In this document: positions 1-64,000 of the stretch, piece after piece
Numbering within the stretch: position 1 is the first letter of the stretch
Layout of the letters: every line of letters begins with the position of its first letter
From: Spirochaetales bacterium Spiro_09
GTDB taxonomy: Bacteria; Spirochaetota; Spirochaetia; Treponematales; Treponemataceae
DNA length: 64,000 bases
Assembly: GCA_001604385.1 (NCBI GenBank)
Contig: LVBK01000018.1
Span: 62,001 to 126,000, forward strand
Direction of reading: 5' to 3'
Position numbers and translations under genes: made by a program
Notes under the pieces: generated by a model
Database searches by the model: none
Seen by the model: only the letters and a program-made list of their open reading frames with translations
Told to the model about the DNA's origin: nothing

Positions 1-1
1 C

Positions 2-3000
2 GTGAGCCTTGGCAGCGGCACCACCCTTAGTCTGTCGGCAGCCACCGGAGTTTACACGATTGGCGGCAACCTGACCGGTACCGGAACCTCCACCGTGAAC
101 GCGAGCGTGGTCACGGGGGGCAGCCTGGGCATTGGGGGCACACTGGGCAGCGCGGGAACCGCTCTGGGAACGGTAAGCGCACCGGCGGCCTTGAGCCTTG
201 ACGGCAGCATCAATGTAAACACCTTTACCCACAATAACGGCACCGTGACGATGACCGGGCCGTCCACCATTTTGGGCGCGTGGACCGCTGCGGGCAAACG
301 CTTTAACAACCTGACCATCAATCCGGGAGCAGGGAACACCGTCACCTTAGGCGGAGCGCAGATACTGGCCGGCAGCCTGAGCCTGCAAAGCGGCACCCTG
401 GATGTGTCGGCCAGCAATTACGGCATCAGCATGAACGGCGACTGGGACAATGCTGTCGGAGCTGCGGGCTTTACCGCGCGAAACGGCTCCGTGACCATAT
501 TAAACACCACAAACCAGACACACGCAGTGACTGGCTCGACCAACTTCTATAATTTAACCAGCACTATCGGCTCTGCGGTAAGCGCGACTCTCACCTTTGA
601 CGCGGGAGAGACGATTGGCATTAGCGGCGCACTGAACCTTCAGGGTAACAGCACGGCGAATCGGCTCAGGCTGGAGTCGGCCGCAAGCCCGACCGACTGG
701 ATTTTAAACCTTGCCCTGGGAACAGGACACACCGTCAATTACCTGAATGTCGTTAACAGCGACTTGCGGGGAGCAGCTTTTTCTCCGGCACCCGCAAACA
801 GCATTGGAAGCGGAAACGATGATCCTGCGGGAGTCAACCCGCCTTCCTGGGGATTGGCAGCGCCGGTCTTTGTGTGGCAGGGCAATGCGGGAGCGACGGG
901 AACCCACTGGAGTGTGGCGGCAAACTGGAGCGAAGGCACGGTTCCCGGCACTGGCAATGATGTATTGATCCCGACTGCGCCAGCAAACGGAGTATTCCCG
1001 GTTCTGGACGCGGGAGTCGGCGGAAGCGTGACGGTAGTCGATCTTGAGATTGAATCGGGAGCGAGCCTTTCCCTCCAGGGAGCGGATCTTGCATGGACCA
1101 TATTGACCAAGGACGCGGGCGCGACCATCTTGCTCTATGGCGATGAAACACTGACAGACGCAGCGGCGCTTTTGGGAAGCGGTGCGGTGAACTACAATGC
1201 CCCCTCGGGCACCTACAGTGTAATAGATGTTGACCCGGGAGCCGGGGACGATTATGCGAACCTGATTGTCAGCGGAGCGGCGACCTACACCACTACTGAT
1301 GATATTCGCGTGTCGAACAGCCTCTCGTTGAGCGGGACTGGCGCGACAAGTTTTAACGGGGTATTGGTAGCCCCGACAGTTACGCTTGCAAAAACCGGCG
1401 GAAGCGCGTCCTTTACGGGAACGCTGACCGTGGCGACCGCCTTTACGACCGACGCGACGGACAATACCTTTAATCTTTCAATAACCGGAACAGGAAGCGC
1501 AATTACCCCCAACGTCGTGTTCACCAATGATGGAACGCTGCAGCTTGGCGATGCGGCGGGAGACAGCCTGACCTTTACCGGAGGCCTCTCTACCACTGCC
1601 GTAACCGGTACGGTGAACCTTGCGGGGAGTATCAACTCGAACGACGCTGCACTAATCTTTGGACCGGTAACACTTGTTGCCAATACAACGCTTGACTCTA
1701 ACGCCACCGCGACAAACACGGCGAACATTACCCTTGGGGCAGTAACCGGCAACACCTTTGACCTGACGCTGGAGACCGGCTACGGCATAGCTAATGCCGA
1801 TATAATTGGCACGAACTTTGCCAGCAGCGGCGCCCTTACCTTGCAGAACATTGGCGGAACGGCGGGCTTTACCGGCGCGGTGAGCGCGGGAAGCCTTTCG
1901 GTTACCGACACGGTTGTCAATGTGGCACTGACCGGAATAAGCGGGACCATTACAAACCCGGTTGAGTTCCACAACAGCGGAACCCTTGTCCTGGGGCAAA
2001 ACGGTGGAATAATAACCTTCGCAGGGGGAATCGAGACAGCCGGGAACGCAACAAACCCAACGACTGTAACACTTAACGGCACCATTGCCACAACAAATAC
2101 GGCAATCACGCTCGGCAACATCACCCTTGGATCGACGGTCACGCTTGACAGCAATGCGACCACTGCCGCGGGTGCGATTAACGTAGGTACGGTAACAAGC
2201 AGCAACGCTGCCTACGCCTTTACCGCCGACGCGGCGACCTCTGGAGCGGTGAGCCTTGGGGCCATCGGCACGGCAGGAGCCGGTGCGGACGACCCTGCCT
2301 CGGTAACGGTGAGCGGCAGTACGCTGACACTGGCAAACGTCTACAGCCACGGTGCGCAAGCTTACACCGGCGCGACCTCGATTACCCTGAACGGAACTGA
2401 GTACCAAACCCTGTCCGATACAGCCGGCGCAGAATCGTTGACGTTCAATGGAAACGTCCTTCTTGGACAGAACGTGGCCATGTCCACCATCGGTCTTGAT
2501 TCTTCCGATTCCATTGAGTTCAACGGTACGGTGAACGATGATGCAGGAAGCAGCGATCGGACACTGACCCTCGACGCCGGTGCCGGCTCGGTAAGCTTTA
2601 CTGGCATCATCGGCGGCACCACCGCCCCACTGGGAGTAACGGTAAGCGACGCGGCAAGCGTAGACTTCGGGGCGAGTACGACCATCGGAGCAAGCGGGCT
2701 CAATGTGACGACAAGTGGCGGAACCATTACCCAGACAGCAGGAAGCGCACTCGTTATTGCTGGCACCACCACGCTCACAGCCTTCGACGGAGTGGCAGCC
2801 TATTACGACATCACTCTGGACAATACCGGCAACGACTTTGGCGGCACGGTAACGGCGACGGGTGCGAATATCACCCTGACCGATACCGATGATATAACGC
2901 TTGGGAATATTGCGGCAACAAGCGGCATCATCGAGGTTTCGACCAGTACGGTTGGCGCCGGCTCTTTTATTACTGTGGCAGGTACTGTGGGTACGAGCAC

Positions 3001-6000
3001 AACGACCGGCATCTCCCTGAACACAGCGGGCAGCTCGGTCGCACCCATCAACCTGGCCTCCGGCGGCTTTACGAGTAACAGCGGAACGGCGACTCTTTCA
3101 GATACTACGGTTTTAAGCAGTACTGGAACCTTTACCCTTACCAATACCACCCTTGTCTGCGAAGCTGGTCTTGCGTTGACAGCAACCGGAACCCTGGCCG
3201 CAGGAACGAACGCAGTACGAATCGCGGGCGATCTGACGCGCACAAATGGCTCACTGACAAGTGGCGGGACCCTGACCTTTGACGGCGGAGCGCAGACGGC
3301 CGACTTTAGCGGCTCGACATTGACCAATGTGACGGTGGGAGATGGGGTTGATGACCCGACGGATACCACGCTGAGACTTGCGAGCGCACTGACGTTGAGC
3401 GGAACTCTCACGATATTACAATACGAGACCCTCGATACTGATGTTGCCAACAATTTTGGTATCACCACGGCAAGCTGGACCAACAACGGCAGCTTTGTCG
3501 CGAATAATGGCACCGTGACCTTTAGCGGTATCGGCACTCTGGGCGGCAGCGCGCAGACCAGCTTCTCGACAGTCCACTTTGACGGCGACACCACCTTTAC
3601 CCAAAGTTTTGCCGCTGCAACAGCCCTTACCATCGACTCTGACGACAGTACCACTGGCACGCGTATTTTGGCTGATGGAGGAACAAACCTCGTCATCACC
3701 ATTGGCGGCGACTGGACCAATAACGATGGCTTCACCGCCGGGGACTCTACGGTTTTCTTTACAGACGATGCTGACCACACCATTGTGGGCAGCACGACTT
3801 TCTACAATCTTGAAATGGACGCTTCTGGTGCGGGAGCAGCGAGAACCCTCACCTTTACCGACGGCACTACCCAGACCATCGCGGCGGGCGGGAACCTGAC
3901 ATTGCTCGGCACAAGCGGGCAGCTTTTGACGCTGACGGGAAGCGGAGTGATGGGGTGGACGATAGACTTGCAAAACACCGCTACAACAAATGTTCAGTTT
4001 GTGAATGTGAGTTACGGGAACGCCGACACCAACAGTATCGCGGCGGCTACTTCACGCGACAGCGGGAATAACGATACCGATGCAGACCGTTGGATATTCA
4101 CCCCTGCCAGCATTCGCTGGACCGGCGTAGACTCCGCGTCATGGAATCTCGGCACCAACTGGCAGCACGGTTATGTGCCAAACGTTACAGATAACGTCAT
4201 TTTCCAGACAGCAGGTGTTACCAACAATTTGAACGTTAATGGCCTCAACGCAACAACAGCTCGGGTTAACGATGTGACCATCACCGGCGGAACCATCGAT
4301 GCCGCCGGTGCCGGGACCATACGGGTTGATGGAAGCATTAGCGTAAGCGGAACACCGGCTTTTAGCTCGGCAGCAAACCTGACATGGGATATGCGCGGAT
4401 CCAGCGCTGCACTAAGTGGCGTTGTAGCTATCAATATCGGAAACATTCGGATTGACCCGGGCGCCACAAACAGCATTACGCTGGGAGCGGACACCCAAGT
4501 TAACAACCTCCTGCTGCAAAGCGGCACCCTGGCAGCAAACACTCGCACGTTCTCGGTGGCGGGGAACATCAGCGATAACAGCGATGCCGGTGCGCTCACC
4601 TTTACAAGCGGTACTCTTACACTGAACGGAAGCGCGAATACCCAGAACGTGGACTTGAGCCAGGCGACACTCTCGAACCTGACGATTGACAACAGTTTTG
4701 CAACCACCCCTCAGGTCATTGCAAGTTCGAATATCAGCCTTTCGGGGAATCTGGCTCTGAACGGTGGAACCTTGGCTATGGGTGCAAACCAAGTGAGTTT
4801 GACAGGTGCAACGAGTTCCATCACGAACGACGGGATCACAGCTGCTGCAACGGGCGGCGGTGGATTTACTTCGACCGGAATCATCAGTTTTAGCGGAACA
4901 GGGACACAGACCGCCGATTTCCGCGCAAGCACCTTGACGAGCGCGACCATCAGCACTGCAAGCAAGGCAAGCGGCAGTCTCTCCTTCCCCTGGGGCTTTA
5001 CGGTGGGCACCTTTACTACTGCAGCCAGTAACTACGCTGTCTCTTTCAACACAACTACCGGTTCGGGAGGGGAATCAACGACAATAACAGCGGCGACTAG
5101 CTTCCTGAACACGGGAACGTTGTCCATTGGAAATGAGAACACCGACACCCTTATCGTTACCGGCGGCATCACCGCCAACGGTACGGGCACCAACAGCTAC
5201 CGCGGAACCCTTGCCACAGGAGGGGGCGCAGGACAGGATATTCTCCTCGACGACCTCGGGATTTCCGGGGGCACTCTTGTACTGGACGCCGGAGCGGGTG
5301 GAATAATCAGTGTAACAGGAGCAACGGCGGGAACAGGTTTCAACCTGAGCATCGCTAACTCGAACGGTACGATTTTTGGCGGCGCAGTAGGTTCAAACGG
5401 CAACGCCCTCGGCACTGTAACGATCACCGACACCTCGGTCGGCCAGACCGTCGCCTTCAATGGCGGCCTCTATGCCTCAAACCTTTCAACGACAGCCCAA
5501 ACCTACAACCTGTCAATAGGTGCGGGAGCAATGAACCAGACGAGTGTCGTGGGAAGCCTTACTGGCGGAACACCGGGTCATTTCAATCACACAGGCTCCC
5601 TTGTTCTGGGCAACACTGACGGCGACAGCATCACCTTTACAGGCGGCGTTGTTGATGCCTCAAGCGTAAGCGGTATACAGCTTGCGGGAACCATCACTTC
5701 CAGTGCCACTGCACTGAACCTGAACGACACCATCATCCTGAACGCCAATACCACCTTGAGCTCCGGAACAGGAGCTCTCACGGCCGGCGGCACAGTCAAC
5801 AGCTCAATTGGCAACACGTACAGTCTCACGCTTAATTCAACAGGCATAACCACTCTTGGCGCTGCTGGCGCAACTGACGCCCTTTTGAGTTTGACCACAG
5901 ACGCAAACGGCTCAACAAGCCTTCAGTCGGTGAGAACCACCCAGGGCATCACCATTGGCGACAACGTCACCCTGAATGACTCACTCACCGTTACCAGCGC

Positions 6001-9000
6001 AGGATACGGCGTTACACTGAGCGGCACCACGACCCTGAACGCCGGAGGCGGGACTATCACCCTCACTGGCAATAATGCGAACAACGACATCACCTTTACC
6101 GGAGCGGTCAATGGGGCGCAGGCCTTGAACCTGACGGCCACCGGTGGCGATATACTGTTCTCGAACCAAGTGGGGAACAGTGATCCGCTTACAGGCATTA
6201 CAGTAACAGCGGCAAATACCCTCAGGTTCAACAACACCCTTGCCCTTGGTGCAAGCGGACTCGATGTTACTGCAACAAATACCTATTTCGCAAACAATGT
6301 ATCGACCAGTGGAGGCGGCAATATCACCCTCAATGGCGCAAGCAACCTCACCGCTTCTGCGGCTCTGAGTATTGATACAAATGATACAAGTGACGGAACA
6401 TTTAGTTTTGGAACCGGCACCCTTACCGCAACCGCGGGCAACCTTTCCCTCGACCTGGGAACGAGCAACTTCACGGCTCGGGCAGGAAGCAATTTCGGAA
6501 CCGTGGTTATTGTCAGCGTGAATGATATCACCCTGAACGATACGAACGGCATTATTCTGGGGACTTCCACCATAGGCGGAACCCTTGCTGTAAACGCAGG
6601 AGGCACCATTACTGATAGCGGCAACCTTTCGATTACCGGCACCACAACGCTGAATACCAGCGCCGCTGCTGTCGTAACCCTCGACAATAACAACAACTTC
6701 GGCGGGGCTGTTACCGCAAATGGTTCCATCACCAATCTCACCCTGAACGATACCGGGGCAATTCGCTTCGCTTCGGTGGATATAAACGGGAATCTGGTCG
6801 TAACGGCGGCCGGGCAGATCGACCAGACAGGGGCTATCCTGGTGGACGGGACCAGCTCGTTGACAGCAGGGAATGCCAACGACATAACGTTGAATAATAC
6901 TTCCAACAATTTTGGTAACACCGTGACGGTCGTCTCAGGTAACAATGTTACGCTGGTTGACACTGATGCGATCAGTCTGGGGAATATTGCGGCGGCAGGA
7001 ACGATAGATATACGTACCTATACTGATAATGCGGCATCCACCATTACGGTCGCCGGCGCTATTGGTACCGCGACCACGCCATCGATTACCCTTAATACAG
7101 CAACCAACGCGGCAGGGGCTTCTGTTGCGCCAATAAACCTTGCCTCGGGGTCTTTCACCACCAATGGCGGCACCGTCACCCTGGAAGACCGCGCAGTTCT
7201 TACCGGTGCAACATTCACCCTGAATGCACCCCTCGACTGCAATGAATCGCTTGCACTTAGCGCCGCCGGAAGCATCAATGCAGGTACCCGCCAGGTATTC
7301 GTTGCCGGAAATCTGGATCGGACAAACGGTTCCATCAGCTTTACCACAGGGACCCTCACCCTCGATGGAACAACGGCACAGAACGCCAATCTTGAGAATT
7401 CAACTATCCGGAACCTTGTAATAAACAAGACAAGCGGCAGCGCACCAAGCAACGTCGCCACCCTCACCAACACCACCGCCTTCACCTGGAGCGGTGACCT
7501 CACCCTTACAGCCGGAACTCTCGTCATGGCAAACCTTGATCAGACTATCGCCGGTTCGGTGACCGGCGCAGGAAGCCTGACCGCTCCTTCGACCAACACC
7601 CTCACCATCGGCGGCGCAACCTGGAGTCCCTCGGGTTTTACGGCAGGAAGCGGAACAGTGGCGTTTACCGGCACGACCAGCATTGCGAGCTCGAATACAT
7701 TCCACAATTTAACCAAGTCTACTGGTGGAACGCTTACACTGAACGAGTCTCCTTCTGTTACCCATAATCTTTCGGTAAGCGGGGGCACCCTTGCTGTTGC
7801 AGCAGGCAGAACCCTGTCGGTAACAGTAAACAGTACGACAATCGGCACCACCATAAGCGCGGGAAGCTTGAGTTTTGCCGATACTGCAGCGTATGCAGGC
7901 GGATCGGCCATGTTCACCGTCTCAGGCACCGGCTCTGTTAGCGTCGGCTCCGGTGATTTCACAGCAGGGGCGATGACAATAACCAGCACCGCTGCTCCAG
8001 GCTTCCAACAGAACAATGTAAACGCGCCTCTTGGCAATCAGACAGCAGCCTCGATCTCTGTCGCGGACGGCAGTACCATGATTTGGAACGCCGGAACGCA
8101 GGGCGGTGACCTGGACATCGCAGACAATGTTGAAGTTCTTGGAACAGGCAGTCTCAACTTCAACAGCAAGAACGTGCGCATCGGCGGAAGCATTACCGGA
8201 AATATAACCTTTATGGACCTGGTAATTCCCAGCAGTCGCACCCTTACCCGTACAGCCGGCTCCGGCCTTACCGTCCTGCGTCACCTGACCATCGAAAACG
8301 GCGGCAGCTATAACCACAACGACAGACCGCTCACCCTGGGCGGCGGCAGTGTTACTATCGGTACATTTACAGACCTGAACACCGGTGCAAATCCCCTCCA
8401 AAACCTTGGCGCGGTTACACTGGCCTCTGGCGGCGGGGCAACCACGAAAACCCTCGGCAGCGCCTTGCTCATGTCCGACCTTGAGATCGATGCGAATGTG
8501 AACCTCGCAGCCGGCGGCTTCGCCCTTACAATCGACGGGGATGCATTTGGCAGCACAGGCACCCTCTCCGGCTCCGGCAGCCTTACGGTAGATCCAGCCG
8601 GTAACCAGAGCATCGCTGTGGGCGAGGATCTCTCGCTGTCCACCGTCAACCTCTCAGGAAGCACGGTCCAGCTTGAGGTGGGCGGGAGCATGAGCACCCC
8701 GCTTGCAGGATTCACCGCCGGCAATTCCACCGTAACCTTCAACGGCGCCTCCAATACGGCCATGTTGGGCTACAGCTTCCACAACCTCGTCATGCACATG
8801 GGTGCAGCAGGGACAACACTCACACCATCGGCCGGCATTACCGTTGCCAACGCCCTCACCCTTACCAGGGGCGACTTCAGGGCAGGAAGCTATACCCACA
8901 ACATCGCAGGCGATTGGGATTCGAGTGCGGGCGATGTTACCTGGAACGCGACGAGCGCGGGTATGTCAACTATCAATCTGACCTCTCCAAGCGCAATCAT

Positions 9001-12000
9001 ATTGAAAGCGACCGATCGCTTCTACAATGTGACGATGCCCAATGCCAACTCCGCGACGATAAGCGGACCGCTCAACGTATTGAGCAATCTTGAGATAACC
9101 GATGTGGGCGGAACACTGATCCTTGCCGATGCGGACAGCGTAATTGATGGGGATGTCTCAGGCTCCGGTCTTTTGAACGCGGCGGCAATTAGCTCTGGCA
9201 ACTCCCTGGACTTAAATGGAGACCTTTCCATAAACAGCTTTACCGCCGGGGCCTCCACTACCCTTACAGGCGACTGGAGCGTTACCAACTTTGCCCACAG
9301 TTCTGGTACCGTTACCTTGGACGGCACAGCCAGCCAAAGCATCACCACCAACAACCAAACTTGGTACAACCTGGCCATCGGGACGAGGGCAGCGGGTAAC
9401 ACCGTCACCTTTACCGGCGAACTTAACGTTAGCAACGCGGCCGCAGGTCTGACCACTGGTACAGGAGCTTACGCCATCGAAGTGAACGACGGCGGCACGG
9501 TCGCGAACAATATGACGTTCGCCAACACCGGAACCCTCACCCTCAATACTGCCGCAGGCGAAACCTTTACGGCCGAGGGAGGCCTTACGGCGACCGAACC
9601 ATCCAGCGTGCGTGTCGCAGGGACGATCGCGACGACTGGCACAAACATGGCTCTGGGTAGTCAGGCAGACAATCGCCCCGTCATCCTCACGCAAAACACA
9701 ACCCTCACCACCGGCGCGGGAAATGGCAACCTCACCCTGGGACCGGTAAACGGCGGCACAACCGCCCGCAGCTTGGAAATAATTGCCGGATCCGGTAGCC
9801 TCGTCGCCAACGGCGAGCTGGGCACCACCAACGCGCTCGAGAGCCTCACACTTTCAAGCGCCGGCAACGCCACCTTCGCGCGTGGAATTAACAGTAACGG
9901 AGCTATCAGCCTTGCCAACTCAGGCGTCCTTACCCTTGCAGACCCCGAGGGCAATACAGACATCGCCACAGTCAACATCCAAACGACAACCGGCAACTTC
10001 GAACAAACCGGCTCTAGCCGCGTTGATGTTGCCGCCGACCTTTCCATCGCCGGCACCACAACATTCAATAACCCCGTCGTACTTACCGGCAACGTAGCCG
10101 CGGCTCTCATCGGCAACGCAACCTTCGTAGACACTATCGACGACAACAACGATGGCACCGCCTACTCCCTCGCCTTTACCGAAAACGGGAACCGGACATT
10201 TAGCGCCGCCATAGGCAATGCCACCCCCATCGGCGACCTGACACTCTCCGGCAACGGCACCAAGACCTTCGACTCCAGCGTTGTGCTCAATAGCACCAGC
10301 GGCGATCTGACCATCAACGGCAACACGGGCCTCGTCCACTTCCAGAACACCTTTGCCGCCCGCCGCGCGAGCCAAACCAATGGGGCCAACCCCATCCAGT
10401 TCGACGGCAACGTCACCCTCGACAGCGGCACCTCCAGCTTCCTCGGGAATGTGACCCTCGACGGTCTCATCTTCTCGAGCGCGGGGAACGTAACCTTTGG
10501 AACCGGCCCCACTACAGACGGCGACACCCTTACCCTTTCGACAGGACCGGTAACCCTTACCGGCACCGGCAGCTACACCGTCTATTCGACCATCAACGGT
10601 GCTGTTGATCTAACCCTCTCGGGCGGCAGCCAAACAGCCCCCATAACGGGCAGCAAAACCTTCCACAGCGCCATCGGCGCGGGTACTGCCCTCCTATCCA
10701 TCACCCAAACAGACGGCTCCGGCCCGGTTTCCTTCAACGCGAACGTCACCACAGCCAGCCTGACAACCTATGCCAACGCGAGCTTCGGGTCCATGACCCT
10801 GAACGCCAGCGTCACGGTCCAGCTCGGCTCTGCCCCCGCAGGTAGCGACACCGTCACCCTGACCGGCGCCACAACCTGGAGCGGCGCGGCCACCTACACC
10901 ATCAACGCACCGGTAAGCGGAAACAACAACCTGACCCTCTCCGGCGCGGGAAGTAAAACCTTCAACGCGGCGGTCGGCGCCACAACTGCGATCGGAACCG
11001 GAACCGGCGCGGCCATCACCCAAAACGGCACGGGGGACATTGCTTTCAATTCAACCGTGAATACCGCAAGCGGCATCAGCCAGACTGACGGGGTGGGAAG
11101 CCTCTCCTTCAGCGGCAACGTCACTATTGCGGCCGGCAACACTGCAAGCACCTTCCTGGGGAACCTTGCCTTCAACACCGGCAGTGCCGCCGTAAGCCTT
11201 ACCAGCGCAAACAGCCTCCAGTTCGGAAACGCACCGGCAGACACCATCGCGCTTGAGGGAACCAACATCCTGACCCTCCGGACAACCGGGGCGGACGCAG
11301 CGGGGCGGATTGACCTCCATTCCGCGGTAAACGGAAACGGAATCGAGACGACCTCGCTCACGATCGACAATAGCGGCCTCCTTGTCTCGCACGAGGACGC
11401 TGACATTGCCCTGACCGGGTCAGCGGCCTTTGACCAAACGGGCGCGGGAGCGGTCATGCTTGCCGGAAGCGTAACCACCGGAAACGCAGTTACGCCGGGC
11501 GGCGCTATCACCTTCGCGAGAGACACCTACCTCTACGGAACTACGGGAACCATGCGCCTTGCAAGCGAGGGAAACCCCGCAGCCGACTCCATACGTTTTG
11601 GGCAGAACCTTCATATTGCGGCGGACGGAAAAACCATAGAACTTGCCTCGCCGCTCCGGGCCGAGGGCAGCCTTGCTCTCTACGCGGGGAACATAGAATT
11701 CAGTGGAGCAGGAACCTATGCTCTGAGTGCGGGAGCCGACTTGGTACTGCTGAACGCGCGGGGAAACCAGGCAACAATGTACGACGACAGCGCGGCGAAC
11801 CAGTCGGGCGTTGCGGGACTCTTTGCCTACGACCACAGCGCGCGGGGAACAGCCACCGCGCCTGAAGCCCTGACCCTGGCAAACGCCTTCCCGGACGCAA
11901 GCTTCACATTCCCGGCTGCATACACAGGCACCATCGCCGGAGCCACCCTGAACGGCAAGACAATCCTTACAGAGGGAAACTTCTACGCAAACGGCGTTGA

Positions 12001-15000
12001 CCTTGCGGCAACCGCCGCCTGGACGCTCCAGCTTGCCGAAAATGACAGCGCAACAGCCGCCTTTGCGGAAGCCTACAACCTGACGGTGGCCTACTCGACC
12101 GTCGCACCAATAAGCGGAACCCATGCCTGGGTGAGCGCGGCGGAAGCGACAGACGGCGCAAACAACACAGGCTGGGCGTTCAGCCGTCCCTTCTTTATGA
12201 ACGAGAACACCGCCGTCGCGACCGGCAGCGCGGGAAGCGGCACCTACACCGTCTTTGACGACGTCATCCGGGTTGAATTCCGCGACGGCGCGGGGAACCC
12301 GCGAACAATGGAAAACAGCAACAACGAAATAAGCGCGGCAGTCACACACATGAGATGGAACGGCGGCGCGCTTGCCTTTGACGGCGCCTGGACCGACCCC
12401 GAATGCACCCAGACAACAGACGGAGCGGGGGACCTTTCCTCGTTCTACCTGAAAACCGCCGTCAACGGCAGATGGAATACGGACGCAACAGGAAGCTCTG
12501 AAGGGGACGCGCAAAGCACCGACCGCGGCCGCCCGAGCGTGGCCCCCGCACACTGGAACACGCGACCTGACATCAGTATTCCCAAAGCCCTTGACGGACT
12601 GTATCAGACACTCCGCGATACATACAAAAACCGCATTGCCCACTACGTTCCCGCGCCGGGCATTGGCAGATATGAGGGAACCGCGGACCGGACACGGCCC
12701 GTACTGGTCGAGGTCCGAACCGGACAGGAACTGCACAACCCGACACAGGCGGCGCAGCGGCCCTATGACGCGCACAACTTCATCGAATTCCGCTATTCCG
12801 AGCCGGTCGATATCGGCGACTTTGACAGCCTTCCGGCAGAAGCCAACTGGCCCATCCCCTACGCCCGCGCGCAGACTTCGTTCGCGGCTCCCGGAGAATT
12901 GGGAGGGGCTGCGCAAACTGACGGAAGCGGCGTGACGGTAGCTGGCTTCGCAACCCTCGCGAGCGGCCGCCTTGACAGCGGCTACCGCGGCGCCTTTGAC
13001 GGGTCGGGAACGCCCGCGGCGACGGACGGAACCGTTCACGGCCTCTACCGCGACTTCTCCGTTGACGGAACCGCCGCGCCGGTCACCCACGAGCACAGAA
13101 TCAGGCTTTCCGTGGCCGGCTGGGCCGAAGAAACCATGGCGGCGCAGGGCACAGCCTGGAAGTGGTTCTATCAGGGCTATATCGACGAAACGGTCACGCC
13201 TTCCGGAGCGGTTACCGTTCCCGCGAACGCGAACATCCGCGACCGCGCGGCGTACCGGAACCCCGTCGAGGCAACTAGCAGCGTGGCCGCAGGCTACGGT
13301 GCAACCGACTACGACAAGTACGCACCGTCGGTGAATGACGGCGCGGTGGCTACGACCGGCGCGCTCTACGGAAACTGGGACACCAGTCCCCCCATGCTTG
13401 CGGGCGTCAAAACGGCAAGCGAGGCATGGGAGGCGGAACCGCCCGTCGTCGAGGTAAACCCGACCACTAATGCTGCCGGAAACATTAACCGGCTTGAAAT
13501 GAACTTTTTCGACAACGAGGTAGCGTATGCGCTTGCCGACAGCTTCCGGTGGCTTTCGCGCACCGGCTGGTACGTCTCAGATCCGGCGAGCATTATCTAC
13601 GATGCGCCGCACCGCTTCGGCGGCTCGCGGCCGAACACGGCAAACGGAAACTGGACGGCACAACCGGCGGCAACGCACGGCGGCGTGCGCGACAGCTCGT
13701 TCGTGCGCGCGGAGGGCGGCTTCCGGGTCAGGAACTTCTCTTCCATTGCGACAGGCAGCGAGTTTACCGGTTTCTCCACCGAGATAAACAGCGCCTTCTA
13801 CAATATTGCCACCACGCTCTCGCTGCAGGACGACCCCTACGTGTCGCTCGACATCGACACCGCGCAGATTGAATGGAGCATCGCGAACTCGGTACTGGAA
13901 ATTCAGTACGTGCAGACGGGCGCCTTCGTGACCGACCTTGCCGGAAACCGGATGCGCGCCATGAGCGACTATAAATTCTGCATCGACCGCACGCCGCCGC
14001 GCATCACGCTGACGGTGACCGGCGTCGGACGGAACGACATGCTGGTTCTGTTCTCGAAAAACCTGGACGAGGCGACGGTCAGCACGGCGGGAATGCAGAT
14101 TGAACTGGCCGGCGGGACAACGGTAACGCCTCAGACGGTCGATTTCGCGACGGACGGAAACCGGCAGGCGCTCCGCATTACGCTGCCCGACGAGGGGCGG
14201 CCGACCACCGCCCAGATGCTGGACACCGCCTCGGTGGTGCGCCTGCAGTCACCTCTCTTTGCGGACACCCTGGGCAACCAGGCCCTTGACGGCAGCACGC
14301 ACCGCATTTCGGACATCGGACTGGGCGTCCTTGAGACCCTCTACGCCTCCGACGGCGTGAACGAGGACGGTGTCTTCGGACAGGGAGAGGGCGCACTCCG
14401 CGTCTTCGACGGAACGGGCCGGCTCCTTGACCGCAACATCACGGTGGGAACCCGGCTTACGACCGGAGGCCCGGCGCCCCTGCCCCTGACCATGTTCTTC
14501 GACGCCGCTCCCGCGCCGGCGACCTTCCCGACGCTCTTTAACCAGATACTGGGCTCCTCGAGCACGCTCTGGCTTCCCGGCATCGTGAGCGGCTTTAACC
14601 GGCAGGGCAACGGGGCCGCCCGCTCGCGCTCGCCCGACGCGATTATCGACGCGGACCGGACCTTGCGGAACTTTACGATCCCCGCCGCGGACGACGAGAT
14701 GGTTCCCGGCTCGCGCATGGAACTGGTCTTCCGCTACGGAAGCCTCTACCTGGCGCGTCTCGCCGACGAGAACGACCTGACCAGCCTTGCGCCCTGGAGC
14801 TTCACGGTTACCGAAACCAAGAAGCAGCGGGGCGGCGTGACCATTTTCAACAACGTTATCGACTCGACCAAGCGCGAGCGCACGAGCGTCCAGGTTGACG
14901 TTCCCCGGTCGGGCAACATCGTCATCCAGATATTCACGCTGGACGGAAACCTGTTGAAAACGCTCGAGCGCGGCATGAAGGGCGCGGGAACCTACACCTA

Positions 15001-15115
15001 CTACTGGGACGGAACGAACAATGCGGGACGGGCGGTCGCGCGCGGCATGTACTTTATCCGCGTGGTCGGGCCGGACATTGACGAGATCAGAAAGGTGATG
15101 GTGATTAAGGAATAA
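2..15115 (+). CDS. Giant repetitive surface/adhesin-like protein, 5'-truncated by window
   Basis: The reading frame is open from the first bases to a TAA at 15113-15115, giving over 5030 residues; the true start and any signal peptide lie outside the window. The sequence is rich in Gly, Thr, Ser, Ala and Asn and nearly free of Cys. It consists of short degenerate beta-strand repeats (GTLTL, GNLTL, DGTV types) like those of filamentous-haemagglutinin or autotransporter beta-helices. Two Trp-rich segments of the type VFVWQG...HWSVAANW and SIRWTG...WNLGTNW lie near residues 290 and 1370 and probably start new modules. After about residue 4065 the repeats stop and a less repetitive C-terminal region follows, with an SbsA-like Ig segment near 4660 (DRTPPRITL). 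The last ~85 residues (RSGNIVIQIF, YYWDGTNNAGR, GMYFIRV) form a FlgD-type Ig domain. Exported location and adhesin role are inferred from composition; substrate unknown. Confidence 0.8.
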   Translation: MSLGSGTTLSLSAATGVYTIGGNLTGTGTSTVNASVVTGGSLGIGGTLGSAGTALGTVSAPAALSLDGSINVNTFTHNNGTVTMTGPSTILGAWTAAGKRFNNLTINPGAGNTVTLGGAQILAGSLSLQSGTLDVSASNYGISMNGDWDNAVGAAGFTARNGSVTILNTTNQTHAVTGSTNFYNLTSTIGSAVSATLTFDAGETIGISGALNLQGNSTANRLRLESAASPTDWILNLALGTGHTVNYLNVVNSDLRGAAFSPAPANSIGSGNDDPAGVNPPSWGLAAPVFVWQGNAGATGTHWSVAANWSEGTVPGTGNDVLIPTAPANGVFPVLDAGVGGSVTVVDLEIESGASLSLQGADLAWTILTKDAGATILLYGDETLTDAAALLGSGAVNYNAPSGTYSVIDVDPGAGDDYANLIVSGAATYTTTDDIRVSNSLSLSGTGATSFNGVLVAPTVTLAKTGGSASFTGTLTVATAFTTDATDNTFNLSITGTGSAITPNVVFTNDGTLQLGDAAGDSLTFTGGLSTTAVTGTVNLAGSINSNDAALIFGPVTLVANTTLDSNATATNTANITLGAVTGNTFDLTLETGYGIANADIIGTNFASSGALTLQNIGGTAGFTGAVSAGSLSVTDTVVNVALTGISGTITNPVEFHNSGTLVLGQNGGIITFAGGIETAGNATNPTTVTLNGTIATTNTAITLGNITLGSTVTLDSNATTAAGAINVGTVTSSNAAYAFTADAATSGAVSLGAIGTAGAGADDPASVTVSGSTLTLANVYSHGAQAYTGATSITLNGTEYQTLSDTAGAESLTFNGNVLLGQNVAMSTIGLDSSDSIEFNGTVNDDAGSSDRTLTLDAGAGSVSFTGIIGGTTAPLGVTVSDAASVDFGASTTIGASGLNVTTSGGTITQTAGSALVIAGTTTLTAFDGVAAYYDITLDNTGNDFGGTVTATGANITLTDTDDITLGNIAATSGIIEVSTSTVGAGSFITVAGTVGTSTTTGISLNTAGSSVAPINLASGGFTSNSGTATLSDTTVLSSTGTFTLTNTTLVCEAGLALTATGTLAAGTNAVRIAGDLTRTNGSLTSGGTLTFDGGAQTADFSGSTLTNVTVGDGVDDPTDTTLRLASALTLSGTLTILQYETLDTDVANNFGITTASWTNNGSFVANNGTVTFSGIGTLGGSAQTSFSTVHFDGDTTFTQSFAAATALTIDSDDSTTGTRILADGGTNLVITIGGDWTNNDGFTAGDSTVFFTDDADHTIVGSTTFYNLEMDASGAGAARTLTFTDGTTQTIAAGGNLTLLGTSGQLLTLTGSGVMGWTIDLQNTATTNVQFVNVSYGNADTNSIAAATSRDSGNNDTDADRWIFTPASIRWTGVDSASWNLGTNWQHGYVPNVTDNVIFQTAGVTNNLNVNGLNATTARVNDVTITGGTIDAAGAGTIRVDGSISVSGTPAFSSAANLTWDMRGSSAALSGVVAINIGNIRIDPGATNSITLGADTQVNNLLLQSGTLAANTRTFSVAGNISDNSDAGALTFTSGTLTLNGSANTQNVDLSQATLSNLTIDNSFATTPQVIASSNISLSGNLALNGGTLAMGANQVSLTGATSSITNDGITAAATGGGGFTSTGIISFSGTGTQTADFRASTLTSATISTASKASGSLSFPWGFTVGTFTTAASNYAVSFNTTTGSGGESTTITAATSFLNTGTLSIGNENTDTLIVTGGITANGTGTNSYRGTLATGGGAGQDILLDDLGISGGTLVLDAGAGGIISVTGATAGTGFNLSIANSNGTIFGGAVGSNGNALGTVTITDTSVGQTVAFNGGLYASNLSTTAQTYNLSIGAGAMNQTSVVGSLTGGTPGHFNHTGSLVLGNTDGDSITFTGGVVDASSVSGIQLAGTITSSATALNLNDTIILNANTTLSSGTGALTAGGTVNSSIGNTYSLTLNSTGITTLGAAGATDALLSLTTDANGSTSLQSVRTTQGITIGDNVTLNDSLTVTSAGYGVTLSGTTTLNAGGGTITLTGNNANNDITFTGAVNGAQALNLTATGGDILFSNQVGNSDPLTGITVTAANTLRFNNTLALGASGLDVTATNTYFANNVSTSGGGNITLNGASNLTASAALSIDTNDTSDGTFSFGTGTLTATAGNLSLDLGTSNFTARAGSNFGTVVIVSVNDITLNDTNGIILGTSTIGGTLAVNAGGTITDSGNLSITGTTTLNTSAAAVVTLDNNNNFGGAVTANGSITNLTLNDTGAIRFASVDINGNLVVTAAGQIDQTGAILVDGTSSLTAGNANDITLNNTSNNFGNTVTVVSGNNVTLVDTDAISLGNIAAAGTIDIRTYTDNAASTITVAGAIGTATTPSITLNTATNAAGASVAPINLASGSFTTNGGTVTLEDRAVLTGATFTLNAPLDCNESLALSAAGSINAGTRQVFVAGNLDRTNGSISFTTGTLTLDGTTAQNANLENSTIRNLVINKTSGSAPSNVATLTNTTAFTWSGDLTLTAGTLVMANLDQTIAGSVTGAGSLTAPSTNTLTIGGATWSPSGFTAGSGTVAFTGTTSIASSNTFHNLTKSTGGTLTLNESPSVTHNLSVSGGTLAVAAGRTLSVTVNSTTIGTTISAGSLSFADTAAYAGGSAMFTVSGTGSVSVGSGDFTAGAMTITSTAAPGFQQNNVNAPLGNQTAASISVADGSTMIWNAGTQGGDLDIADNVEVLGTGSLNFNSKNVRIGGSITGNITFMDLVIPSSRTLTRTAGSGLTVLRHLTIENGGSYNHNDRPLTLGGGSVTIGTFTDLNTGANPLQNLGAVTLASGGGATTKTLGSALLMSDLEIDANVNLAAGGFALTIDGDAFGSTGTLSGSGSLTVDPAGNQSIAVGEDLSLSTVNLSGSTVQLEVGGSMSTPLAGFTAGNSTVTFNGASNTAMLGYSFHNLVMHMGAAGTTLTPSAGITVANALTLTRGDFRAGSYTHNIAGDWDSSAGDVTWNATSAGMSTINLTSPSAIILKATDRFYNVTMPNANSATISGPLNVLSNLEITDVGGTLILADADSVIDGDVSGSGLLNAAAISSGNSLDLNGDLSINSFTAGASTTLTGDWSVTNFAHSSGTVTLDGTASQSITTNNQTWYNLAIGTRAAGNTVTFTGELNVSNAAAGLTTGTGAYAIEVNDGGTVANNMTFANTGTLTLNTAAGETFTAEGGLTATEPSSVRVAGTIATTGTNMALGSQADNRPVILTQNTTLTTGAGNGNLTLGPVNGGTTARSLEIIAGSGSLVANGELGTTNALESLTLSSAGNATFARGINSNGAISLANSGVLTLADPEGNTDIATVNIQTTTGNFEQTGSSRVDVAADLSIAGTTTFNNPVVLTGNVAAALIGNATFVDTIDDNNDGTAYSLAFTENGNRTFSAAIGNATPIGDLTLSGNGTKTFDSSVVLNSTSGDLTINGNTGLVHFQNTFAARRASQTNGANPIQFDGNVTLDSGTSSFLGNVTLDGLIFSSAGNVTFGTGPTTDGDTLTLSTGPVTLTGTGSYTVYSTINGAVDLTLSGGSQTAPITGSKTFHSAIGAGTALLSITQTDGSGPVSFNANVTTASLTTYANASFGSMTLNASVTVQLGSAPAGSDTVTLTGATTWSGAATYTINAPVSGNNNLTLSGAGSKTFNAAVGATTAIGTGTGAAITQNGTGDIAFNSTVNTASGISQTDGVGSLSFSGNVTIAAGNTASTFLGNLAFNTGSAAVSLTSANSLQFGNAPADTIALEGTNILTLRTTGADAAGRIDLHSAVNGNGIETTSLTIDNSGLLVSHEDADIALTGSAAFDQTGAGAVMLAGSVTTGNAVTPGGAITFARDTYLYGTTGTMRLASEGNPAADSIRFGQNLHIAADGKTIELASPLRAEGSLALYAGNIEFSGAGTYALSAGADLVLLNARGNQATMYDDSAANQSGVAGLFAYDHSARGTATAPEALTLANAFPDASFTFPAAYTGTIAGATLNGKTILTEGNFYANGVDLAATAAWTLQLAENDSATAAFAEAYNLTVAYSTVAPISGTHAWVSAAEATDGANNTGWAFSRPFFMNENTAVATGSAGSGTYTVFDDVIRVEFRDGAGNPRTMENSNNEISAAVTHMRWNGGALAFDGAWTDPECTQTTDGAGDLSSFYLKTAVNGRWNTDATGSSEGDAQSTDRGRPSVAPAHWNTRPDISIPKALDGLYQTLRDTYKNRIAHYVPAPGIGRYEGTADRTRPVLVEVRTGQELHNPTQAAQRPYDAHNFIEFRYSEPVDIGDFDSLPAEANWPIPYARAQTSFAAPGELGGAAQTDGSGVTVAGFATLASGRLDSGYRGAFDGSGTPAATDGTVHGLYRDFSVDGTAAPVTHEHRIRLSVAGWAEETMAAQGTAWKWFYQGYIDETVTPSGAVTVPANANIRDRAAYRNPVEATSSVAAGYGATDYDKYAPSVNDGAVATTGALYGNWDTSPPMLAGVKTASEAWEAEPPVVEVNPTTNAAGNINRLEMNFFDNEVAYALADSFRWLSRTGWYVSDPASIIYDAPHRFGGSRPNTANGNWTAQPAATHGGVRDSSFVRAEGGFRVRNFSSIATGSEFTGFSTEINSAFYNIATTLSLQDDPYVSLDIDTAQIEWSIANSVLEIQYVQTGAFVTDLAGNRMRAMSDYKFCIDRTPPRITLTVTGVGRNDMLVLFSKNLDEATVSTAGMQIELAGGTTVTPQTVDFATDGNRQALRITLPDEGRPTTAQMLDTASVVRLQSPLFADTLGNQALDGSTHRISDIGLGVLETLYASDGVNEDGVFGQGEGALRVFDGTGRLLDRNITVGTRLTTGGPAPLPLTMFFDAAPAPATFPTLFNQILGSSSTLWLPGIVSGFNRQGNGAARSRSPDAIIDADRTLRNFTIPAADDEMVPGSRMELVFRYGSLYLARLADENDLTSLAPWSFTVTETKKQRGGVTIFNNVIDSTKRERTSVQVDVPRSGNIVIQIFTLDGNLLKTLERGMKGAGTYTYYWDGTNNAGRAVARGMYFIRVVGPDIDEIRKVMVIKE

Positions 15116-15208
15116 AAAGACTGAAATTGAACGGGCCACTCCGGTGGCTCGTGCAAGGCTGCGATGCGGTCGCGGAACGAGGGCGCGGGATCGGGTTAGC
15201 CGGTCGGA

Positions 15209-15235
15209 GGGCCTGGTTTCGCGGCCCTTTTTTTT
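15209..15235 (+). terminator. Rho-independent terminator after the giant gene
   Basis: GGGCC (15209-15213) pairs with GGCCC (15223-15227) across a 9-nt loop and is followed directly by eight T residues. It lies about 95 bases after the stop of the giant surface-protein gene and just before the convergent lipoprotein gene. Confidence 0.7.
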
Positions 15236-15236
15236 G

Positions 15237-16343
15237 TCAGTCGTAGAAACGAAGTTCCGGGGAGGCAAGCAGAATACGCCCCGGACGGGATTCCGACAGG
15301 TCGAGCGAAAGCTCGATGACGGGAAGATCCGTGGGGTCAAACTGCAGGGCATGGGCGTCGAGGTTGACCGAAAGGCGTTTCCAGGACGGGCTTCCGGCGA
15401 CAAAGGCGTATTCGTCGTTTCCCGCCTCAAGATAGGATTGGCCGGTTTTCAGCATGGTTATGCGCAGTCTGTCCAGATTGTAGGGAGAGCGGTCGGGAAA
15501 GGCGGTCGGGTCTTCGCACACCCAGACGGTAAAGCGGTACCTTCCGCCGATGAGGGGCGGGTCGGTGTCGGCCACCGAGAGCAGGAGGCGCAGCCGCATG
15601 CCGGTATTGTACGAAAGCGTAAAGTCGTCAACGTAGAGGTCGGTAAAGTTGATGTTATTCTCACGCGGGGTGAACCTGAGCTCGAGATAGGGCGCGGTGG
15701 TTACGGGCGTAATGATGGCCGACGTAAACGGTCCGGGGTCGAAACTGATTTCACCTGGTCCGAAAATACGAATCGGGTCGAAATTGGTCGACTCCGCGGC
15801 GAAGCTGAGGCGGAACGCGCCGTTTGCAGGCGGCACGAAGCCGCCGATGAGCGACGGCCGGTAATACACCGAGGTATTCGAGCCGGCAGAAAGACGCATG
15901 CGGGGCGTGGTACCGAAGGTGTCGCGAACCGCCGAGGAATTGTCCTCGTCCACCCAGGTGCCGCCGGTGGCTATCTGAAAATCGCCGTCAAAAATAAGGT
16001 TTACCACTTCCAGGCGGTATACCGCGGCGTCGGCGGCAAGGCCCTCAGGGACGGCGGCAAAGCTTGCGGCCGTCGCTCCCGTGTCGGTCAAACCGAGGTA
16101 GCCGTAGCCGTCCCAGTCCGTATAGCGGTAGGCGAAATCCCAGGAGGCCGCGTCGGGCACGAGCGGGTCGGCAGGGACCGGGCCTGCGCCAGTAAAAACG
16201 GAAAAACCGGCAGAAGAAAGCAGGTTTTGCGAATAATAGGCATCCGGAATGGGACGGCTATAGGAAAGAAGGTCGCACGTGACGAGGAGAGGGACTGTCA
16301 GAGCAAGGAGAACGCCTCCCATCAATCTTGATATTCTTTTCAT
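15237..16343 (-). CDS. Predicted lipoprotein, function unknown
   Basis: The product is 368 residues. The ATG at 16341-16343 is preceded by a purine-rich GGAGGCGGG and begins MKRISRL; a longer upstream reading frame has no credible start. The N-terminus is a lipoprotein signal with a hydrophobic core and lipobox LVTC (Cys23). The mature part contains stretches typical of carbohydrate-binding-like beta-sandwich proteins (LRLEVVNLIFDGDF-like, YRFTVWVCED), but I recognise no specific family. It is convergent with the giant adhesin gene and divergent from the PilZ gene. Envelope anchoring is supported by the lipobox; the function is not known. Confidence 0.75.
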   Translation of the reverse strand: MKRISRLMGGVLLALTVPLLVTCDLLSYSRPIPDAYYSQNLLSSAGFSVFTGAGPVPADPLVPDAASWDFAYRYTDWDGYGYLGLTDTGATAASFAAVPEGLAADAAVYRLEVVNLIFDGDFQIATGGTWVDEDNSSAVRDTFGTTPRMRLSAGSNTSVYYRPSLIGGFVPPANGAFRLSFAAESTNFDPIRIFGPGEISFDPGPFTSAIITPVTTAPYLELRFTPRENNINFTDLYVDDFTLSYNTGMRLRLLLSVADTDPPLIGGRYRFTVWVCEDPTAFPDRSPYNLDRLRITMLKTGQSYLEAGNDEYAFVAGSPSWKRLSVNLDAHALQFDPTDLPVIELSLDLSESRPGRILLASPELRFYD

Positions 16344-16415
16344 ACAGAACCCGCCTCCGTCTTTCACTTTCAGTATAGCGCAGACAGGGCGGGATTGACA
16401 AAGGGACAAAAAAGG

Positions 16416-16787
16416 ATGATCATCGCTTTCGGTATGAGTATAACGAACAGGCAATTGCCGCGCTACCGCGATTTCGCGCGTGCGAGGGTTACCGAGCTTT
16501 CCTGTATGCCCGGAGTGATAGAAGATGTCAGCCGGGGCGGCTGCAAGGTACGTTTTTCGCACAGCATTGAAATTGACAGCGAGCGGGAATATTCGCTGAC
16601 CGTTCATCCCTGCCCGGGATCCGGATTTCCCGAATTCGAACTTGTGGTTCGCCCGCAATGGTCCGAAGTGACGGAAGATTCGACTGAAATTGGTTTTACC
16701 ATACTGCATTCACCCGGAATCCGGGACTTTCACCGCTATGTCGCCCTTCTTTCCGAACAGGAAGAAACCGCCCTCCAGGAAGCGTAA
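16416..16787 (+). CDS. PilZ-domain protein (c-di-GMP receptor)
   Basis: This small protein of about 120 residues is a single PilZ domain. The N-terminal arginine motif is RYRDFAR, and the second motif is IEDVSRGGCKV, fitting the D/NxSxxG signature. Together these bind cyclic di-GMP in this family. The start is uncertain: ATG at 16416 follows AAAAGG with almost no spacing, and ATG at 16434 is the alternative. The stop overlaps the next start as TAATG (16785-16789), so translation is probably coupled to the RlmM-like methyltransferase. Two diguanylate cyclases elsewhere in the window could supply the ligand. Whether PilZ controls the coupled methyltransferase is only a guess from gene order. 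Confidence 0.8.
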   Translation: MIIAFGMSITNRQLPRYRDFARARVTELSCMPGVIEDVSRGGCKVRFSHSIEIDSEREYSLTVHPCPGSGFPEFELVVRPQWSEVTEDSTEIGFTILHSPGIRDFHRYVALLSEQEETALQEA

Positions 16788-17872
16788 TGGCGGACTATCT
16801 TCCCGGTACCGCCTGGCTTGCCGTACCGGACTTCCAGCACAACTTGTTCCGCGAACTCGGGATAGAGCCGATTGACGCCGGGGGTTTGCACTCCACTGGA
16901 GATTTACTCCCCGCTGCGGGTTTCCACTCCACTGGAGATTTACTCCCCGCGCGGGATACTCTGCCTAACAGCAAGACTTCATTTCCCGTTGAAAGATTAC
17001 TCCCCGCGCGGGTCGCGCGCTTCGGCGACCTGGTCTATCGCGCCGGTCCGGCCGTCAGCTCGTTCTGGCACCGCACCCGCCTTGATAAACCCTTTATCGC
17101 CCATTTTTCGTCCATTCGAGAGGCGGCAGACATTCTGCGCGCTCTGCAACGGAACTGGGCGCATTATCCGGTCGCCTCCTTCCGGCGCGCAGAGCTGATC
17201 CGGGAAAAGCTTCCCTACATAAACCTGAAACCCCGCTTTTTTCCCTATTCTGTGCCCCGATCGCCGGTCGGCCTGTGGAGCCTCCTGGATGACCACACGC
17301 TTTTTGCCTCGGCGGAAACCTCGAGTCCCTTCCCCGCCGGCGAAATCCAGTTCGAGGAAGACCACGTTAATCCGCCGAGCAGAGCCTACCTGAAAATGTA
17401 CGAAGCCCTTGCCTGGGTCGACTACCTTGGAGGGAGCCATGCGCTGCCGACCAACGGCTCTCGCTGCGTTGACGCAGGCGCCTGCCCCGGAGGATGGACC
17501 TGGGTTCTGGACAAGCTGGGAGCCACCGTCAAGGCGATAGACCGCTCGGAGTTGGACGCGCGATTGATGGTAAAACCGAACATCTCGTTTATCAAACACG
17601 ACGCCTTTACCCTGAAACCCGAGGATTTTGGCCCGCAGGACTGGGTATGTTCCGACGTAATCTGCTATCCGCCGCGACTCCTGGAATGGGTACACAAGTG
17701 GCTCGAGTCGGGCTTGTGCGAAAACTTTATCTGTACCATCAAGATGCAGGGGGAAGCCGATCACGAAACCACCGCCGCCTTCGCCGCCATTCCCGGAAGC
17801 ACGGTAGTGCATCTTAATGCCAACAAGAACGAGTTGACCTGGATCAGGATAAAGGCCGCTGGGGAACCGTAA
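16787..17872 (+). CDS. RlmM-like (FtsJ-fold) rRNA 2'-O-methyltransferase
   Basis: The 361-residue protein has a C-terminal FtsJ/RrmJ-type Rossmann domain: SAM motif VDAGACPGGWTW, then IKHDAF, CSDVIC and CTIKMQG. A K-D-K-E tetrad can be read from SRAYLK, SDVI, TIKM and NKNELTW. The order resembles RlmM, which 2'-O-methylates a cytidine in the 23S rRNA peptidyl-transferase loop; cytoplasmic. The start ATG overlaps the PilZ stop. Residues ~34-75 are odd: an in-frame 36-nt tandem repeat encodes LHSTGDLLPAAG then FHSTGDLLPARD, followed by a third partial copy, and this looks like an insertion into the N-terminal domain. The left end of a 19-bp inverted repeat starts 3 bases after the stop. Methyltransferase fold is confident; the exact target is inferred. 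Confidence 0.78.
   Translation: MADYLPGTAWLAVPDFQHNLFRELGIEPIDAGGLHSTGDLLPAAGFHSTGDLLPARDTLPNSKTSFPVERLLPARVARFGDLVYRAGPAVSSFWHRTRLDKPFIAHFSSIREAADILRALQRNWAHYPVASFRRAELIREKLPYINLKPRFFPYSVPRSPVGLWSLLDDHTLFASAETSSPFPAGEIQFEEDHVNPPSRAYLKMYEALAWVDYLGGSHALPTNGSRCVDAGACPGGWTWVLDKLGATVKAIDRSELDARLMVKPNISFIKHDAFTLKPEDFGPQDWVCSDVICYPPRLLEWVHKWLESGLCENFICTIKMQGEADHETTAAFAAIPGSTVVHLNANKNELTWIRIKAAGEP
16885..17012 (+). repeat. 36-bp in-frame tandem repeat with palindromic parts inside the RlmM-like gene
   Basis: Unit 1 (16885-16920) and unit 2 (16921-16955) are almost identical; both contain CTCCACTGGAG and then TTTACTCCCCGC. A third partial copy, GATTACTCCCCGCGCGGG, lies at 16995-17012. CTCC-ACT-GGAG and CCCGCGCGGG are self-complementary, so the unit resembles a REP-like palindrome that has been tolerated as coding sequence. 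Confidence 0.8.
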
Positions 17873-17875
17873 CTA

Positions 17876-17894
17876 CTGCTATCAATATTGTTGA
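17876..17894 (+). repeat. 19-bp inverted repeat, left end of the antiporter unit
   Basis: Exact CTGCTATCAATATTGTTGA, preceded by TA and followed by AA. It begins 3 bases after the stop of the RlmM-like gene. Its inverted partner is at 19431-19449, giving a 1574-bp unit. Confidence 0.9.
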
Positions 17895-17956
17895 AACTCT
17901 TTTTTTTCACCTCTCACCCCGGCAGTGCGGTACCCTGAGCGTGCTTTTATTCGCTG

Positions 17957-19417
17957 ATGAAATCTGCTATTATTCCCAATATGATTCTTATCGTTTCGCT
18001 TTTGATAATTGCCTCCATTGTCGCAACGAAATTTAGCTCGAAATTCGGGCTTCCCCTGCTTATCGGTTTTATCCTGATCGGAATAATCGCTGGAAGCGAT
18101 GTTTTGAATCTGTTTTATTTTGACAATGCGGTACTGACCAAGCAAATAGCGGATATCCTGCTCATTTTCATCATTTTCGACGGCGGTTTCCGTGTTACCC
18201 GACAGGCATTTAAAAGCGCTGCAGGACCGTCCCTGTCACTCGCGACCGCAGGAGTCGTTCTGACCTCTCTAGTCCTTGGCACACTCATTCATCTGGTATT
18301 GAAGTTTGACCTTATGTACTCTCTTCTGGTGTCATCAATTATTTCGTCGACAGATGCGGCTGCCGTCTTCATGATTACCAGATCAAATCCCATTAACAAA
18401 AGGCTTGCAACCACACTAAATGTCGAGTCTGCAGCCAACGATCCCATGGCCATTATTTTAACTGTCGCCTTTATCCAGCTCGTGACCAGAGCTTTTTCCT
18501 CCCCCGGGATCGCCCTGATACGGCTATGTTGGCAATTTGTCGGTGGGGTCGGGCTCGGCTACGCGGTATTCCGGATAAGTCTACTTCTCTTTCGCACGCT
18601 TAAATCCGAAAGTAGGGGAAACTACAATGTGCTGATGATTGGGTGCGTCCTCTTTGCTTATGGAAGCGCAGAAATATTGATGGCAAACGGAATTATCGCG
18701 GTCTTTTTTATGGGCTACTGGATGGGAAACAGTGACATACCGGCAAAACGCAGCATCAGCGGTTTCCTTGAAAGTGTGTCTTCCATCTTTAATATCGCTC
18801 TCTTCATAATGCTCGGACTCCTGGCCTTTCCGCACCGATTTGTGCATATCTGGAAAGAGGCCCTGTTCATCGTATTCGTCATGATGTTCATTGCACGGCC
18901 GATTGCCATTCTGCTATGTACGTTTCCCTTCAAATATTCATTCAGGGAAAAGCTTGTCTTGATGTGGGGAGGCATCAAGGGCGCGGTTCCTATCGTTCTG
19001 GCGACGTATCCCCTGGCAAACGGGCTTGATGAGTCCGGTTTTATCTTCGATACCATTTTCTTCGCGGTATTTCTTTCATGCATCGTTCAGGGAACGACGC
19101 TGGCACCGCTCGCCCGACTATTCCGTTTTACCGATAAACGTGTACCGGTACCACCCCATGTGGTTGAACTGCATTCAACAAAGTCAAGCGATCTTGATAT
19201 GTTCGAGGTTCATGTGGAACCCAATGCGTGTTGCCTGAACCGACCAATCTCTGAACTGAACCTCGGTAAAGAAGTGTTGATTTCGTCGATCATACGGAAC
19301 GGTACTTTGATTCTACCAAAGGGAAATACGGTAATTCACAAGGACGACATACTGTTTATACTTGCTCACTCCTCGCGGATCGAGGGTATTATCGGGCAAT
19401 TTAACGGCATGGGCTGA
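17957..19417 (+). CDS. NhaP2/CvrA-like K+(Na+)/H+ antiporter with TrkA-C domain
   Basis: This 486-residue integral membrane protein has about 12 hydrophobic segments in its first ~390 residues. It matches the CPA1 antiporter family: SSIISSTDAAAVF and NVESAANDPMA carry the conserved TDA and ND ion-binding region. A cytoplasmic TrkA-C-like domain follows (FEVHVEPN through DDILFILAHSS), as in NhaP2/CvrA exchangers, which use the proton gradient to expel K+ or Na+. ATG at 17957 has no obvious Shine-Dalgarno; ATG at 17981 is possible. The gene is tightly enclosed by inverted repeats at 17876-17894 and 19431-19449. It looks AT-richer than its neighbour: sample 60-base lines are about 45% GC here and 67% in the preceding gene, which fits acquisition by transfer. 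Confidence 0.85.
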   Translation: MKSAIIPNMILIVSLLIIASIVATKFSSKFGLPLLIGFILIGIIAGSDVLNLFYFDNAVLTKQIADILLIFIIFDGGFRVTRQAFKSAAGPSLSLATAGVVLTSLVLGTLIHLVLKFDLMYSLLVSSIISSTDAAAVFMITRSNPINKRLATTLNVESAANDPMAIILTVAFIQLVTRAFSSPGIALIRLCWQFVGGVGLGYAVFRISLLLFRTLKSESRGNYNVLMIGCVLFAYGSAEILMANGIIAVFFMGYWMGNSDIPAKRSISGFLESVSSIFNIALFIMLGLLAFPHRFVHIWKEALFIVFVMMFIARPIAILLCTFPFKYSFREKLVLMWGGIKGAVPIVLATYPLANGLDESGFIFDTIFFAVFLSCIVQGTTLAPLARLFRFTDKRVPVPPHVVELHSTKSSDLDMFEVHVEPNACCLNRPISELNLGKEVLISSIIRNGTLILPKGNTVIHKDDILFILAHSSRIEGIIGQFNGMG

Positions 19418-19430
19418 GCTCAATCTACTA

Positions 19431-19449
19431 TCAACAATATTGATAGCAG
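19431..19449 (-). repeat. 19-bp inverted repeat, right end of the antiporter unit
   Basis: Exact reverse complement of the 17876 copy, followed by TA. Read inward on the minus strand it continues GTTGATA, whereas the left end continues GTTGAAA. It lies 13 bases after the antiporter stop and 75 bases before the 5'-nucleotidase start. Confidence 0.9.
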
Positions 19450-19524
19450 TAGAAATAACCTTAACAAAGAATTCACCGGAGTATCCCCCCAATATGCTTT
19501 ATACTTCCTCTACAGGAGGATTAT

Positions 19525-21057
19525 ATGAAACGTATATTATCTCACACTCTCTGGAAAACTCTTTTCGCCGCCGTTCTCGTGGCGGTTGTAGCCAGTGTCG
19601 CCATCGGGTGCGCCACAAGTCCCGCGATTGCCCCCCTCGAAAAAGAAACGGTCATCACCATTATACACACAAACGATATACACTCGCGGACCGCGCCCAA
19701 CAAGGATCAGCTGGGTTATGAGCGCATCGGCGCGGTAGTCGAGACCGCGCGCGCGTCCTCGCCCAACACCCTGGTGATTGACGCAGGCGACACCCTGCAC
19801 GGCTTGCCGATTGCCAACCTTGAAAAGGGGGCAAGCATTACCCGACTCCTGAACGCGGTCGGCTACGATTACATGACGGTCGGCAACCACGATTTCAACT
19901 ATGGACAGGAGCGACTTTTCGAGCTTCAAAAGCAGCTCGACTTCCCCATCCTTGCGGCAAATGTCTTCAAGAACGGGCAACGTCTGTTCACCGCATGGGA
20001 TCTGCGCGAAATTGGCGAGGTACGGGTCGCGGTTTTCGGCCTGGCGTCCCCTGAAACCAGCTACAAAACCGACCCAAAGGGCATCGAGGGAATCGTCTTT
20101 ACCGATCCGGTCGAGGAAGCCTCAAAGGTAGTGAAAGAAATCGGCAAGCAAGCCGACCTGATTGTGTGCATTTCGCATGTCGGCATAGACCCGTCAAGCT
20201 CGCCGACCAGCCTCGACCTCGCGGCCAAAGTGCCGGGAATTCACGTTATCATTGACGGCCACAGCCACTCGACGCTGGAACAAATACAGGCGGTAAACAC
20301 AACGTCAACGGTCATCTCGAGCGCGGGCGAATACGGAAAGGCCGTTGGACGCATCGATATCACCGTCGGTACAGACCGCCGCGTCCTGTCGGCTACCCCC
20401 CGCCTTGTCACAGCCGCCCTTCTTGATGCGAACGCGAGCAGTAAAGCGGTCAAGGCCGTACACGACGACATTGTCGCGAAACAGGCGGGCGTCCTTGACG
20501 AAAAGGCAGGGGAAACGGCCATCGCGCTCGTCGGCGCACGCGAGGTTGTGCGCACCTCGCAAAGCAACCTGGGAACCCTGATTGCAGCCTCGATGCTCGA
20601 CGTGTCAGGCGCGGACCTTGCCCTGGTGAATGGCGGCGGTATCCGCGACTCGATCCCGGTAGGACCCATTACCAAACGCCATATTTTCACCGTGCTTCCG
20701 TTCGGCAATTACGCGCAAACCATCGAAGTTACCGGTACAGACATTCTCGCAGCGCTGGAAAATGGCGTGGGCAAGCTGCCCGCACCCGACGGCCGATATC
20801 CCCATGTCGCAGGCGTCACCTTCACCGTCGATGTATCGAAGGCGCCGGGCAGCAGGGTGTCGAATGTGTTGATTGGCGGCAAGCCCCTCGAAGCGAATGC
20901 GACCTATATTCTCGCGACCGCAAATTTTCTGGTAAACGGCGGCGACGAATACACCATGTTCAGGGGAAAGAAAGTTATCAACGAGTATCCCTCGGACGCG
21001 GAAGTATTGTTGCGCTACATACAGAAGCTTGGAGTTATATCAAGCGATACGCTGTAG
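19525..21057 (+). CDS. 5'-nucleotidase/UshA-family lipoprotein
   Basis: The 510-residue lipoprotein starts at an ATG with a strong AGGAGG upstream. Its signal sequence ends in lipobox VAIGC (Cys29). The N-terminal metallophosphoesterase domain has the metal-ligand motifs HTNDIHS (from residue 48), DAGDTLHG, GNHDFNYG, CISHVG and DGHSHS. The C-terminal 5'-nucleotidase substrate domain contains LVNGGGIRDS and LPFGNYAQT. Family members hydrolyse nucleoside monophosphates, UDP-sugars or 2',3'-cyclic nucleotides outside the cytoplasm, so a role in nucleotide scavenging at the outer surface or in the periplasm is likely. It is followed by a hydrolase gene 35 bases downstream on the same strand. Confidence 0.9.
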   Translation: MKRILSHTLWKTLFAAVLVAVVASVAIGCATSPAIAPLEKETVITIIHTNDIHSRTAPNKDQLGYERIGAVVETARASSPNTLVIDAGDTLHGLPIANLEKGASITRLLNAVGYDYMTVGNHDFNYGQERLFELQKQLDFPILAANVFKNGQRLFTAWDLREIGEVRVAVFGLASPETSYKTDPKGIEGIVFTDPVEEASKVVKEIGKQADLIVCISHVGIDPSSSPTSLDLAAKVPGIHVIIDGHSHSTLEQIQAVNTTSTVISSAGEYGKAVGRIDITVGTDRRVLSATPRLVTAALLDANASSKAVKAVHDDIVAKQAGVLDEKAGETAIALVGAREVVRTSQSNLGTLIAASMLDVSGADLALVNGGGIRDSIPVGPITKRHIFTVLPFGNYAQTIEVTGTDILAALENGVGKLPAPDGRYPHVAGVTFTVDVSKAPGSRVSNVLIGGKPLEANATYILATANFLVNGGDEYTMFRGKKVINEYPSDAEVLLRYIQKLGVISSDTL

Positions 21058-21092
21058 GGCAAAAAGGGTGTACAATACCGGAGGAGGGAACT

Positions 21093-21917
21093 ATGGCTTT
21101 TTCCGTTGTAGAGCCGTACCCGAACATCCATCTCGCGATGAATGACTTCGGGAATCCTGACGGCCCGGTTATCGTAGTGAATCATGACACAATCGCCAGC
21201 ATACGGGAGGAAGAGCTTTTTTCCGTGCTGGTGGAAAACGGCATGAGGGTAATCGCCCTTGCCCGCCCCGGATACGGCGCCAGCCCGCCGCTCCTGTTCC
21301 GCTCGATAGCGCAATGGGGTCACCTGACCCATCTGTTGTTGAGCGGTATGGGAATCCGCAAGTATTTCATACTGGGGATCTCGGCGGGCTCCACCTATGC
21401 CCTGTCAATGTCGAAAAATATCGGCGCGATCCGTACCTTCATTGTCTCGGGTTACCCGGCCTTCTGCCTCAGGGAGATCAAAAAAACCTGGCCGGAGCCC
21501 TATGACTATCAAAAAACGCTCCGTGACTGGATGGTGTACGCCAAGCGGAATATCATCCCTGCGGACTTCTATCCCGGCAAAAGCGCCGCCCTGGACGACT
21601 CGGTGCAAAACCACTGTTTCGGTATTGCCTCCGATTTATTTTTACGCATCAGGAGCTGGGACTTCGACCTGCTCGATATACCCGTCCAGGTTGACCTGGT
21701 CCATTCATTTTACGACCCGGTCATCTCCTATCACTTTATGACGCAGACCAGCTCCTACCTTTTGGGCAGCAAGCTCCATCTGCTCGACTCACGGGAACAT
21801 TTTACGAAGCAGATGCTGGACGACCTGTACCGGGATTTCATTCATGAGGCGGTCGAGTATGAAAAGGCCTACGATGCGAAATATGCCATGCAAATGAAGA
21901 ATGTCAAAAAAGACTGA
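21093..21917 (+). CDS. Alpha/beta-hydrolase fold protein
   Basis: The 274-residue protein has an alpha/beta-hydrolase architecture: a strand leading to VIVVNHD, then ARPGYGASPP, and the nucleophile elbow GISAGS with the predicted catalytic Ser near residue 97. Candidate acid and histidine lie in YDPVIS and SREHFTK. There is no signal peptide, so it is probably cytoplasmic. Start ATG 21093 follows GGAGGAGGG at good spacing. It lies 35 bases after the 5'-nucleotidase gene and is convergent with the diguanylate cyclase. Substrate unknown; esterase, lactonase or C-C hydrolase activities are all possible. Confidence 0.75.
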   Translation: MAFSVVEPYPNIHLAMNDFGNPDGPVIVVNHDTIASIREEELFSVLVENGMRVIALARPGYGASPPLLFRSIAQWGHLTHLLLSGMGIRKYFILGISAGSTYALSMSKNIGAIRTFIVSGYPAFCLREIKKTWPEPYDYQKTLRDWMVYAKRNIIPADFYPGKSAALDDSVQNHCFGIASDLFLRIRSWDFDLLDIPVQVDLVHSFYDPVISYHFMTQTSSYLLGSKLHLLDSREHFTKQMLDDLYRDFIHEAVEYEKAYDAKYAMQMKNVKKD

Positions 21918-21971
21918 GGCAGAACGCCCTTGCCGGCAGAACGGGCAACGGGCGGAGCCGCCGCCATGACA

Positions 21972-23687
21972 TCAAGTCGCGGTTTGAACGCGGTTCTTCC
22001 CTGCCGCTTTCGCGGCATAGAGGGCTTCGTCCGCACGCTTGACCATGTCTTCCACATGCTTGTCCTCCGCCCGGATGCCCGCCACTCCGATGCTGACGGT
22101 GACCCGCATCGAATCGCGGCCGGTACTTCGGGCAGCTTTCTCGACCGAGGCACGGATCCGCTCCGCCATGACAAGGGCATCTTCTGTTCCGGTATCCGCG
22201 AGCAGGACGGCGAATTCCTCTCCGCCCAGACGCGCCGGGTAGTCGGTGTCGCGCACGCCCTTGCGAAGAAGCGCCGCAAGCCGCTTCAGTACCCGGTCAC
22301 CCGCATCATGGCCAAGCTGGTCATTGACCGCCTTAAAGCCGTCCAGATCGAGCATCAGAATGACGCAGGGATAACCGTACCGGCGCGCACGTCCGAACTC
22401 GCGCCGGGCATCCCGGAAGAAGGATCGCCGGTTCGGCAGTTTCGTCAGCTCGTCGGTCATTGCCTGGCGGGCCAAATCCGCATTCAGTTTCTCGATGCGG
22501 GCTTCCGTCTGCTTTCGCTCGACAAAGGAAAAGGTTGTATCGGCCAAAAAAGAGACAAGCCGCATATCATCGTCGCTGTAGGGTTCTTCCTTGTTACCCA
22601 GACCCATGACGGCCACCACCCGGCCCTGACGCAACACCGGGGCTACGGCCTCCCGGAAGACCGGGGCATGTCCTTCCGGCATACCTTTACGATCCGCAAG
22701 CGAGCTATAATCATTATGTACAAGCGGTTTTTTCTGCCTGACCGCGTCAGCCCATACGCCGGCCCGCTCAATGTCATACATGGTGTCATTGCCGGTCACA
22801 TGGCAAAAGTCGCGCAGAGTGCGGCTTGACCACACCTGCAGGGCAAGCTGTTCCTTTGACTCATCGTAAAAATGGAAAAACCCGATCTTTGACTGCGTAA
22901 TTGATTCAATCTCGTCGAGGGCGCGGCGCATCAGATCCTTGTAGTCATGATCCTGCGAGTACTCCCACAATGACAGCCGAAGGCGAATAACTGCCTCGGT
23001 TTTCTTGCGGATTGATACGTCGGAGGCAAGTTCGGCAAGCAGGCGGTTATTGACCGCAAGGGTCAGGGCAAATACCAGCACCAGATAACAGATGGCAAAG
23101 GAAAAAATGACGGCAACCTCGAGGCCGGACACATGAAAGAGGTCAAACCCCGATTCCGCCAGCACATGCAGGAGCGCACGAAGACCGCTGACCAGACTGT
23201 AGGCCCCGAGGGCGCCGCCGACAGTTCCCGCCCGCTGCCTCACCGTACGGGGAGCGAAGACAAGAATCCGCACGGCTGTTTCCCCGCTGAACCAGGCCAG
23301 AACAAGGCTGAACAACACAACCCGGAAGCGGAAGGTATCAACCTGGCTGAAACTGGCAAAGGCTACCACAACCGCAAAGACTCCAAACAGTACACTGTCA
23401 AAAAGGCGGATACTCCGCAAGCTGCAAAACTGCTCTATGCCGGTTTTAATCGACAAGACACCACCGATGAGCAGGATATTCGCCATGAAAATAACCATGC
23501 TGGACGGAATGAATACCCGCAGGGGCAGAAAGAGGGTTCCGGTAAACTGTAAAACAAAACCGAGTACCCACAGTCCTGTTCCCTGAAAACGGCCGCCGTT
23601 CTGAACACGCAATAACACGACCAGAACGACACACACTGCCGACACCAGAATGAAACCGAAATATATTGTCGGCATATCGAACGTCAC
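21972..23687 (-). CDS. Membrane GAF-GGDEF diguanylate cyclase
   Basis: The 571-residue protein has about seven hydrophobic helices in residues 1-220, a linker, a GAF-like sensor (about 250-390, with RQGRVVAVMGLG) and a C-terminal GGDEF domain (about 405-571). The active-site loop is GGEEF at 488-492 and is preceded by RDTD, exactly five residues upstream, matching the RxxD product-inhibition I-site. It should make c-di-GMP from two GTP under feedback control. The start may be GTG at 23687 (AAGGTGG upstream) or ATG at 23675. Signal unknown. Possible receptors in the window are the PilZ protein at 16416 and the GGDEF-PilZ protein at 60302. Confidence 0.9.
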   Translation of the reverse strand: MTFDMPTIYFGFILVSAVCVVLVVLLRVQNGGRFQGTGLWVLGFVLQFTGTLFLPLRVFIPSSMVIFMANILLIGGVLSIKTGIEQFCSLRSIRLFDSVLFGVFAVVVAFASFSQVDTFRFRVVLFSLVLAWFSGETAVRILVFAPRTVRQRAGTVGGALGAYSLVSGLRALLHVLAESGFDLFHVSGLEVAVIFSFAICYLVLVFALTLAVNNRLLAELASDVSIRKKTEAVIRLRLSLWEYSQDHDYKDLMRRALDEIESITQSKIGFFHFYDESKEQLALQVWSSRTLRDFCHVTGNDTMYDIERAGVWADAVRQKKPLVHNDYSSLADRKGMPEGHAPVFREAVAPVLRQGRVVAVMGLGNKEEPYSDDDMRLVSFLADTTFSFVERKQTEARIEKLNADLARQAMTDELTKLPNRRSFFRDARREFGRARRYGYPCVILMLDLDGFKAVNDQLGHDAGDRVLKRLAALLRKGVRDTDYPARLGGEEFAVLLADTGTEDALVMAERIRASVEKAARSTGRDSMRVTVSIGVAGIRAEDKHVEDMVKRADEALYAAKAAGKNRVQTAT

Positions 23688-23777
23688 GCGCTATACCACC
23701 TTTCTCCACAGCCCGAGTACTTGAAGTATAAATCCATTCCGGCGATTCCTGCAACGTCAGGGCAACACGAACGGCCC

Positions 23778-24488
23778 CTACCGACCGGCGCAGACCTCGC
23801 GGACAATCGCGTAATAGGCAAGGTCCCTCCAGAGGCCCGGAGTGGCATTCTCGTCAGTAATGCGGTATCCCGTCCGGCTCAGACGTGCGGCAAGCTTGTC
23901 GGTCTCATCAAGCACATACAGTTGATGCTCGCTTTCAATAAATGAGGCCAGCAGGGTATCAGCCTGTTGCCCGCCAATAAGCGTTTTTCGCAACACCGGC
24001 AAGAACAGACTGAATTGCCGCCCTGAAGCAGTCCATAATGCAACCGGATACGGAAGATCCTTCTCGCGTACATACGAATCATTGATAGTCAGTTTGGGAA
24101 ACGAGCTTCCGGAGTGAATGACCGGCGTTTTGATGAACACATACCGGGCAATGGCAGTATCCCGCTTGTAGGTGCGGTAGACAATTTCGACAGGACAGGT
24201 TTCAGTATCCCGGGTAACGGTACCCTTCCACTTCTTTATCTCCATACGGTCCTGATACAGCAAATCCTGGAGAAACCAGGAGGAATCAAAGGTATAATCG
24301 CTTGCGCCGCGAATAACAATATCGGTCGGGCTGGTCACCGGTAGCGCGCGGTTATAGACAATACGGCCAGTATCCGCCCCCTTGTCGGCAGGTATCGACA
24401 CGGAAGGGGAAACCTGTTGCGAAGCACAGGAATACAGAACGGTAGCGGTAATCACCAGGCACAGACATCCGGTTACGTTGTTTTTCAT
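23778..24488 (-). CDS. Small predicted lipoprotein, unknown function
   Basis: This is a 236-residue protein starting at ATG 24486-24488 behind an AGGAG site; an in-frame upstream start lacks that support. The N-terminus MKNNVTGCLC leads to lipobox VLYSC (Cys21). The mature protein has alternating beta-strand-like segments and ends in YAIVREVCAGR. I do not recognise a family. It follows another lipoprotein gene on the same strand, separated by 138 bases that contain a stable hairpin. Confidence 0.65.
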   Translation of the reverse strand: MKNNVTGCLCLVITATVLYSCASQQVSPSVSIPADKGADTGRIVYNRALPVTSPTDIVIRGASDYTFDSSWFLQDLLYQDRMEIKKWKGTVTRDTETCPVEIVYRTYKRDTAIARYVFIKTPVIHSGSSFPKLTINDSYVREKDLPYPVALWTASGRQFSLFLPVLRKTLIGGQQADTLLASFIESEHQLYVLDETDKLAARLSRTGYRITDENATPGLWRDLAYYAIVREVCAGR

Positions 24489-24531
24489 AGGGGCTCCTGT
24501 TTCTTCCATACGATGCAGCTTTTTTATAACA

Positions 24532-24582
24532 AACCGGCAACAACCCGAAAAGGTTATTGCCGGTTATTAACTTTTTTATTTT
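24532..24582 (+). terminator. Hairpin with T-rich tail between two lipoprotein genes
   Basis: AACCGGCAA (24532-24540) pairs with TTGCCGGTT (24557-24565) and is followed on the plus strand by CTTTTTTATTTT. Both flanking genes are on the minus strand, so the T-run faces the wrong way for them. It may act as a bidirectional hairpin or stop antisense transcription. Confidence 0.4.
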
Positions 24583-24626
24583 GTGTATAGCTCAAACAGA
24601 GCTACGGAACGACACTGTAACGGTTA

Positions 24627-26747
24627 CTATAAACGGGTCTTGAAAACCTGCCAGCTTGCCAACCGCTGGTTTCCGGAAGCGTATATCGGCCAGGTCCAAC
24701 TCTTTCCAAGGGTACCGATAATCGGAAGATCCTTCAAACCGATAAACGCGTTTGCATTCAGGTTGCAAAAGAAATCGAGAGTCGCATTCCCGACCAGATC
24801 GGGCGCAGTGTAGGTAATTTTCAGGGTCGCAGGAAGACCGGCCTGGGCTGATATGTCGCCAACGACTACTTTTGTAATATCCGCGCCCACACAGGCAACA
24901 ACATTCGGCGTCAGGGTGGTAATGATACCCGCGCTTGTCACGCCGCCAGGAGTCTGTGCACCGACAAAATACGTTGATTTTTTGATCGACGAAGTACTGC
25001 CGGTCCAATTCGCGTAGGGAGCCGGATACGAAATAATCCAGGCTTTTTTCCATTCAACACCATACCCGAGCCCTACCTGAAAACCGGCTCCGTACAAACC
25101 GGTAAAGGCGGCACGCAAACCGAAGCCGGTTTCCACGGGAACCGTAATGGACAGCGGCAGATTGAAATCGATGGAGGCATTCAAACTCAGGACAATCGGA
25201 CCGTAGGCAAACACCGGAAAGGTTTGCTGAAAGGGCGGCAGTGTACACAAATCCCGGTTATAGCTCAGGGTGCTATTGATATCTGTGTCTACCGAAATCA
25301 AAACCGCACCTTCGACAGAGGAGAAAACACTGCCCCATGTCGAGCTGAAGCTGCCCTTGAAGCCGAGCGCAAAGTAGGAATTGTTGAATACAACCCTGGC
25401 GGTTCCTCCACTGGCCGACACAGGAGGGGACGCAAGGTTTTGTCTGTAGAACTCGGTATATTTCGCGAAATCACTGCGGATGGCAGCTCGTTCCGACTCG
25501 TAGATACTTGCAGTCAGAACCCGGCCTTCACCAGATCCGGAAGAGGAAGAATCAATTTCATCCGAACCGAATAATACGCTCGACAAAGGCAGCACTTCGG
25601 TAAAACAGGTCGAGACATTCTGCAGCCGGGGGCAAAGATCCGGATACATTTCTTCAAGGAAGGTGCGGTTCAGGCGGGCCAATTCATCCTCTGAAAGGGA
25701 AGAAATCTGGGCAAGCACCGCATCGACACTTTCTGCCGGAATAGGCGTAGAGGAGATTCTCTGCACTGCAGGGATCAGGTCAGGACTGGACAACACCGCA
25801 TTGAGCCGTTCAACATCACCCGTTATAGCACTATATTGCGCCGTGATCGTTGCCGGAAGGGAATCGAAGAGCACGGCTGCATCCAGTCCGGTCAGAATGA
25901 ATTCATCGGTGGTAAAGGTGAATGTTTGAGGAAGAGAAGTCTCTTCAAGGTTCTCCAGCTCGCTGTCATCAATGGCACGGGCACTTCGGGAAGTTGAGGA
26001 CGAACGTACCCGCTGATACGAGCCGGTTTCCGTATCAAGGACGAAGTCTCCGGTTTGAAGTCCTGACACCATCGAGCGAACCGAGTTTGCCTGATCAGCA
26101 TACTTGCGGACAATAAAGCGCCCATTGGGGTTAATACCGATTATTCCGTTCGGATACGCGCTTCTGCTGTATTGTTCGGGAATGACCGAGAACATTGCGG
26201 TGTTCAGTGTTTCTTGTGAACTGAGAAAATTCAGATACACACTTTTTTCAAAGCCCGGCCGCTTTATAGCGGGTTGCGCATACTCGAGGTCAGGGTTTCC
26301 GTCAAAATCAATGTCGACCGTTGCGCCGCGTTCGAGTGAGAAGGATCTGCTTTCAATAATTTCTCCCCGACCCGTGTATAGGGATGCGGTAAAGGAGACG
26401 CTGTCGGCATTGACGGTCTCGATCCGCAATACGCCGAACACCGCCTGATCGGGAAGGTCGGTAAATACGGCCCGGGTTTCATCGACGATTTCTTTACTGA
26501 CTTGACCGAGGCGAACGGCAATGGTCGCATTTTGCTGAAGATGCCCTGAAGCCCCATTGTACATGAGGCTTCCGCCCATATACCCCAGTCGGGATATGTC
26601 CGCATATCCCAGAGAATTACCCAGGTCTGATTCGACTGTGCCGGAATTATTGCCGGACAAGAAAGAAGTCGAACAAGACATCAGGGCGGCCAAAACCGCA
26701 GCACATACCAGGGGTGCAGCAGACACCCTTTTTCCATTCCATTTCAT
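24627..26747 (-). CDS. Large predicted lipoprotein, unknown function
   Basis: The 706-residue product starts at an ATG behind AGGAGG. A lipoprotein signal ends in lipobox ALMSC (Cys25). The first ~200 residues contain beta-rich segments (GEIIESRSFSLERGATVDIDFDGNPD). A Ser-rich linker near 240-260 (SSSTSRSARA) follows, then a helical region, and from ~430 a strongly beta-stranded C-terminal half with aromatic segments and Gly-rich strands (GFGLRAAFTGLYGAGFQVGLGYG), as in outer-membrane-associated proteins. No family recognised. It is divergent from the methyltransferase gene and probably has its own promoter. Confidence 0.7.
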   Translation of the reverse strand: MKWNGKRVSAAPLVCAAVLAALMSCSTSFLSGNNSGTVESDLGNSLGYADISRLGYMGGSLMYNGASGHLQQNATIAVRLGQVSKEIVDETRAVFTDLPDQAVFGVLRIETVNADSVSFTASLYTGRGEIIESRSFSLERGATVDIDFDGNPDLEYAQPAIKRPGFEKSVYLNFLSSQETLNTAMFSVIPEQYSRSAYPNGIIGINPNGRFIVRKYADQANSVRSMVSGLQTGDFVLDTETGSYQRVRSSSTSRSARAIDDSELENLEETSLPQTFTFTTDEFILTGLDAAVLFDSLPATITAQYSAITGDVERLNAVLSSPDLIPAVQRISSTPIPAESVDAVLAQISSLSEDELARLNRTFLEEMYPDLCPRLQNVSTCFTEVLPLSSVLFGSDEIDSSSSGSGEGRVLTASIYESERAAIRSDFAKYTEFYRQNLASPPVSASGGTARVVFNNSYFALGFKGSFSSTWGSVFSSVEGAVLISVDTDINSTLSYNRDLCTLPPFQQTFPVFAYGPIVLSLNASIDFNLPLSITVPVETGFGLRAAFTGLYGAGFQVGLGYGVEWKKAWIISYPAPYANWTGSTSSIKKSTYFVGAQTPGGVTSAGIITTLTPNVVACVGADITKVVVGDISAQAGLPATLKITYTAPDLVGNATLDFFCNLNANAFIGLKDLPIIGTLGKSWTWPIYASGNQRLASWQVFKTRL

Positions 26748-26836
26748 CTTTTTCCTCCTGTTAACAATTTCTGTGTTGTATTATTGTAAAAGCGGTTTTT
26801 TTCAGGAGTCAAAAGACATAATGGAGATATTTACAA

Positions 26837-26873
26837 AAAGAACCGTGGTTCTTTAAAAAAGAACCGCGGTTCT
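26837..26873. promoter_or_regulatory. Two tandem palindromes, candidate operator
   Basis: AAAGAACCGTGGTTCTTT (26837-26854) is palindromic except for its two central bases, and AGAACCGCGGTTCT (26860-26873) is a perfect palindrome. They share AGAACCG/CGGTTCT half-sites. Their centres are 21 bases apart, about two helical turns, so two dimers would sit on the same DNA face. The pair lies between the divergent lipoprotein and methyltransferase genes, ending 40 bases before the latter's start. Confidence 0.6.
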
Positions 26874-26913
26874 CCCTCAGATAACCGGGGCACAAAAACA
26901 TAAAGGATACAAA

Positions 26914-27711
26914 ATGAGCATGAATTACATTCGATCTAACAAGGAAGCATGGGAAGAGGCCTTCGAAAACAGACAGGAAGGATGGGGTGAAGACATAGTG
27001 AGCCGCGTCAAAGGGGAACACCTTCCGTTTTTTGAACAGGAAATGGTCGCCATACTGGACCGCCTGACACTGAAGGGTGCGCAGGTCGCACAATTTTGCT
27101 GCAACAATGGAAGAGAATTGTTATCGCTCGTGCATGCGGGAGCGGCTGGGGGAACCGGCTTCGATATTGCTGAAAACCAGATAGCCTTTGCGAATTCCCG
27201 CGCGCGGGAACTGGAATGCCCCTGCCGGTTTATAGCGGCGAATATTCTTGATCTGGGCGATGAATACACCGAATGCTTTGACCTTGCCATTATCACAATC
27301 GGAGCCCTGTGCTGGTTTAAGGATTTACCGACCTTTTTTGCCGTTGTCTCCCGCTCGCTAAAAAAAGGCGGGAAGCTGATAATCAACGAACAGCACCCCG
27401 TCACCAACATGCTCGGAGCGCCGGGAGAACCGGGATACGAGGAGAGCAGGCCGGCAAGCTGTGTACATTCATATTTTGACAAGGAATGGATCGAAGAGGA
27501 CGGGATGTATTACCTGACCGGCAAGTCATACAAATCGAAGCCCTTTATCAATTATACCCATTCCCTGTCGGAGATTATTGGCAGTATGTGCGCGAAGGGT
27601 CTTGTCATCACTGATCTGAAGGAATTTGACTATGACATCTCCGGTATGTTCGCGCATCTTGACCGGAAGGGTATTCCCCTTTCGTGCATTATACAGGCGG
27701 AAAAGCGGTAA
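26914..27711 (+). CDS. Class I SAM-dependent methyltransferase
   Basis: The 265-residue protein has a Rossmann methyltransferase fold. Motif I is the atypical AQFCCNNGRELL, followed by GFDIAENQI, the adenine-contact region FIAANILDL, motif IV-like CFDLAIITIG and post-motif LKKGGKLIINEQHP. The order matches small-molecule methyltransferases of the Methyltransf_11/25 type. No signal or membrane segment; cytoplasmic. ATG at 26914 follows AAGGAT. The double palindrome upstream suggests control by a dedicated repressor, possibly in response to the substrate. Substrate unknown. Confidence 0.75.
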   Translation: MSMNYIRSNKEAWEEAFENRQEGWGEDIVSRVKGEHLPFFEQEMVAILDRLTLKGAQVAQFCCNNGRELLSLVHAGAAGGTGFDIAENQIAFANSRARELECPCRFIAANILDLGDEYTECFDLAIITIGALCWFKDLPTFFAVVSRSLKKGGKLIINEQHPVTNMLGAPGEPGYEESRPASCVHSYFDKEWIEEDGMYYLTGKSYKSKPFINYTHSLSEIIGSMCAKGLVITDLKEFDYDISGMFAHLDRKGIPLSCIIQAEKR

Positions 27712-27731
27712 GGCCTTTTCACCCTTGTCAA

Positions 27732-27760
27732 TTGCCTTGGTCGCGCCAAAACGCTATACT
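27732..27760 (+). promoter_or_regulatory. Predicted sigma70 promoter of pyrE
   Basis: TTGCCT (27732-27737), a 17-base spacer and TATACT (27755-27760) lie 33 bases before the pyrE ATG, with GGAGG in the leader. Confidence 0.5.
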
Positions 27761-27792
27761 GGGCCAACCTAACACCGGTGGAGGATCTTCCC

Positions 27793-28392
27793 ATGTCGAA
27801 TGTTGTTTCCATTTTAACCGAATGCAAGGCCATGCTCTCCGGCCACTTTTTACTGTCCTCGGGTAAACACTCGTCACAGTATTTTCAGTGCGCACGGCTC
27901 CTGCAGTATCCGGACAAGGCAGCGGCCGTTATCGGGGCAGTCGCCGACCGCATACGCGCGGATATTACATCGGGAAAACTTGCCGCAGATTCCGTGATCG
28001 GGCCTGCCATGGGAGGGATCGTGGTGGCCTACGAACTGGGCCGACAGCTCTCGCTGCCCGCCTTTTTCACCGAACGCAACGATGACGGCATCATGAGCCT
28101 GCGCCGCGGATTTGAAATACGAAGCGGCGAGAAGATAATCATTGCCGAGGACGTGGTAACGACCGGAAAGTCGACCCTCGAAACCGCCGAACAAATCCGC
28201 GCGATGGGCGGCGAGGTTGTGGCCTCCATCTGCATTGTAGACCGCAGGCCCGCGGACGCGGCAGATCCCTTTCCCTGGCCGCTCTATGCGGCACTTCGCC
28301 AGCCGGCCGTTCTCTGGGATGCCGACGCATGCGAACTGTGCAAGGAAGGAAAAACCCAGGCTGTAAAACCTGGTTCCCGAAAAGTATTCTAA
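27793..28392 (+). CDS. pyrE: Orotate phosphoribosyltransferase
   Basis: This 199-residue enzyme converts orotate plus PRPP into OMP, step five of pyrimidine synthesis. Family features are FLLSSGKHSSQYFQCARLL near the N-terminus, VIGPAMGGIVVAYELGR in the middle, and the PRPP-binding signature IIIAEDVVTTGKST. The ATG at 27793 is chosen over the GTG at 27778 because GGAGG (27780-27784) sits 8 bases upstream of it. The C-terminal ACELCKEGKTQAVKPGSRK tail is typical of this bacterial PyrE subgroup. The other pyrimidine genes seen here, pyrK-pyrD, lie 34 kb away, so the pathway is not in one operon. Confidence 0.93.
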   Translation: MSNVVSILTECKAMLSGHFLLSSGKHSSQYFQCARLLQYPDKAAAVIGAVADRIRADITSGKLAADSVIGPAMGGIVVAYELGRQLSLPAFFTERNDDGIMSLRRGFEIRSGEKIIIAEDVVTTGKSTLETAEQIRAMGGEVVASICIVDRRPADAADPFPWPLYAALRQPAVLWDADACELCKEGKTQAVKPGSRKVF

Positions 28393-28424
28393 CCCGGGAA
28401 AGCGACCTGTAGGCGTACGCAGAC

Positions 28425-30650
28425 TTAACCCGTTGAGACCCGGAGCCGCCACAGGGCGCATTGCATGTCGCCCGAAAGGCAGGGCACGACCATACCGGCT
28501 TTCATGAGCAGATCCCCGCCCATGACAAAGCCCGTGCCCCTGGCCATGGCAAGACCATCATCAAACCCTTCTACCACATGATACATCGATCCAGAATCAA
28601 GGCCGGCAAGGCGAAGTGTTACCACGGGCGCGTTCGGTTCGTGGCGCACTCTCACATATACCGCGAAGGACTCGCGTTTGTCCGGCGAGACGAAGGACCA
28701 CGCGGCCTCGTCCGAGGAATATGGGGAAACCAAACGGTAAAAATCGCCAAACTGAACGATTGTCCTCACGGCCCGGAAGAATGCAACCTGGACACGCATG
28801 GCGGCAAGGTCTTCCTCCGTCTGCCGGGAAAGGTCAAGCTCGTAGCCGAAGGCCCCGGACATGGCGACCGCTCCGCGCGTTTTTAGAGGGAGGGTGCGGT
28901 GCGTGGTGTGATTGGGAGAGGTTCCCACGTGAGTGCCTATCATGGAGGCGGGAAACACGAGGGACGTTGACCATTGAATCTTCAGACGCTCAAGAGGGTC
29001 CATGTCGTCGCTGGTCCAGGCCTGGGGCATGTAGTACATGAGCCCGGCATCGAAGCGCGCGCCGCCTGAGGAGCAGGATTCGAAGAGAACCTTGGGGAAG
29101 CGCGAGGTTACGCGCTCCATCACCTCATACACGCCAAGGCAGTAGCGATGTGCGGTTTCCCGCTGACGGCCGGGGGCAAGGGCCGCCGAACCAACCTCGG
29201 TGAGGCCGCGGTTCATGTCCCACTTCACGTACGCGATGGGCGCGCTTTCAAGGACCGATGAGAGGGCGGCCACGATATGATCGCGCACCTCGGACCTGGA
29301 AAAATCGAGCACCAGCTGGTTTCGCATCTCGGTCCTGAGCCGTCCGCTCACGTGAATGCACCAATCGGGATGGGCGCGGTAGAGATCCGAATCGGGGGAG
29401 ACCATCTCGGGCTCGAACCAGAGGCCGAAGGTGAGACCAAGATAGTTGATCCGTCGGGCAAGGCCGTCGAGGCCGTCGGGCAGCTTTCGCCGGTCCGCTA
29501 CCCAGTCCCCGAGGGAGCTGTCATCCTTGTCGCGGTGTCCGAACCAGCCGTCGTCCAGCACGAGGGTTTCGATGCCCACCCGGGAAGCGGCGCGGGCTAT
29601 GTCGGTAATTTTTTCCTGATTGAAGTCAAAATAGGTAGCCTCCCAGTTATTCACCAGAATCGGCCGTTCGCGGTCGCGCCATGATCCCCGCGCGAGGCGC
29701 TTGCCGTAGAGGGCGTGAAAGGTTTTTGAGAGGCCCCTGAGACCCGACGCGGAATGAACCATGACAACTTCGGGAGCCTGAAAGGTTTCACCGCTCTCGA
29801 GGAGCCAGGAAAAATCGCGGGGGTTGATGCCCATGTGAAGGCGGGTGGTGCCGAACTGCTCGACCGAGGCCTCCGCGAAAAAGTTGCCTGAATACACGAA
29901 GGAGAGGGCAAACACGGATCCCGAGGTCTCGTTTGCGTCGTGGTCGGCAAGCGCGATAAACGGGCTGAATTGATGGCTTGAAACGCCGCGCGCGCTCTCT
30001 ATCGAGAAAGTTCCTGGCCTAAGCGGAGTGCGGTCTATTCGCCGCTCACGGCCCCAGGAGCCCGAGAGGGTTATAGTATCGAAGGACGAACGGCCGATAT
30101 CCACGCTCGCGCTCGCCATGCGCTCGATCCTGACCGCGCGTACTCCCGCGTTCTCCAGGCGGACAGAGCGCATAAGGGCGTCGGAGGCGGGGAACACGGT
30201 ATAGAGAAGGCAGACCCGGAGCCGGGAAGGAGCGTCTTCAAGAAAAATCTCCAGGGTTTCGGCGCCGTCGCCGTCCTCGGCATATACCGCGGGAAGACCC
30301 TCGAGAGCGGGCTTCCCGGGAATAATCCTTGAGCTGATGTAGCGGAAATCGACGACCGATGAGCCATCGGCGTGAAGTACTTCAATCGCAGGAAGACGAA
30401 AGTCTCCCGTACCAAGTGAGGGAAACTCGCAGGGCATCTGTTCGCGGCACCCCTGAAAGTCAACCGCACGGAGGTCAGGCGTGAAACGCCTGTCCGCGTG
30501 AGAGATGAGGGAAAGCAGGGGTTGATCGGAAAGGGCCGGCCCCCAATACAGGTGGGCTAAAAGCCCCGTGGGGGTATAGGCTAAAACATAACTCGTGTTC
30601 CCGCCTTTCAGATGAAAGACGGGCTCGTCGTGATGAATGTAGATCGGCAT
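28425..30650 (-). CDS. GH36 alpha-galactosidase
   Basis: This 741-residue protein has the three-part GH36 layout: an N-terminal beta-supersandwich (to ~310), a catalytic barrel and a small C-terminal beta domain. Recognisable motifs are NNWEATYFDF, VLDDGWFGHRDKD, GLWFEPEMVSPDSDL, YVKWDMNR with predicted nucleophile Asp478, ESCSSGGARFD, and SDDMDPLER with predicted acid/base Asp548. It would release alpha-1,6-linked galactose from melibiose or raffinose-type sugars. There is no signal peptide, so it is likely cytoplasmic. ATG at 30650 has GGAGA upstream; the longer in-frame start is unsupported. No sugar transporter or regulator is adjacent. Confidence 0.93.
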   Translation of the reverse strand: MPIYIHHDEPVFHLKGGNTSYVLAYTPTGLLAHLYWGPALSDQPLLSLISHADRRFTPDLRAVDFQGCREQMPCEFPSLGTGDFRLPAIEVLHADGSSVVDFRYISSRIIPGKPALEGLPAVYAEDGDGAETLEIFLEDAPSRLRVCLLYTVFPASDALMRSVRLENAGVRAVRIERMASASVDIGRSSFDTITLSGSWGRERRIDRTPLRPGTFSIESARGVSSHQFSPFIALADHDANETSGSVFALSFVYSGNFFAEASVEQFGTTRLHMGINPRDFSWLLESGETFQAPEVVMVHSASGLRGLSKTFHALYGKRLARGSWRDRERPILVNNWEATYFDFNQEKITDIARAASRVGIETLVLDDGWFGHRDKDDSSLGDWVADRRKLPDGLDGLARRINYLGLTFGLWFEPEMVSPDSDLYRAHPDWCIHVSGRLRTEMRNQLVLDFSRSEVRDHIVAALSSVLESAPIAYVKWDMNRGLTEVGSAALAPGRQRETAHRYCLGVYEVMERVTSRFPKVLFESCSSGGARFDAGLMYYMPQAWTSDDMDPLERLKIQWSTSLVFPASMIGTHVGTSPNHTTHRTLPLKTRGAVAMSGAFGYELDLSRQTEEDLAAMRVQVAFFRAVRTIVQFGDFYRLVSPYSSDEAAWSFVSPDKRESFAVYVRVRHEPNAPVVTLRLAGLDSGSMYHVVEGFDDGLAMARGTGFVMGGDLLMKAGMVVPCLSGDMQCALWRLRVSTG

Positions 30651-30718
30651 GATAATCTCCAAAGGCCAGTATAGCACACGGCAAGCCTGCACGTGTGCCC
30701 GGATTACCGGCCGGGAGA

Positions 30719-33139
30719 TTATTGCGATACTACATATTGCGCGATATTCAGGCTTACCCACTCCGGCGCGCTCTGGTACGCGGCAACACTCCCCGCCGGA
30801 ACGTAAATCTTGAGATTCACCGCATTCGAGCCTCCAAAAGGCGCGAATTGTCCAAGATCAGGCGGTGTTATAGCGTTGATCGTGACCGATTCAAGCAATT
30901 GGCTGTTGGCCGCAGCATGAGTTCCGATAAAAGTAAGGCTTGAAGGAAGCGTGAGCGATACGAGGTTTGAGGCGCTGAACGATCCTTCTCCCACGCTCGT
31001 TACCCCTTCGGGGACGGTGAGCGTGTCTCCTTGATATCCCTCAAAACTGTTTTCCCTAAGCGAAACAAGAGTCGCCGGGTAGGCATGGGCGCTCGCATTC
31101 CTCGCTGAAGGGAATCTCATAAGAATGGTCTTCGCTCCGTTATACAGCACGCCGTCGGTCGAAGATAATGACGCCCCGCCGGAGGCAACGTTGATCGTGG
31201 TAAGCATCGGCGTATCCAAAAAGACCCTGTCCGAGAATGCGGATATAGTCGACGGAAGATTAACGGTCTGGAGCGCGCGGCAGCTTCGGAACGCATCCGA
31301 ATAGATACCGGTCACCCCTTCGCCGATCGTTACCTCGCTCAGGGAAGTACACCAGGTAAACGCAGAATCGTTTATGGTGGTCATCCCGGAAGGCAAAGTA
31401 AGACTGGAAAGCGAAGAGCATTCGGCAAAGGCACCAGCGCCGATGGTCTTCAAACCTACGCTGAAGGTTATCGAGGTCAGACCGGTACATTTCCGAAAGA
31501 CGTAATTACCGATTGACTGAAGACTTGCGGGAAAACTTAAGTTAGTGAGCTCAGTACATTCATAAAATGCCTGATTACCAATAGTTTGCAAAGTGCTCGG
31601 GAAAGTGATGCTCTCAAGCGCCGAACACCTATAAAACGCCTCGGTTGAAATGGTAACCACACCGGCAGGCAGGGTCACGCTGGTGATGAGCTTATTGCTC
31701 CTGAAGGCAGCGGGACTGATTATCGTCACGGCGGCATCTATGACCGCCGCGCCGCCTTTCGTCTCGGGATACTGTATTAAGGTTGTCTTTGTCTTGTTGT
31801 AAAGAACTCCGTTCACCGAGCAGTAATTCGCGTTTGCTGTGGCTACGTTTATCGATTCCAGTTCGGGACAATCAGAGAACACGTAATCTTCTATTAGCGT
31901 AACAGAAGCTGGAATGGTGATGGTGGTCAGCTTAGTGCAATTGTAAAACGCATTCCTGCCGATGGTAAGCAGGGTTGCAGGAAGGGTAATACTGGTAATT
32001 TTAATCTCGCCGTAGAAGGCCCACTCTTCTATCGCGGTAACGGTATACCCGTCAATGACCGAAGGAATCGTGATAGCCTCTTCAAAGGCATAGTAATTCG
32101 AGAAACCGGTAATCGTGGCATTAGACCCGGAAACGGTGTAATCGAAAAGACTCTTCCACACGGCATAGAGTGTTACGTTTGCGGCTCCGCAGGTGAACGA
32201 ACCGCCGTCCGTCCAGGTTGCGGTTGTCGCGTCGGGATCCTCGCTCCAGCCGGCAAACTTGGTGCTCGTCGGAGCGGTAAAGGTGTTGGCGTTGAGCGTG
32301 GCCGCGATGCCCTCGGGAAGGCTTTGTGCGCTCATGTCGCCAGTTCCGCCGTTCGCATCAAAAGTGACCGTGTGATACGGCGCCCACTTTGCGTACAGGA
32401 TCAGGTTACCCGACGTGCCAGTCACGATCTGAGTGATGGGATTCTCGAATGAGTCATCGGTATACCATCCGGCAAAGGCAAAGCTTGCCTTCGTCGCCGA
32501 TGCAAGGACGATAGTGCTGCTTTCTATTGTATAGGTTGTCGGATTGCCAATAGTATTGGTACCGCCGTCCAATTCATAGGTGACGGAATAGGTTACAAGG
32601 ACCCACTTTGCATAAATGACGGTGTTATCTTCTATTATATTATTCTCAAAATCCCACAGAATGGTCTTATCCGAATCCGCGTACCATCCGTCAAACGAAT
32701 ACCCGTTCTTAGTCGGGTCAACCGAAGGCCGGGTAACAAGGCTACCCTCAACCAGGTCCTGGGCGGCAACGGGCGATCCACCATCGGAATTGAAAGTGAC
32801 TGCATAGTTGTTGAAAACGGTAACCGCGCAAACATCGGTCTTGGCCCCGTCCGTTGTGGTGGCCACGATATCGGCCGTACCGCCTGAAACGCCGGTTACC
32901 AGGCCCTCCGCGGTGACAAAGGCGACATCTTCATCCGAACTTGACCAGGTAAAGGCCTTGTTGCTCGCGTCGCCCGGGCTCACCGCGGCACTAACGTTTG
33001 CGCTCTCTCCAATGGCCAGATTGAGCGTTTCAGGGGTAACCGATATGCCCGAAACGGGCACCTTCGAGTCAGTAACGGGAGATTCGCACCCGATAATACA
33101 TAGTGCTACAGCAATATAGGCACCGATAATTCTTTTCAC
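30719..33139 (-). CDS. BspA-type LRR lipoprotein with BIG2 and InlB-type repeats
   Basis: The 806-residue surface protein starts at a GTG (33137-33139) 7 bases after AAGGAG; a TTG two codons upstream is too close to the ribosome site. The lipobox is IIGC (Cys18). Domains in order: one BIG2 Ig-like domain (about 28-115, VSGISVTPETLNLAIGES); three to four Listeria-Bacteroides/InlB-type repeats (about 115-330, each ending FDGWY..., FAGWY... or FAGWS... and YAKW/YAVW); then about 15 BspA-type LRR_5 repeats (about 340-790, ITSITLPATLLTIGRNAFYNCTKL). Such proteins act as adhesins or matrix-binding proteins in oral and gut spirochaetes and Bacteroidetes; the ligand is unknown. It is divergent from the LuxR pair. 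Confidence 0.9.
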   Translation of the reverse strand: MKRIIGAYIAVALCIIGCESPVTDSKVPVSGISVTPETLNLAIGESANVSAAVSPGDASNKAFTWSSSDEDVAFVTAEGLVTGVSGGTADIVATTTDGAKTDVCAVTVFNNYAVTFNSDGGSPVAAQDLVEGSLVTRPSVDPTKNGYSFDGWYADSDKTILWDFENNIIEDNTVIYAKWVLVTYSVTYELDGGTNTIGNPTTYTIESSTIVLASATKASFAFAGWYTDDSFENPITQIVTGTSGNLILYAKWAPYHTVTFDANGGTGDMSAQSLPEGIAATLNANTFTAPTSTKFAGWSEDPDATTATWTDGGSFTCGAANVTLYAVWKSLFDYTVSGSNATITGFSNYYAFEEAITIPSVIDGYTVTAIEEWAFYGEIKITSITLPATLLTIGRNAFYNCTKLTTITIPASVTLIEDYVFSDCPELESINVATANANYCSVNGVLYNKTKTTLIQYPETKGGAAVIDAAVTIISPAAFRSNKLITSVTLPAGVVTISTEAFYRCSALESITFPSTLQTIGNQAFYECTELTNLSFPASLQSIGNYVFRKCTGLTSITFSVGLKTIGAGAFAECSSLSSLTLPSGMTTINDSAFTWCTSLSEVTIGEGVTGIYSDAFRSCRALQTVNLPSTISAFSDRVFLDTPMLTTINVASGGASLSSTDGVLYNGAKTILMRFPSARNASAHAYPATLVSLRENSFEGYQGDTLTVPEGVTSVGEGSFSASNLVSLTLPSSLTFIGTHAAANSQLLESVTINAITPPDLGQFAPFGGSNAVNLKIYVPAGSVAAYQSAPEWVSLNIAQYVVSQ

Positions 33140-33247
33140 TTTCAAACTCCTTATCTTGCTCCGTGAGGGGTGACTTGTTTTGACTATTCTACGATCAGTT
33201 ACGCTTGTATACCACGCGCTCAGGGAGAAAAGAAGGATGATTTAGGG

Positions 33248-33276
33248 TTGAATTATGGTGGAGATGCCCGTATACT
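33248..33276 (+). promoter_or_regulatory. Predicted sigma70 promoter of the tandem luxR genes
   Basis: TTGAAT (33248-33253), a 17-base spacer and TATACT (33271-33276). The -10 box ends only 9 bases before the ATG at 33286, so the transcript would be leaderless or nearly so. Confidence 0.6.
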
Positions 33277-33285
33277 GACTCACAT

Positions 33286-34188
33286 ATGCCTTTTATTGCC
33301 TTCCGATTTGCACTTGCCATGCTAACTATCTCATCGGGATGCGCCCTTCTTGTTATCTCGCGAAACCCTGAAAGGATATCCCGGGATCCCGCACTTGCCT
33401 TATTCATAATCCCTCTGATACCCGAACTTCTCTATACTGTAATGGAGGCAGTCTTTCTCATATACGCGCTTTTAGACAAAGTGCCTTCTTCCCTTCTGTG
33501 GTCATTTTCCGAAATAATCCAGTTTACCTTCGGGGTAGCATATATTCACTTAACGTATGAAAGCTGGCGAGTAAACGGATTATCAGGCAAAGGGTATATC
33601 CCGCTTCGCTGGATTATCGCGCTTACCGTGGTAAACTACCTCATCTTTACGCTCAGGTTTGTCCTGCCATCCTGGCTGCCGACTATCCAGATCGCGAATA
33701 AATCGATTCTTGGAGGTACATTGCTCTACGCAGGCGTGTGCGCGGTCATAGCACGAAGTAAAAAGAAAGACTTTTTCCCTGCAACCAAGGCGGTGTTCTG
33801 GATGGCCTTCCTGGGATTGATCTACATTCCTTTCGTGGGTTTGGCAGACATGTTCTCACCAACGATCAAAAACGCCCTGCTTGTTCGACCCATGACTCTT
33901 CAACTGTTCCCGATACGCGAACTCATCATTATCATTCTTTACACCCTGCATCTTGAACCCTTCTATTCACGTTATCTGGGAGGGAACACGCGTATACATG
34001 AACCACTATCAAACCGCGAAAGCGAAATTGCGGGACTTATAAAAGAAGGAAAATCGAACACGGTAATCGCAGCTATGTTGCATGTTTCCCCCGCGACGGT
34101 AAAAACACACGTACGCAATATATTACAGAAGCAGGGAGGAATTTCTCGTGAACGGTTTCTTGCTAACTCAGGGAAGAAAGAGTCATGA
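33286..34188 (+). CDS. Membrane-anchored LuxR-type regulator (first of pair)
   Basis: The 300-residue protein has about seven hydrophobic helices over residues 1-230 and a C-terminal LuxR/GerE helix-turn-helix (LSNRESEIAGLIKEGKSN, then VSPATVKTHVRNIL). It fits the one-component regulators that sense a signal in the membrane and bind DNA directly. No receiver domain is present. The predicted promoter places the transcript start a few bases from the ATG and no Shine-Dalgarno is seen. Its stop overlaps the start of a paralogue as ATGA (34185-34188), so the two are translationally coupled and may form a heterodimer. Target genes could include the divergent BspA-like lipoprotein or the acyl-CoA synthetase downstream. 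Confidence 0.8.
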   Translation: MPFIAFRFALAMLTISSGCALLVISRNPERISRDPALALFIIPLIPELLYTVMEAVFLIYALLDKVPSSLLWSFSEIIQFTFGVAYIHLTYESWRVNGLSGKGYIPLRWIIALTVVNYLIFTLRFVLPSWLPTIQIANKSILGGTLLYAGVCAVIARSKKKDFFPATKAVFWMAFLGLIYIPFVGLADMFSPTIKNALLVRPMTLQLFPIRELIIIILYTLHLEPFYSRYLGGNTRIHEPLSNRESEIAGLIKEGKSNTVIAAMLHVSPATVKTHVRNILQKQGGISRERFLANSGKKES

Positions 34189-35072
34189 AGGAACTGCTAT
34201 CAATATTGTTGATAAATGCGTCCCTTTTCTTGACAGCAGCAATCATCGGCGGAATAGCATTCAGAGCTCGACATGAAAGAGCTCCCGGTCTCTTTTCCCT
34301 TTTATATCCGTTTTCCTTTATTTTTGTCGTGGGTTTTTGGGAACTTCTGTTCGTACTCTCCGATTCACTCTCCCTCAATAAGCCCCTCATCGGTATACTT
34401 GCCACATCATTTCGTGCTGTATACGGTCTTGGATGGTTTTTATTCTGCCATTCCCAATTACGCCTCCACGGAAAGCTTGGTTGGCAGGGCCGACTTACCG
34501 TGCCGGTTGTCTGCCTTACAATCATCCTTGCCCTTGCGTACACGCTTGCTGCCATTAATGGAGAAGACTACATTCTCAGGCTTGTGGCCTTGCTTTTTAT
34601 GTCCGCTACCAGCATTTATTCGGCAATCAGCGCGGTGGTAGTATTACGAACAGGCATACGGCTTTGGCCATCCTCACATGCAGGTGTCAGGATGGCTCTC
34701 TTTGGACTTATTTCCTACCCCGTAACCCTTATAGCCGAATTCTTAGGGGTTACGTATCCTTTCCTGGACCCCGAAAGAGCCGTTTACGAGCAAATGTATC
34801 CTTTTTTTGCTACCTGGTATGCATTCCTTGCCTTACCAGCCCTGCTTTCGCGGGGTAAAGGGCCGTTCACCGAGCCTGGAGACACTCGCGCCATTTCCTC
34901 TCTGACCGACCGGGAGCGGGAAATAGCGCTCTTTCTTAAAGAAGGTAAAACCTTGAAAGAAATTGCAATCGAAATTGGTGTGAGCCCCGCCACGGTTAAA
35001 AGCCATGCAATCAATGCCTACAAAAAACTTGGTATATCAGGAAGAAAAGAGCTCGAACACCTGACAATCTGA
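34185..35072 (+). CDS. Membrane-anchored LuxR-type regulator (second of pair)
   Basis: The 295-residue paralogue of the preceding gene has the same plan: about seven hydrophobic helices and a C-terminal LuxR helix-turn-helix (LTDREREIALFLKEGKTLKEIA, VSPATVKSHAINAYKKLG). It starts at ATG 34185 overlapping the previous stop. The 19-bp inverted repeat at 34194-34212 lies inside the coding sequence and encodes LLSILLI of the first membrane helix. The gene looks AT-rich (a sample 60-base line is about 43% GC). Inversion or loss of DNA between this repeat and its partner at 37849 would truncate the protein after about 11 residues. Confidence 0.8.
   Translation: MKELLSILLINASLFLTAAIIGGIAFRARHERAPGLFSLLYPFSFIFVVGFWELLFVLSDSLSLNKPLIGILATSFRAVYGLGWFLFCHSQLRLHGKLGWQGRLTVPVVCLTIILALAYTLAAINGEDYILRLVALLFMSATSIYSAISAVVVLRTGIRLWPSSHAGVRMALFGLISYPVTLIAEFLGVTYPFLDPERAVYEQMYPFFATWYAFLALPALLSRGKGPFTEPGDTRAISSLTDREREIALFLKEGKTLKEIAIEIGVSPATVKSHAINAYKKLGISGRKELEHLTI
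34194..34212 (+). repeat. 19-bp inverted repeat inside the second luxR gene
   Basis: Exact CTGCTATCAATATTGTTGA followed by TA; read in frame as part of codons 4-10 of the gene starting at 34185. Its partner in inverted orientation is at 37849-37867. Confidence 0.9.
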
Positions 35073-35184
35073 CGAATCCCGGCAACCTATTCTTCGCAAA
35101 AGTGTCTATTACAGAATACGGTCATTACGACAAAAAAACAAAAAATGATACTTTGTCCAGAGTATTCACAGGGAGATACTATCC

Positions 35185-36855
35185 ATGTTATTGAACAACT
35201 TTTTACCCCGCACCGATTTCGATTCTTACGAAGATTTCTATGAAAACTATCGGGTAAATGTGCCGGAGAACTTCAACTACGGCTTTGACGTTGTGGATGA
35301 AATTGCCCGTGAGGAGCCCAATAAAACGGCCCTTGTATGGTGCAACGATTCCTCGGCCGAGCGGTTTGTGTCCTTTGGCGAAATGAGCGCCTGGTCAAAC
35401 CGGATGGCGAACCTGTTTTCCTCCCTCAGCATAAAAAAAGGCGATGTCGTCATGCTTATATTGAAACGGCGGGCCGAATACTGGCCGGCCGTCATTGCCC
35501 TGCACAAAATCGGCGCGGTCGCGATACCCGCAACCAATCAGCTGAAAAAAAAAGACCTTTTGTATCGCTTCAAGGCAGCGAACGTCAAAATGCTCATCTC
35601 GGTGAATGAACCCTCTATCCGCACGGAACTGTCCGAGGCCCTGGCAGAACATCCGCTTGAGCTGAAACTTTTATGCGATGGTCCGTATCCTGCCGCATCT
35701 CCCGACCTTGACCCGGAAGGATGGCTTGACCTTTCCGCATTGACGGAGCGGGAATCTTCCCTGTTTGCCCGACCCTGCGGTGATCAGGCGACACACAACG
35801 ATGATCCCATGCTCCTTTATTTTACATCCGGAACAACCGGGATGCCGAAAATGGTGTCACACACCTATACCTATCCGCTCGGACACATATTGACCGCAAA
35901 ATACTGGCAAAATTGCAGTGACGGAGGACTTCACTTCACAGTTGCGGAAACAGGTTGGGCGAAGGCGTCCTGGGGGAAATTGTACGGGCAATGGTTGTGC
36001 GGTTCCGCCGTCATGGTATTTGATTTTGACCGCTTCAATGCGCGAAGCCTGCTTTCAGTAATCGAAAAATACCGGGTGACCACCTTTTGCGCTCCCCCGA
36101 CTATGTACCGGTATATAATTAAGGAAGACCTTTCGAAATACAATCTTTCTGCCCTGAGCTATGCGGTCGTCGCGGGAGAACCTCTGAATCCGGAAATTTA
36201 TGACCGTTTTCTGGAAGAGACGGGACTGGCCCTTCGCGAAGGATACGGGCAAACCGAAATGACCTGTGCCGTCGCAACCTATCCCTGGATGAAACCAAAA
36301 CCGGGCTCGATGGGCAGACCGTCTCCCGGCTACCAGCTTGCCATTCTCGATGAAAACCTTTCACCGTGCGAAGCGGACCGGCAAGGTGAAATAGCTATCA
36401 TGACCCGGGAACAGCGGCCGATCGGCTTGTTCGGGGGATATTACCAGGATGACGAGCGGACAGCATCGGTATGGAAAGACGGCATATACCGTACAGGAGA
36501 TACAGCCTGGATGGACGAGGACGGATATATCTGGTTTGTGGGAAGATCCGACGATATCATTAAAAGTTCAGGATACCGCATCGGTCCCTTCGAGGTAGAA
36601 AGCGCGCTGCTGGAACACCCGGCAGTCATGGAATGCGCGGTCACCGGAGTTGCCGATCCCGAACGGGGCGAAGTCGTCAAGGCGTCCATTGTGCTTTCCC
36701 ATGGATTCGGCGAGAGCCGGGATTTGATAAAAGAACTGCAGGATCATGTCAAAGCAATAACCGCGCCCTACAAATACCCCCGGGTTGTCGAATTTGTCAG
36801 GGAATTACCCAAAACCATTTCCGGAAAAATCAGGCGGGTGGAGATTCGGGGATAA
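35185..36855 (+). CDS. AMP-forming acyl-CoA synthetase (MACS-type)
   Basis: The 556-residue adenylate-forming enzyme has the AMP-binding signature YFTSGTTGMPKM near residue 215, REGYGQTEMT, YRTGDTAWMDEDGYIWFVGRSDDIIKSSGYR and the C-terminal catalytic lysine motif PKTISGKIRR. The order fits medium-chain or related acyl-CoA synthetases that form acyl-AMP and then acyl-CoA from a carboxylate, ATP and CoA. Cytoplasmic. ATG at 35185 follows GGGAGATAC. The gene stands alone after the luxR pair and is convergent with marR. The substrate cannot be read from the sequence. Confidence 0.88.
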   Translation: MLLNNFLPRTDFDSYEDFYENYRVNVPENFNYGFDVVDEIAREEPNKTALVWCNDSSAERFVSFGEMSAWSNRMANLFSSLSIKKGDVVMLILKRRAEYWPAVIALHKIGAVAIPATNQLKKKDLLYRFKAANVKMLISVNEPSIRTELSEALAEHPLELKLLCDGPYPAASPDLDPEGWLDLSALTERESSLFARPCGDQATHNDDPMLLYFTSGTTGMPKMVSHTYTYPLGHILTAKYWQNCSDGGLHFTVAETGWAKASWGKLYGQWLCGSAVMVFDFDRFNARSLLSVIEKYRVTTFCAPPTMYRYIIKEDLSKYNLSALSYAVVAGEPLNPEIYDRFLEETGLALREGYGQTEMTCAVATYPWMKPKPGSMGRPSPGYQLAILDENLSPCEADRQGEIAIMTREQRPIGLFGGYYQDDERTASVWKDGIYRTGDTAWMDEDGYIWFVGRSDDIIKSSGYRIGPFEVESALLEHPAVMECAVTGVADPERGEVVKASIVLSHGFGESRDLIKELQDHVKAITAPYKYPRVVEFVRELPKTISGKIRRVEIRG

Positions 36856-36870
36856 CCGTGAAACTGTCTG

Positions 36871-37320
36871 CTATAGAGGCCCGTGTCCTGCACGGGCCAG
36901 ATTCGCGATGATCTTTCGCAGCATTTCTTCAAAGGAAGAAATGTCGGCATCGGAGAACCCTTCATAAAAGAGCATGTTCATTTTTTTCGATACCTCGCCA
37001 TAGAGACGGTGCAAAGCCCTGTTTTGTTCAGTACACCGGATAATTTTGCGACGTGCGTCACGGGTATCCTGAATCCGCTCGATATGGCCCTCTTTTTCCA
37101 GACGGTCGAGCATCAAGGTCAGGGTCGACTTGTCCAGCCGGGTCTTTCCGCTCAGTTCGGTCTGCGACATATCACCATCTTTCCACAACGCGAAAATTAT
37201 ACGCCCCTGGGCCGGATTCAACTCACGTAAGCCGGAATCCCGTAAAATTTTACCGAATACCCGGGATGAAAGCTGGTGAAGCTGGGATACCAGAGCACCG
37301 CCTTCAGAGTTCGAAATCAT
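36871..37320 (-). CDS. MarR-family transcriptional regulator
   Basis: The 149-residue winged-helix regulator has the MarR DNA-binding region MSQTELSGKTRLDKSTLTLMLDRLEKEGHIER followed by the wing DTRDARRKIIRCTEQ, between N- and C-terminal dimerisation helices. The start is ATG 37318-37320, which overlaps the end of the PNPOx-like gene by 17 bases, so both form one operon transcribed leftward. A perfect 18-bp palindrome upstream of that operon (37806-37823) is the obvious candidate operator, suggesting autoregulation and control of the divergent MFS-HEAT gene. Confidence 0.88.
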   Translation of the reverse strand: MISNSEGGALVSQLHQLSSRVFGKILRDSGLRELNPAQGRIIFALWKDGDMSQTELSGKTRLDKSTLTLMLDRLEKEGHIERIQDTRDARRKIIRCTEQNRALHRLYGEVSKKMNMLFYEGFSDADISSFEEMLRKIIANLARAGHGPL

Positions 37321-37759
37321 GACACTGTAATCCGTGATAATAGCGGGCTTGTTCAGGAATGAATCGTAGCAGCGAAAAATCCCCGCCATTCAGCCCTCCG
37401 TAGTAATACATTTCCCAGGCAGGCGTCCACACCGCGCGCCGAATGTCTGCATCGAGCACTTCTTCCAGCCGTCCCTTGACGCTGAGGCCCTCGAAGGTCT
37501 TCTGATCCGCATAATACAGACACACCCGATTGTCGCGCCGGATATGGGAGATCTTCCGGCTGGATGTATTTGTCCCCAAGAGGGTTATAAACGGTCTCTC
37601 ACAGCGTGCCGGCCCTTCCGTCAGAGCTTTCTTTCTCATCCGGCTCAAATTGAACAAAAGACGGGTATCCGGCCCCCCGTTTTCATCAATTGTCGAACAG
37701 GTGACAAATTTTGTACGTGCGGCAAGTGCACGCGCAGCTTCGAAGGCAACCTCGTTCAT
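37304..37759 (-). CDS. Pyridoxamine 5'-phosphate oxidase-like FMN-binding protein
   Basis: The 151-residue protein has a split-barrel FMN-binding fold, as in general stress protein 26 and other PNPOx-like proteins: residues TKFVTCSTIDENGGPDTRLLFN form the first strands, then RKISHIRRDNRVCLYYAD and FEGLSVKGRLEEVLD. It is too short and lacks the C-terminal signature for a true PdxH, so a flavin reductase or stress role is more likely. ATG at 37759 has GGGAGGAAT upstream. It is the first gene of a two-gene operon with marR. Confidence 0.75.
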   Translation of the reverse strand: MNEVAFEAARALAARTKFVTCSTIDENGGPDTRLLFNLSRMRKKALTEGPARCERPFITLLGTNTSSRKISHIRRDNRVCLYYADQKTFEGLSVKGRLEEVLDADIRRAVWTPAWEMYYYGGLNGGDFSLLRFIPEQARYYHGLQCHDFEL

Positions 37760-37805
37760 ACTATTCCTCCCGATGTTCGGATAAATTTCCGGCATTAGTT
37801 TATAA

Positions 37806-37823
37806 TAGTTTTATATAAAACTA
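37806..37823. promoter_or_regulatory. Perfect 18-bp palindrome, candidate MarR operator
   Basis: TAGTTTTATATAAAACTA is an exact palindrome between the leftward PNPOx-marR operon and the rightward MFS-HEAT gene. TATAAT (37801-37806) abuts it. The size and symmetry fit a MarR dimer site controlling both directions. Confidence 0.6.
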
Positions 37824-37848
37824 TATGTCAAGAAGTAAATTCATCTTG

Positions 37849-37867
37849 TCAACAATATTGATAGCAG
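37849..37867 (-). repeat. 19-bp inverted repeat at the 5' end of the MFS-HEAT gene
   Basis: Exact reverse complement of CTGCTATCAATATTGTTGA, followed by TA. It partners the copy at 34194-34212 (unit of 3674 bp). It lies in an open frame that could extend the MFS protein N-terminally from 37825. Confidence 0.9.
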
Positions 37868-37914
37868 TATCAATGTCTTTCATTTATCCGCGCCATGTGT
37901 TATTTATTAGTTGT

Positions 37915-40227
37915 ATGTCGAAACAATTAACGCAAACACAGCTTGCCCGCGCCATGAAGATTTCGGTGTTTTCCGGAGCCGCTTCGGTAATTTGGCAGCT
38001 TGTCTGTTCCATTCAGCCTCTTTTCAATGTATTCTTCCAGAATTATCTGGGTGCTAGTGCCGGCCAGCTCGGGTTATTGGTAACAATCATCCAGGTATCG
38101 GCCGTGTTCCAGATTGCGGGTATTTTTTTGTACGGAAAAATCGGCCGACAAAAGCCAATTTTCATTATCGGTCACATCATTCACCGCGGACTGACCGCGA
38201 TTATCGCGTTTGTAGCCTTTTATGTCGCACGCGGCGGATCATCCCAGCGCGGCATCGTCATCATTATCATTGCCATGGGTTTTTCCTGGATTTTCGCGAA
38301 TGCATCAAGCGCCTGCTGGTTTGGCTGGATAGCGGATCTTTTCCCGGAGTCAATGCGCGGCACGTTCTTTATGAAACGGTCGTCAGTTATCCAGATTGTC
38401 AATATCGCCTGGTTTTTTGTCGCAAGTACCATGCTCGACATTTTTCCGAAAGAGTCGGCGCTAACCGTCTTCGGTGTAATTATCTCCGTCGGCGCGGTTG
38501 CGGGACTTCTTGATATAGTAAGCCAGATTGTTACGCCCGAGCTGACACCGGATCAAAAACCGGCCTTCGATATGGATACACTTCTTGAACCCCTGAAAAA
38601 CCGGGATTTCGTGAAGTATGCGGTTGCAGTAGGTCTCGCCATTTTTTCCATGAACATGGTAGGCCCCTTTCAGGCCCCCTATGTCGTCGATCCCGATCGC
38701 ATTGGCGCTCCGAATACCTGGCTCGGCATCATGAGCATGATGACGCAGTTTATCTGGGTACTGGTTGCGCCCTTTTGGGGAACAATCATGGACCGGTGGG
38801 GCCGAAAACCCGTGGTCATTTCGGGAACCCTCTTTGTACTTGGGTGGAGCGGCTACCTTCTGTTGAACGGCAGTAATTATGTCATACTGCTGCCCCTCAT
38901 CGCGGTATCGACCGGTGTACTCGCTCCGGCTTTCTGGGAGGGAACAAACCAGATGATGTTGTCGCTCGCGCCGGAGAAGAACCGCATATCGTATATCGCC
39001 TGGTATCTTGCACTGGTCGGTCTGGTATCCGCACCGGGTTCTCTCGCAGGTGGCCTTTTAAACGACGCGCTCGCGGATTTGTCCATTCAGGCAGGGCCGC
39101 TCCATTTCGGGAATTTTCACGTAGTACAGCTCATCTCTATTGTGCTTTGTGTGCTCTGCGCGTTTTTAATCGCGCGGGTCAGAGAAGGATCCGAAAAACC
39201 CTTCGGTTTTGTGCTCGGTCAAATTACGAATCCGCTCATTATCAGAACATTCCAGAATCTCGATTCACTCGGCCGTTCTGATTCTCCGCGTGCCAAATCC
39301 GATATTTTACGCTCTTTTGGCGGCAAGAGCGCGGAGCTGGCGCTTGCGGACATCATTGAAAAACTTGATGATCCCGACAGTACGGTCCAGGAAGAGGCAG
39401 CCCGTGCCCTGGGCCGAATCCCGTCAAGCCAGGCTGTCGAGGCACTGATGCTCCGCCTTCTGGACCAGAATTCGGGTATTCGCATCCAGGCTGCCCGCTC
39501 GCTGGGACACCTTGGAGATCGCCGTGCGGTAGGAGCCCTGGTCGGATGCCTGTGGGAACCGAACGAGGAATTGCAGCGGGCCTGCATTGAGGCCCTGGCA
39601 GATATCGGGGACGAGCAGTCCATACATCAGGTTATGCAGTTTCTGCGTGAAAGCCAAACCGACCGGATGAAGGAGATAAGTTCGACAGCCGCGGCCCGTC
39701 TGGGCATTTTCGAGGCGGCGCGCGACATTTTTCCGAATTTGTTGATCACCACCAATAAAACAGCGCGCCACCGCTATGCGATAGCGCTTGCCAATTTGCT
39801 TGGACGGCCGGACGGGTTCTACCAGTATGTGAGCGGCGCGCCAACGGTCCTGCAAAGCCGACAGAAAAAACTGATAGCGGCCTTTTCAGCCAACATGCAA
39901 TTGGTATACGCCCGGCAGCATAAAAAGCTCAGGCTGAAATCCGATGTAATCGACGAGATCAGAAAGGCAATCGAGGAAGACCGTAACCGTGACGCCCTGC
40001 GCGAAATGACCGTGTTTGTAACCCGGTTATTTTCCGACCTCTTCGGAGAGAACGTGCAGCGCGAAGTTCTGTGCCGCATTGATCAGAAGCTGGGTATGTT
40101 TGCCTGGATGATTGAAGAATCAAAAACATATCTGACACGGGAAATCCGGGAGGAAGATTCACACGCATTCGAGGACACAGCCCGTTTGATCGTGCTCCTT
40201 TCAGCCTATATACTGTCGGAATACTAA
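37915..40227 (+). CDS. MFS transporter fused to HEAT-repeat domain
   Basis: The product is about 770 residues. The N-terminal ~430 residues hold about 12 membrane helices of major-facilitator type, with a WGTIMDRWGRKPVV loop and PFQAPYVV. After YARVREG-like residues a soluble domain begins, with at least three HEAT/PBS-lyase-type repeats near 470-580 (DPDSTVQEEAARALGRIPSSQAVEAL, NSGIRIQAARSLGHLGDRRAVGAL), then more helices. The fusion of a permease and a helical scaffold is unusual and suggests a regulated transporter or a membrane-tethered scaffold. The start is unclear: the frame is open from ATG 37825 but contains the repeat end; ATG 37915 (MSKQLTQTQ) gives a normal MFS start. No strong Shine-Dalgarno at either. 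Confidence 0.8.
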   Translation: MSKQLTQTQLARAMKISVFSGAASVIWQLVCSIQPLFNVFFQNYLGASAGQLGLLVTIIQVSAVFQIAGIFLYGKIGRQKPIFIIGHIIHRGLTAIIAFVAFYVARGGSSQRGIVIIIIAMGFSWIFANASSACWFGWIADLFPESMRGTFFMKRSSVIQIVNIAWFFVASTMLDIFPKESALTVFGVIISVGAVAGLLDIVSQIVTPELTPDQKPAFDMDTLLEPLKNRDFVKYAVAVGLAIFSMNMVGPFQAPYVVDPDRIGAPNTWLGIMSMMTQFIWVLVAPFWGTIMDRWGRKPVVISGTLFVLGWSGYLLLNGSNYVILLPLIAVSTGVLAPAFWEGTNQMMLSLAPEKNRISYIAWYLALVGLVSAPGSLAGGLLNDALADLSIQAGPLHFGNFHVVQLISIVLCVLCAFLIARVREGSEKPFGFVLGQITNPLIIRTFQNLDSLGRSDSPRAKSDILRSFGGKSAELALADIIEKLDDPDSTVQEEAARALGRIPSSQAVEALMLRLLDQNSGIRIQAARSLGHLGDRRAVGALVGCLWEPNEELQRACIEALADIGDEQSIHQVMQFLRESQTDRMKEISSTAAARLGIFEAARDIFPNLLITTNKTARHRYAIALANLLGRPDGFYQYVSGAPTVLQSRQKKLIAAFSANMQLVYARQHKKLRLKSDVIDEIRKAIEEDRNRDALREMTVFVTRLFSDLFGENVQREVLCRIDQKLGMFAWMIEESKTYLTREIREEDSHAFEDTARLIVLLSAYILSEY

Positions 40228-40270
40228 CCCCTCTGGCGGTTTGTGCTGCTTCATGTACCGCCCCTCTGTG

Positions 40271-40279
40271 TGCTATACT
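40271..40279 (+). promoter_or_regulatory. Extended -10 element for the esterase gene
   Basis: TGCTATACT is an extended -10 box ending 11 bases before the ATG at 40291, with only a weak -35. The predicted leader would be about 5 bases. Confidence 0.35.
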
Positions 40280-40290
40280 TCCTGACACGT

Positions 40291-41190
40291 ATGAGTATGA
40301 CAGACGCGCAAGCCCTCCGAAGGGCAGTCAAAACCTATAAAAAGACGGTATACACACCCAAGGTACCGGTCAAAACGCTGCGGGCGCACATTGACGAGGT
40401 GCACCGGGTAACCCGTATTCCCAACAACGTGGACGTTCACGAAGAAAATCTTGATTCGGTGGTTTCGGATATTCTGGTACCCGAGTTTGCCATCGGACAA
40501 AAAACCATGCTCTATGCCCACGGGGGAGGATTCATTGCGGGTTCAAGAAAATCGTACCGCAATCTGTGCGCCTCTCTTTCCCATGAGTGCGCGAGCCGGC
40601 TGGTACTTCCGGAATACCGCCTTGCGCCCGAATATCCCTTCCCCACCGCACTTGAGGATCTCTATCGGGTATATACATCCCTTTTGAAGGCAGGAAACGC
40701 GGCGGGAGATATTGTCTTTGCAGGTGACGGTTCGGGTGCCACCCTTGTGCTTGCCCTGGCCCATTATGCGCGTTCCAGAAAGGTGCCAATGCCGTCCGGA
40801 GTCGTGTTACTGTCACCCTGGGTTGATTTGACCTGCACGACTCCGTCCTTTTCCAAAAAGCACTGTGAAGACCCCTTGTATACCCGTGACACCTATATTG
40901 CCCAGGCCCTGTTGTACACCTGGCGCGAAAACCTGACGAACCCGCACGTATCACCCCTCAACGGGGATTTTTCATTCTTTCCGAATACCTATGTTCAATG
41001 CGGTGACCGGGATATTCTGATAGACGACGCCCGCGCGCTGGCCAGCCGTCTTGAACGGGAACACGTTACCTGTCGGCTCGATATTCAGGAGGGAATGTGG
41101 CATCTCTTCCAGGCGGCGGACGCGCTGACTCCCCACGCACACCGGGCAGTTCAGCGAATTGGAGCATGGGTGCGCGGAGGCATGCAGTGA
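40291..41190 (+). CDS. HSL-family alpha/beta-hydrolase (esterase)
   Basis: The 299-residue protein is of the hormone-sensitive-lipase class: oxyanion-hole motif YAHGGGFIAGSR, nucleophile elbow AGDGSGATL (GDGSG in place of the usual GDSAG, Ser retained), acid in CGDRDILIDDA and His in MWHLFQ. Such enzymes cleave short-chain acyl or aryl esters. No signal peptide. ATG at 40291 is chosen from the family alignment position; the upstream in-frame ATG 40243 overlaps the predicted promoter. The stop overlaps the GTG start of the U32 gene (GTGA), so the two are coupled. Confidence 0.82.
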   Translation: MSMTDAQALRRAVKTYKKTVYTPKVPVKTLRAHIDEVHRVTRIPNNVDVHEENLDSVVSDILVPEFAIGQKTMLYAHGGGFIAGSRKSYRNLCASLSHECASRLVLPEYRLAPEYPFPTALEDLYRVYTSLLKAGNAAGDIVFAGDGSGATLVLALAHYARSRKVPMPSGVVLLSPWVDLTCTTPSFSKKHCEDPLYTRDTYIAQALLYTWRENLTNPHVSPLNGDFSFFPNTYVQCGDRDILIDDARALASRLEREHVTCRLDIQEGMWHLFQAADALTPHAHRAVQRIGAWVRGGMQ

Positions 41191-42566
41191 GCGCTCTTGA
41201 GCTGGTCGCCCCGGCAGGTAACTGCGAAAAACTGACCTATGCCTGGGAGTACGGCGCGGACGCGGCCTACATCGGTCTAAAGCGGTTTTCCCTGCGCGTC
41301 AAGGCAGATAATTTTCATGACACCGAATACACAGAAATTCGCACCCTAAAGGATGAATACGAGCAAAAGGGAACGCCGAAACGGCTCTTTTGTGCCCTCA
41401 ATATATCCTTTCATAATGCAGACATTGACCATTTTCTTTCCGAAAAAGACTACTTCGCGGCCTACCCCTTTGACGCCTTTATCATTCAGGACATCGGCAT
41501 GGTTCCCGTTCTACAGCGGGAGTTTCCTCATATTCCCCTGCATTTGAGTACCCAGGCAAATTGCGTCAACCGGGAAGCGGTAAAAATGTATCGCAGTCTC
41601 GGTTTCAAACGAGTAGTACTTGGGAGGGAAACGTCCCTTGCCGAAATTCGGGAGATAAAGGACGCAGTACCCGACATGGAAATTGAATGTTTCGCTCACG
41701 GGGCAATGTGCATTGCATACTCGGGCAGGTGCCTGATGAGCGCATACCTGACCGGACGGAGCGCAAATGGCGGACATTGCTCGCACTCCTGCCGCTGGGA
41801 CTGGCGCCTGCTTGCCGACGAGCTGAAAACCGGAGACCGCGAGTTTTTGGTCGAGGAACGCGCGCGGCCGGGAGAGTTTTTCCCTGTCGTACAAACCGAT
41901 GATTTTACCGCTCTTTTTTCTTCCAAGGATTTATGCATGATTGACCATCTTGCCGACATGAAGGCGGCAGGCGTCGATTCCCTGAAAATCGAGGGTCGCA
42001 TGAAAAGCCTGTACTACACCGCGCTCGTTACCCGCTCCTACCGGAAACGCATTGACGCACTGGAAGGCAGAATTACCGAAGAAACTGCCGCGCCCTTCGT
42101 GGCGGAACTGGACAAGGTAGCCCACCGCGAATTCGCAACCGGATTTTATTTTTCCCGGGATGCTGCAAACGAAACAACCCGGGGGGAAACGGACTCTCCC
42201 TGGATGCTGGCAGGAACGATCGGTAAGGACCTGGGACAATGTGCCGCAGCAGACGCCACGATATTCAACCGGTACGAGTTTGTTTCAATGAACAAGATTA
42301 CCGCTGGCGAAGAGCTTGAATACGTCGGGCCTGACCTGATCGGCATTGCGGACAGGGAGTACGCTCTCATTGACCCAGACACCGGCTCCGCCCGCGAATG
42401 GGTCTGCCACGGGCACCCCTGCATCCTGCAAACACGCCATACCCTGAAAAGCCGCTTTATTGTCCGCGCGCGGGACCCGTCCTGGCAAGAAACAGAATCC
42501 GGCGTGCCACGCCCGCGCGCGGACAGAACGCCGAAACGGTCCGGGAACAATGGGGAGACTGTATGA
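41187..42566 (+). CDS. U32-family protein (TrhP/RlhA-like RNA hydroxylation)
   Basis: The protein is 459 residues. The GTG at 41187 is preferred because GGAGG (41176-41180) lies 6 bases upstream and the stop of the esterase overlaps it; the protein then begins MSALELVAPAGN, the usual N-terminus of the family. The U32 signature is ECFAHGAMCIAYSGRCLMS with Cys residues, followed by NGGHCSHSCRW, consistent with an iron-sulfur cluster. Members once called collagenase-like peptidases are now linked to tRNA or rRNA hydroxylation (TrhP, RlhA), for which prephenate-derived chemistry is reported. Which RNA is modified here is not known. Confidence 0.87.
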   Translation: MSALELVAPAGNCEKLTYAWEYGADAAYIGLKRFSLRVKADNFHDTEYTEIRTLKDEYEQKGTPKRLFCALNISFHNADIDHFLSEKDYFAAYPFDAFIIQDIGMVPVLQREFPHIPLHLSTQANCVNREAVKMYRSLGFKRVVLGRETSLAEIREIKDAVPDMEIECFAHGAMCIAYSGRCLMSAYLTGRSANGGHCSHSCRWDWRLLADELKTGDREFLVEERARPGEFFPVVQTDDFTALFSSKDLCMIDHLADMKAAGVDSLKIEGRMKSLYYTALVTRSYRKRIDALEGRITEETAAPFVAELDKVAHREFATGFYFSRDAANETTRGETDSPWMLAGTIGKDLGQCAAADATIFNRYEFVSMNKITAGEELEYVGPDLIGIADREYALIDPDTGSAREWVCHGHPCILQTRHTLKSRFIVRARDPSWQETESGVPRPRADRTPKRSGNNGETV

Positions 42567-42578
42567 ATGTACCGCAGA

Positions 42579-43256
42579 TTATTCTCCGACGGACCGTGCC
42601 CGGTTCAAATCCACAATTTTCCCGTTTACGGTGAACAGCACCCACTCGCAGATGGTGGTGATATGATCGCCCAGGCGTTCAAGATCCTTGCAAATTGAGA
42701 TATACCGGTATATTTGCCGCATCTCGTTTTCATTGGCGGGCTGCAGCAAAATCAGTTCCCGGATAATGTCTTTCTTCAGGGCGTCAATATGCTCATCCCG
42801 GCCGGCTGTCGCCACCGCAAGTTCCTGGTCATCTTCAATATATGCGGTCAGAGAGTCGCGAATCATGGAAGCCCCGTTCCGTGCCATATCGGCTATACGC
42901 GGGATAAAGCGGGTAAAAAGTGAGGGGTCACCCTTAACCGTCAGCTTGGCAAGGTGTACCCCGTAGTCGCCGATGCGTTCCAGGTTCGCCAGTACCTTGA
43001 TTGAGGTGATGATCTTTCGTAAATCGCGCGCAACAGGCGACTGGAGCAACAGGAGCATGACGCTTTCTTGCTCAAGTGAGACTTGCATCTCATCAATCTT
43101 TATATCGACTTCAATCAACTCCCTGGCAGCGTCACGGTCACACTCGCTGAACGCTCGCGTAACGTCGATCAAGTATTGCTCGACCAGGGTACCCATGTAC
43201 ATAATATTGCGGTAATACGAGGAAAGCTTGTCGTCGAATCGGGTGGCGGTTCCCAT
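42579..43256 (-). CDS. phoU: PhoU phosphate-signalling regulator
   Basis: The 225-residue all-helical protein has two PhoU repeats, each with the acidic metal-binding motif (VLANLERIGDYGVHLAK and ICKDLERLGDHITTICEW). PhoU links the Pst transporter to the PhoR/PhoB kinase pair and limits phosphate uptake. ATG at 43256 follows AGGAGGTG. It lies 16 bases after pstB in the same operon. No phoB or phoR is present in the window. Confidence 0.92.
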   Translation of the reverse strand: MGTATRFDDKLSSYYRNIMYMGTLVEQYLIDVTRAFSECDRDAARELIEVDIKIDEMQVSLEQESVMLLLLQSPVARDLRKIITSIKVLANLERIGDYGVHLAKLTVKGDPSLFTRFIPRIADMARNGASMIRDSLTAYIEDDQELAVATAGRDEHIDALKKDIIRELILLQPANENEMRQIYRYISICKDLERLGDHITTICEWVLFTVNGKIVDLNRARSVGE

Positions 43257-43272
43257 ACGAGCACCTCCTGAA

Positions 43273-44040
43273 TCAGCCAAAGCGGCCGGAAATATACGCT
43301 TCGGTCCGTTCTTCTTTCGGGTTATAGAACACCTGCGCCGTTTCACCGTATTCAACCAGATATCCGCAGCGATCGTCATCGATCATGAAAAAGGCGGTAT
43401 AATCCGAGATTCGCGACGCCTGCTGCATATTATGGGTCACGATGATAAGTGTATAGGTTTCCTTGAGCTTGAAGCACAGTTCCTCGATATAGGAGGTCGA
43501 GATGGGATCGAGGGCGGAAGTCGGCTCGTCCATCAGTATTACCTCGGGCTGGACGGCAAGGGTACGTGCAATGCACAGACGTTGCTGCTGGCCGCCAGAA
43601 AGACCGAGCGCGCTTTTGTGCAGGCGATCCTTTACCTCGTCCCAGAGCGCGGCATCGCGCAAACTTTTTTCCACCAGTTCATCAAGCTCGTGCTTTTTAA
43701 GCACCGCATGATGCAACCGTGGCCCATACGCGATGTTGTCGTATATGCTCATGGGGAAAGGATTGGGTTTCTGGAAAACCATGCCCACCTGGGAGCGAAG
43801 GTCCAGCGGATCATAATCGCGATATATGTCCAAACCCTTGTATAGTACCGTTCCCTCGACCCGCACACCGTCGATGGTGTCATTTATACGGTTAAGGGTG
43901 CGCAGGAAGGTTGATTTTCCACAGCCGGAAGGGCCGATAAACGCGGTAATTGCTTTGTCCCTGATATCCATGCGGATACTTGTCAGCGCATGATGGGTAC
44001 CATACCAAAAGTCCATGTCAATAACGGAGAAAGTGTTCAT
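43273..44040 (-). CDS. pstB: Phosphate ABC transporter ATPase PstB
   Basis: This 255-residue ABC ATPase matches PstB closely: Walker [43 protein letters not shown], signature [16 protein letters not shown] and Walker [15 protein letters not shown]. PstB energises phosphate uptake through PstCA. The gene is first in a two-gene operon with phoU. The permease genes pstC and pstA and the binding protein pstS are not adjacent: the upstream neighbour is accA, 119 bases away. ATG at 44040 ([10 protein letters not shown]) is chosen. Confidence 0.93.
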
Positions 44041-44117
44041 GAAACGAATGATATGCAAACTTTGTTACGGATTGATAAGATTAATATGAGGATTGTGTTA
44101 AAGCAGCGTACGGGGTG

Positions 44118-44146
44118 CCCCGAAGGCCGAAAAGCGGCATTCGGGG
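44118..44146. other. Strong hairpin in the pstB leader region
   Basis: CCCCGAA (44118-44124) pairs with TTCGGGG (44140-44146), and GCCG (44126-44129) with CGGC (44135-44138), around an A-rich loop. No T-run follows on either strand, so it is not a standard terminator. It lies between the accA stop and the pstB start. Confidence 0.45.
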
Positions 44147-44159
44147 ACCGATACGATTG

Positions 44160-45092
44160 TCAGTCAGCGCAATTTTCGCTGAAGTGACCAAATTTGCGGA
44201 TTTTTTGGTTACGGTAGCGGACAAGCACTGACGGGTTTCTGCCCATCAGATCGGCGAGATCCCGAAGGATAACTTCCTTGAGCGCCTGTGCAACGACCAT
44301 GGGATCAGTATGCGCGCCGCCGGAAGGCTCTTTGACCACTCCATTACAAATTTTCATGGAGTAAAGATCCTCACTCGTAATTTTCATCATGCCGACCGCG
44401 TTTTTTGCCTGCGTCGCGTCCTTCAGCAATATTGACGCATAGCCTTCGGGCGAAATGACGGAATATACCGAATTTTCCAGCATATATATTTTGTCGCCAA
44501 CGCCGATACCGAGCGCTCCACCAGAACCACCCTCACCGATAATGATGCAGATGACCGGTGTTTTCAGCTGGCTGAATTCGCGAAGGTTCATGGCTATAGC
44601 CTCTCCGATCCCCCGCTCCTCGGCACCGAGACCGGGATACGCTCCCTGTGTATCAATGAAGGTGATAATGGGGCGATGGAATTTCTCGGCCTGGCGGGCA
44701 AGCCGCAAGGCCTTGCGATAGCCCTCGGGATTCGCCATACCGCCGTTTCGCGCCATGGTTTCCTTCAAATTGCGTCCCTTCTGGTTTCCCAGAACGGTAA
44801 CCGGGATGCCGTCCAGAAAGGCAATACCGCCGATCAGGGCAGGGTCATCGCCGTAGTAGCGGTCTCCATGAAGCTCGATAAAATCGTCGAACATCATGGA
44901 AATGAAATCGAGGGCGCGGGGACGATCGGGATGACGCGCAAGCTCCACCCGCTTCCATGCCTTTGCGGAAGAAGAGGATTCTTCCACCTTGCTTTCAATT
45001 TCGCTAAGCTCGAGGGTAATATCGATGCCCGCTTCGGCAGCAAGCTTTTTCAGCTCGTCAATTTTTGAAAGTACCTTTTTTGACGCAGGCAT
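44160..45092 (-). CDS. accA: Acetyl-CoA carboxylase carboxyltransferase alpha subunit
   Basis: The 310-residue protein is a full-length AccA. It begins with the helical N-terminal region, then has RPRALDFISMMFDDFIELHGDR, GNQKGRNLKETMARNGGMANPEGYRKALRLA, FIDTQGAYPGLGAEERG and IGEGGSGGALGIGVGD, which form the carboxybiotin/acetyl-CoA active site. With AccD it transfers CO2 from biotin on AccB to acetyl-CoA, giving malonyl-CoA. Start ATG overlaps the accD stop as TAATG. It is the last gene of the nine-gene fatty-acid operon. Confidence 0.96.
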   Translation of the reverse strand: MPASKKVLSKIDELKKLAAEAGIDITLELSEIESKVEESSSSAKAWKRVELARHPDRPRALDFISMMFDDFIELHGDRYYGDDPALIGGIAFLDGIPVTVLGNQKGRNLKETMARNGGMANPEGYRKALRLARQAEKFHRPIITFIDTQGAYPGLGAEERGIGEAIAMNLREFSQLKTPVICIIIGEGGSGGALGIGVGDKIYMLENSVYSVISPEGYASILLKDATQAKNAVGMMKITSEDLYSMKICNGVVKEPSGGAHTDPMVVAQALKEVILRDLADLMGRNPSVLVRYRNQKIRKFGHFSENCAD

Positions 45093-45886
45093 TATTTCCC
45101 TCCCTTGCGAAAACCGTGGGCTTTCAGCAGTTTAATGAACAGTTCTCGCTGTTCCTTACGCGGCGCAATGTAATCTACAAAGCCTTTCGCAAGCTGGAAT
45201 TCGGCACGCTGAAAACCTTCCGGCAATTTCTGCTTGATTGTTCCCTCGATGACCCGGGGGCCGGCGAAACCGATAAGGGCTCCCGGCTCGGCGATGTTGA
45301 TGTCTCCGAGCATGGCAAAACTCGCGGTAACGCCGCCAGTGGTCGGGTCACAAAGCACCATGAACAGGGGAAGCCCTGCACGGTCCAGCTCCGCGGCCGC
45401 CGAGGAGGTTTTGGCCATTTGCATGAGGGAAAAAATTCCTTCCTGCATTCGGGCTCCGCCCGAGGTGGCATATATAATGACCGGGCGTTTTTTCTCTACC
45501 CCGAGCATGATTGCGCGGGTAATTTTTTCGCCGACAACCGATCCCATGGAACCGCCCATAAAGCTGAACGACATGAGGGCAAGAACGACGGGAACCTCGT
45601 CAATGGAACAGGTTCCGGTTATGACCGCTTCCGCAAGGCTCGACTTCTTTGCCGCCTCGGTCAGCTTATCCTCATACCCCTCAAGCGCGATAGGATTCAG
45701 GCTCTTCATGTTTCTGCAGGTTTCCTGAAAGCTTCCCGGATCGGCAAGGTATGCTATCCGGTCGAATGGTTCCATACGGTAATGATGTCCGCATGAAGGG
45801 CAGACCATAAGGTTTGCCTTCACGGACTGGGGATCGTAGGTGACCTTGCAGCCGGGGCAGCCGATTGTGTTTGCTTTATCGCTCAC
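45092..45886 (-). CDS. accD: Acetyl-CoA carboxylase carboxyltransferase beta subunit
   Basis: The 264-residue AccD has the N-terminal Cys4 zinc ribbon (CPGCKV and CPSCGHHYR), then LALMSFSFMGGSMGSVVGEKITRA, SGGARMQEGIFSLMQMAKTSA and FAGPRVIEGTIKQKLPEGFQ. It pairs with AccA as the carboxyltransferase. Its start overlaps the accC stop by 4 bases. The separate alpha and beta subunits, biotin carboxylase and BCCP make a complete bacterial-type heteromeric ACC in one operon. Confidence 0.96.
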   Translation of the reverse strand: MSDKANTIGCPGCKVTYDPQSVKANLMVCPSCGHHYRMEPFDRIAYLADPGSFQETCRNMKSLNPIALEGYEDKLTEAAKKSSLAEAVITGTCSIDEVPVVLALMSFSFMGGSMGSVVGEKITRAIMLGVEKKRPVIIYATSGGARMQEGIFSLMQMAKTSSAAAELDRAGLPLFMVLCDPTTGGVTASFAMLGDINIAEPGALIGFAGPRVIEGTIKQKLPEGFQRAEFQLAKGFVDYIAPRKEQRELFIKLLKAHGFRKGGK

Positions 45887-47202
45887 AGTGTAGCCTCCAG
45901 TTGTCCGTAAATGCCCGTACCGAACTGTCCGGAACGGAACATGGCGTGGGAAAGGATTTTTTTCTGGGTGATGATGTTGACGGGAACACCCTCGATCTTC
46001 AATTCGTCAAGCGCGCGAAGCAGTCGGTCGAGCGCCTTGTTCCGGTCAGAGTCGTGAACAATGAGCTTTCCGACCATTGAGTCATAGTGCGGGGATACCG
46101 TCGCGCCGTTATACAGAAAGCTGTCGAAGCGCACGCCGGGACCGCCGGGAACCTCGAGCAGGGTAACCTTGCCCGGGGCAAGCGCGTTGATACGTGCCTC
46201 GATTGACCATCCATTCAAGGTGATATTATCCGGATCAATAGTCCATTTTTCTCCGCAGCACACGAGAATTTGCTCGCGGATAAGGTCGGTGCCTGTCACA
46301 AATTCGCTGACCGGATGCTCGACCTGGATACGGGCGTTTACTTCCATAAAGAAGAATTCGTTCCCTACCGCAAGAAATTCAATCGTTCCCGCGCCGCGGT
46401 ACTTTAAACTCGAAAAAAGATTTCTCGCGCCGGCGCTCATGCGCTCACGCATTTCCTTCGTAACGCCGGGAGACGGACTTTCCTCGATCAGTTTCTGGTG
46501 ATTCTTCTGGACCGAACAGTCCCGCTCGCCCATGATCGCAACGCCGCCCTTGCCGTCGGCAATGACCTGCAGCTCGACGTGGCGCGGATTCTGCAGATAT
46601 TTCTCGATATACACGGTGCCGTCGGCAAAATTTGCCTCGGCTTCACGGGAAGCGATCTTGAGATTCTCCTCAAGGTCCTCGTCCTTCCAGACTATGCGCA
46701 TTCCCTTGCCGCCTCCGCCGGAAGCGGCCTTGATGATAACCGGATACCCGCAGGAACGGGCAACCGGAATAGCTTCTTCCTTTGTCGCGATGGGTCCAGG
46801 AGAGCCCGGCGTAACCGGAAGGCCGTACTTTTCTGCGGTTTCACGGGCGGTTACCTTGTCGCCCAGCAAATCGATAACATCGGGATCCGGTCCGATCCAG
46901 ATCAAGCCGGCCTTGATAACCTCGCGCGCGAAATTCGAATTCTCGGACAGAAAGCCGACGCCGGGATGCACAGCCTCGCAGCCGGTGCGGATGGCGGTGG
47001 TAATGAGGGCAGCGACCGAAAGATAACTTTGGGCAGATTTAGGCGGGCCGATGCATACCGCGATGTCGGCCAGACGAACATGCAGGGCGTCCCGGTCCGC
47101 GGTCGAATACACAGCGACCGTTTCAATTCCCAATTCGCGGCAGGTCCGTATAATACGAACCGCAATTTCACCGCGATTGGCGATCATCAATCGTTTGATC
47201 AT
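45883..47202 (-). CDS. accC: Acetyl-CoA carboxylase biotin carboxylase subunit
   Basis: The 439-residue ATP-grasp enzyme carboxylates the biotin on AccB using bicarbonate and ATP. Motifs are MIANRGEIAVRIIRTCRELG at the N-terminus, ATP-binding KAASGGGGKGMRI, HVELQVIADGKG, ERDCSVQKNHQKLIEESPSPG and the catalytic FMEVNARIQVEHPVSE. Length is normal for AccC. It overlaps accB and accD by 4 bases on either side, so the acc genes are translationally coupled. Confidence 0.97.
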   Translation of the reverse strand: MIKRLMIANRGEIAVRIIRTCRELGIETVAVYSTADRDALHVRLADIAVCIGPPKSAQSYLSVAALITTAIRTGCEAVHPGVGFLSENSNFAREVIKAGLIWIGPDPDVIDLLGDKVTARETAEKYGLPVTPGSPGPIATKEEAIPVARSCGYPVIIKAASGGGGKGMRIVWKDEDLEENLKIASREAEANFADGTVYIEKYLQNPRHVELQVIADGKGGVAIMGERDCSVQKNHQKLIEESPSPGVTKEMRERMSAGARNLFSSLKYRGAGTIEFLAVGNEFFFMEVNARIQVEHPVSEFVTGTDLIREQILVCCGEKWTIDPDNITLNGWSIEARINALAPGKVTLLEVPGGPGVRFDSFLYNGATVSPHYDSMVGKLIVHDSDRNKALDRLLRALDELKIEGVPVNIITQKKILSHAMFRSGQFGTGIYGQLEATL

Positions 47203-47702
47203 AGAGGGCGAACCTCGAAAATAGGCTGGTCGAATTCCACCATGTCTCCGTTGTTGACCAGGATCTTGACGATTTCACAGTCAAACTCGGCCTCAAGGGC
47301 GTTCATCATCTTCATGGCCTCAATGATGCACAGCTTCTGTCCCTTGGAAATCTTTTTGCCGACCTCGGAAAATGCGGGAGCATCGGGACTTGGCGCGCGG
47401 TAAAAAGTACCCACGATCGGACTCTTGATGTACTCGAATCCGGGAGCTGCAGCTCCACCGCCACCTGCCGGAGCATGGGGAGCGGGAGAGGCGGAATGTG
47501 CCTTGATTTCCTGCGCGGGGGAGGAAACCGGAGCGGCTGCGGGGGTCGGGGCACAGGAAGCGGCTACCAGCGGGGAAGCGGCAAAGGCATCCTTGCGGCG
47601 CAACTCGAAGTTGAATCCGTTTCCGGAATACTTCAGTTCGGCAGCATCAGATTTCTCGAAGCGGTCAAAAAGCGCCAGAAGTGTCTTGTCGTCCATAATC
47701 AT
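47199..47702 (-). CDS. accB: Biotin carboxyl carrier protein of ACC
   Basis: The 167-residue protein has a charged N-terminal helix region, an Ala/Pro-rich linker (about 45-88) and a C-terminal biotinyl domain with the biotinylation site EAMKMMNALEAEF, preceded by SPIVGTFYRAPSPDAPAFSEVG. The Lys of EAMKM carries biotin. It precedes accC in the operon with a 4-base overlap and follows fabV by 8 bases. Confidence 0.95.
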   Translation of the reverse strand: MIMDDKTLLALFDRFEKSDAAELKYSGNGFNFELRRKDAFAASPLVAASCAPTPAAAPVSSPAQEIKAHSASPAPHAPAGGGGAAAPGFEYIKSPIVGTFYRAPSPDAPAFSEVGKKISKGQKLCIIEAMKMMNALEAEFDCEIVKILVNNGDMVEFDQPIFEVRPL

Positions 47703-47710
47703 ATTCTCCT

Positions 47711-48949
47711 TCAGATAGTGTCCATGCGAGCCACATCGGCTTCGTAGTCAACACCGACTACATCAAAACCGTTTGCGGCAAGAAAATCGTGGCGGTACCC
47801 TTCAAGGTCGCCCAACACAGGCAGTGTTTCTTCGGTCACACGAGCCATGCGTGCGTTAACCTCGGCTTGCACCTCATCGCTCATTTCCCAGTCATCGATG
47901 CGGATCAGTTCATCACCGTCTACCGGGACCGGGGTTCCCGCATAAAGGCGTTCGGCATAGAGCCGTTCAATCTGTTCAATACAGCCTTCGTGATTTCCCT
48001 TTTCCTTCATAACCCTGAAAAGGATTGAAAGGTACAGGGGAATGATCGGAATAACCGCGGAGGAACGGGTAACCAGACCCTTATTGACGGAAACGAAGGC
48101 CGAACCGCCGATAGAATCTTTGAGAGCCCTATTCATGCGGCGTGCGGTCGCTTCGAGGTGCTTCTTTGCACCGCCGATCGTTCCGTCGCGGTAAATGGCG
48201 TGGGAAAGGGCAGGACCGATGTACGAGTAGGCAACCGTCGCGCAACCGGCAGCAAGGACACCGGCTTTTTCAAGCGTGGTCATCCAGCGTTCCCAGTCCT
48301 CGCCACCCATAACCTTTACAGTCTGAGCCGCCTCGTCCTCATTGGCGGGTTCAGCGCTCATGGTGCTCAGTTTTCCGGTCATGGGATCAACAGTCTGGCC
48401 GGTATAGGGTTTTCCGAAGGGTTTCAGTACCGACTTGTACAGAATGCCCGTATCCGGATCGGTGCGTACCGGGCTTGCAAGGCTGTAGACAACAAGATCG
48501 AACTTGAGGCCCATGTCGCGGGCGGCTTCGATTACCTGATTCCGTACCGCGTCTGAAAAAGCATCCCCGTTAATGGTGCGGGTTTTGATGCCGTCACGCT
48601 GTGCCTCTCGGTCAAAAGCCAAATTATTATACCAGCCGGGTGTTCCGCTCTTGGTTTCAGTACCCTCTTTCTCGAAGGACACGCCGATCGTCGCCGCACC
48701 GTATCCAAAGGATGCCGTGATCCGGCTCGCCAGGCCATACCCGGTCGAGCAACCCAGAACAAGCACCGCCTTCACGGGAGAAGAAGAACCTCCGGCATGT
48801 GAGCCACCCGATACTGCAGCTCCAGGCTTCCGTCCGCGAGATGCGTTTTTTGCGCGCACATAGGCAATCTGATTTTCAACTTCTTTCGCACATCCGGCAG
48901 GATGCGCGTTTATGCAGATATTGCTGCGTATCATCGGTTTGACTATCAT
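47711..48949 (-). CDS. fabV: FabV/Ter-type trans-2-enoyl reductase
   Basis: The 412-residue short-chain-dehydrogenase-related protein begins MIVKPMIRSNICINAHPAGC, the FabV hallmark. The dinucleotide motif is LVLGCSTGYGLASRI, followed by GVSFEKEG, VYSLASPVRTDPDTG and the active-site Y-x8-K (IYRDGTIGGAKKHLE). It reduces the enoyl-ACP (or enoyl-CoA, as in the Treponema denticola Ter enzyme) double bond with NADH. Its place in the fab operon supports the ACP-linked role; FabV enzymes are usually triclosan-insensitive. No FabI or FabK gene is seen here. ATG 48949 is used; an upstream in-frame start lies within fabZ. Confidence 0.94.
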   Translation of the reverse strand: MIVKPMIRSNICINAHPAGCAKEVENQIAYVRAKNASRGRKPGAAVSGGSHAGGSSSPVKAVLVLGCSTGYGLASRITASFGYGAATIGVSFEKEGTETKSGTPGWYNNLAFDREAQRDGIKTRTINGDAFSDAVRNQVIEAARDMGLKFDLVVYSLASPVRTDPDTGILYKSVLKPFGKPYTGQTVDPMTGKLSTMSAEPANEDEAAQTVKVMGGEDWERWMTTLEKAGVLAAGCATVAYSYIGPALSHAIYRDGTIGGAKKHLEATARRMNRALKDSIGGSAFVSVNKGLVTRSSAVIPIIPLYLSILFRVMKEKGNHEGCIEQIERLYAERLYAGTPVPVDGDELIRIDDWEMSDEVQAEVNARMARVTEETLPVLGDLEGYRHDFLAANGFDVVGVDYEADVARMDTI

Positions 48950-48969
48950 GGTTCGTTCCTTTCTATCTG

Positions 48970-49443
48970 TTATTTGGAGCCGACGAGGCACAGCCACTCG
49001 GCTTCCGCAGCGACTTCATCACCGACATAGGCTTTTCCTGCCTGTTTGATCATTTTTCCGGAAACACGCAGATTCTCGATTTCCAGGCGAACTTCATCGC
49101 CGGGACGAACCTGACGGCGAAATTTTACTTTATCGACCGAAGCAAGGAAAAACAGGGCGTCCTCGCCCATAATGCCGCGTTTTGCCAAACCGGCGCCGCC
49201 AGCCTGGGCCATGGTTTCAATTAAAATGACACCAGGAACCACCGGATATTCCGGGAAGTGGCCGGCAAAGAAAAATTCATTTTCCGTAAACACATGGCGG
49301 GCAACGACCTTCTCCTCGTTGGTGATATCGATCGTATCGACAAACAAAAAGGGATCCCGGTGGGGAAGAAGTTTTTCGATGCCGGCGCGCCCGGAAGCAC
49401 GATTGTCGGCATCAGAAAGGTTTACTATGGCACTATCACTCAT
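48970..49443 (-). CDS. fabZ: 3-hydroxyacyl-ACP dehydratase FabZ
   Basis: The 157-residue hotdog-fold enzyme has the catalytic His in AGHFPEYPVVPGV and the catalytic Glu in ILIETMAQAGG, and the N-terminal LLPHRDPFLFVDTI typical of FabZ. It dehydrates 3-hydroxyacyl-ACP to trans-2-enoyl-ACP, the substrate for the next gene product FabV. Start ATG overlaps the fabF stop by 4 bases. Confidence 0.95.
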   Translation of the reverse strand: MSDSAIVNLSDADNRASGRAGIEKLLPHRDPFLFVDTIDITNEEKVVARHVFTENEFFFAGHFPEYPVVPGVILIETMAQAGGAGLAKRGIMGEDALFFLASVDKVKFRRQVRPGDEVRLEIENLRVSGKMIKQAGKAYVGDEVAAEAEWLCLVGSK

Positions 49444-50690
49444 TTTATATACTTCCTCATAACCAGAACGCCATTATGTCCGCCGAAACCGAGGGAGCCG
49501 GAGGCAAAACAATTGATTTCCCCCGGGACACCGACATTCGGTACATAATCAAGGTCGCAGCCGTGCTCAAGATCGGGATTATCCAGATTGATGGTCGGAG
49601 GGAAAAAGCCCTCGTTCATGGCCATGATACTGATGACCGCTTCGACCGCTCCTGCGGCGCTGACACAATGTCCGGTCATGCTCTTGGTACTGGAAACCTT
49701 CATCTTGTAGGCATGATCGCCGAAGGCCTTCTTGATCATGGTTGTTTCGGCCGGGTCATTGATCGGTGTCGATGTACCGTGAGCGTTGTAATACTGAACT
49801 TCTTCAGGACGAATGCCTGCATCCTCGAGCGCACGGGTAATGGCGAGCGCTCCGCCTGAACCGTCGGGATTCGGGCTGGTAATATGATACGCATCGCTCG
49901 AAGCCCCATAACCGGCAAACTCGGCATAAATTTTCGCACCGCGGGCAAGGGCGTGCTCAAGCTCTTCAAGTATCAGAATTGCTGAACCCTCGCCCATGAC
50001 AAAGCCGTCCCGATCCTTGTCGAAGGGTCGGCTCGCCTTCTCCGGATTATCATTATACGCGGTAGAAAGCGTCTGCAATACGCTGAAACTGCCAATACCG
50101 AAACCGGTAATGGCAGCCTCGGTACCACCGGAAACGCAAATGTCAACCCGACCGGAGCGAATCAGATCCAGGGCTGAGCCCAGGGCGTCAGTTCCTGACG
50201 CGCAGGCGGTTGCCAGGGTCCAGGAGGGACCCTTGATGCCGTTCAGCATGGAAATATTTCCCGCAGCCTCGTTCACGATAAGCATGGGTATGGTCAGCGG
50301 CGGGATACGGCCGTTTCCGGCCTCGAAATATTTCTTGACTGACGCCTCGAATATTTCGAAACCGCCAATTGTACTTCCCAGAATGATACCGGCCTTCTCG
50401 TGTTCCAGTGTTTCCCTGGATAAACCCGCATCTGCAAGGGCCTGGGCGGCAGCAGCCGCCGCAAACTGGGTGAACCGGGCCATTTTGCGCGCTTCCTTAC
50501 GATCCATCCAGTCGCCGGGATTGAAGTTTTTGACTTCTGCGGCGACTTTGACTTCAAACTCGGTTGTATCAAAAAGAGTGATGGGTCCCAGTCCGCTTTT
50601 TCCGGCCTTAATCGATGCCCATGTGTCCTGTACAGTATTACCAACCGGTGTAACGGCACCAAGTCCGGTGACCACAACGCGTCGTTTCAT
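49440..50690 (-). CDS. fabF: 3-oxoacyl-ACP synthase II (FabF)
   Basis: The 416-residue thiolase-fold condensing enzyme starts MKRRVVVTGLGAVTPVGN. The Cys-His-His triad is visible in ATACASGTDALG, NAHGTSTPIND and KSMTGHCVSAAGAVEA. It elongates acyl-ACP with malonyl-ACP. Its stop and start overlap fabZ and fabG by 4 bases. A FabH-type initiating synthase is absent from the window, so initiation must depend on a gene elsewhere or on an alternative route. Confidence 0.95.
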   Translation of the reverse strand: MKRRVVVTGLGAVTPVGNTVQDTWASIKAGKSGLGPITLFDTTEFEVKVAAEVKNFNPGDWMDRKEARKMARFTQFAAAAAAQALADAGLSRETLEHEKAGIILGSTIGGFEIFEASVKKYFEAGNGRIPPLTIPMLIVNEAAGNISMLNGIKGPSWTLATACASGTDALGSALDLIRSGRVDICVSGGTEAAITGFGIGSFSVLQTLSTAYNDNPEKASRPFDKDRDGFVMGEGSAILILEELEHALARGAKIYAEFAGYGASSDAYHITSPNPDGSGGALAITRALEDAGIRPEEVQYYNAHGTSTPINDPAETTMIKKAFGDHAYKMKVSSTKSMTGHCVSAAGAVEAVISIMAMNEGFFPPTINLDNPDLEHGCDLDYVPNVGVPGEINCFASGSLGFGGHNGVLVMRKYIK

Positions 50691-51430
50691 GCTCCCATTC
50701 CTCCATCCACGCCAATTACCTGCGCGGTTATATATTCTGACAAATCCGAAGCAAGGAACACTGCTGTGTTCGCGACCTCGGTTACCGTTCCCGCCCGCTT
50801 CATGGGGATGGTTTCAAGCCAGGTTTTCTTGGCTTCCTCGGGAATGACATCGGTCATTTCTGTTACAATAAACCCGGGCGCAATGGCGTTAACGCGAACG
50901 CCGCGACCGGCTGTCTCCTTGGCAAGGGCCTTTGTATAGCCGATAAGACCGGCCTTGCTCGCGGCATAATTGACTTGTCCGCCCTGTCCATGCAAACCGA
51001 CAATACTCGAAAGGTTAATGATGGAGCCGGCACGCTTGCGGATCATGTCGGACGAAACAATCTGGCTGACCAGGAAGGTTCCGGTCAGGTTTATGCGGAG
51101 CACGGATTCCCAGTCCTCAAGTTTCATACGAAAGGAAAGACCGTCCCGGGTAATGCCCGCGTTATTGACCAAAATCGAAAAACCGCCGGAAGCCTTGACC
51201 GCTTCGGTGATGACGGGAACAACGGACTCGGCATTCCCGATATCCGCGACAAGCTCGTGATACACACTGCCGTTTGCAGCAGCAAGTTCGGCCAGTTCCG
51301 ACGCGCTATCCGAAGGTTTGGTAGCCAGACCCCATACCGATGCGCCTTCCTCGATAAACCGGCGGGCAATTTCCCGTCCGATTCCCCGGCTTGCGCCCGT
51401 AATCAGGGCGGTTTTTCCTTTCAACAGCAT
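50687..51430 (-). CDS. fabG: 3-oxoacyl-ACP reductase FabG
   Basis: The 247-residue classical short-chain dehydrogenase has the TGASRGIG cofactor motif near residue 13, VNNAGITRD, the catalytic Ser in INLSSIVG and the YAASKAG Tyr/Lys motif. It reduces 3-oxoacyl-ACP with NADPH. ATG 51430 follows GGGAGAG; the longer frame upstream has no support. It overlaps fabF by 4 bases. The 133 bases between it and fabD hold no acpP gene. Confidence 0.95.
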   Translation of the reverse strand: MLLKGKTALITGASRGIGREIARRFIEEGASVWGLATKPSDSASELAELAAANGSVYHELVADIGNAESVVPVITEAVKASGGFSILVNNAGITRDGLSFRMKLEDWESVLRINLTGTFLVSQIVSSDMIRKRAGSIINLSSIVGLHGQGGQVNYAASKAGLIGYTKALAKETAGRGVRVNAIAPGFIVTEMTDVIPEEAKKTWLETIPMKRAGTVTEVANTAVFLASDLSEYITAQVIGVDGGMGA

Positions 51431-51563
51431 ACACTCTCCCGTTTGATCGAAAAACCGGCGGGTACACCCGTATACAGTTTTCCGGCATTTCATTTATATG
51501 ACAACTTCGACAAGATGCGGCCCCACAGGGTGAGTCCTGCTACCTGCCGCTATTTTTTGCGTT

Positions 51564-52523
51564 TCAGTCCAGGCTTACAACTTCAGCCCAGGGTTTACAT
51601 ATGCCCGGCTGCTTCGAGTCGGCCCAGAGACCGCTCAATACCTTGCCGGGTCCCGCTTCAATGAGGTCTACCCCGGTCAGCCCGTCTACACCATTCTGAG
51701 CCGTAATGAGGGAGGCAAGCTGGGCTTCCTCTTGTGTCCAGCGAACGGGACTGGAGATATGCGATACCGCGCATTTTTTTGCTTCGGCGCCCGAGGTAAC
51801 CCGTGAACCGGTGACATTGGAAAAAAGAGGCAGAACCGGGTCGCGGAATTCGACCGGCTCGAGAGTTGCCGCAAACCGGTTACCGGCTTCGCCCATAAGC
51901 GGCGAATGGAAGGGGCCTGCAACTTTTAGACGCACAACACGCCGGGCTCCTGCTTCCTTGAAGGCGGCTTCAGATGCCGCGAGCGCCTCTGCGGTTCCCG
52001 AAACAACGGTTTGCACAGGACTGTTATAATTTGCAGCATATAGACCGCTGATACCAAGAGAGGCAATAACCGAATCGACGGCCTCGCTCGACAAACCAAG
52101 GACAGCAGCCATTCCGGGCGCGTCCCCTGCTGTTGCCGCTATCTGTGTTGCAACTTCCTGCATGATTCTGCCGCGTTCGATCACAAGACGAAGCGCGTCT
52201 TCTTCGGATAAAACCCCGGCAACGACAAGTGCCGGATATTCTCCCAGACTGAAACCGGCGCAGGCAGAAGGAACGATCCCCTTCCAGGCAAGCGCCTTGA
52301 CAACCGCAAGGGATACCACAGTAATCGCAATCTGGCTGACATCGGTCTGCTTGAGAACTTCCGCATCGGAAGTCAATAATGTCTTAATGTCACTGCCCCA
52401 CAGGCCGCTTGCCCGATCAAACAAATTCCGGATGCCGGATTCTTCGGCAAAACTGCTCGCATATAAATCCATGCCCATTCCGGTAAACTGGGCTCCCTGA
52501 CCGGGGAACACAAAAATTGCCAC
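51564..52523 (-). CDS. fabD: Malonyl-CoA:ACP transacylase FabD
   Basis: The 319-residue protein has the FabD active site: FVFPGQGAQFTGMG, the Ser elbow GFSLGEYPALV near residue 92, QTVVSGTAEA and catalytic His in AGPFHSPLM. It loads malonyl from malonyl-CoA onto ACP. The start is a GTG at 52521-52523 with GGAGG (52531-52535) 7 bases upstream. It is the first gene of the operon, behind a strong promoter and a TGACG-N6-CGTCA palindrome. Its 5' region also holds a 120-bp inverted-repeat unit. Confidence 0.95.
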   Translation of the reverse strand: MAIFVFPGQGAQFTGMGMDLYASSFAEESGIRNLFDRASGLWGSDIKTLLTSDAEVLKQTDVSQIAITVVSLAVVKALAWKGIVPSACAGFSLGEYPALVVAGVLSEEDALRLVIERGRIMQEVATQIAATAGDAPGMAAVLGLSSEAVDSVIASLGISGLYAANYNSPVQTVVSGTAEALAASEAAFKEAGARRVVRLKVAGPFHSPLMGEAGNRFAATLEPVEFRDPVLPLFSNVTGSRVTSGAEAKKCAVSHISSPVRWTQEEAQLASLITAQNGVDGLTGVDLIEAGPGKVLSGLWADSKQPGICKPWAEVVSLD

Positions 52524-52546
52524 TCTGAGGCCTCCATTTCGACATT

Positions 52547-52562
52547 TGACGTCAATTCGTCA
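52547..52562. promoter_or_regulatory. Palindrome TGACG-N6-CGTCA in the fab operon leader
   Basis: TGACG (52547-52551) and CGTCA (52558-52562) form an inverted repeat about 11-26 bases after the predicted transcript start of fabD. This is a natural roadblock position for a repressor, possibly the TetR protein encoded at 52780-53379. Confidence 0.5.
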
Positions 52563-52579
52563 TAATAAACAGTATTCGC

Positions 52580-52607
52580 ATTGTACCCTTTTTATGACAA
52601 AAGTCAA
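52580..52607 (-). promoter_or_regulatory. Sigma70 promoter of the fab-acc operon
   Basis: On the minus strand TTGACT (52607-52602), a 16-base spacer and TACAAT (52585-52580) give a near-consensus promoter. The predicted transcript start is near 52573, with a leader of about 50 bases before the GTG of fabD. Confidence 0.7.
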
Positions 52608-52638
52608 GCCTTGTGTCGAACTGGGAGATTCAAATATA

Positions 52639-52758
52639 CTGCTATCAATATTGTTGATACTCAAAAGTAAAGCAGAAAACAGGGGAGTCCATGGCATAAT
52701 CATGCATAAATTCTACTTAGTAGTATTCGCAATGGGATTTCAACAATATTGATAGCAG
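52639..52758. repeat. 120-bp unit bounded by 19-bp inverted repeats (tetR-fabD intergenic)
   Basis: Ends are 52639-52657 (CTGCTATCAATATTGTTGA) and its reverse complement at 52740-52758. The left end continues GTTGATA and the right end, read inward, GTTGAAA. The unit lies 31 bases upstream of the fabD -35 box and ends 21 bases after the tetR stop side. The interior shows no coding frame. Confidence 0.88.
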
Positions 52759-52779
52759 AACATAAAAGCTGCGGAATGA

Positions 52780-53379
52780 TCAAATCTCTGCTTTCAGACC
52801 ATTCACGGCAAGAGTAACCGCAGCCTTGACGTCAAAGGTATCCGGATGATCCAGAACCGCGATACGGTATATGGCCGCTTCGATCAGACCATACAGAAGC
52901 TCATTCGCATCCTTTACAGTAATTCGCCGAAACTCACCAGCACGGATACCTGCTATCAGCAAACGGGAAAGCAGATGTCGAAGGCGAATTGTCCTCCGCT
53001 TCACTCGCGTATCCGGATCCTTTCCCGATTTTTGAGCTTGAAGAAGATAAGTTAAAACGACATTAAACAGCCGGCGGTTCTCGGTGCACCGGTCAAGAAT
53101 GGTATGCATGATGGACTCAAGGCGTGTTGCGAAACTAAGACTTTCATCCTGAATGGTATCAAGAAGGTCTGTTTCAACGCCGTCGGTCAGCTGTTTGATG
53201 CTCCAGGTGAAAATTTCCCTCTTGTTCTTGAAATAGAGATACAAGGTGGTTCGGGTTATACCACACCGGTCGGCAATCTTCTGAAATGTGGCATCCTCGT
53301 ATCCTTCCTCGATAAAAATATCCAGGGCTTTTTCAAGAATTTCAAATCGTCTTTTTTCATGCTCGACAACTATGGCCAT
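52780..53379 (-). CDS. TetR-family transcriptional regulator
   Basis: The 199-residue regulator has the TetR N-terminal helix-turn-helix: ILEKALDIFIEEGYEDATF, then KIADRCGITRTTLYLYFKNKREIF. The C-terminal helical domain would bind an unknown ligand. ATG 53379 follows AAGGAG and starts 3 bases after the RlmL-like gene stop, so it is in that operon. The fab-acc operon downstream is on the same strand, with a palindrome in its leader; regulation of fatty-acid synthesis (as by FabR/FadR-type TetR proteins) is a plausible guess. Confidence 0.87.
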   Translation of the reverse strand: MAIVVEHEKRRFEILEKALDIFIEEGYEDATFQKIADRCGITRTTLYLYFKNKREIFTWSIKQLTDGVETDLLDTIQDESLSFATRLESIMHTILDRCTENRRLFNVVLTYLLQAQKSGKDPDTRVKRRTIRLRHLLSRLLIAGIRAGEFRRITVKDANELLYGLIEAAIYRIAVLDHPDTFDVKAAVTLAVNGLKAEI

Positions 53380-53382
53380 CCG

Positions 53383-54636
53383 TTACCGCTCCTTTGTGTA
53401 CATATACAAACAGGTTTCCAGATTTCCACCCTTGAGAGTCTTCTTCTTGTCCGCTCGCCGGCCATAGGCCCGCTCAAAATCCTTATGACTCGTGATCAGG
53501 CCAAATTCCCAATCGGGAAATGACACCGGAAGCGAGCGCATCGCGGCATACAGCGCAAGAGCTGACTCGCTGTCCCCCAACCGTTCCCCGTAAGGAGGAT
53601 TAGATAAAAAAAGGCCCTCGTCAGGAAATCGGGATCGATGGGAGGACGAGGCAAGTTCGTCGAAAGAGGCCTGAAAAAATGAGGGCCTTGCGATTTGAGA
53701 ACGATTTCCACACTCCATCAAGGCGCGACCCGCTATGGCACCAGCTCGTTCCGCATTTGCCCGGGCGGCAACCAGAATATTCGGATCAATATCACTGCCG
53801 GATATCCGGACCAGACAATCCGTTCTGATAGAAAGAACGGCATCCTGACGCACTTTTACCATACGCTCTTTGACTGAAGCTGTCGTGAAAGGTTGCAAAG
53901 TCTCTAGGGCAAAGGATCGGGACAAACCAGGGGCAATATTGTGCGCATAAAGCATAGCCTCAAGTGCGATAGTTCCGGAGCCGCAAAAAGCATCGTGAAG
54001 TGGAATCTTTCGGCGCCAGTTCATAAGCTGAAGCAAAATCGCCGCGAGAGTTTCCCGTATGGGAGCATCACCACCGGTTGTGCGGTATCCGCGGCGATGC
54101 AGGGGCATTCCGGATAAATCCAGCAGAACCAGGGCTTCATCCTGCTCAAGATACACCCTGACACTGGCCTGACTTCCCGTCTCGGGCAAATTGGTCATCT
54201 TCCACTCATTACCAAGACGGGTATAAATGGCCTTATGCACAACGCCCTGAATGGAGTGCTCGGACTCAAGCCGGCTCTTGTGGGTTCGAACCTTATCGAC
54301 AACAACCCGAACATCCTTGCGAAACCAATGCTGCCAAGGAATGGCACGAACGCCCTCAAACAGCACATCGAACTCACGAGCTTCAAAACGAGCAAGACAG
54401 ATATAAACGCGATCAGCGGTTCTCAGACAAAGATTTGCCCGATAGGCTGCCGCAAGATCTGTGTCGGACGGAATGGCAGGCGGGACACCTTCGGTAAACG
54501 GTCCGTCAAAAGGTTTTTCAGAATAAAAGAAGACTCGTCCGGAACGTGTCCCCTCGACAAAATAACCGAGCTGTTTTAATTCATTTGACAGGACCTTCTC
54601 GGCCCCGACGGCACACGGCGCCGCAAGTAATATCAT
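53383..54636 (-). CDS. RlmL/YpsC-like THUMP-domain RNA methyltransferase
   Basis: The protein is about 417 residues. An N-terminal ferredoxin-like/THUMP region (CAVGAEKVLSNELKQLGY, FDVLFEGVRAIPW) is followed by a Rossmann methyltransferase domain with DAFCGSGTIALEA, SGSDIDPN and motif IV NPPYGERLGD. This is the layout of RlmL-type enzymes that make N2-methylguanosine in 23S rRNA. The start ATG 54634-54636 (MILLAAPCAV) is chosen because the predicted -10 box ends at 54645, placing the transcript start about 2 bases before it; an in-frame start at 54663 would lie upstream of the -10. The tetR gene follows 3 bases after the stop. Confidence 0.84.
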   Translation of the reverse strand: MILLAAPCAVGAEKVLSNELKQLGYFVEGTRSGRVFFYSEKPFDGPFTEGVPPAIPSDTDLAAAYRANLCLRTADRVYICLARFEAREFDVLFEGVRAIPWQHWFRKDVRVVVDKVRTHKSRLESEHSIQGVVHKAIYTRLGNEWKMTNLPETGSQASVRVYLEQDEALVLLDLSGMPLHRRGYRTTGGDAPIRETLAAILLQLMNWRRKIPLHDAFCGSGTIALEAMLYAHNIAPGLSRSFALETLQPFTTASVKERMVKVRQDAVLSIRTDCLVRISGSDIDPNILVAARANAERAGAIAGRALMECGNRSQIARPSFFQASFDELASSSHRSRFPDEGLFLSNPPYGERLGDSESALALYAAMRSLPVSFPDWEFGLITSHKDFERAYGRRADKKKTLKGGNLETCLYMYTKER

Positions 54637-54644
54637 AGTAGACA

Positions 54645-54672
54645 AGTATACCATTTTTGTCATAATTGTAAA
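54645..54672 (-). promoter_or_regulatory. Predicted promoter of the RlmL-like/tetR operon
   Basis: On the minus strand TTTACA (54672-54667), a 16-base spacer and TATACT (54650-54645). It abuts the 130-bp inverted-repeat unit, whose left end begins at 54683, 10 bases upstream of the -35 box. Confidence 0.55.
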
Positions 54673-54682
54673 CTGCTTTACG

Positions 54683-54812
54683 TGCTATCAATATTGTTGA
54701 TAAATCGTTTGATAATACAATGAAGCATACAGATCCCACGGGGAATGGGTGTGCGGCTGCTCATTTGGTCGCGTAGGAAGTGAAAAGTTAGTTTCAACAA
54801 TATTGATAGCAG
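54683..54812. repeat. 130-bp unit bounded by inverted repeats (rlmL-GNAT divergent region)
   Basis: The left end TGCTATCAATATTGTTGA (54683-54700) matches 18 of the 19 bases; its first base is G instead of C. The right end at 54794-54812 is exact. Left continues GTTGATA, right read inward GTTGAAA. The unit fills most of the divergent intergenic region and touches predicted promoters on both sides. Confidence 0.88.
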
Positions 54813-54820
54813 TATATACT
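54792..54820 (+). promoter_or_regulatory. Predicted GNAT promoter overlapping the repeat end
   Basis: TATACT (54815-54820) lies 17 bases after a weak -35 (TTTCAA, 54792-54797). The -35 and the whole spacer lie in or next to the inverted-repeat end at 54794-54812, so the repeat appears to supply part of the promoter. Confidence 0.45.
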
Positions 54821-54837
54821 TGTACCAAGAAGGTACA
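54821..54837 (+). promoter_or_regulatory. Palindrome around the GNAT ribosome-binding site
   Basis: TGTACC (54821-54826) pairs with GGTACA (54832-54837) across AAGAA. The AAGAAGG Shine-Dalgarno lies in the loop and descending arm. It could be an operator at the transcript start or an RNA hairpin limiting translation. Confidence 0.4.
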
Positions 54838-54841
54838 CGAT

Positions 54842-55300
54842 ATGACAGAAATAAAACCCTTAGGAACACTGACTGTCGATGATGCCCTTACACTCTACGA
54901 ACGAATGCTTGCCGAATTCCGGGCAAAAGACCACAGGCTTGCGGCAATACCCTGCGACCAGCGTACGCTCAGAACCATGTTACAAATGAGTTTTGACACC
55001 TCGAATGCCCTTTTTTTCGTTACCTATTTTCATGATATACCGATTGGATTTGTGGATGCAGTTCGGGTGGAAAAAGAAAGTGAACAAAACCTCTGGTATA
55101 TTAAGGGGAGCTTTCTCGAAAAAGAATACCGGGGATCGTCCATAGGATTGGAGATGATCACCGCTTTGGAAAAGCAACTGAGAAAAAAAGGCGCACAAAG
55201 GGTCTATTGCACCGAGCTTATGGATGAACAGTCAGCGAACGAGTTTTGGATCGAAGCAGGCTACTCAATAGAAGAGGGCAAGCGGGTCAAGGAGCTCTGA
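54842..55300 (+). CDS. GNAT-family N-acetyltransferase
   Basis: The 152-residue protein has the GNAT core: a central strand FVTYFHDIPIGFVDAV, the acetyl-CoA motif with FLEKEYRGSSIGLEMITALEKQL, and the C-terminal strand VYCTELMDEQSANEFWIEAGY. It would transfer an acetyl group from acetyl-CoA to an amine or protein. The ATG at 54842 follows AAGAAGG; a frame extending upstream through the inverted repeat is not supported. It stands alone, convergent with the DUF4097 gene. Substrate unknown. Confidence 0.83.
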   Translation: MTEIKPLGTLTVDDALTLYERMLAEFRAKDHRLAAIPCDQRTLRTMLQMSFDTSNALFFVTYFHDIPIGFVDAVRVEKESEQNLWYIKGSFLEKEYRGSSIGLEMITALEKQLRKKGAQRVYCTELMDEQSANEFWIEAGYSIEEGKRVKEL

Positions 55301-55344
55301 ATCATCACCTGTGACCAGAGACAAGACTCCGCTTTGCCATTCAA

Positions 55345-56253
55345 TCAATCAAAATCGATTTTAACCGCTCCGATTCCAGTGGTTACCTCAATGGTTTTCT
55401 CAGCACTCAAGTTTCCAGCTGCTCCGGAACCGATTCCGGCATAGGAGATACCGTCAATACGGATATCGCCAATCCCGCGGGTATACGCAATACGATAGTC
55501 ATTGACAATACCCTCCAGGCGAAGGTTTACTTCACCAATTCCCGTCGAAATGACTGCCTGTTTTTCAAGCTGTCCCGTGTATACAAAGCGTCCAACTCCG
55601 GTTTCTATAAGCGCTTCTCCGACTTGCGCCCGTTCAATCCGATAATCACCCGCTCCGGCAGATACAGAGGCCCGTTCCGCGCGCAGATCGGTGATTACAC
55701 ATTCACCTGCTCCCTGCTTAAGTTGAAAGGATTCAATATCGAGGGATTCTACAGAAAGCGTACCTGCTCCCAATGATACATTCAGACGGTTAAAGGTATG
55801 CATATCGCTTACCACGATTTCCACGAGAACGTTTTCACTTTTATTACCGAAGGAAAAGACCGAATTCCAGTCACGCTCGCGAAGTCGTAGACTGTCATCG
55901 GTGATCGTATACTCAATTGTGCTTTTTTCACCTGACTCAATCCGTAAGGATGGTTCAGTTCCGCTGCGAATAATCACCCGGGCCGCTTTAAGCGATATAT
56001 CCATTTCACGAATATCCGGGCCCAATTTTTCTTCCACCAGTTTTATGGCAGTTACTTTCATGTCAGCGCCTCCTTCAGACTTATATTCATACCCCCATGA
56101 TTTTTCCCGTTGTCTCCGACCTTCCGGATAGAAGTGACGGTCAAGAAAATCAGGCCGGCCGCCCATGCTCAAGCCAACTCCAATCAGTACACAGCCGATG
56201 CAAACAAGCACAAAACCTCTGAGCATCCCGCTCATCCGATTGTTACCGCCCAT
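55345..56253 (-). CDS. DUF4097-type beta-repeat membrane-associated protein
   Basis: The ~302-residue protein has one N-terminal membrane helix (MLRGFVLVCIGCVLIGVGLS), a basic linker, and a C-terminal repetitive beta domain of the DUF4097/adhesin-like type, with recurring short strands such as LNVSLGAGTLSVESL, VSAGAGDYRIERA, IETGVGRFVYTG and VTTGIGAVKIDFD. Such domains form a right-handed beta-solenoid. ATG 56253 has a G-rich upstream region and overlaps the HAAS gene by 11 bases. It is the last gene of a padR-HAAS-DUF4097 operon, a combination common in Firmicutes and found in spirochaetes, whose biochemical role is unclear. Confidence 0.82.
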   Translation of the reverse strand: MGGNNRMSGMLRGFVLVCIGCVLIGVGLSMGGRPDFLDRHFYPEGRRQREKSWGYEYKSEGGADMKVTAIKLVEEKLGPDIREMDISLKAARVIIRSGTEPSLRIESGEKSTIEYTITDDSLRLRERDWNSVFSFGNKSENVLVEIVVSDMHTFNRLNVSLGAGTLSVESLDIESFQLKQGAGECVITDLRAERASVSAGAGDYRIERAQVGEALIETGVGRFVYTGQLEKQAVISTGIGEVNLRLEGIVNDYRIAYTRGIGDIRIDGISYAGIGSGAAGNLSAEKTIEVTTGIGAVKIDFD

Positions 56254-56815
56254 ATCGTCCCCCCCGGGGCCGGCCAAACAGCCAGCTCAAAAAGCCGCCA
56301 AGCAAACCGAGCACAGCCCCCATAAGCTCGAACACCAGCTTTCCCGCACCCCATAATAGAAATGCAATGCCAAATAACACAAGTGCAGCGGCTGGCGTCG
56401 CAAACAAGCTGGTAAAACCACCGAAAAACAGGGCAATACCGCCGATAATCAGGCCAACCGCGGCGACACCCACTGCAAATACCGTTGCCACAACTGCTAT
56501 TGCGCCACCCATCAGGGCAAACACGAGCGGCAGGGCTATCGGTGCGGCTAAAATCGCCAACAATACAAACCAGATCGCTGAAAAACCTTTTCCCGGATTG
56601 TGTGGTGCTGCCCGAGCAACCTTTATGGCGTAATCAGCCAGTATACGCGAAGCAACCGCTTGTGGACTTCCCAACTCCCGAATAACTTCGTATTCCTTCT
56701 CAGGCCCTGCCTCGTCAAAATACTCCTCATAGTAAGCCAGTGCGGCTTCCCGTTCAGCTTGAGGAAGACGGCCCAGCCGGGCGGCAAGTTCCTCCATAAA
56801 TTCCTTTCTTGTCAT
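56243..56815 (-). CDS. HAAS/DUF1700-domain membrane protein
   Basis: The 190-residue protein starts with a HAAS domain (MTRKEFMEELAARLGRLPQAEREAALAYYEEYFDE...) that interacts with PadR-type regulators in known operons. After ~80 residues it has several membrane helices (FSAIWFVLLAILAAPIALPLVFALMG region, VGLIIGGIALFFGG, ALVLFGIAFLLWG). ATG 56815 overlaps the padR stop as ATGA. The probable role is to tether or modulate the PadR protein at the membrane. Confidence 0.85.
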   Translation of the reverse strand: MTRKEFMEELAARLGRLPQAEREAALAYYEEYFDEAGPEKEYEVIRELGSPQAVASRILADYAIKVARAAPHNPGKGFSAIWFVLLAILAAPIALPLVFALMGGAIAVVATVFAVGVAAVGLIIGGIALFFGGFTSLFATPAAALVLFGIAFLLWGAGKLVFELMGAVLGLLGGFLSWLFGRPRGGRYGR

Positions 56816-57129
56816 ACTGCGTTTACTCCCCCGAAGATATCTTCGATCCGTTTCCGGTATTCCTTCCACTCGTCCAAATGGCGAATATGCTGGTCCCTGC
56901 CTGATGCGGTAATCCGGTAGTACCGCCTGTTTCGCCCCTGAAAGGGCATATCATAGGTTGTCAGCCACCCGTTTTTTTGCATCCGTCTGAGTACCGGATA
57001 CAGGGTGGACTCGGATATGGACATAAGCTGTTTAATTTCCTGTGTCAACCGATACCCGTATTCATCCCCGCGAGACAGGATGGCAAGCACACAGGCGTCC
57101 AGCAGAGCTGTATTAATCGAGAACAACAT
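56812..57129 (-). CDS. PadR-family transcriptional repressor
   Basis: The 105-residue winged-helix regulator starts MLFSINTALLDACVLAILSRGDEYGYRL and has the PadR core ISESTLYPVLRRMQKNGWLTTY and wing RRYYRITASGRDQ. ATG 57129 has GGAGG 8 bases upstream; a GTG three codons upstream overlaps the ribosome site. It heads the padR-HAAS-DUF4097 operon and has a perfect palindrome in its promoter, which fits autorepression with the HAAS protein as partner. Confidence 0.9.
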   Translation of the reverse strand: MLFSINTALLDACVLAILSRGDEYGYRLTQEIKQLMSISESTLYPVLRRMQKNGWLTTYDMPFQGRNRRYYRITASGRDQHIRHLDEWKEYRKRIEDIFGGVNAV

Positions 57130-57146
57130 GCACTGCACCTCCTTTA

Positions 57147-57167
57147 ATATTATACCAAGTATAATAT
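57147..57167. promoter_or_regulatory. Palindrome upstream of padR, candidate operator
   Basis: ATATTATAC-CAA-GTATAATAT: nine-base arms match perfectly around three bases. It begins 18 bases upstream of the padR ATG and overlaps TATAAT-like -10 sequences, as expected for an autoregulatory PadR site. Confidence 0.6.
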
Positions 57168-57262
57168 ACTTATTTATGTAATACTATAACACAGCTTACA
57201 CAAAAATCTGTCACCGGTCAGCCTTCTTTTGTAAAAAATTAGCATCCGGTATATAGAGTTTC

Positions 57263-57291
57263 TTGACCGCTGCCGCAGGAAAGCATATATT
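57263..57291 (+). promoter_or_regulatory. Sigma70 promoter of the copA-copZ-csoR operon
   Basis: TTGACC (57263-57268), a 17-base spacer and TATATT (57286-57291) place the transcript start near 57298, at the edge of the CsoR-type box. Confidence 0.6.
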
Positions 57292-57300
57292 TTTGATATA

Positions 57301-57317
57301 CCACCCCCTGGGGGTGG
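57301..57317. promoter_or_regulatory. CsoR-type operator
   Basis: CCACCCCCTGGGGGTGG is a perfect palindrome around a central T, with the C-tract/G-tract form of CsoR/FrmR-family sites. It overlaps the predicted transcript start of copA, and csoR is the third gene of the operon, so copper-responsive autorepression is likely. Confidence 0.75.
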
Positions 57318-57402
57318 GGTGATTTCATAGTAACAAAACACCATGGTATACATAATTTTGGGAACCCCGGACTAAAAAAAAGATACCAGGCAGGAGACAT
57401 AT

Positions 57403-59694
57403 ATGCAGGACAAAGCGCGCTTTGCCATTTCAGGAATGAGCTGTTCGGCTTGTTCGACTCACATAGAAAAAGAGGTGAGGAAACTTCCCGGCGTATCGCA
57501 GGTTGAAGTACAACTTCTTTCCAATTCAATGAGTGTCAGTTACGACCCTCTTTTGGTTTCACCGGCAGATATCGAGCACTCAGTTGCCGATGCGGGGTAT
57601 GGAGCGACACAAAACGCGGACACTCATGAAACTAAGCGACATAAAATGATACCGCACGCATCGGGTACTAGCGAAGCAAACAACACCAGATCAAGATTGA
57701 TAGTATCAATAGTGTTCACCCTGCCATTATTCTATATTGCGATGGGCCACATGTTTCATTGGCCCCTTCCAGATATTGTGCATGGTCATAAAAATGCTAT
57801 TACGTTTGTCCTTTTACAATTTCTGTTGACCCTCCCCGTTCTCATGATAAACCAGGTTTATTTTACCCGTGGATTCCGCAGTCTGTTGAAGGGTGCGCCA
57901 ACAATGGATTCGCTCATAGCCATTGGATCCGCAGCTGCAGTTTTGTATGGCATTTTCGCACTTTTCGCGATAGGTTATGGTTTTGGTCATGGACGAAATG
58001 ATTTGGTAGACCGCTATTCGATGGATCTTTATTTTGAATCGGCAGCCATGATTCTGACGCTCATCACCCTTGGTAAGCACCTGGAGGCACGAGCGAAAGC
58101 TCATACATCGGACGCTATTACCAAACTGCTGCAACTGAAACCCGATACCGCAATCATCTTGCGGGACGGTGCAGAAATGACAATTGATATTGATCTGATC
58201 GTTCCTGGAGATATTGTCGTTGTACGGCCAGGGACAATGATACCGGTTGACGGAACTGTAGTTGACGGCAGTTCCACCGTAGATTCGTCAGCGATTACCG
58301 GCGAGAGCATACCGGTTGAAAAACATCCTGGCGACCGGGTATATAGTGCAAGCGTCAATCTTACCGGCTATTTTACCTTTCGGGCAGAACAGGTTGGAGA
58401 AAACACAACTCTTGCCAAGATTATTCAGCTGGTGGAAACAGCGGCCTCGTCACGAGCGCCTATTTCCCGCCTGGCGGATCGCATTTCCGCACGTTTTGTG
58501 CCCGCGGTCATACTCATATCGTTCATGACGGCTATAGTCTGGCTGATACTGGGAGCGGGAATATCCTTTGCTCTGACCAGCGCCATCGCGGTGCTGGTTA
58601 TATCCTGCCCCTGCGCGCTTGGGCTGGCAACACCGACGGCCATTATGGTAGGGACCGGCAGGGGTGCACGAAACGGCATACTGATCAAATCGGCCGAAGC
58701 ACTTGAAATTGCCCATGCAGTAGACACCGTCGTACTGGACAAGACGGGAACCATTACCGAAGGGAAACCGGTGGTTACAGACATCTTGTCTCTATCCGAA
58801 CTGGATGATAATGAACTCCTGACTCTCGCGGCATCCCTTGAAAAACCTTCAGAACATCCACTGGCCTTTGCGATACTGACAGAAGCAAAAAAATCGGGAA
58901 TTGATATTGTGCCGGTATCAAATTTCAAGGCGCATCCCGGAAAGGGGATAGAAGGGATGATACGCGGCAAGCGGTATGTAGCGGGCGGGCCACAAATTCT
59001 CGCCGAGAACGGAATAGACACAAGCCCGATAGAGGAGCATATTTCATCTCTTGCCGGAGCGGGGAAAACACCCTTCGCCTTTGGCGGAGAGGGGAAGGTG
59101 TTGGGGATTATCGCCGTTGCGGATGTCATTAAGACAGGAAGCCGGGAAGCGGTGAAGACATTAAAAAACATGGGAATTGAAGTCATTATGCTGACGGGCG
59201 ATAACCGGCAAACCGCGCGAGGGATCGCAAAAGCAGCAGGAATAGACACAGTAGTAGACTCGCTGTTGCCTGACGGGAAGGCCTCTGTTATTGCGGAGCT
59301 GAAAGCAAGGGGTAAAACAGTCGCCATGATCGGTGATGGTATTAATGATGCACCGTCTCTCGCCTCGGCAGATATCGGTATAGCCATCGGTGCGGGAACG
59401 GATATTGCCATCGAGTCGGCGGATATTGTGCTCATGCATAGCGACCTCCGCGATGGAGAGGCCGCGCTCAAGCTCGGCAAGTCGGTTATCCGAAACATCA
59501 AGCAAAACCTGTTCTGGGCCTTTATCTACAACACCCTTGGTATCCCGGTCGCTGCCGGGGTTTTCTACAGCTGGCTCGGATGGCAACTAAGTCCCATGCT
59601 TGCAGCGGCAGCAATGAGCTTTAGCTCAATATCGGTAGTTCTTAACGCGCTTCGACTCGCCGGATCCAAAAAGACGGCAGAAATTCACCAGTAA
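57403..59694 (+). CDS. copA: Copper-exporting P1B-type ATPase CopA
   Basis: The 763-residue protein has one N-terminal heavy-metal domain (GMSCSACS, Cys14 and Cys17), about eight membrane helices, the CPC transport motif (VISCPCALG, near residue 402), the phosphorylation site DKTGTIT (Asp446), SEHPLA of the nucleotide domain and [11 protein letters not shown]. These define a Cu(I)-exporting ATPase of the inner membrane. ATG at 57403 follows AGGAG. It is transcribed with copZ and csoR, and the CsoR box upstream explains its copper induction. Confidence 0.95.
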
Positions 59695-59710
59695 CGTACA
59701 AGGAGTATAT

Positions 59711-59911
59711 ATGACACTTACAATTGGTATTGAGGGCATGAGCTGCGGACACTGTGCAGCACGGGTACGAAAAGCGCTTGAAAGCATTGAGGGTATAACC
59801 GCGACAGTAGACTTGACGGAAAAAAAAGCGACGGTCACTTCACAAGATACCATAGATGAACAGGCAATACGCGCAATCATACGCGACGCAGGTTATACGG
59901 TTACCGAATGA
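59711..59911 (+). CDS. copZ: Copper chaperone CopZ (HMA domain)
   Basis: The 66-residue protein is a single heavy-metal-associated domain with the metal site GMSCGHC (Cys12, Cys15) and a C-terminal RDAGYTV strand. It would carry Cu(I) in the cytoplasm to CopA, encoded 16 bases upstream. Start ATG follows AAGGAG. Its stop overlaps the csoR ATG as ATGA. Confidence 0.93.
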   Translation: MTLTIGIEGMSCGHCAARVRKALESIEGITATVDLTEKKATVTSQDTIDEQAIRAIIRDAGYTVTE

Positions 59912-60183
59912 AAGCTGATCCGCAACTGATTTCGCGACTTTTAAAGACAGCCCGAGGACAACTGGACGGCATACTGAAAATGGTGGAAGAGGATCGCTAC
60001 TGTATGGATATATCGGCCCAATTGCAAGCAACAGCATCCATTCTCAAAAAGGCAAATACAGAAGTTTTGCGCGCCCATGTATCCTCCTGTGTCCGCGAAT
60101 CCATGGAAATCGGAACTGAATCGGACAGAAACCGGAAAATTGACGAACTAATCACCGTTATCGACCGTGTTACCCGCTTATAA
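59908..60183 (+). CDS. csoR: Copper-sensing repressor CsoR
   Basis: The 91-residue all-helical protein belongs to the CsoR/FrmR/RcnR family: RLLKTARGQLDGILKMVEEDRYCMDISAQ then LRAHVSSCVRE. The Cu(I) ligands Cys-His-Cys are at Cys32, His57 and Cys61, with the HxxxC spacing of copper sensors. It is translationally coupled to copZ. The C/G-tract palindrome at the copA promoter is the expected target. Confidence 0.93.
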   Translation: MKADPQLISRLLKTARGQLDGILKMVEEDRYCMDISAQLQATASILKKANTEVLRAHVSSCVRESMEIGTESDRNRKIDELITVIDRVTRL

Positions 60184-60301
60184 TCCTCGACAAATACGCC
60201 GTCAGGTCATATACTGCACAAAAGTTACTAACTGCATACACCGCACAAAGAATTGTCCGGCATGAAGGTACACCGGGCGGTAGACACGGGAAGGATTACG
60301 C

Positions 60302-61438
60302 ATGACGACACACGATATGGCATCGCTTCGCAACCGTCTTCTGGATCAGGTTGCGACCAGTTCCATGATTTCTGGCGAGCACGTATCACGCGAGGTATTT
60401 TCATTCAGCAAGTTATTGGGCAATTTTGTGCACCTTGAACTGAGCGAGGAAGAAGCAGCCCTGCATTGGGGTAACATTCTGGATACCTGGCGTATGATGC
60501 GGGAAAAAATGGGAAGGGAGGTCAGCCTTCACACAGCCATAGCCGATTATTTTACCGGCAGCATTCAGCTTCTTGAAACCCCGCTTCTGGTTGATATGCC
60601 CGTATTCAAGCAAACAATACAAATAGCCATGGTCGACGGCCTCACCGGGCTTTTTAACCGAAGATACATGGATGTTGTCCTGAAAAAGGAATTCAACCGT
60701 TGCGAACGATATGCAAAACCTTTTTCTGTTTGCATCATCGACATCGATAACTTCAAGCAAATTAACGACACTCTCGGGCATCCCTTTGGGGATCGGGTAT
60801 TACGTGAACTGGCGCTCTTGATAAAGGACTCTGTTCGGGAGGAAGATGTGGTATGTCGGTATGGCGGGGAAGAATTTCTGTTGGTGCTTCCCGAAACCGA
60901 AGAGGCAGGCGCGTTCAGACTGGCAAACCGCATCCGCAATGCGCTCAAGGCCAACCGTTTTTTTCGGGAACAAAAAATTTCGTTTTCCGCGGGAACAGCG
61001 ACCTACCCGACAGCAGCACGGGAAATTGATGAACTGGTAAAGGCGGCAGATCGCGCACTGTATCAGGCAAAATACAGCGGAAAGGACCGGGTCATTTCCG
61101 CACAGCCTGAACGCCGCCGCTTCGGTCGTTTTTCGGAAAACTGGCAACTGACCATTTTTGCCCATTCGAACGGAGAACCCCTCTCCGGCATTAAAACCCA
61201 GAATGTATCAATGGGAGGTGTTCAATTCGAGTGTGCGGCAAACTACACGGTAGACACCTGCCTGGACATGGTATTTTCGGACGCAGACAGCGCATCAGCG
61301 GAAGTCAGAACAACCGGGCACATTACCTGGGTGAAGAAGAAACAGAGAAACTATATCTATGGCGTCAGCTTCTCTGATACACCTGAAATGCTCAGTCTCA
61401 GACTCGGAGAGCTTGAAAAAACGACACAGGAAGCATAA
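60302..61438 (+). CDS. GGDEF-PilZ protein (diguanylate cyclase with c-di-GMP-binding domain)
   Basis: The 378-residue soluble protein has an N-terminal helical region (~1-110), a GGDEF domain (~112-265) and a C-terminal PilZ domain (~268-370). The active loop is GGEEF at 188-192, with REED exactly five residues upstream as an RxxD I-site. PilZ motifs are RRRFGR (from residue 271) and NVSMGGVQF. The protein can therefore both make c-di-GMP and bind it at two further sites. ATG 60302 has GGAAGG upstream. It is followed by the DUF454 gene 6 bases downstream. Confidence 0.88.
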   Translation: MTTHDMASLRNRLLDQVATSSMISGEHVSREVFSFSKLLGNFVHLELSEEEAALHWGNILDTWRMMREKMGREVSLHTAIADYFTGSIQLLETPLLVDMPVFKQTIQIAMVDGLTGLFNRRYMDVVLKKEFNRCERYAKPFSVCIIDIDNFKQINDTLGHPFGDRVLRELALLIKDSVREEDVVCRYGGEEFLLVLPETEEAGAFRLANRIRNALKANRFFREQKISFSAGTATYPTAAREIDELVKAADRALYQAKYSGKDRVISAQPERRRFGRFSENWQLTIFAHSNGEPLSGIKTQNVSMGGVQFECAANYTVDTCLDMVFSDADSASAEVRTTGHITWVKKKQRNYIYGVSFSDTPEMLSLRLGELEKTTQEA

Positions 61439-61444
61439 TTCATC

Positions 61445-61840
61445 GTGATAAAAAAATACCTGTTAATTGCAGCTGGGTGCACATCGCTGGGAGCCGGCAT
61501 TGCCGGTATATTTCTCCCTGTCCTTCCAACCACTCCCTTTCTATTGCTGGCGGGAGCCTGCTTTTTACGAAGTTCGGAACGCCTCTACAGGTGGCTTACC
61601 ACGCATCCTGTGTTCGGCCCATATATCAGCAACTACCTCCGCTTCAAGGCTGTAACACTCCGTTCGAAAATCATTTCGATATCGCTGATGTGGGTGGTAC
61701 TGGGGAGCTCAATTTTGTTTGCAACTGAATCCACGCATCTCCGCCTGTTTCTTGCAGCAATCGGCATAGGGGTTACCGTTCACCTGGTGACCATGAAAAC
61801 CCTGACCCGGAAGATGATCGAGGAATCAGCGGAAACATAG
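61445..61840 (+). CDS. DUF454/YbaN-family inner-membrane protein
   Basis: The 131-residue protein starts at a GTG and has the family pattern: IAAGCTSLGAGIAGIFLPVLPTTPFLLLAGACFLRSSERLY followed by HPVFGPYISNY and two further membrane helices. About four membrane segments in all. Its role is unknown. It lies 6 bases after the GGDEF-PilZ gene and probably shares its transcript. Confidence 0.8.
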   Translation: MIKKYLLIAAGCTSLGAGIAGIFLPVLPTTPFLLLAGACFLRSSERLYRWLTTHPVFGPYISNYLRFKAVTLRSKIISISLMWVVLGSSILFATESTHLRLFLAAIGIGVTVHLVTMKTLTRKMIEESAET

Positions 61841-61881
61841 TCCGCGCCTCTGTATCGCTTTCGATTTTTGCCTTGCGCAGA

Positions 61882-61903
61882 GCTGGAACCACCGCGTTCC
61901 AGC
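61882..61903. other. Hairpin in the convergent intergenic region
   Basis: GCTGGAAC (61882-61889) and GTTCCAGC (61896-61903) form a perfect 8-bp stem with a 6-base loop, 41 bases after the DUF454 stop. No T-run follows, so termination is uncertain. Confidence 0.4.
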
Positions 61904-61933
61904 GGCTGCCAGCACAGGAGATCAACTTCTCTA

Positions 61934-62052
61934 CTGCTATCAATATTGTTGATATCCAAAAGAGATACACACATGAAACTACGCGTATCAAAACCAGTAC
62001 GGGAAGATCGTTTGAACATCTCATGACTACTTTTCAACAATATTGATAGCAG
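61934..62052. repeat. 119-bp unit bounded by 19-bp inverted repeats (convergent region)
   Basis: Exact ends at 61934-61952 and 62034-62052. Left continues GTTGATA; right read inward GTTGAAA. The unit lies between convergent genes, ending 15 bases from the nitroreductase stop. No coding frame inside. The first ~30 bases resemble those of the 52639 unit (GATA then CAAAAG), but the rest differs. Confidence 0.88.
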
Positions 62053-62067
62053 TCTATTCAGGCATCC

Positions 62068-62589
62068 TTAAAAACATCCCCGAACCACAATCTCGGCCAG
62101 GCTTTTACGCTCCGTCACATGTCGGTCGCGGGGCTTTCTCTCCCCGTTCGCATAGCCGATTACCAGAATGTTGACAGGGATCAAGTGGCCCGGGATATTA
62201 AACTCGGCGCGCAGACGGACAGCGTCGAAGTAGCATATCCAGCAGGAAGAAAGACCGAGCGATTCAGCTTCCAGCAAAATATGAGTGGTTGCGATGGTAG
62301 TGTCGATATCGAGAGAATCCTTGCCGTCATGGGGTCTAACCCAGCATTCGCCTGCATTGCCCAGAATGACAATGGCAAGGGGCGCTCCAAACGTTTTCGA
62401 TGCAGTTCCCAGGCGCGCGAGGTCCGATTCTGTGTCAATCACCAGAAATTTCCAGGGCTGAAGATTTCTTGCCGAAGGGGCGACACGGCCGGCTTCCAGA
62501 AGACGGTTAAGCATGTCAGCAGGCACAGCATCCGGCTTGAAGGAACGAACAGAGCAACGGCTTTTTGCCATATCAAGAAAATCGTTCAT
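62068..62589 (-). CDS. Nitroreductase-family FMN oxidoreductase
   Basis: The 173-residue protein has the nitroreductase fold: KSRCSVRSFKPDAVPADML at the N-terminus (FMN phosphate contacts), APSARNLQPWKFLVI, TTHILLEAESLGLSSCWICYF and the C-terminal VIGYANGERKPRDR. It uses NAD(P)H and FMN to reduce an unknown acceptor. ATG 62589 overlaps the pyrD stop as ATGA, placing it as the last gene of the pyrK-pyrD operon. Confidence 0.87.
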   Translation of the reverse strand: MNDFLDMAKSRCSVRSFKPDAVPADMLNRLLEAGRVAPSARNLQPWKFLVIDTESDLARLGTASKTFGAPLAIVILGNAGECWVRPHDGKDSLDIDTTIATTHILLEAESLGLSSCWICYFDAVRLRAEFNIPGHLIPVNILVIGYANGERKPRDRHVTERKSLAEIVVRGCF

Positions 62590-63527
62590 AAAGCGCACCC
62601 CCTCATGGCATTGATGGAAGGATAGCCTTTCCGGCTCATAAAAGCGGACAGGCCAGTGATGATGGATTCCATTGCGGATGGATCAGCGAAGGTTGCGGTT
62701 CCCACCTGGATGGCGCTTGCACCAGTCATGATAAACTCGACTGCGTCCTGCCAGGTTGCGATACCACCAAGCCCGATGACCGGTATGCGACCGCCGGGAG
62801 CACAGTCAGCGACGCCAAGCACGATGTCTCGAAGCATGCGCAGAGCAATCGGCTTGATGGCAGGACCCGCAAGCCCGGCAGTAATGTTGTCGAAGACCGG
62901 CCTGCCCTTTTCAATGTCAACCGCAAAGGACTGAAATGTATTTACCAGACTGATCGCATCACAGCCCGCGTCAACCACCGATTTGGCGACATCAACGAGC
63001 TGCGGGGCATTCGGGGAAAGTTTGACTACGAGGCATTTGGAGGTAACCTTCCGAACAGCCGCAGTAATGCTCCCGGCCGCTCCACATTCGAGACCCCAGG
63101 CCATTCCCCCTGCCTTGACATTCGGACAGGAAATATTCAGTTCGATGACGGGAACCTCCGTCGCATCAAGAAGACGGGCTCCCTCGACATAGGATTCCAT
63201 GGTAGAGCCGGAGAGGTTTGCAAGCACCACAGGACCGAGTGCAAGCATGGTTTTCAATTCATGCTCTATAAAATGGGGAATGCCGGGATTTTCAAGACCA
63301 ATGGAATTGATAAGGCCCGAAGGGGTTTCATGCAGTCGAATACCCGTATTGCCAGCCTTGGGCTCAAGGGTAAGGCCCTTGGAACAAACGCCTCCCAGTT
63401 TTGACACATCCATGAGGCGGCCGTATTCGGTTCCGTACCCGAAGGTTCCCGACGCAGCGATAACCGGATTCGCGTACCGCACGCCAGCAAGGACGACAGA
63501 AAGATCTAAAGGGTTCGCGGGATTCAA
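62586..63527 (-). CDS. pyrD: Dihydroorotate dehydrogenase, class 1B catalytic subunit
   Basis: The 313-residue flavoprotein has the class 1 layout: VIAASGTFGYGTEYGRLMD, NSIGLENPG, the catalytic Cys loop ELNISCPNVKAGG, VKLSPNAPQLVDVAK and VIGLGGIATWQDAVEFIMTGASAIQVGT. Cys rather than Ser at the base position marks class 1. It oxidises dihydroorotate, passing electrons through PyrK to NAD+. The start is taken as TTG 63525-63527, with GGAGG 7 bases upstream and a 4-base overlap with the pyrK stop (TTGA); the longer frame runs into pyrK. Confidence 0.93.
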   Translation of the reverse strand: MNPANPLDLSVVLAGVRYANPVIAASGTFGYGTEYGRLMDVSKLGGVCSKGLTLEPKAGNTGIRLHETPSGLINSIGLENPGIPHFIEHELKTMLALGPVVLANLSGSTMESYVEGARLLDATEVPVIELNISCPNVKAGGMAWGLECGAAGSITAAVRKVTSKCLVVKLSPNAPQLVDVAKSVVDAGCDAISLVNTFQSFAVDIEKGRPVFDNITAGLAGPAIKPIALRMLRDIVLGVADCAPGGRIPVIGLGGIATWQDAVEFIMTGASAIQVGTATFADPSAMESIITGLSAFMSRKGYPSINAMRGCAL

Positions 63528-64000
63528 AAGAGGACCTCCGAAGCAAGAAAGACCGGGCCGTCGACACAGCAACGACGGTTTCCGGCGGTTGTCCGGATGG
63601 TACAGCCAAGACATGCGCCGGCTCCGCAGGCCATGCGTTGTTCAAGGCTTATCCAGGCGGTCGGCCCATTCAAACAGGCGCTACGCAGCCAGACAAGCAT
63701 GGCGGTCGGGCCGCAGGCATAGACGAGATCATAGGCTGAAGGCTGAAAAACCGCGCTCGCCATACCCTTGACGCCTGCGGAGCCGTCTTCGGTAGTAACA
63801 TGCAGTTGTCGAGCTCGTTCGGCGAGTCCGTCAAGACCGTAGGGCGTCGATCGGAAAGACGCAAAAAAGTCGAAACTCTTTTCAGGCAGGGTCAGGGCAA
63901 AACCGGCGACCGGCGCGATACCGATACCACCGCCAACGAGAGCTACCCTGAGTGCGTGATCGGTACCCTCGGCGGGGGTATCCGGGCCAAAGGGCGGCAA
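63524..64000 (-). CDS. pyrK: Dihydroorotate dehydrogenase electron-transfer subunit PyrK (partial)
   Basis: The 158 residues visible are the C-terminal part; the FAD-binding N-terminus lies beyond the window end. They contain the NAD-binding region LVGGGIGIAPVAGFA, VYACGPTAMLVW and the [2Fe-2S] cluster motif CGAGACLGC with a fourth Cys in RRCCVDGPVF. PyrK carries electrons from PyrD to NAD+. It is upstream of pyrD in the same operon with a 4-base overlap. Confidence 0.92.
   Translation of the reverse strand: MPPFGPDTPAEGTDHALRVALVGGGIGIAPVAGFALTLPEKSFDFFASFRSTPYGLDGLAERARQLHVTTEDGSAGVKGMASAVFQPSAYDLVYACGPTAMLVWLRSACLNGPTAWISLEQRMACGAGACLGCTIRTTAGNRRCCVDGPVFLASEVLF

Follow-up and report, generated by a model that had tools for sequence, protein, structure and literature searches.

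Ten copies of a 19-bp sequence lie in a 64,000-nucleotide stretch of the Spirochaetales bacterium Spiro_09 genome (hereafter the window; bases 62001-126000 of contig C4), and their orientations alternate along the map as if they bounded five inverted pairs, which raises the question of what the sequence is and what, if anything, each pair encloses. The genome is a 2.72-Mb draft in 83 contigs and is 88% complete. All ten copies were located when up to three mismatches were permitted, against 0.01 expected by chance, and every position given in the initial annotation is real, except that one copy starts at 54682 rather than 54683. We consider it very probable that an insertion sequence (IS) accounts for the 19-mer, which would be the conserved portion of its terminal inverted repeat, that the short pairs are MITEs, and that the remaining single, or solo, ends are by-products. 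The copies in the window are as follows.

17876..17894, + strand: solo end of right-end type (GTTGAAA), 4 bp after the stop of an FtsJ-domain ORF; its best partner within 400 bp is no better than background
19431..19449, - strand: solo end of left-end type (GTTGATA), 14 bp after the stop of a Na+/H+ exchanger ORF
34194..34212, + strand: solo end of left-end type, within the first codons of a LuxR-type ORF (34185-35072)
37849..37867, - strand: solo end that continues GTTGACA, within the first codons of an MFS ORF (most upstream start used)
52639..52758, + strand: 120-bp MITE of family 1, with a GTTGATA left end and a GTTGAAA right end
54682..54812, + strand: 131-bp MITE, bases 2-56 equivalent to the IS left end and bases 58-131 to the IS right end; its first base is G, not C
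61934..62052, + strand: 119-bp MITE, divergent, aligned with family 1; flanked by TCTA on both sides

Two kinds of end are distinguished by the bases that follow the 19-mer inwards, GTTGATA and GTTGAAA, and these are the left and right ends, respectively, of the IS described below; left-type ends contain the dyad TATCAA-N5-TTGATA. The existence of distinct left and right ends, proposed from the window, is confirmed, but the two types had been assigned to four of the five pairs and occur together in three only, since GTTGATA at 34194 is paired with GTTGACA at 37849. The 1574-bp pair (17876/19431) does have its ends swapped relative to the others, as its inward continuations attest, and a recount agrees that TA stands directly outside six of the ten copies.

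As originally reported, no relative of the transposase was found in the window; matches within the genome all fall on contigs C49, C51 and C57. IS left ends (GTTGATA) are present on C49, C51 and C67, and right ends (GTTGAAA) on C8, C57 and C58, all of them near contig ends except one on C57. The left end on C49 contains the start of a transposase-like frame, which extends to the end of the contig, and further pieces are found on C51 and C57, every piece being incomplete at a contig end or divided by another insertion; the draft, at its 88% completeness, yielded no intact copy of the IS. Between two transposase pieces on C57, an ORF with an rve domain (L067:577-1830), which we take to be IS21-like, appears to split the transposase.

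Similar ends surround an intact relative in Spirochaetes bacterium ADurb.Bin215. There, one locus (L120) has an open frame of whole-family length between 2854 and 4232 with inverted CTGCTGCCAAT ends; because the called start precedes the left end by 33 bp, the true start is probably inside the ends. The frame of the intact relative in ADurb.Bin215 is flanked by CTGCTGCCAATTTTGTTGG and inverted CTGCTGCCAATAATGTTGG, further transposase copies adjoin CTGCTATCAAAATTGTTGA, and a base change at position 11 is common to the 19-mers and the IS ends of that genome. G174 holds four IS copies of 1342-1344 bp, and the complete genome G242 holds eight of 1395-1397 bp together with eight paired units of 131-143 bp that have the same ends; among 28 further single matches in G242, nine of the nine tested had a partner 131-142 bp away. 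The resident IS would probably be of about 1.3-1.4 kb, as in these relatives, with its one ORF as the transposase.

Relatives of the transposase are single open frames of 385-458 aa, in which a predicted N-terminal zinc/helix-turn-helix domain precedes a putative DDE catalytic domain. In an alignment of 12 rows (A1), drawn from the best matches of large searches, C-x4-C-x2-H and C-x2-C are invariant, as are the catalytic candidates D171 and D262, with E312 conserved in at least 90%. A fold model from four sequences was unusable (mean pLDDT 37), and the predicted DDE domain is therefore based on the conserved residues. Of 59 genomes searched as relatives, 13 have a relative of the transposase, as do 14 of 295 in a sample of the phylum, this genome being included in both counts; one scan for close relatives, the single search that extended to other phyla, gave four loci, all in Spirochaetes bacterium ADurb.Bin215. 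A search of 72,556 plasmid records, for which one relative served as the query, gave none, nor did a search of viral contigs with alignment A1. Pfam gave no match above its cut-off and the PDB, searched by sequence, no convincing match; NCBIfam gave sub-threshold ISL3 and IS1 matches only, over the N-terminal zinc/HTH domain, and PHROGs a weak transposase match to the same region in one of three proteins. The family is not covered as such by Pfam, NCBIfam or PHROGs, and ISfinder may list it. A literature search did not find the 19-mer sequence, and one that combined MITE or insertion sequence with spirochaete and target site duplication returned a general review only.

The three short units of the window are MITEs, judged by their sequences. 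Their ends are identical to those of the IS in the same genome, and in the unit at 54682-54812, the left end on C51 agrees with bases 2-56 at 94.5% and the right end on C57 with bases 58-131 at 85.1%; derivation from the IS by internal deletion was found for this unit only. The initial annotation regarded the interiors of the short units as nearly unrelated and unlike a simple MITE family, which does not hold, because the inward sequences fall into families when compared by Blast (alignments >35 bp only) and one unit consists of two IS ends joined together. It was right that the ends are almost perfect while the interiors drift: across nine units 119-125 bp long, which include two from the window, identity is 98.8% in the terminal 19-mers and 59.1% between them. 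Such a contrast would arise because only copies with two good ends spread. We infer that in each MITE two ends enclose either hardly any DNA or captured DNA, and that the IS transposase mobilises the unit in trans. Two sites, C4:54945 and C74:32501, were considered as a MITE nested in a MITE and dropped; at C74, the outer ends at 32501-32731 carry a 10-bp repeat, and this interval was counted as one unit.

Insertion most likely duplicates 9 bp of the target, on the strength of direct repeats in the flanks. Flank matches were compared with shuffles at offsets counted from the A[CG]TG tip, and in 25 units of G242 offset 15 gave 149/375 matches against 113.9 in shuffled flanks (0/1000 shuffles; 21 offsets tried). 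Judged by match count, offset 15 was the only one below 0.05 (offset 5, p 0.109); by run length, offset 5 also gave 0/1000 and offset 16 gave 0.022. The offset-15 matches in G242 stand at 11-17 of 25 in each of columns 4-12 and at 5-8 of 25 in columns 1-3 and 13-15. Across 22 units of the Spiro_09 genome, offset 15 gave 111/330 against 95.1 (p 0.013; offset 17, p 0.042; 13 offsets); by run length it gave 0/500 shuffles, five further offsets giving weaker though significant signals, in a test for which one of 25 units was replaced and the two long pairs were left out. The duplication is clear in three of the 22 units (9-11 of 15 matches), none of them in the window, where it was not seen in any of the three MITEs (1, 4 and 5 of 15 matches), and offset 15 was not seen in five units of G174. 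TA, which the initial annotation had put forward as a possible target duplication, was rejected in that role; the direct-repeat signal is about 9 bp long, at offset 15, and begins 3 bp outside A[CG]TG.

We read the intervening positions as three variable bases at each tip, outside the conserved end, which would move with the unit and yet vary between copies. In the eight IS copies of G242, which occupy unrelated sites, the left triplet is TTC in four and GCT in three, and the right triplet GAA in three and CTA in two; this recurrence agrees with carry-over of donor bases, a preference for certain sequences being also possible, and the sharing of triplets does not follow the distance between copies. 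In the outer flanks of copies with at most two mismatches, of which 96 were used after those without enough flank were dropped, weak preferences extend up to 14 bases out (G at -14, A at -12, T at -6, T at -4), wider than TA.

Genome-wide, 106 copies of the 19-mer were found with up to three mismatches, and none of the reversed control. Pairs and solos were tabulated for copies with at most two mismatches in the stretches fetched around listed copies (n=97); 46 are in inward-facing pairs of up to 300 bp, 44 are solo (28 of them exact), four run off a contig and three more are IS ends. TA lies outside 32 of the 46 paired copies and 17 of the 28 exact solos. The best inward partner of a solo within 400 bp falls in the range of random stretches, bar one copy near another unit. 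The initial annotation had named copies that were mostly unpaired or randomly oriented across the genome, or empty sites lacking a clean junction, as grounds against its reading, and the genome goes half of the way towards this, about half of the copies being unpaired. The alternation that it saw holds across the ten copies in the window but is no genome rule, consecutive exact solos on the same contig being oriented -+ in seven cases, +- in three, -- in three and ++ in one. Given the mixed orientation of successive solos, nothing requires the 1574-bp and 3674-bp pairs to be units, as had been supposed; they are probably neighbouring solo ends.

In this genus single ends are frequent, both as exact solos and in tandem. 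A sister species of the same genus (G005), which is ADurb.Bin215-like, has 161 copies, with the position-11 base change in 49 of 53 among the matches listed; in the stretches fetched from it, many copies are single or in direct tandems with a period of 21-22 bp. At four of its loci (L200, L208, L209 and L210) there are direct tandems of single ends, some of them just behind terminator-like hairpins. No offset consistently showed a duplication around solos, in 10 copies from the sister species and 32 from this genome (p values of 0.02-0.03 were scattered among 39 offsets). Some solos lie within genes, such as a dihydroorotase-like gene, in whose protein the site falls in a loop of variable length; a protein on C76 that carries a solo site has no extra length compared with sister proteins. 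In-frame insertion of solos into genes is not supported, as alignments with sister proteins show no clean insertion. In the window, the exact solo end within 34185-34230 makes up codons 4-10 of a LuxR-type ORF, which overlaps the stop of a preceding LuxR-type ORF; the window itself starts with a single open frame of 5037 aa (2-15115). The solo and tandem ends may be by-products of the same system, left by one-ended transposition or one-sided deletion.

Three other accounts of these repeats deserve consideration. That the intervals 17876-19449 and 34194-37867 are passenger-carrying units, moved whole between two ends, seems improbable to us, even if their surroundings invite the idea. The former holds a Na+/H+ exchanger ORF, tightly bracketed by the ends, whose ortholog in G008 is located elsewhere; the latter holds a LuxR-type regulator, an AMP-binding enzyme, a MarR regulator and a PNPOx-like protein. 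Five sister genomes (G008, G011, G004, G007 and G001) have the gene order FtsJ-domain gene, 27778-28392 gene, MFS gene, between which the window has two non-syntenic blocks (~9.9 and ~9.4 kb), with the end at 17876 at the left outer junction and that at 37849 at the right. However, these blocks are longer than the bracketed intervals, and G009, which lacks any 19-mer, has ~8.5 kb between the FtsJ-domain and 27778 genes, so that blocks also arrive without 19-mer ends. Neither pair has a clear flank repeat (longest run 4), and consecutive solos are not preferentially inward-facing. The blocks are compatible with rearrangement at transposon ends, which does not imply movement of the long intervals.

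It is more improbable still that selection keeps the 19-mer chiefly for a regulatory or structural role and that a transposon simply shares it. The 28 exact solos without a partner, the dyad of left-type ends and the proximity of some sister copies to terminator-like hairpins would suit such a site, but of ten further sister genomes, nine lack the 19-mer and the other has a single copy, the left and right differences match those of the IS ends, and in ADurb.Bin215 the position-11 change extends to the ends of its IS. Moreover, hairpins beside the copies are not above background (5/47 inner and 4/47 outer flanks in the lowest tenth), a result on which targeting of terminators was also dropped; a sequence logo from the same comparison mixes tandem and IS copies and carries no weight here. 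REPINs are driven by a Y1 transposase, and we give very little credence to a REPIN population of this RAYT type here. The population does include singlets, tandem clusters and inverted doublets whose interiors vary, and REPs and REPINs are described as singlets, inverted doublets and clusters in PMC3116915. Against this, PF01797 has no match in this genome, an 88% complete draft, compared with 5 of 14 control genomes with a match, and the ends flank a different transposase; because no Y1 transposase was found, we do not regard the population as RAYT-driven.

With the 19-mer read as the end of an IS with MITEs, a conspicuous repeat becomes a mobile element together with its offspring, and a little-known family of spirochaete transposases comes into view. 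It is a real mobile-element family; the solo ends (44 of 97 copies) count against the account given here. A bolder view, which we put forward tentatively and think rather less likely to be right than wrong, is that this is a distantly IS1-like, uncatalogued Spirochaetota lineage that carries three donor bases at each tip and, through one-ended events, seeds genomes with exact single ends both within genes and in tandem, giving a REPIN-like population driven by a DDE enzyme. Transposon tips are usually fixed, and to our knowledge coupling sequence carried at the tips is unusual for a DDE transposase; if the triplets are donor-derived, the element would depart from that rule, and if the solos are one-ended products, a DDE enzyme would sustain a repeat population like that of REPINs.

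Among known systems, IS1 is comparable in several respects. Its members have a 9-bp target duplication, which the core at offset 15 in G242, and more weakly in the Spiro_09 genome, matches. The N-terminal zinc/HTH domain is weakly similar (E. coli InsA against the profile, E 3e-5, probability 73.5), whereas the catalytic part is unmatched (InsB, E 0.19), and the best NCBIfam IS1 match among eight proteins scanned, E 1.3e-6 and 28.5 bits (L174), lies below the family cut-off of 100. With the three tip bases counted, the ends of E. coli IS1A agree with the family ends at 8-13 of 20 positions in the predicted register; 10 of 16 such comparisons are below 0.05, and the predicted register is best or tied-best in 11 of 16, the window's own end not being among them. 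The three tip bases are variable here, unlike in IS1. A minority of IS1 members have one ORF, and ISMhu11 is the name of an IS1 subgroup, for which a literature search gave no match. The insA and insB genes of IS1 are two ORFs that overlap and are joined by a frameshift, against a single one of ~390-410 aa here; PMC3196728 describes a relative typical of IS1, in which the two ORFs are frameshifted.

ISL3 is similar in the N-terminal zinc/HTH region (NCBIfam NF033550, best E 2e-7), but its best score of 30.5 bits (L095) lies below the cut-off of 180 and its catalytic part is unmatched. MITEs of a resident IS share with the present units a length of ~120 bp, inverted ends equal to those of the IS, the lack of a transposase and, in one case, an internal deletion; they differ in that the contrast between end and interior identity is large here and exact solo and tandem ends are many. 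REPs and REPINs with RAYT are alike in their singlets, inverted doublets and clusters (PMC3116915), and differ in the Y1 transposase, which was not found in this genome. By analogy, the family would work like an IS with its MITEs, and its population structure recalls that of REPINs as described in PMC3116915.
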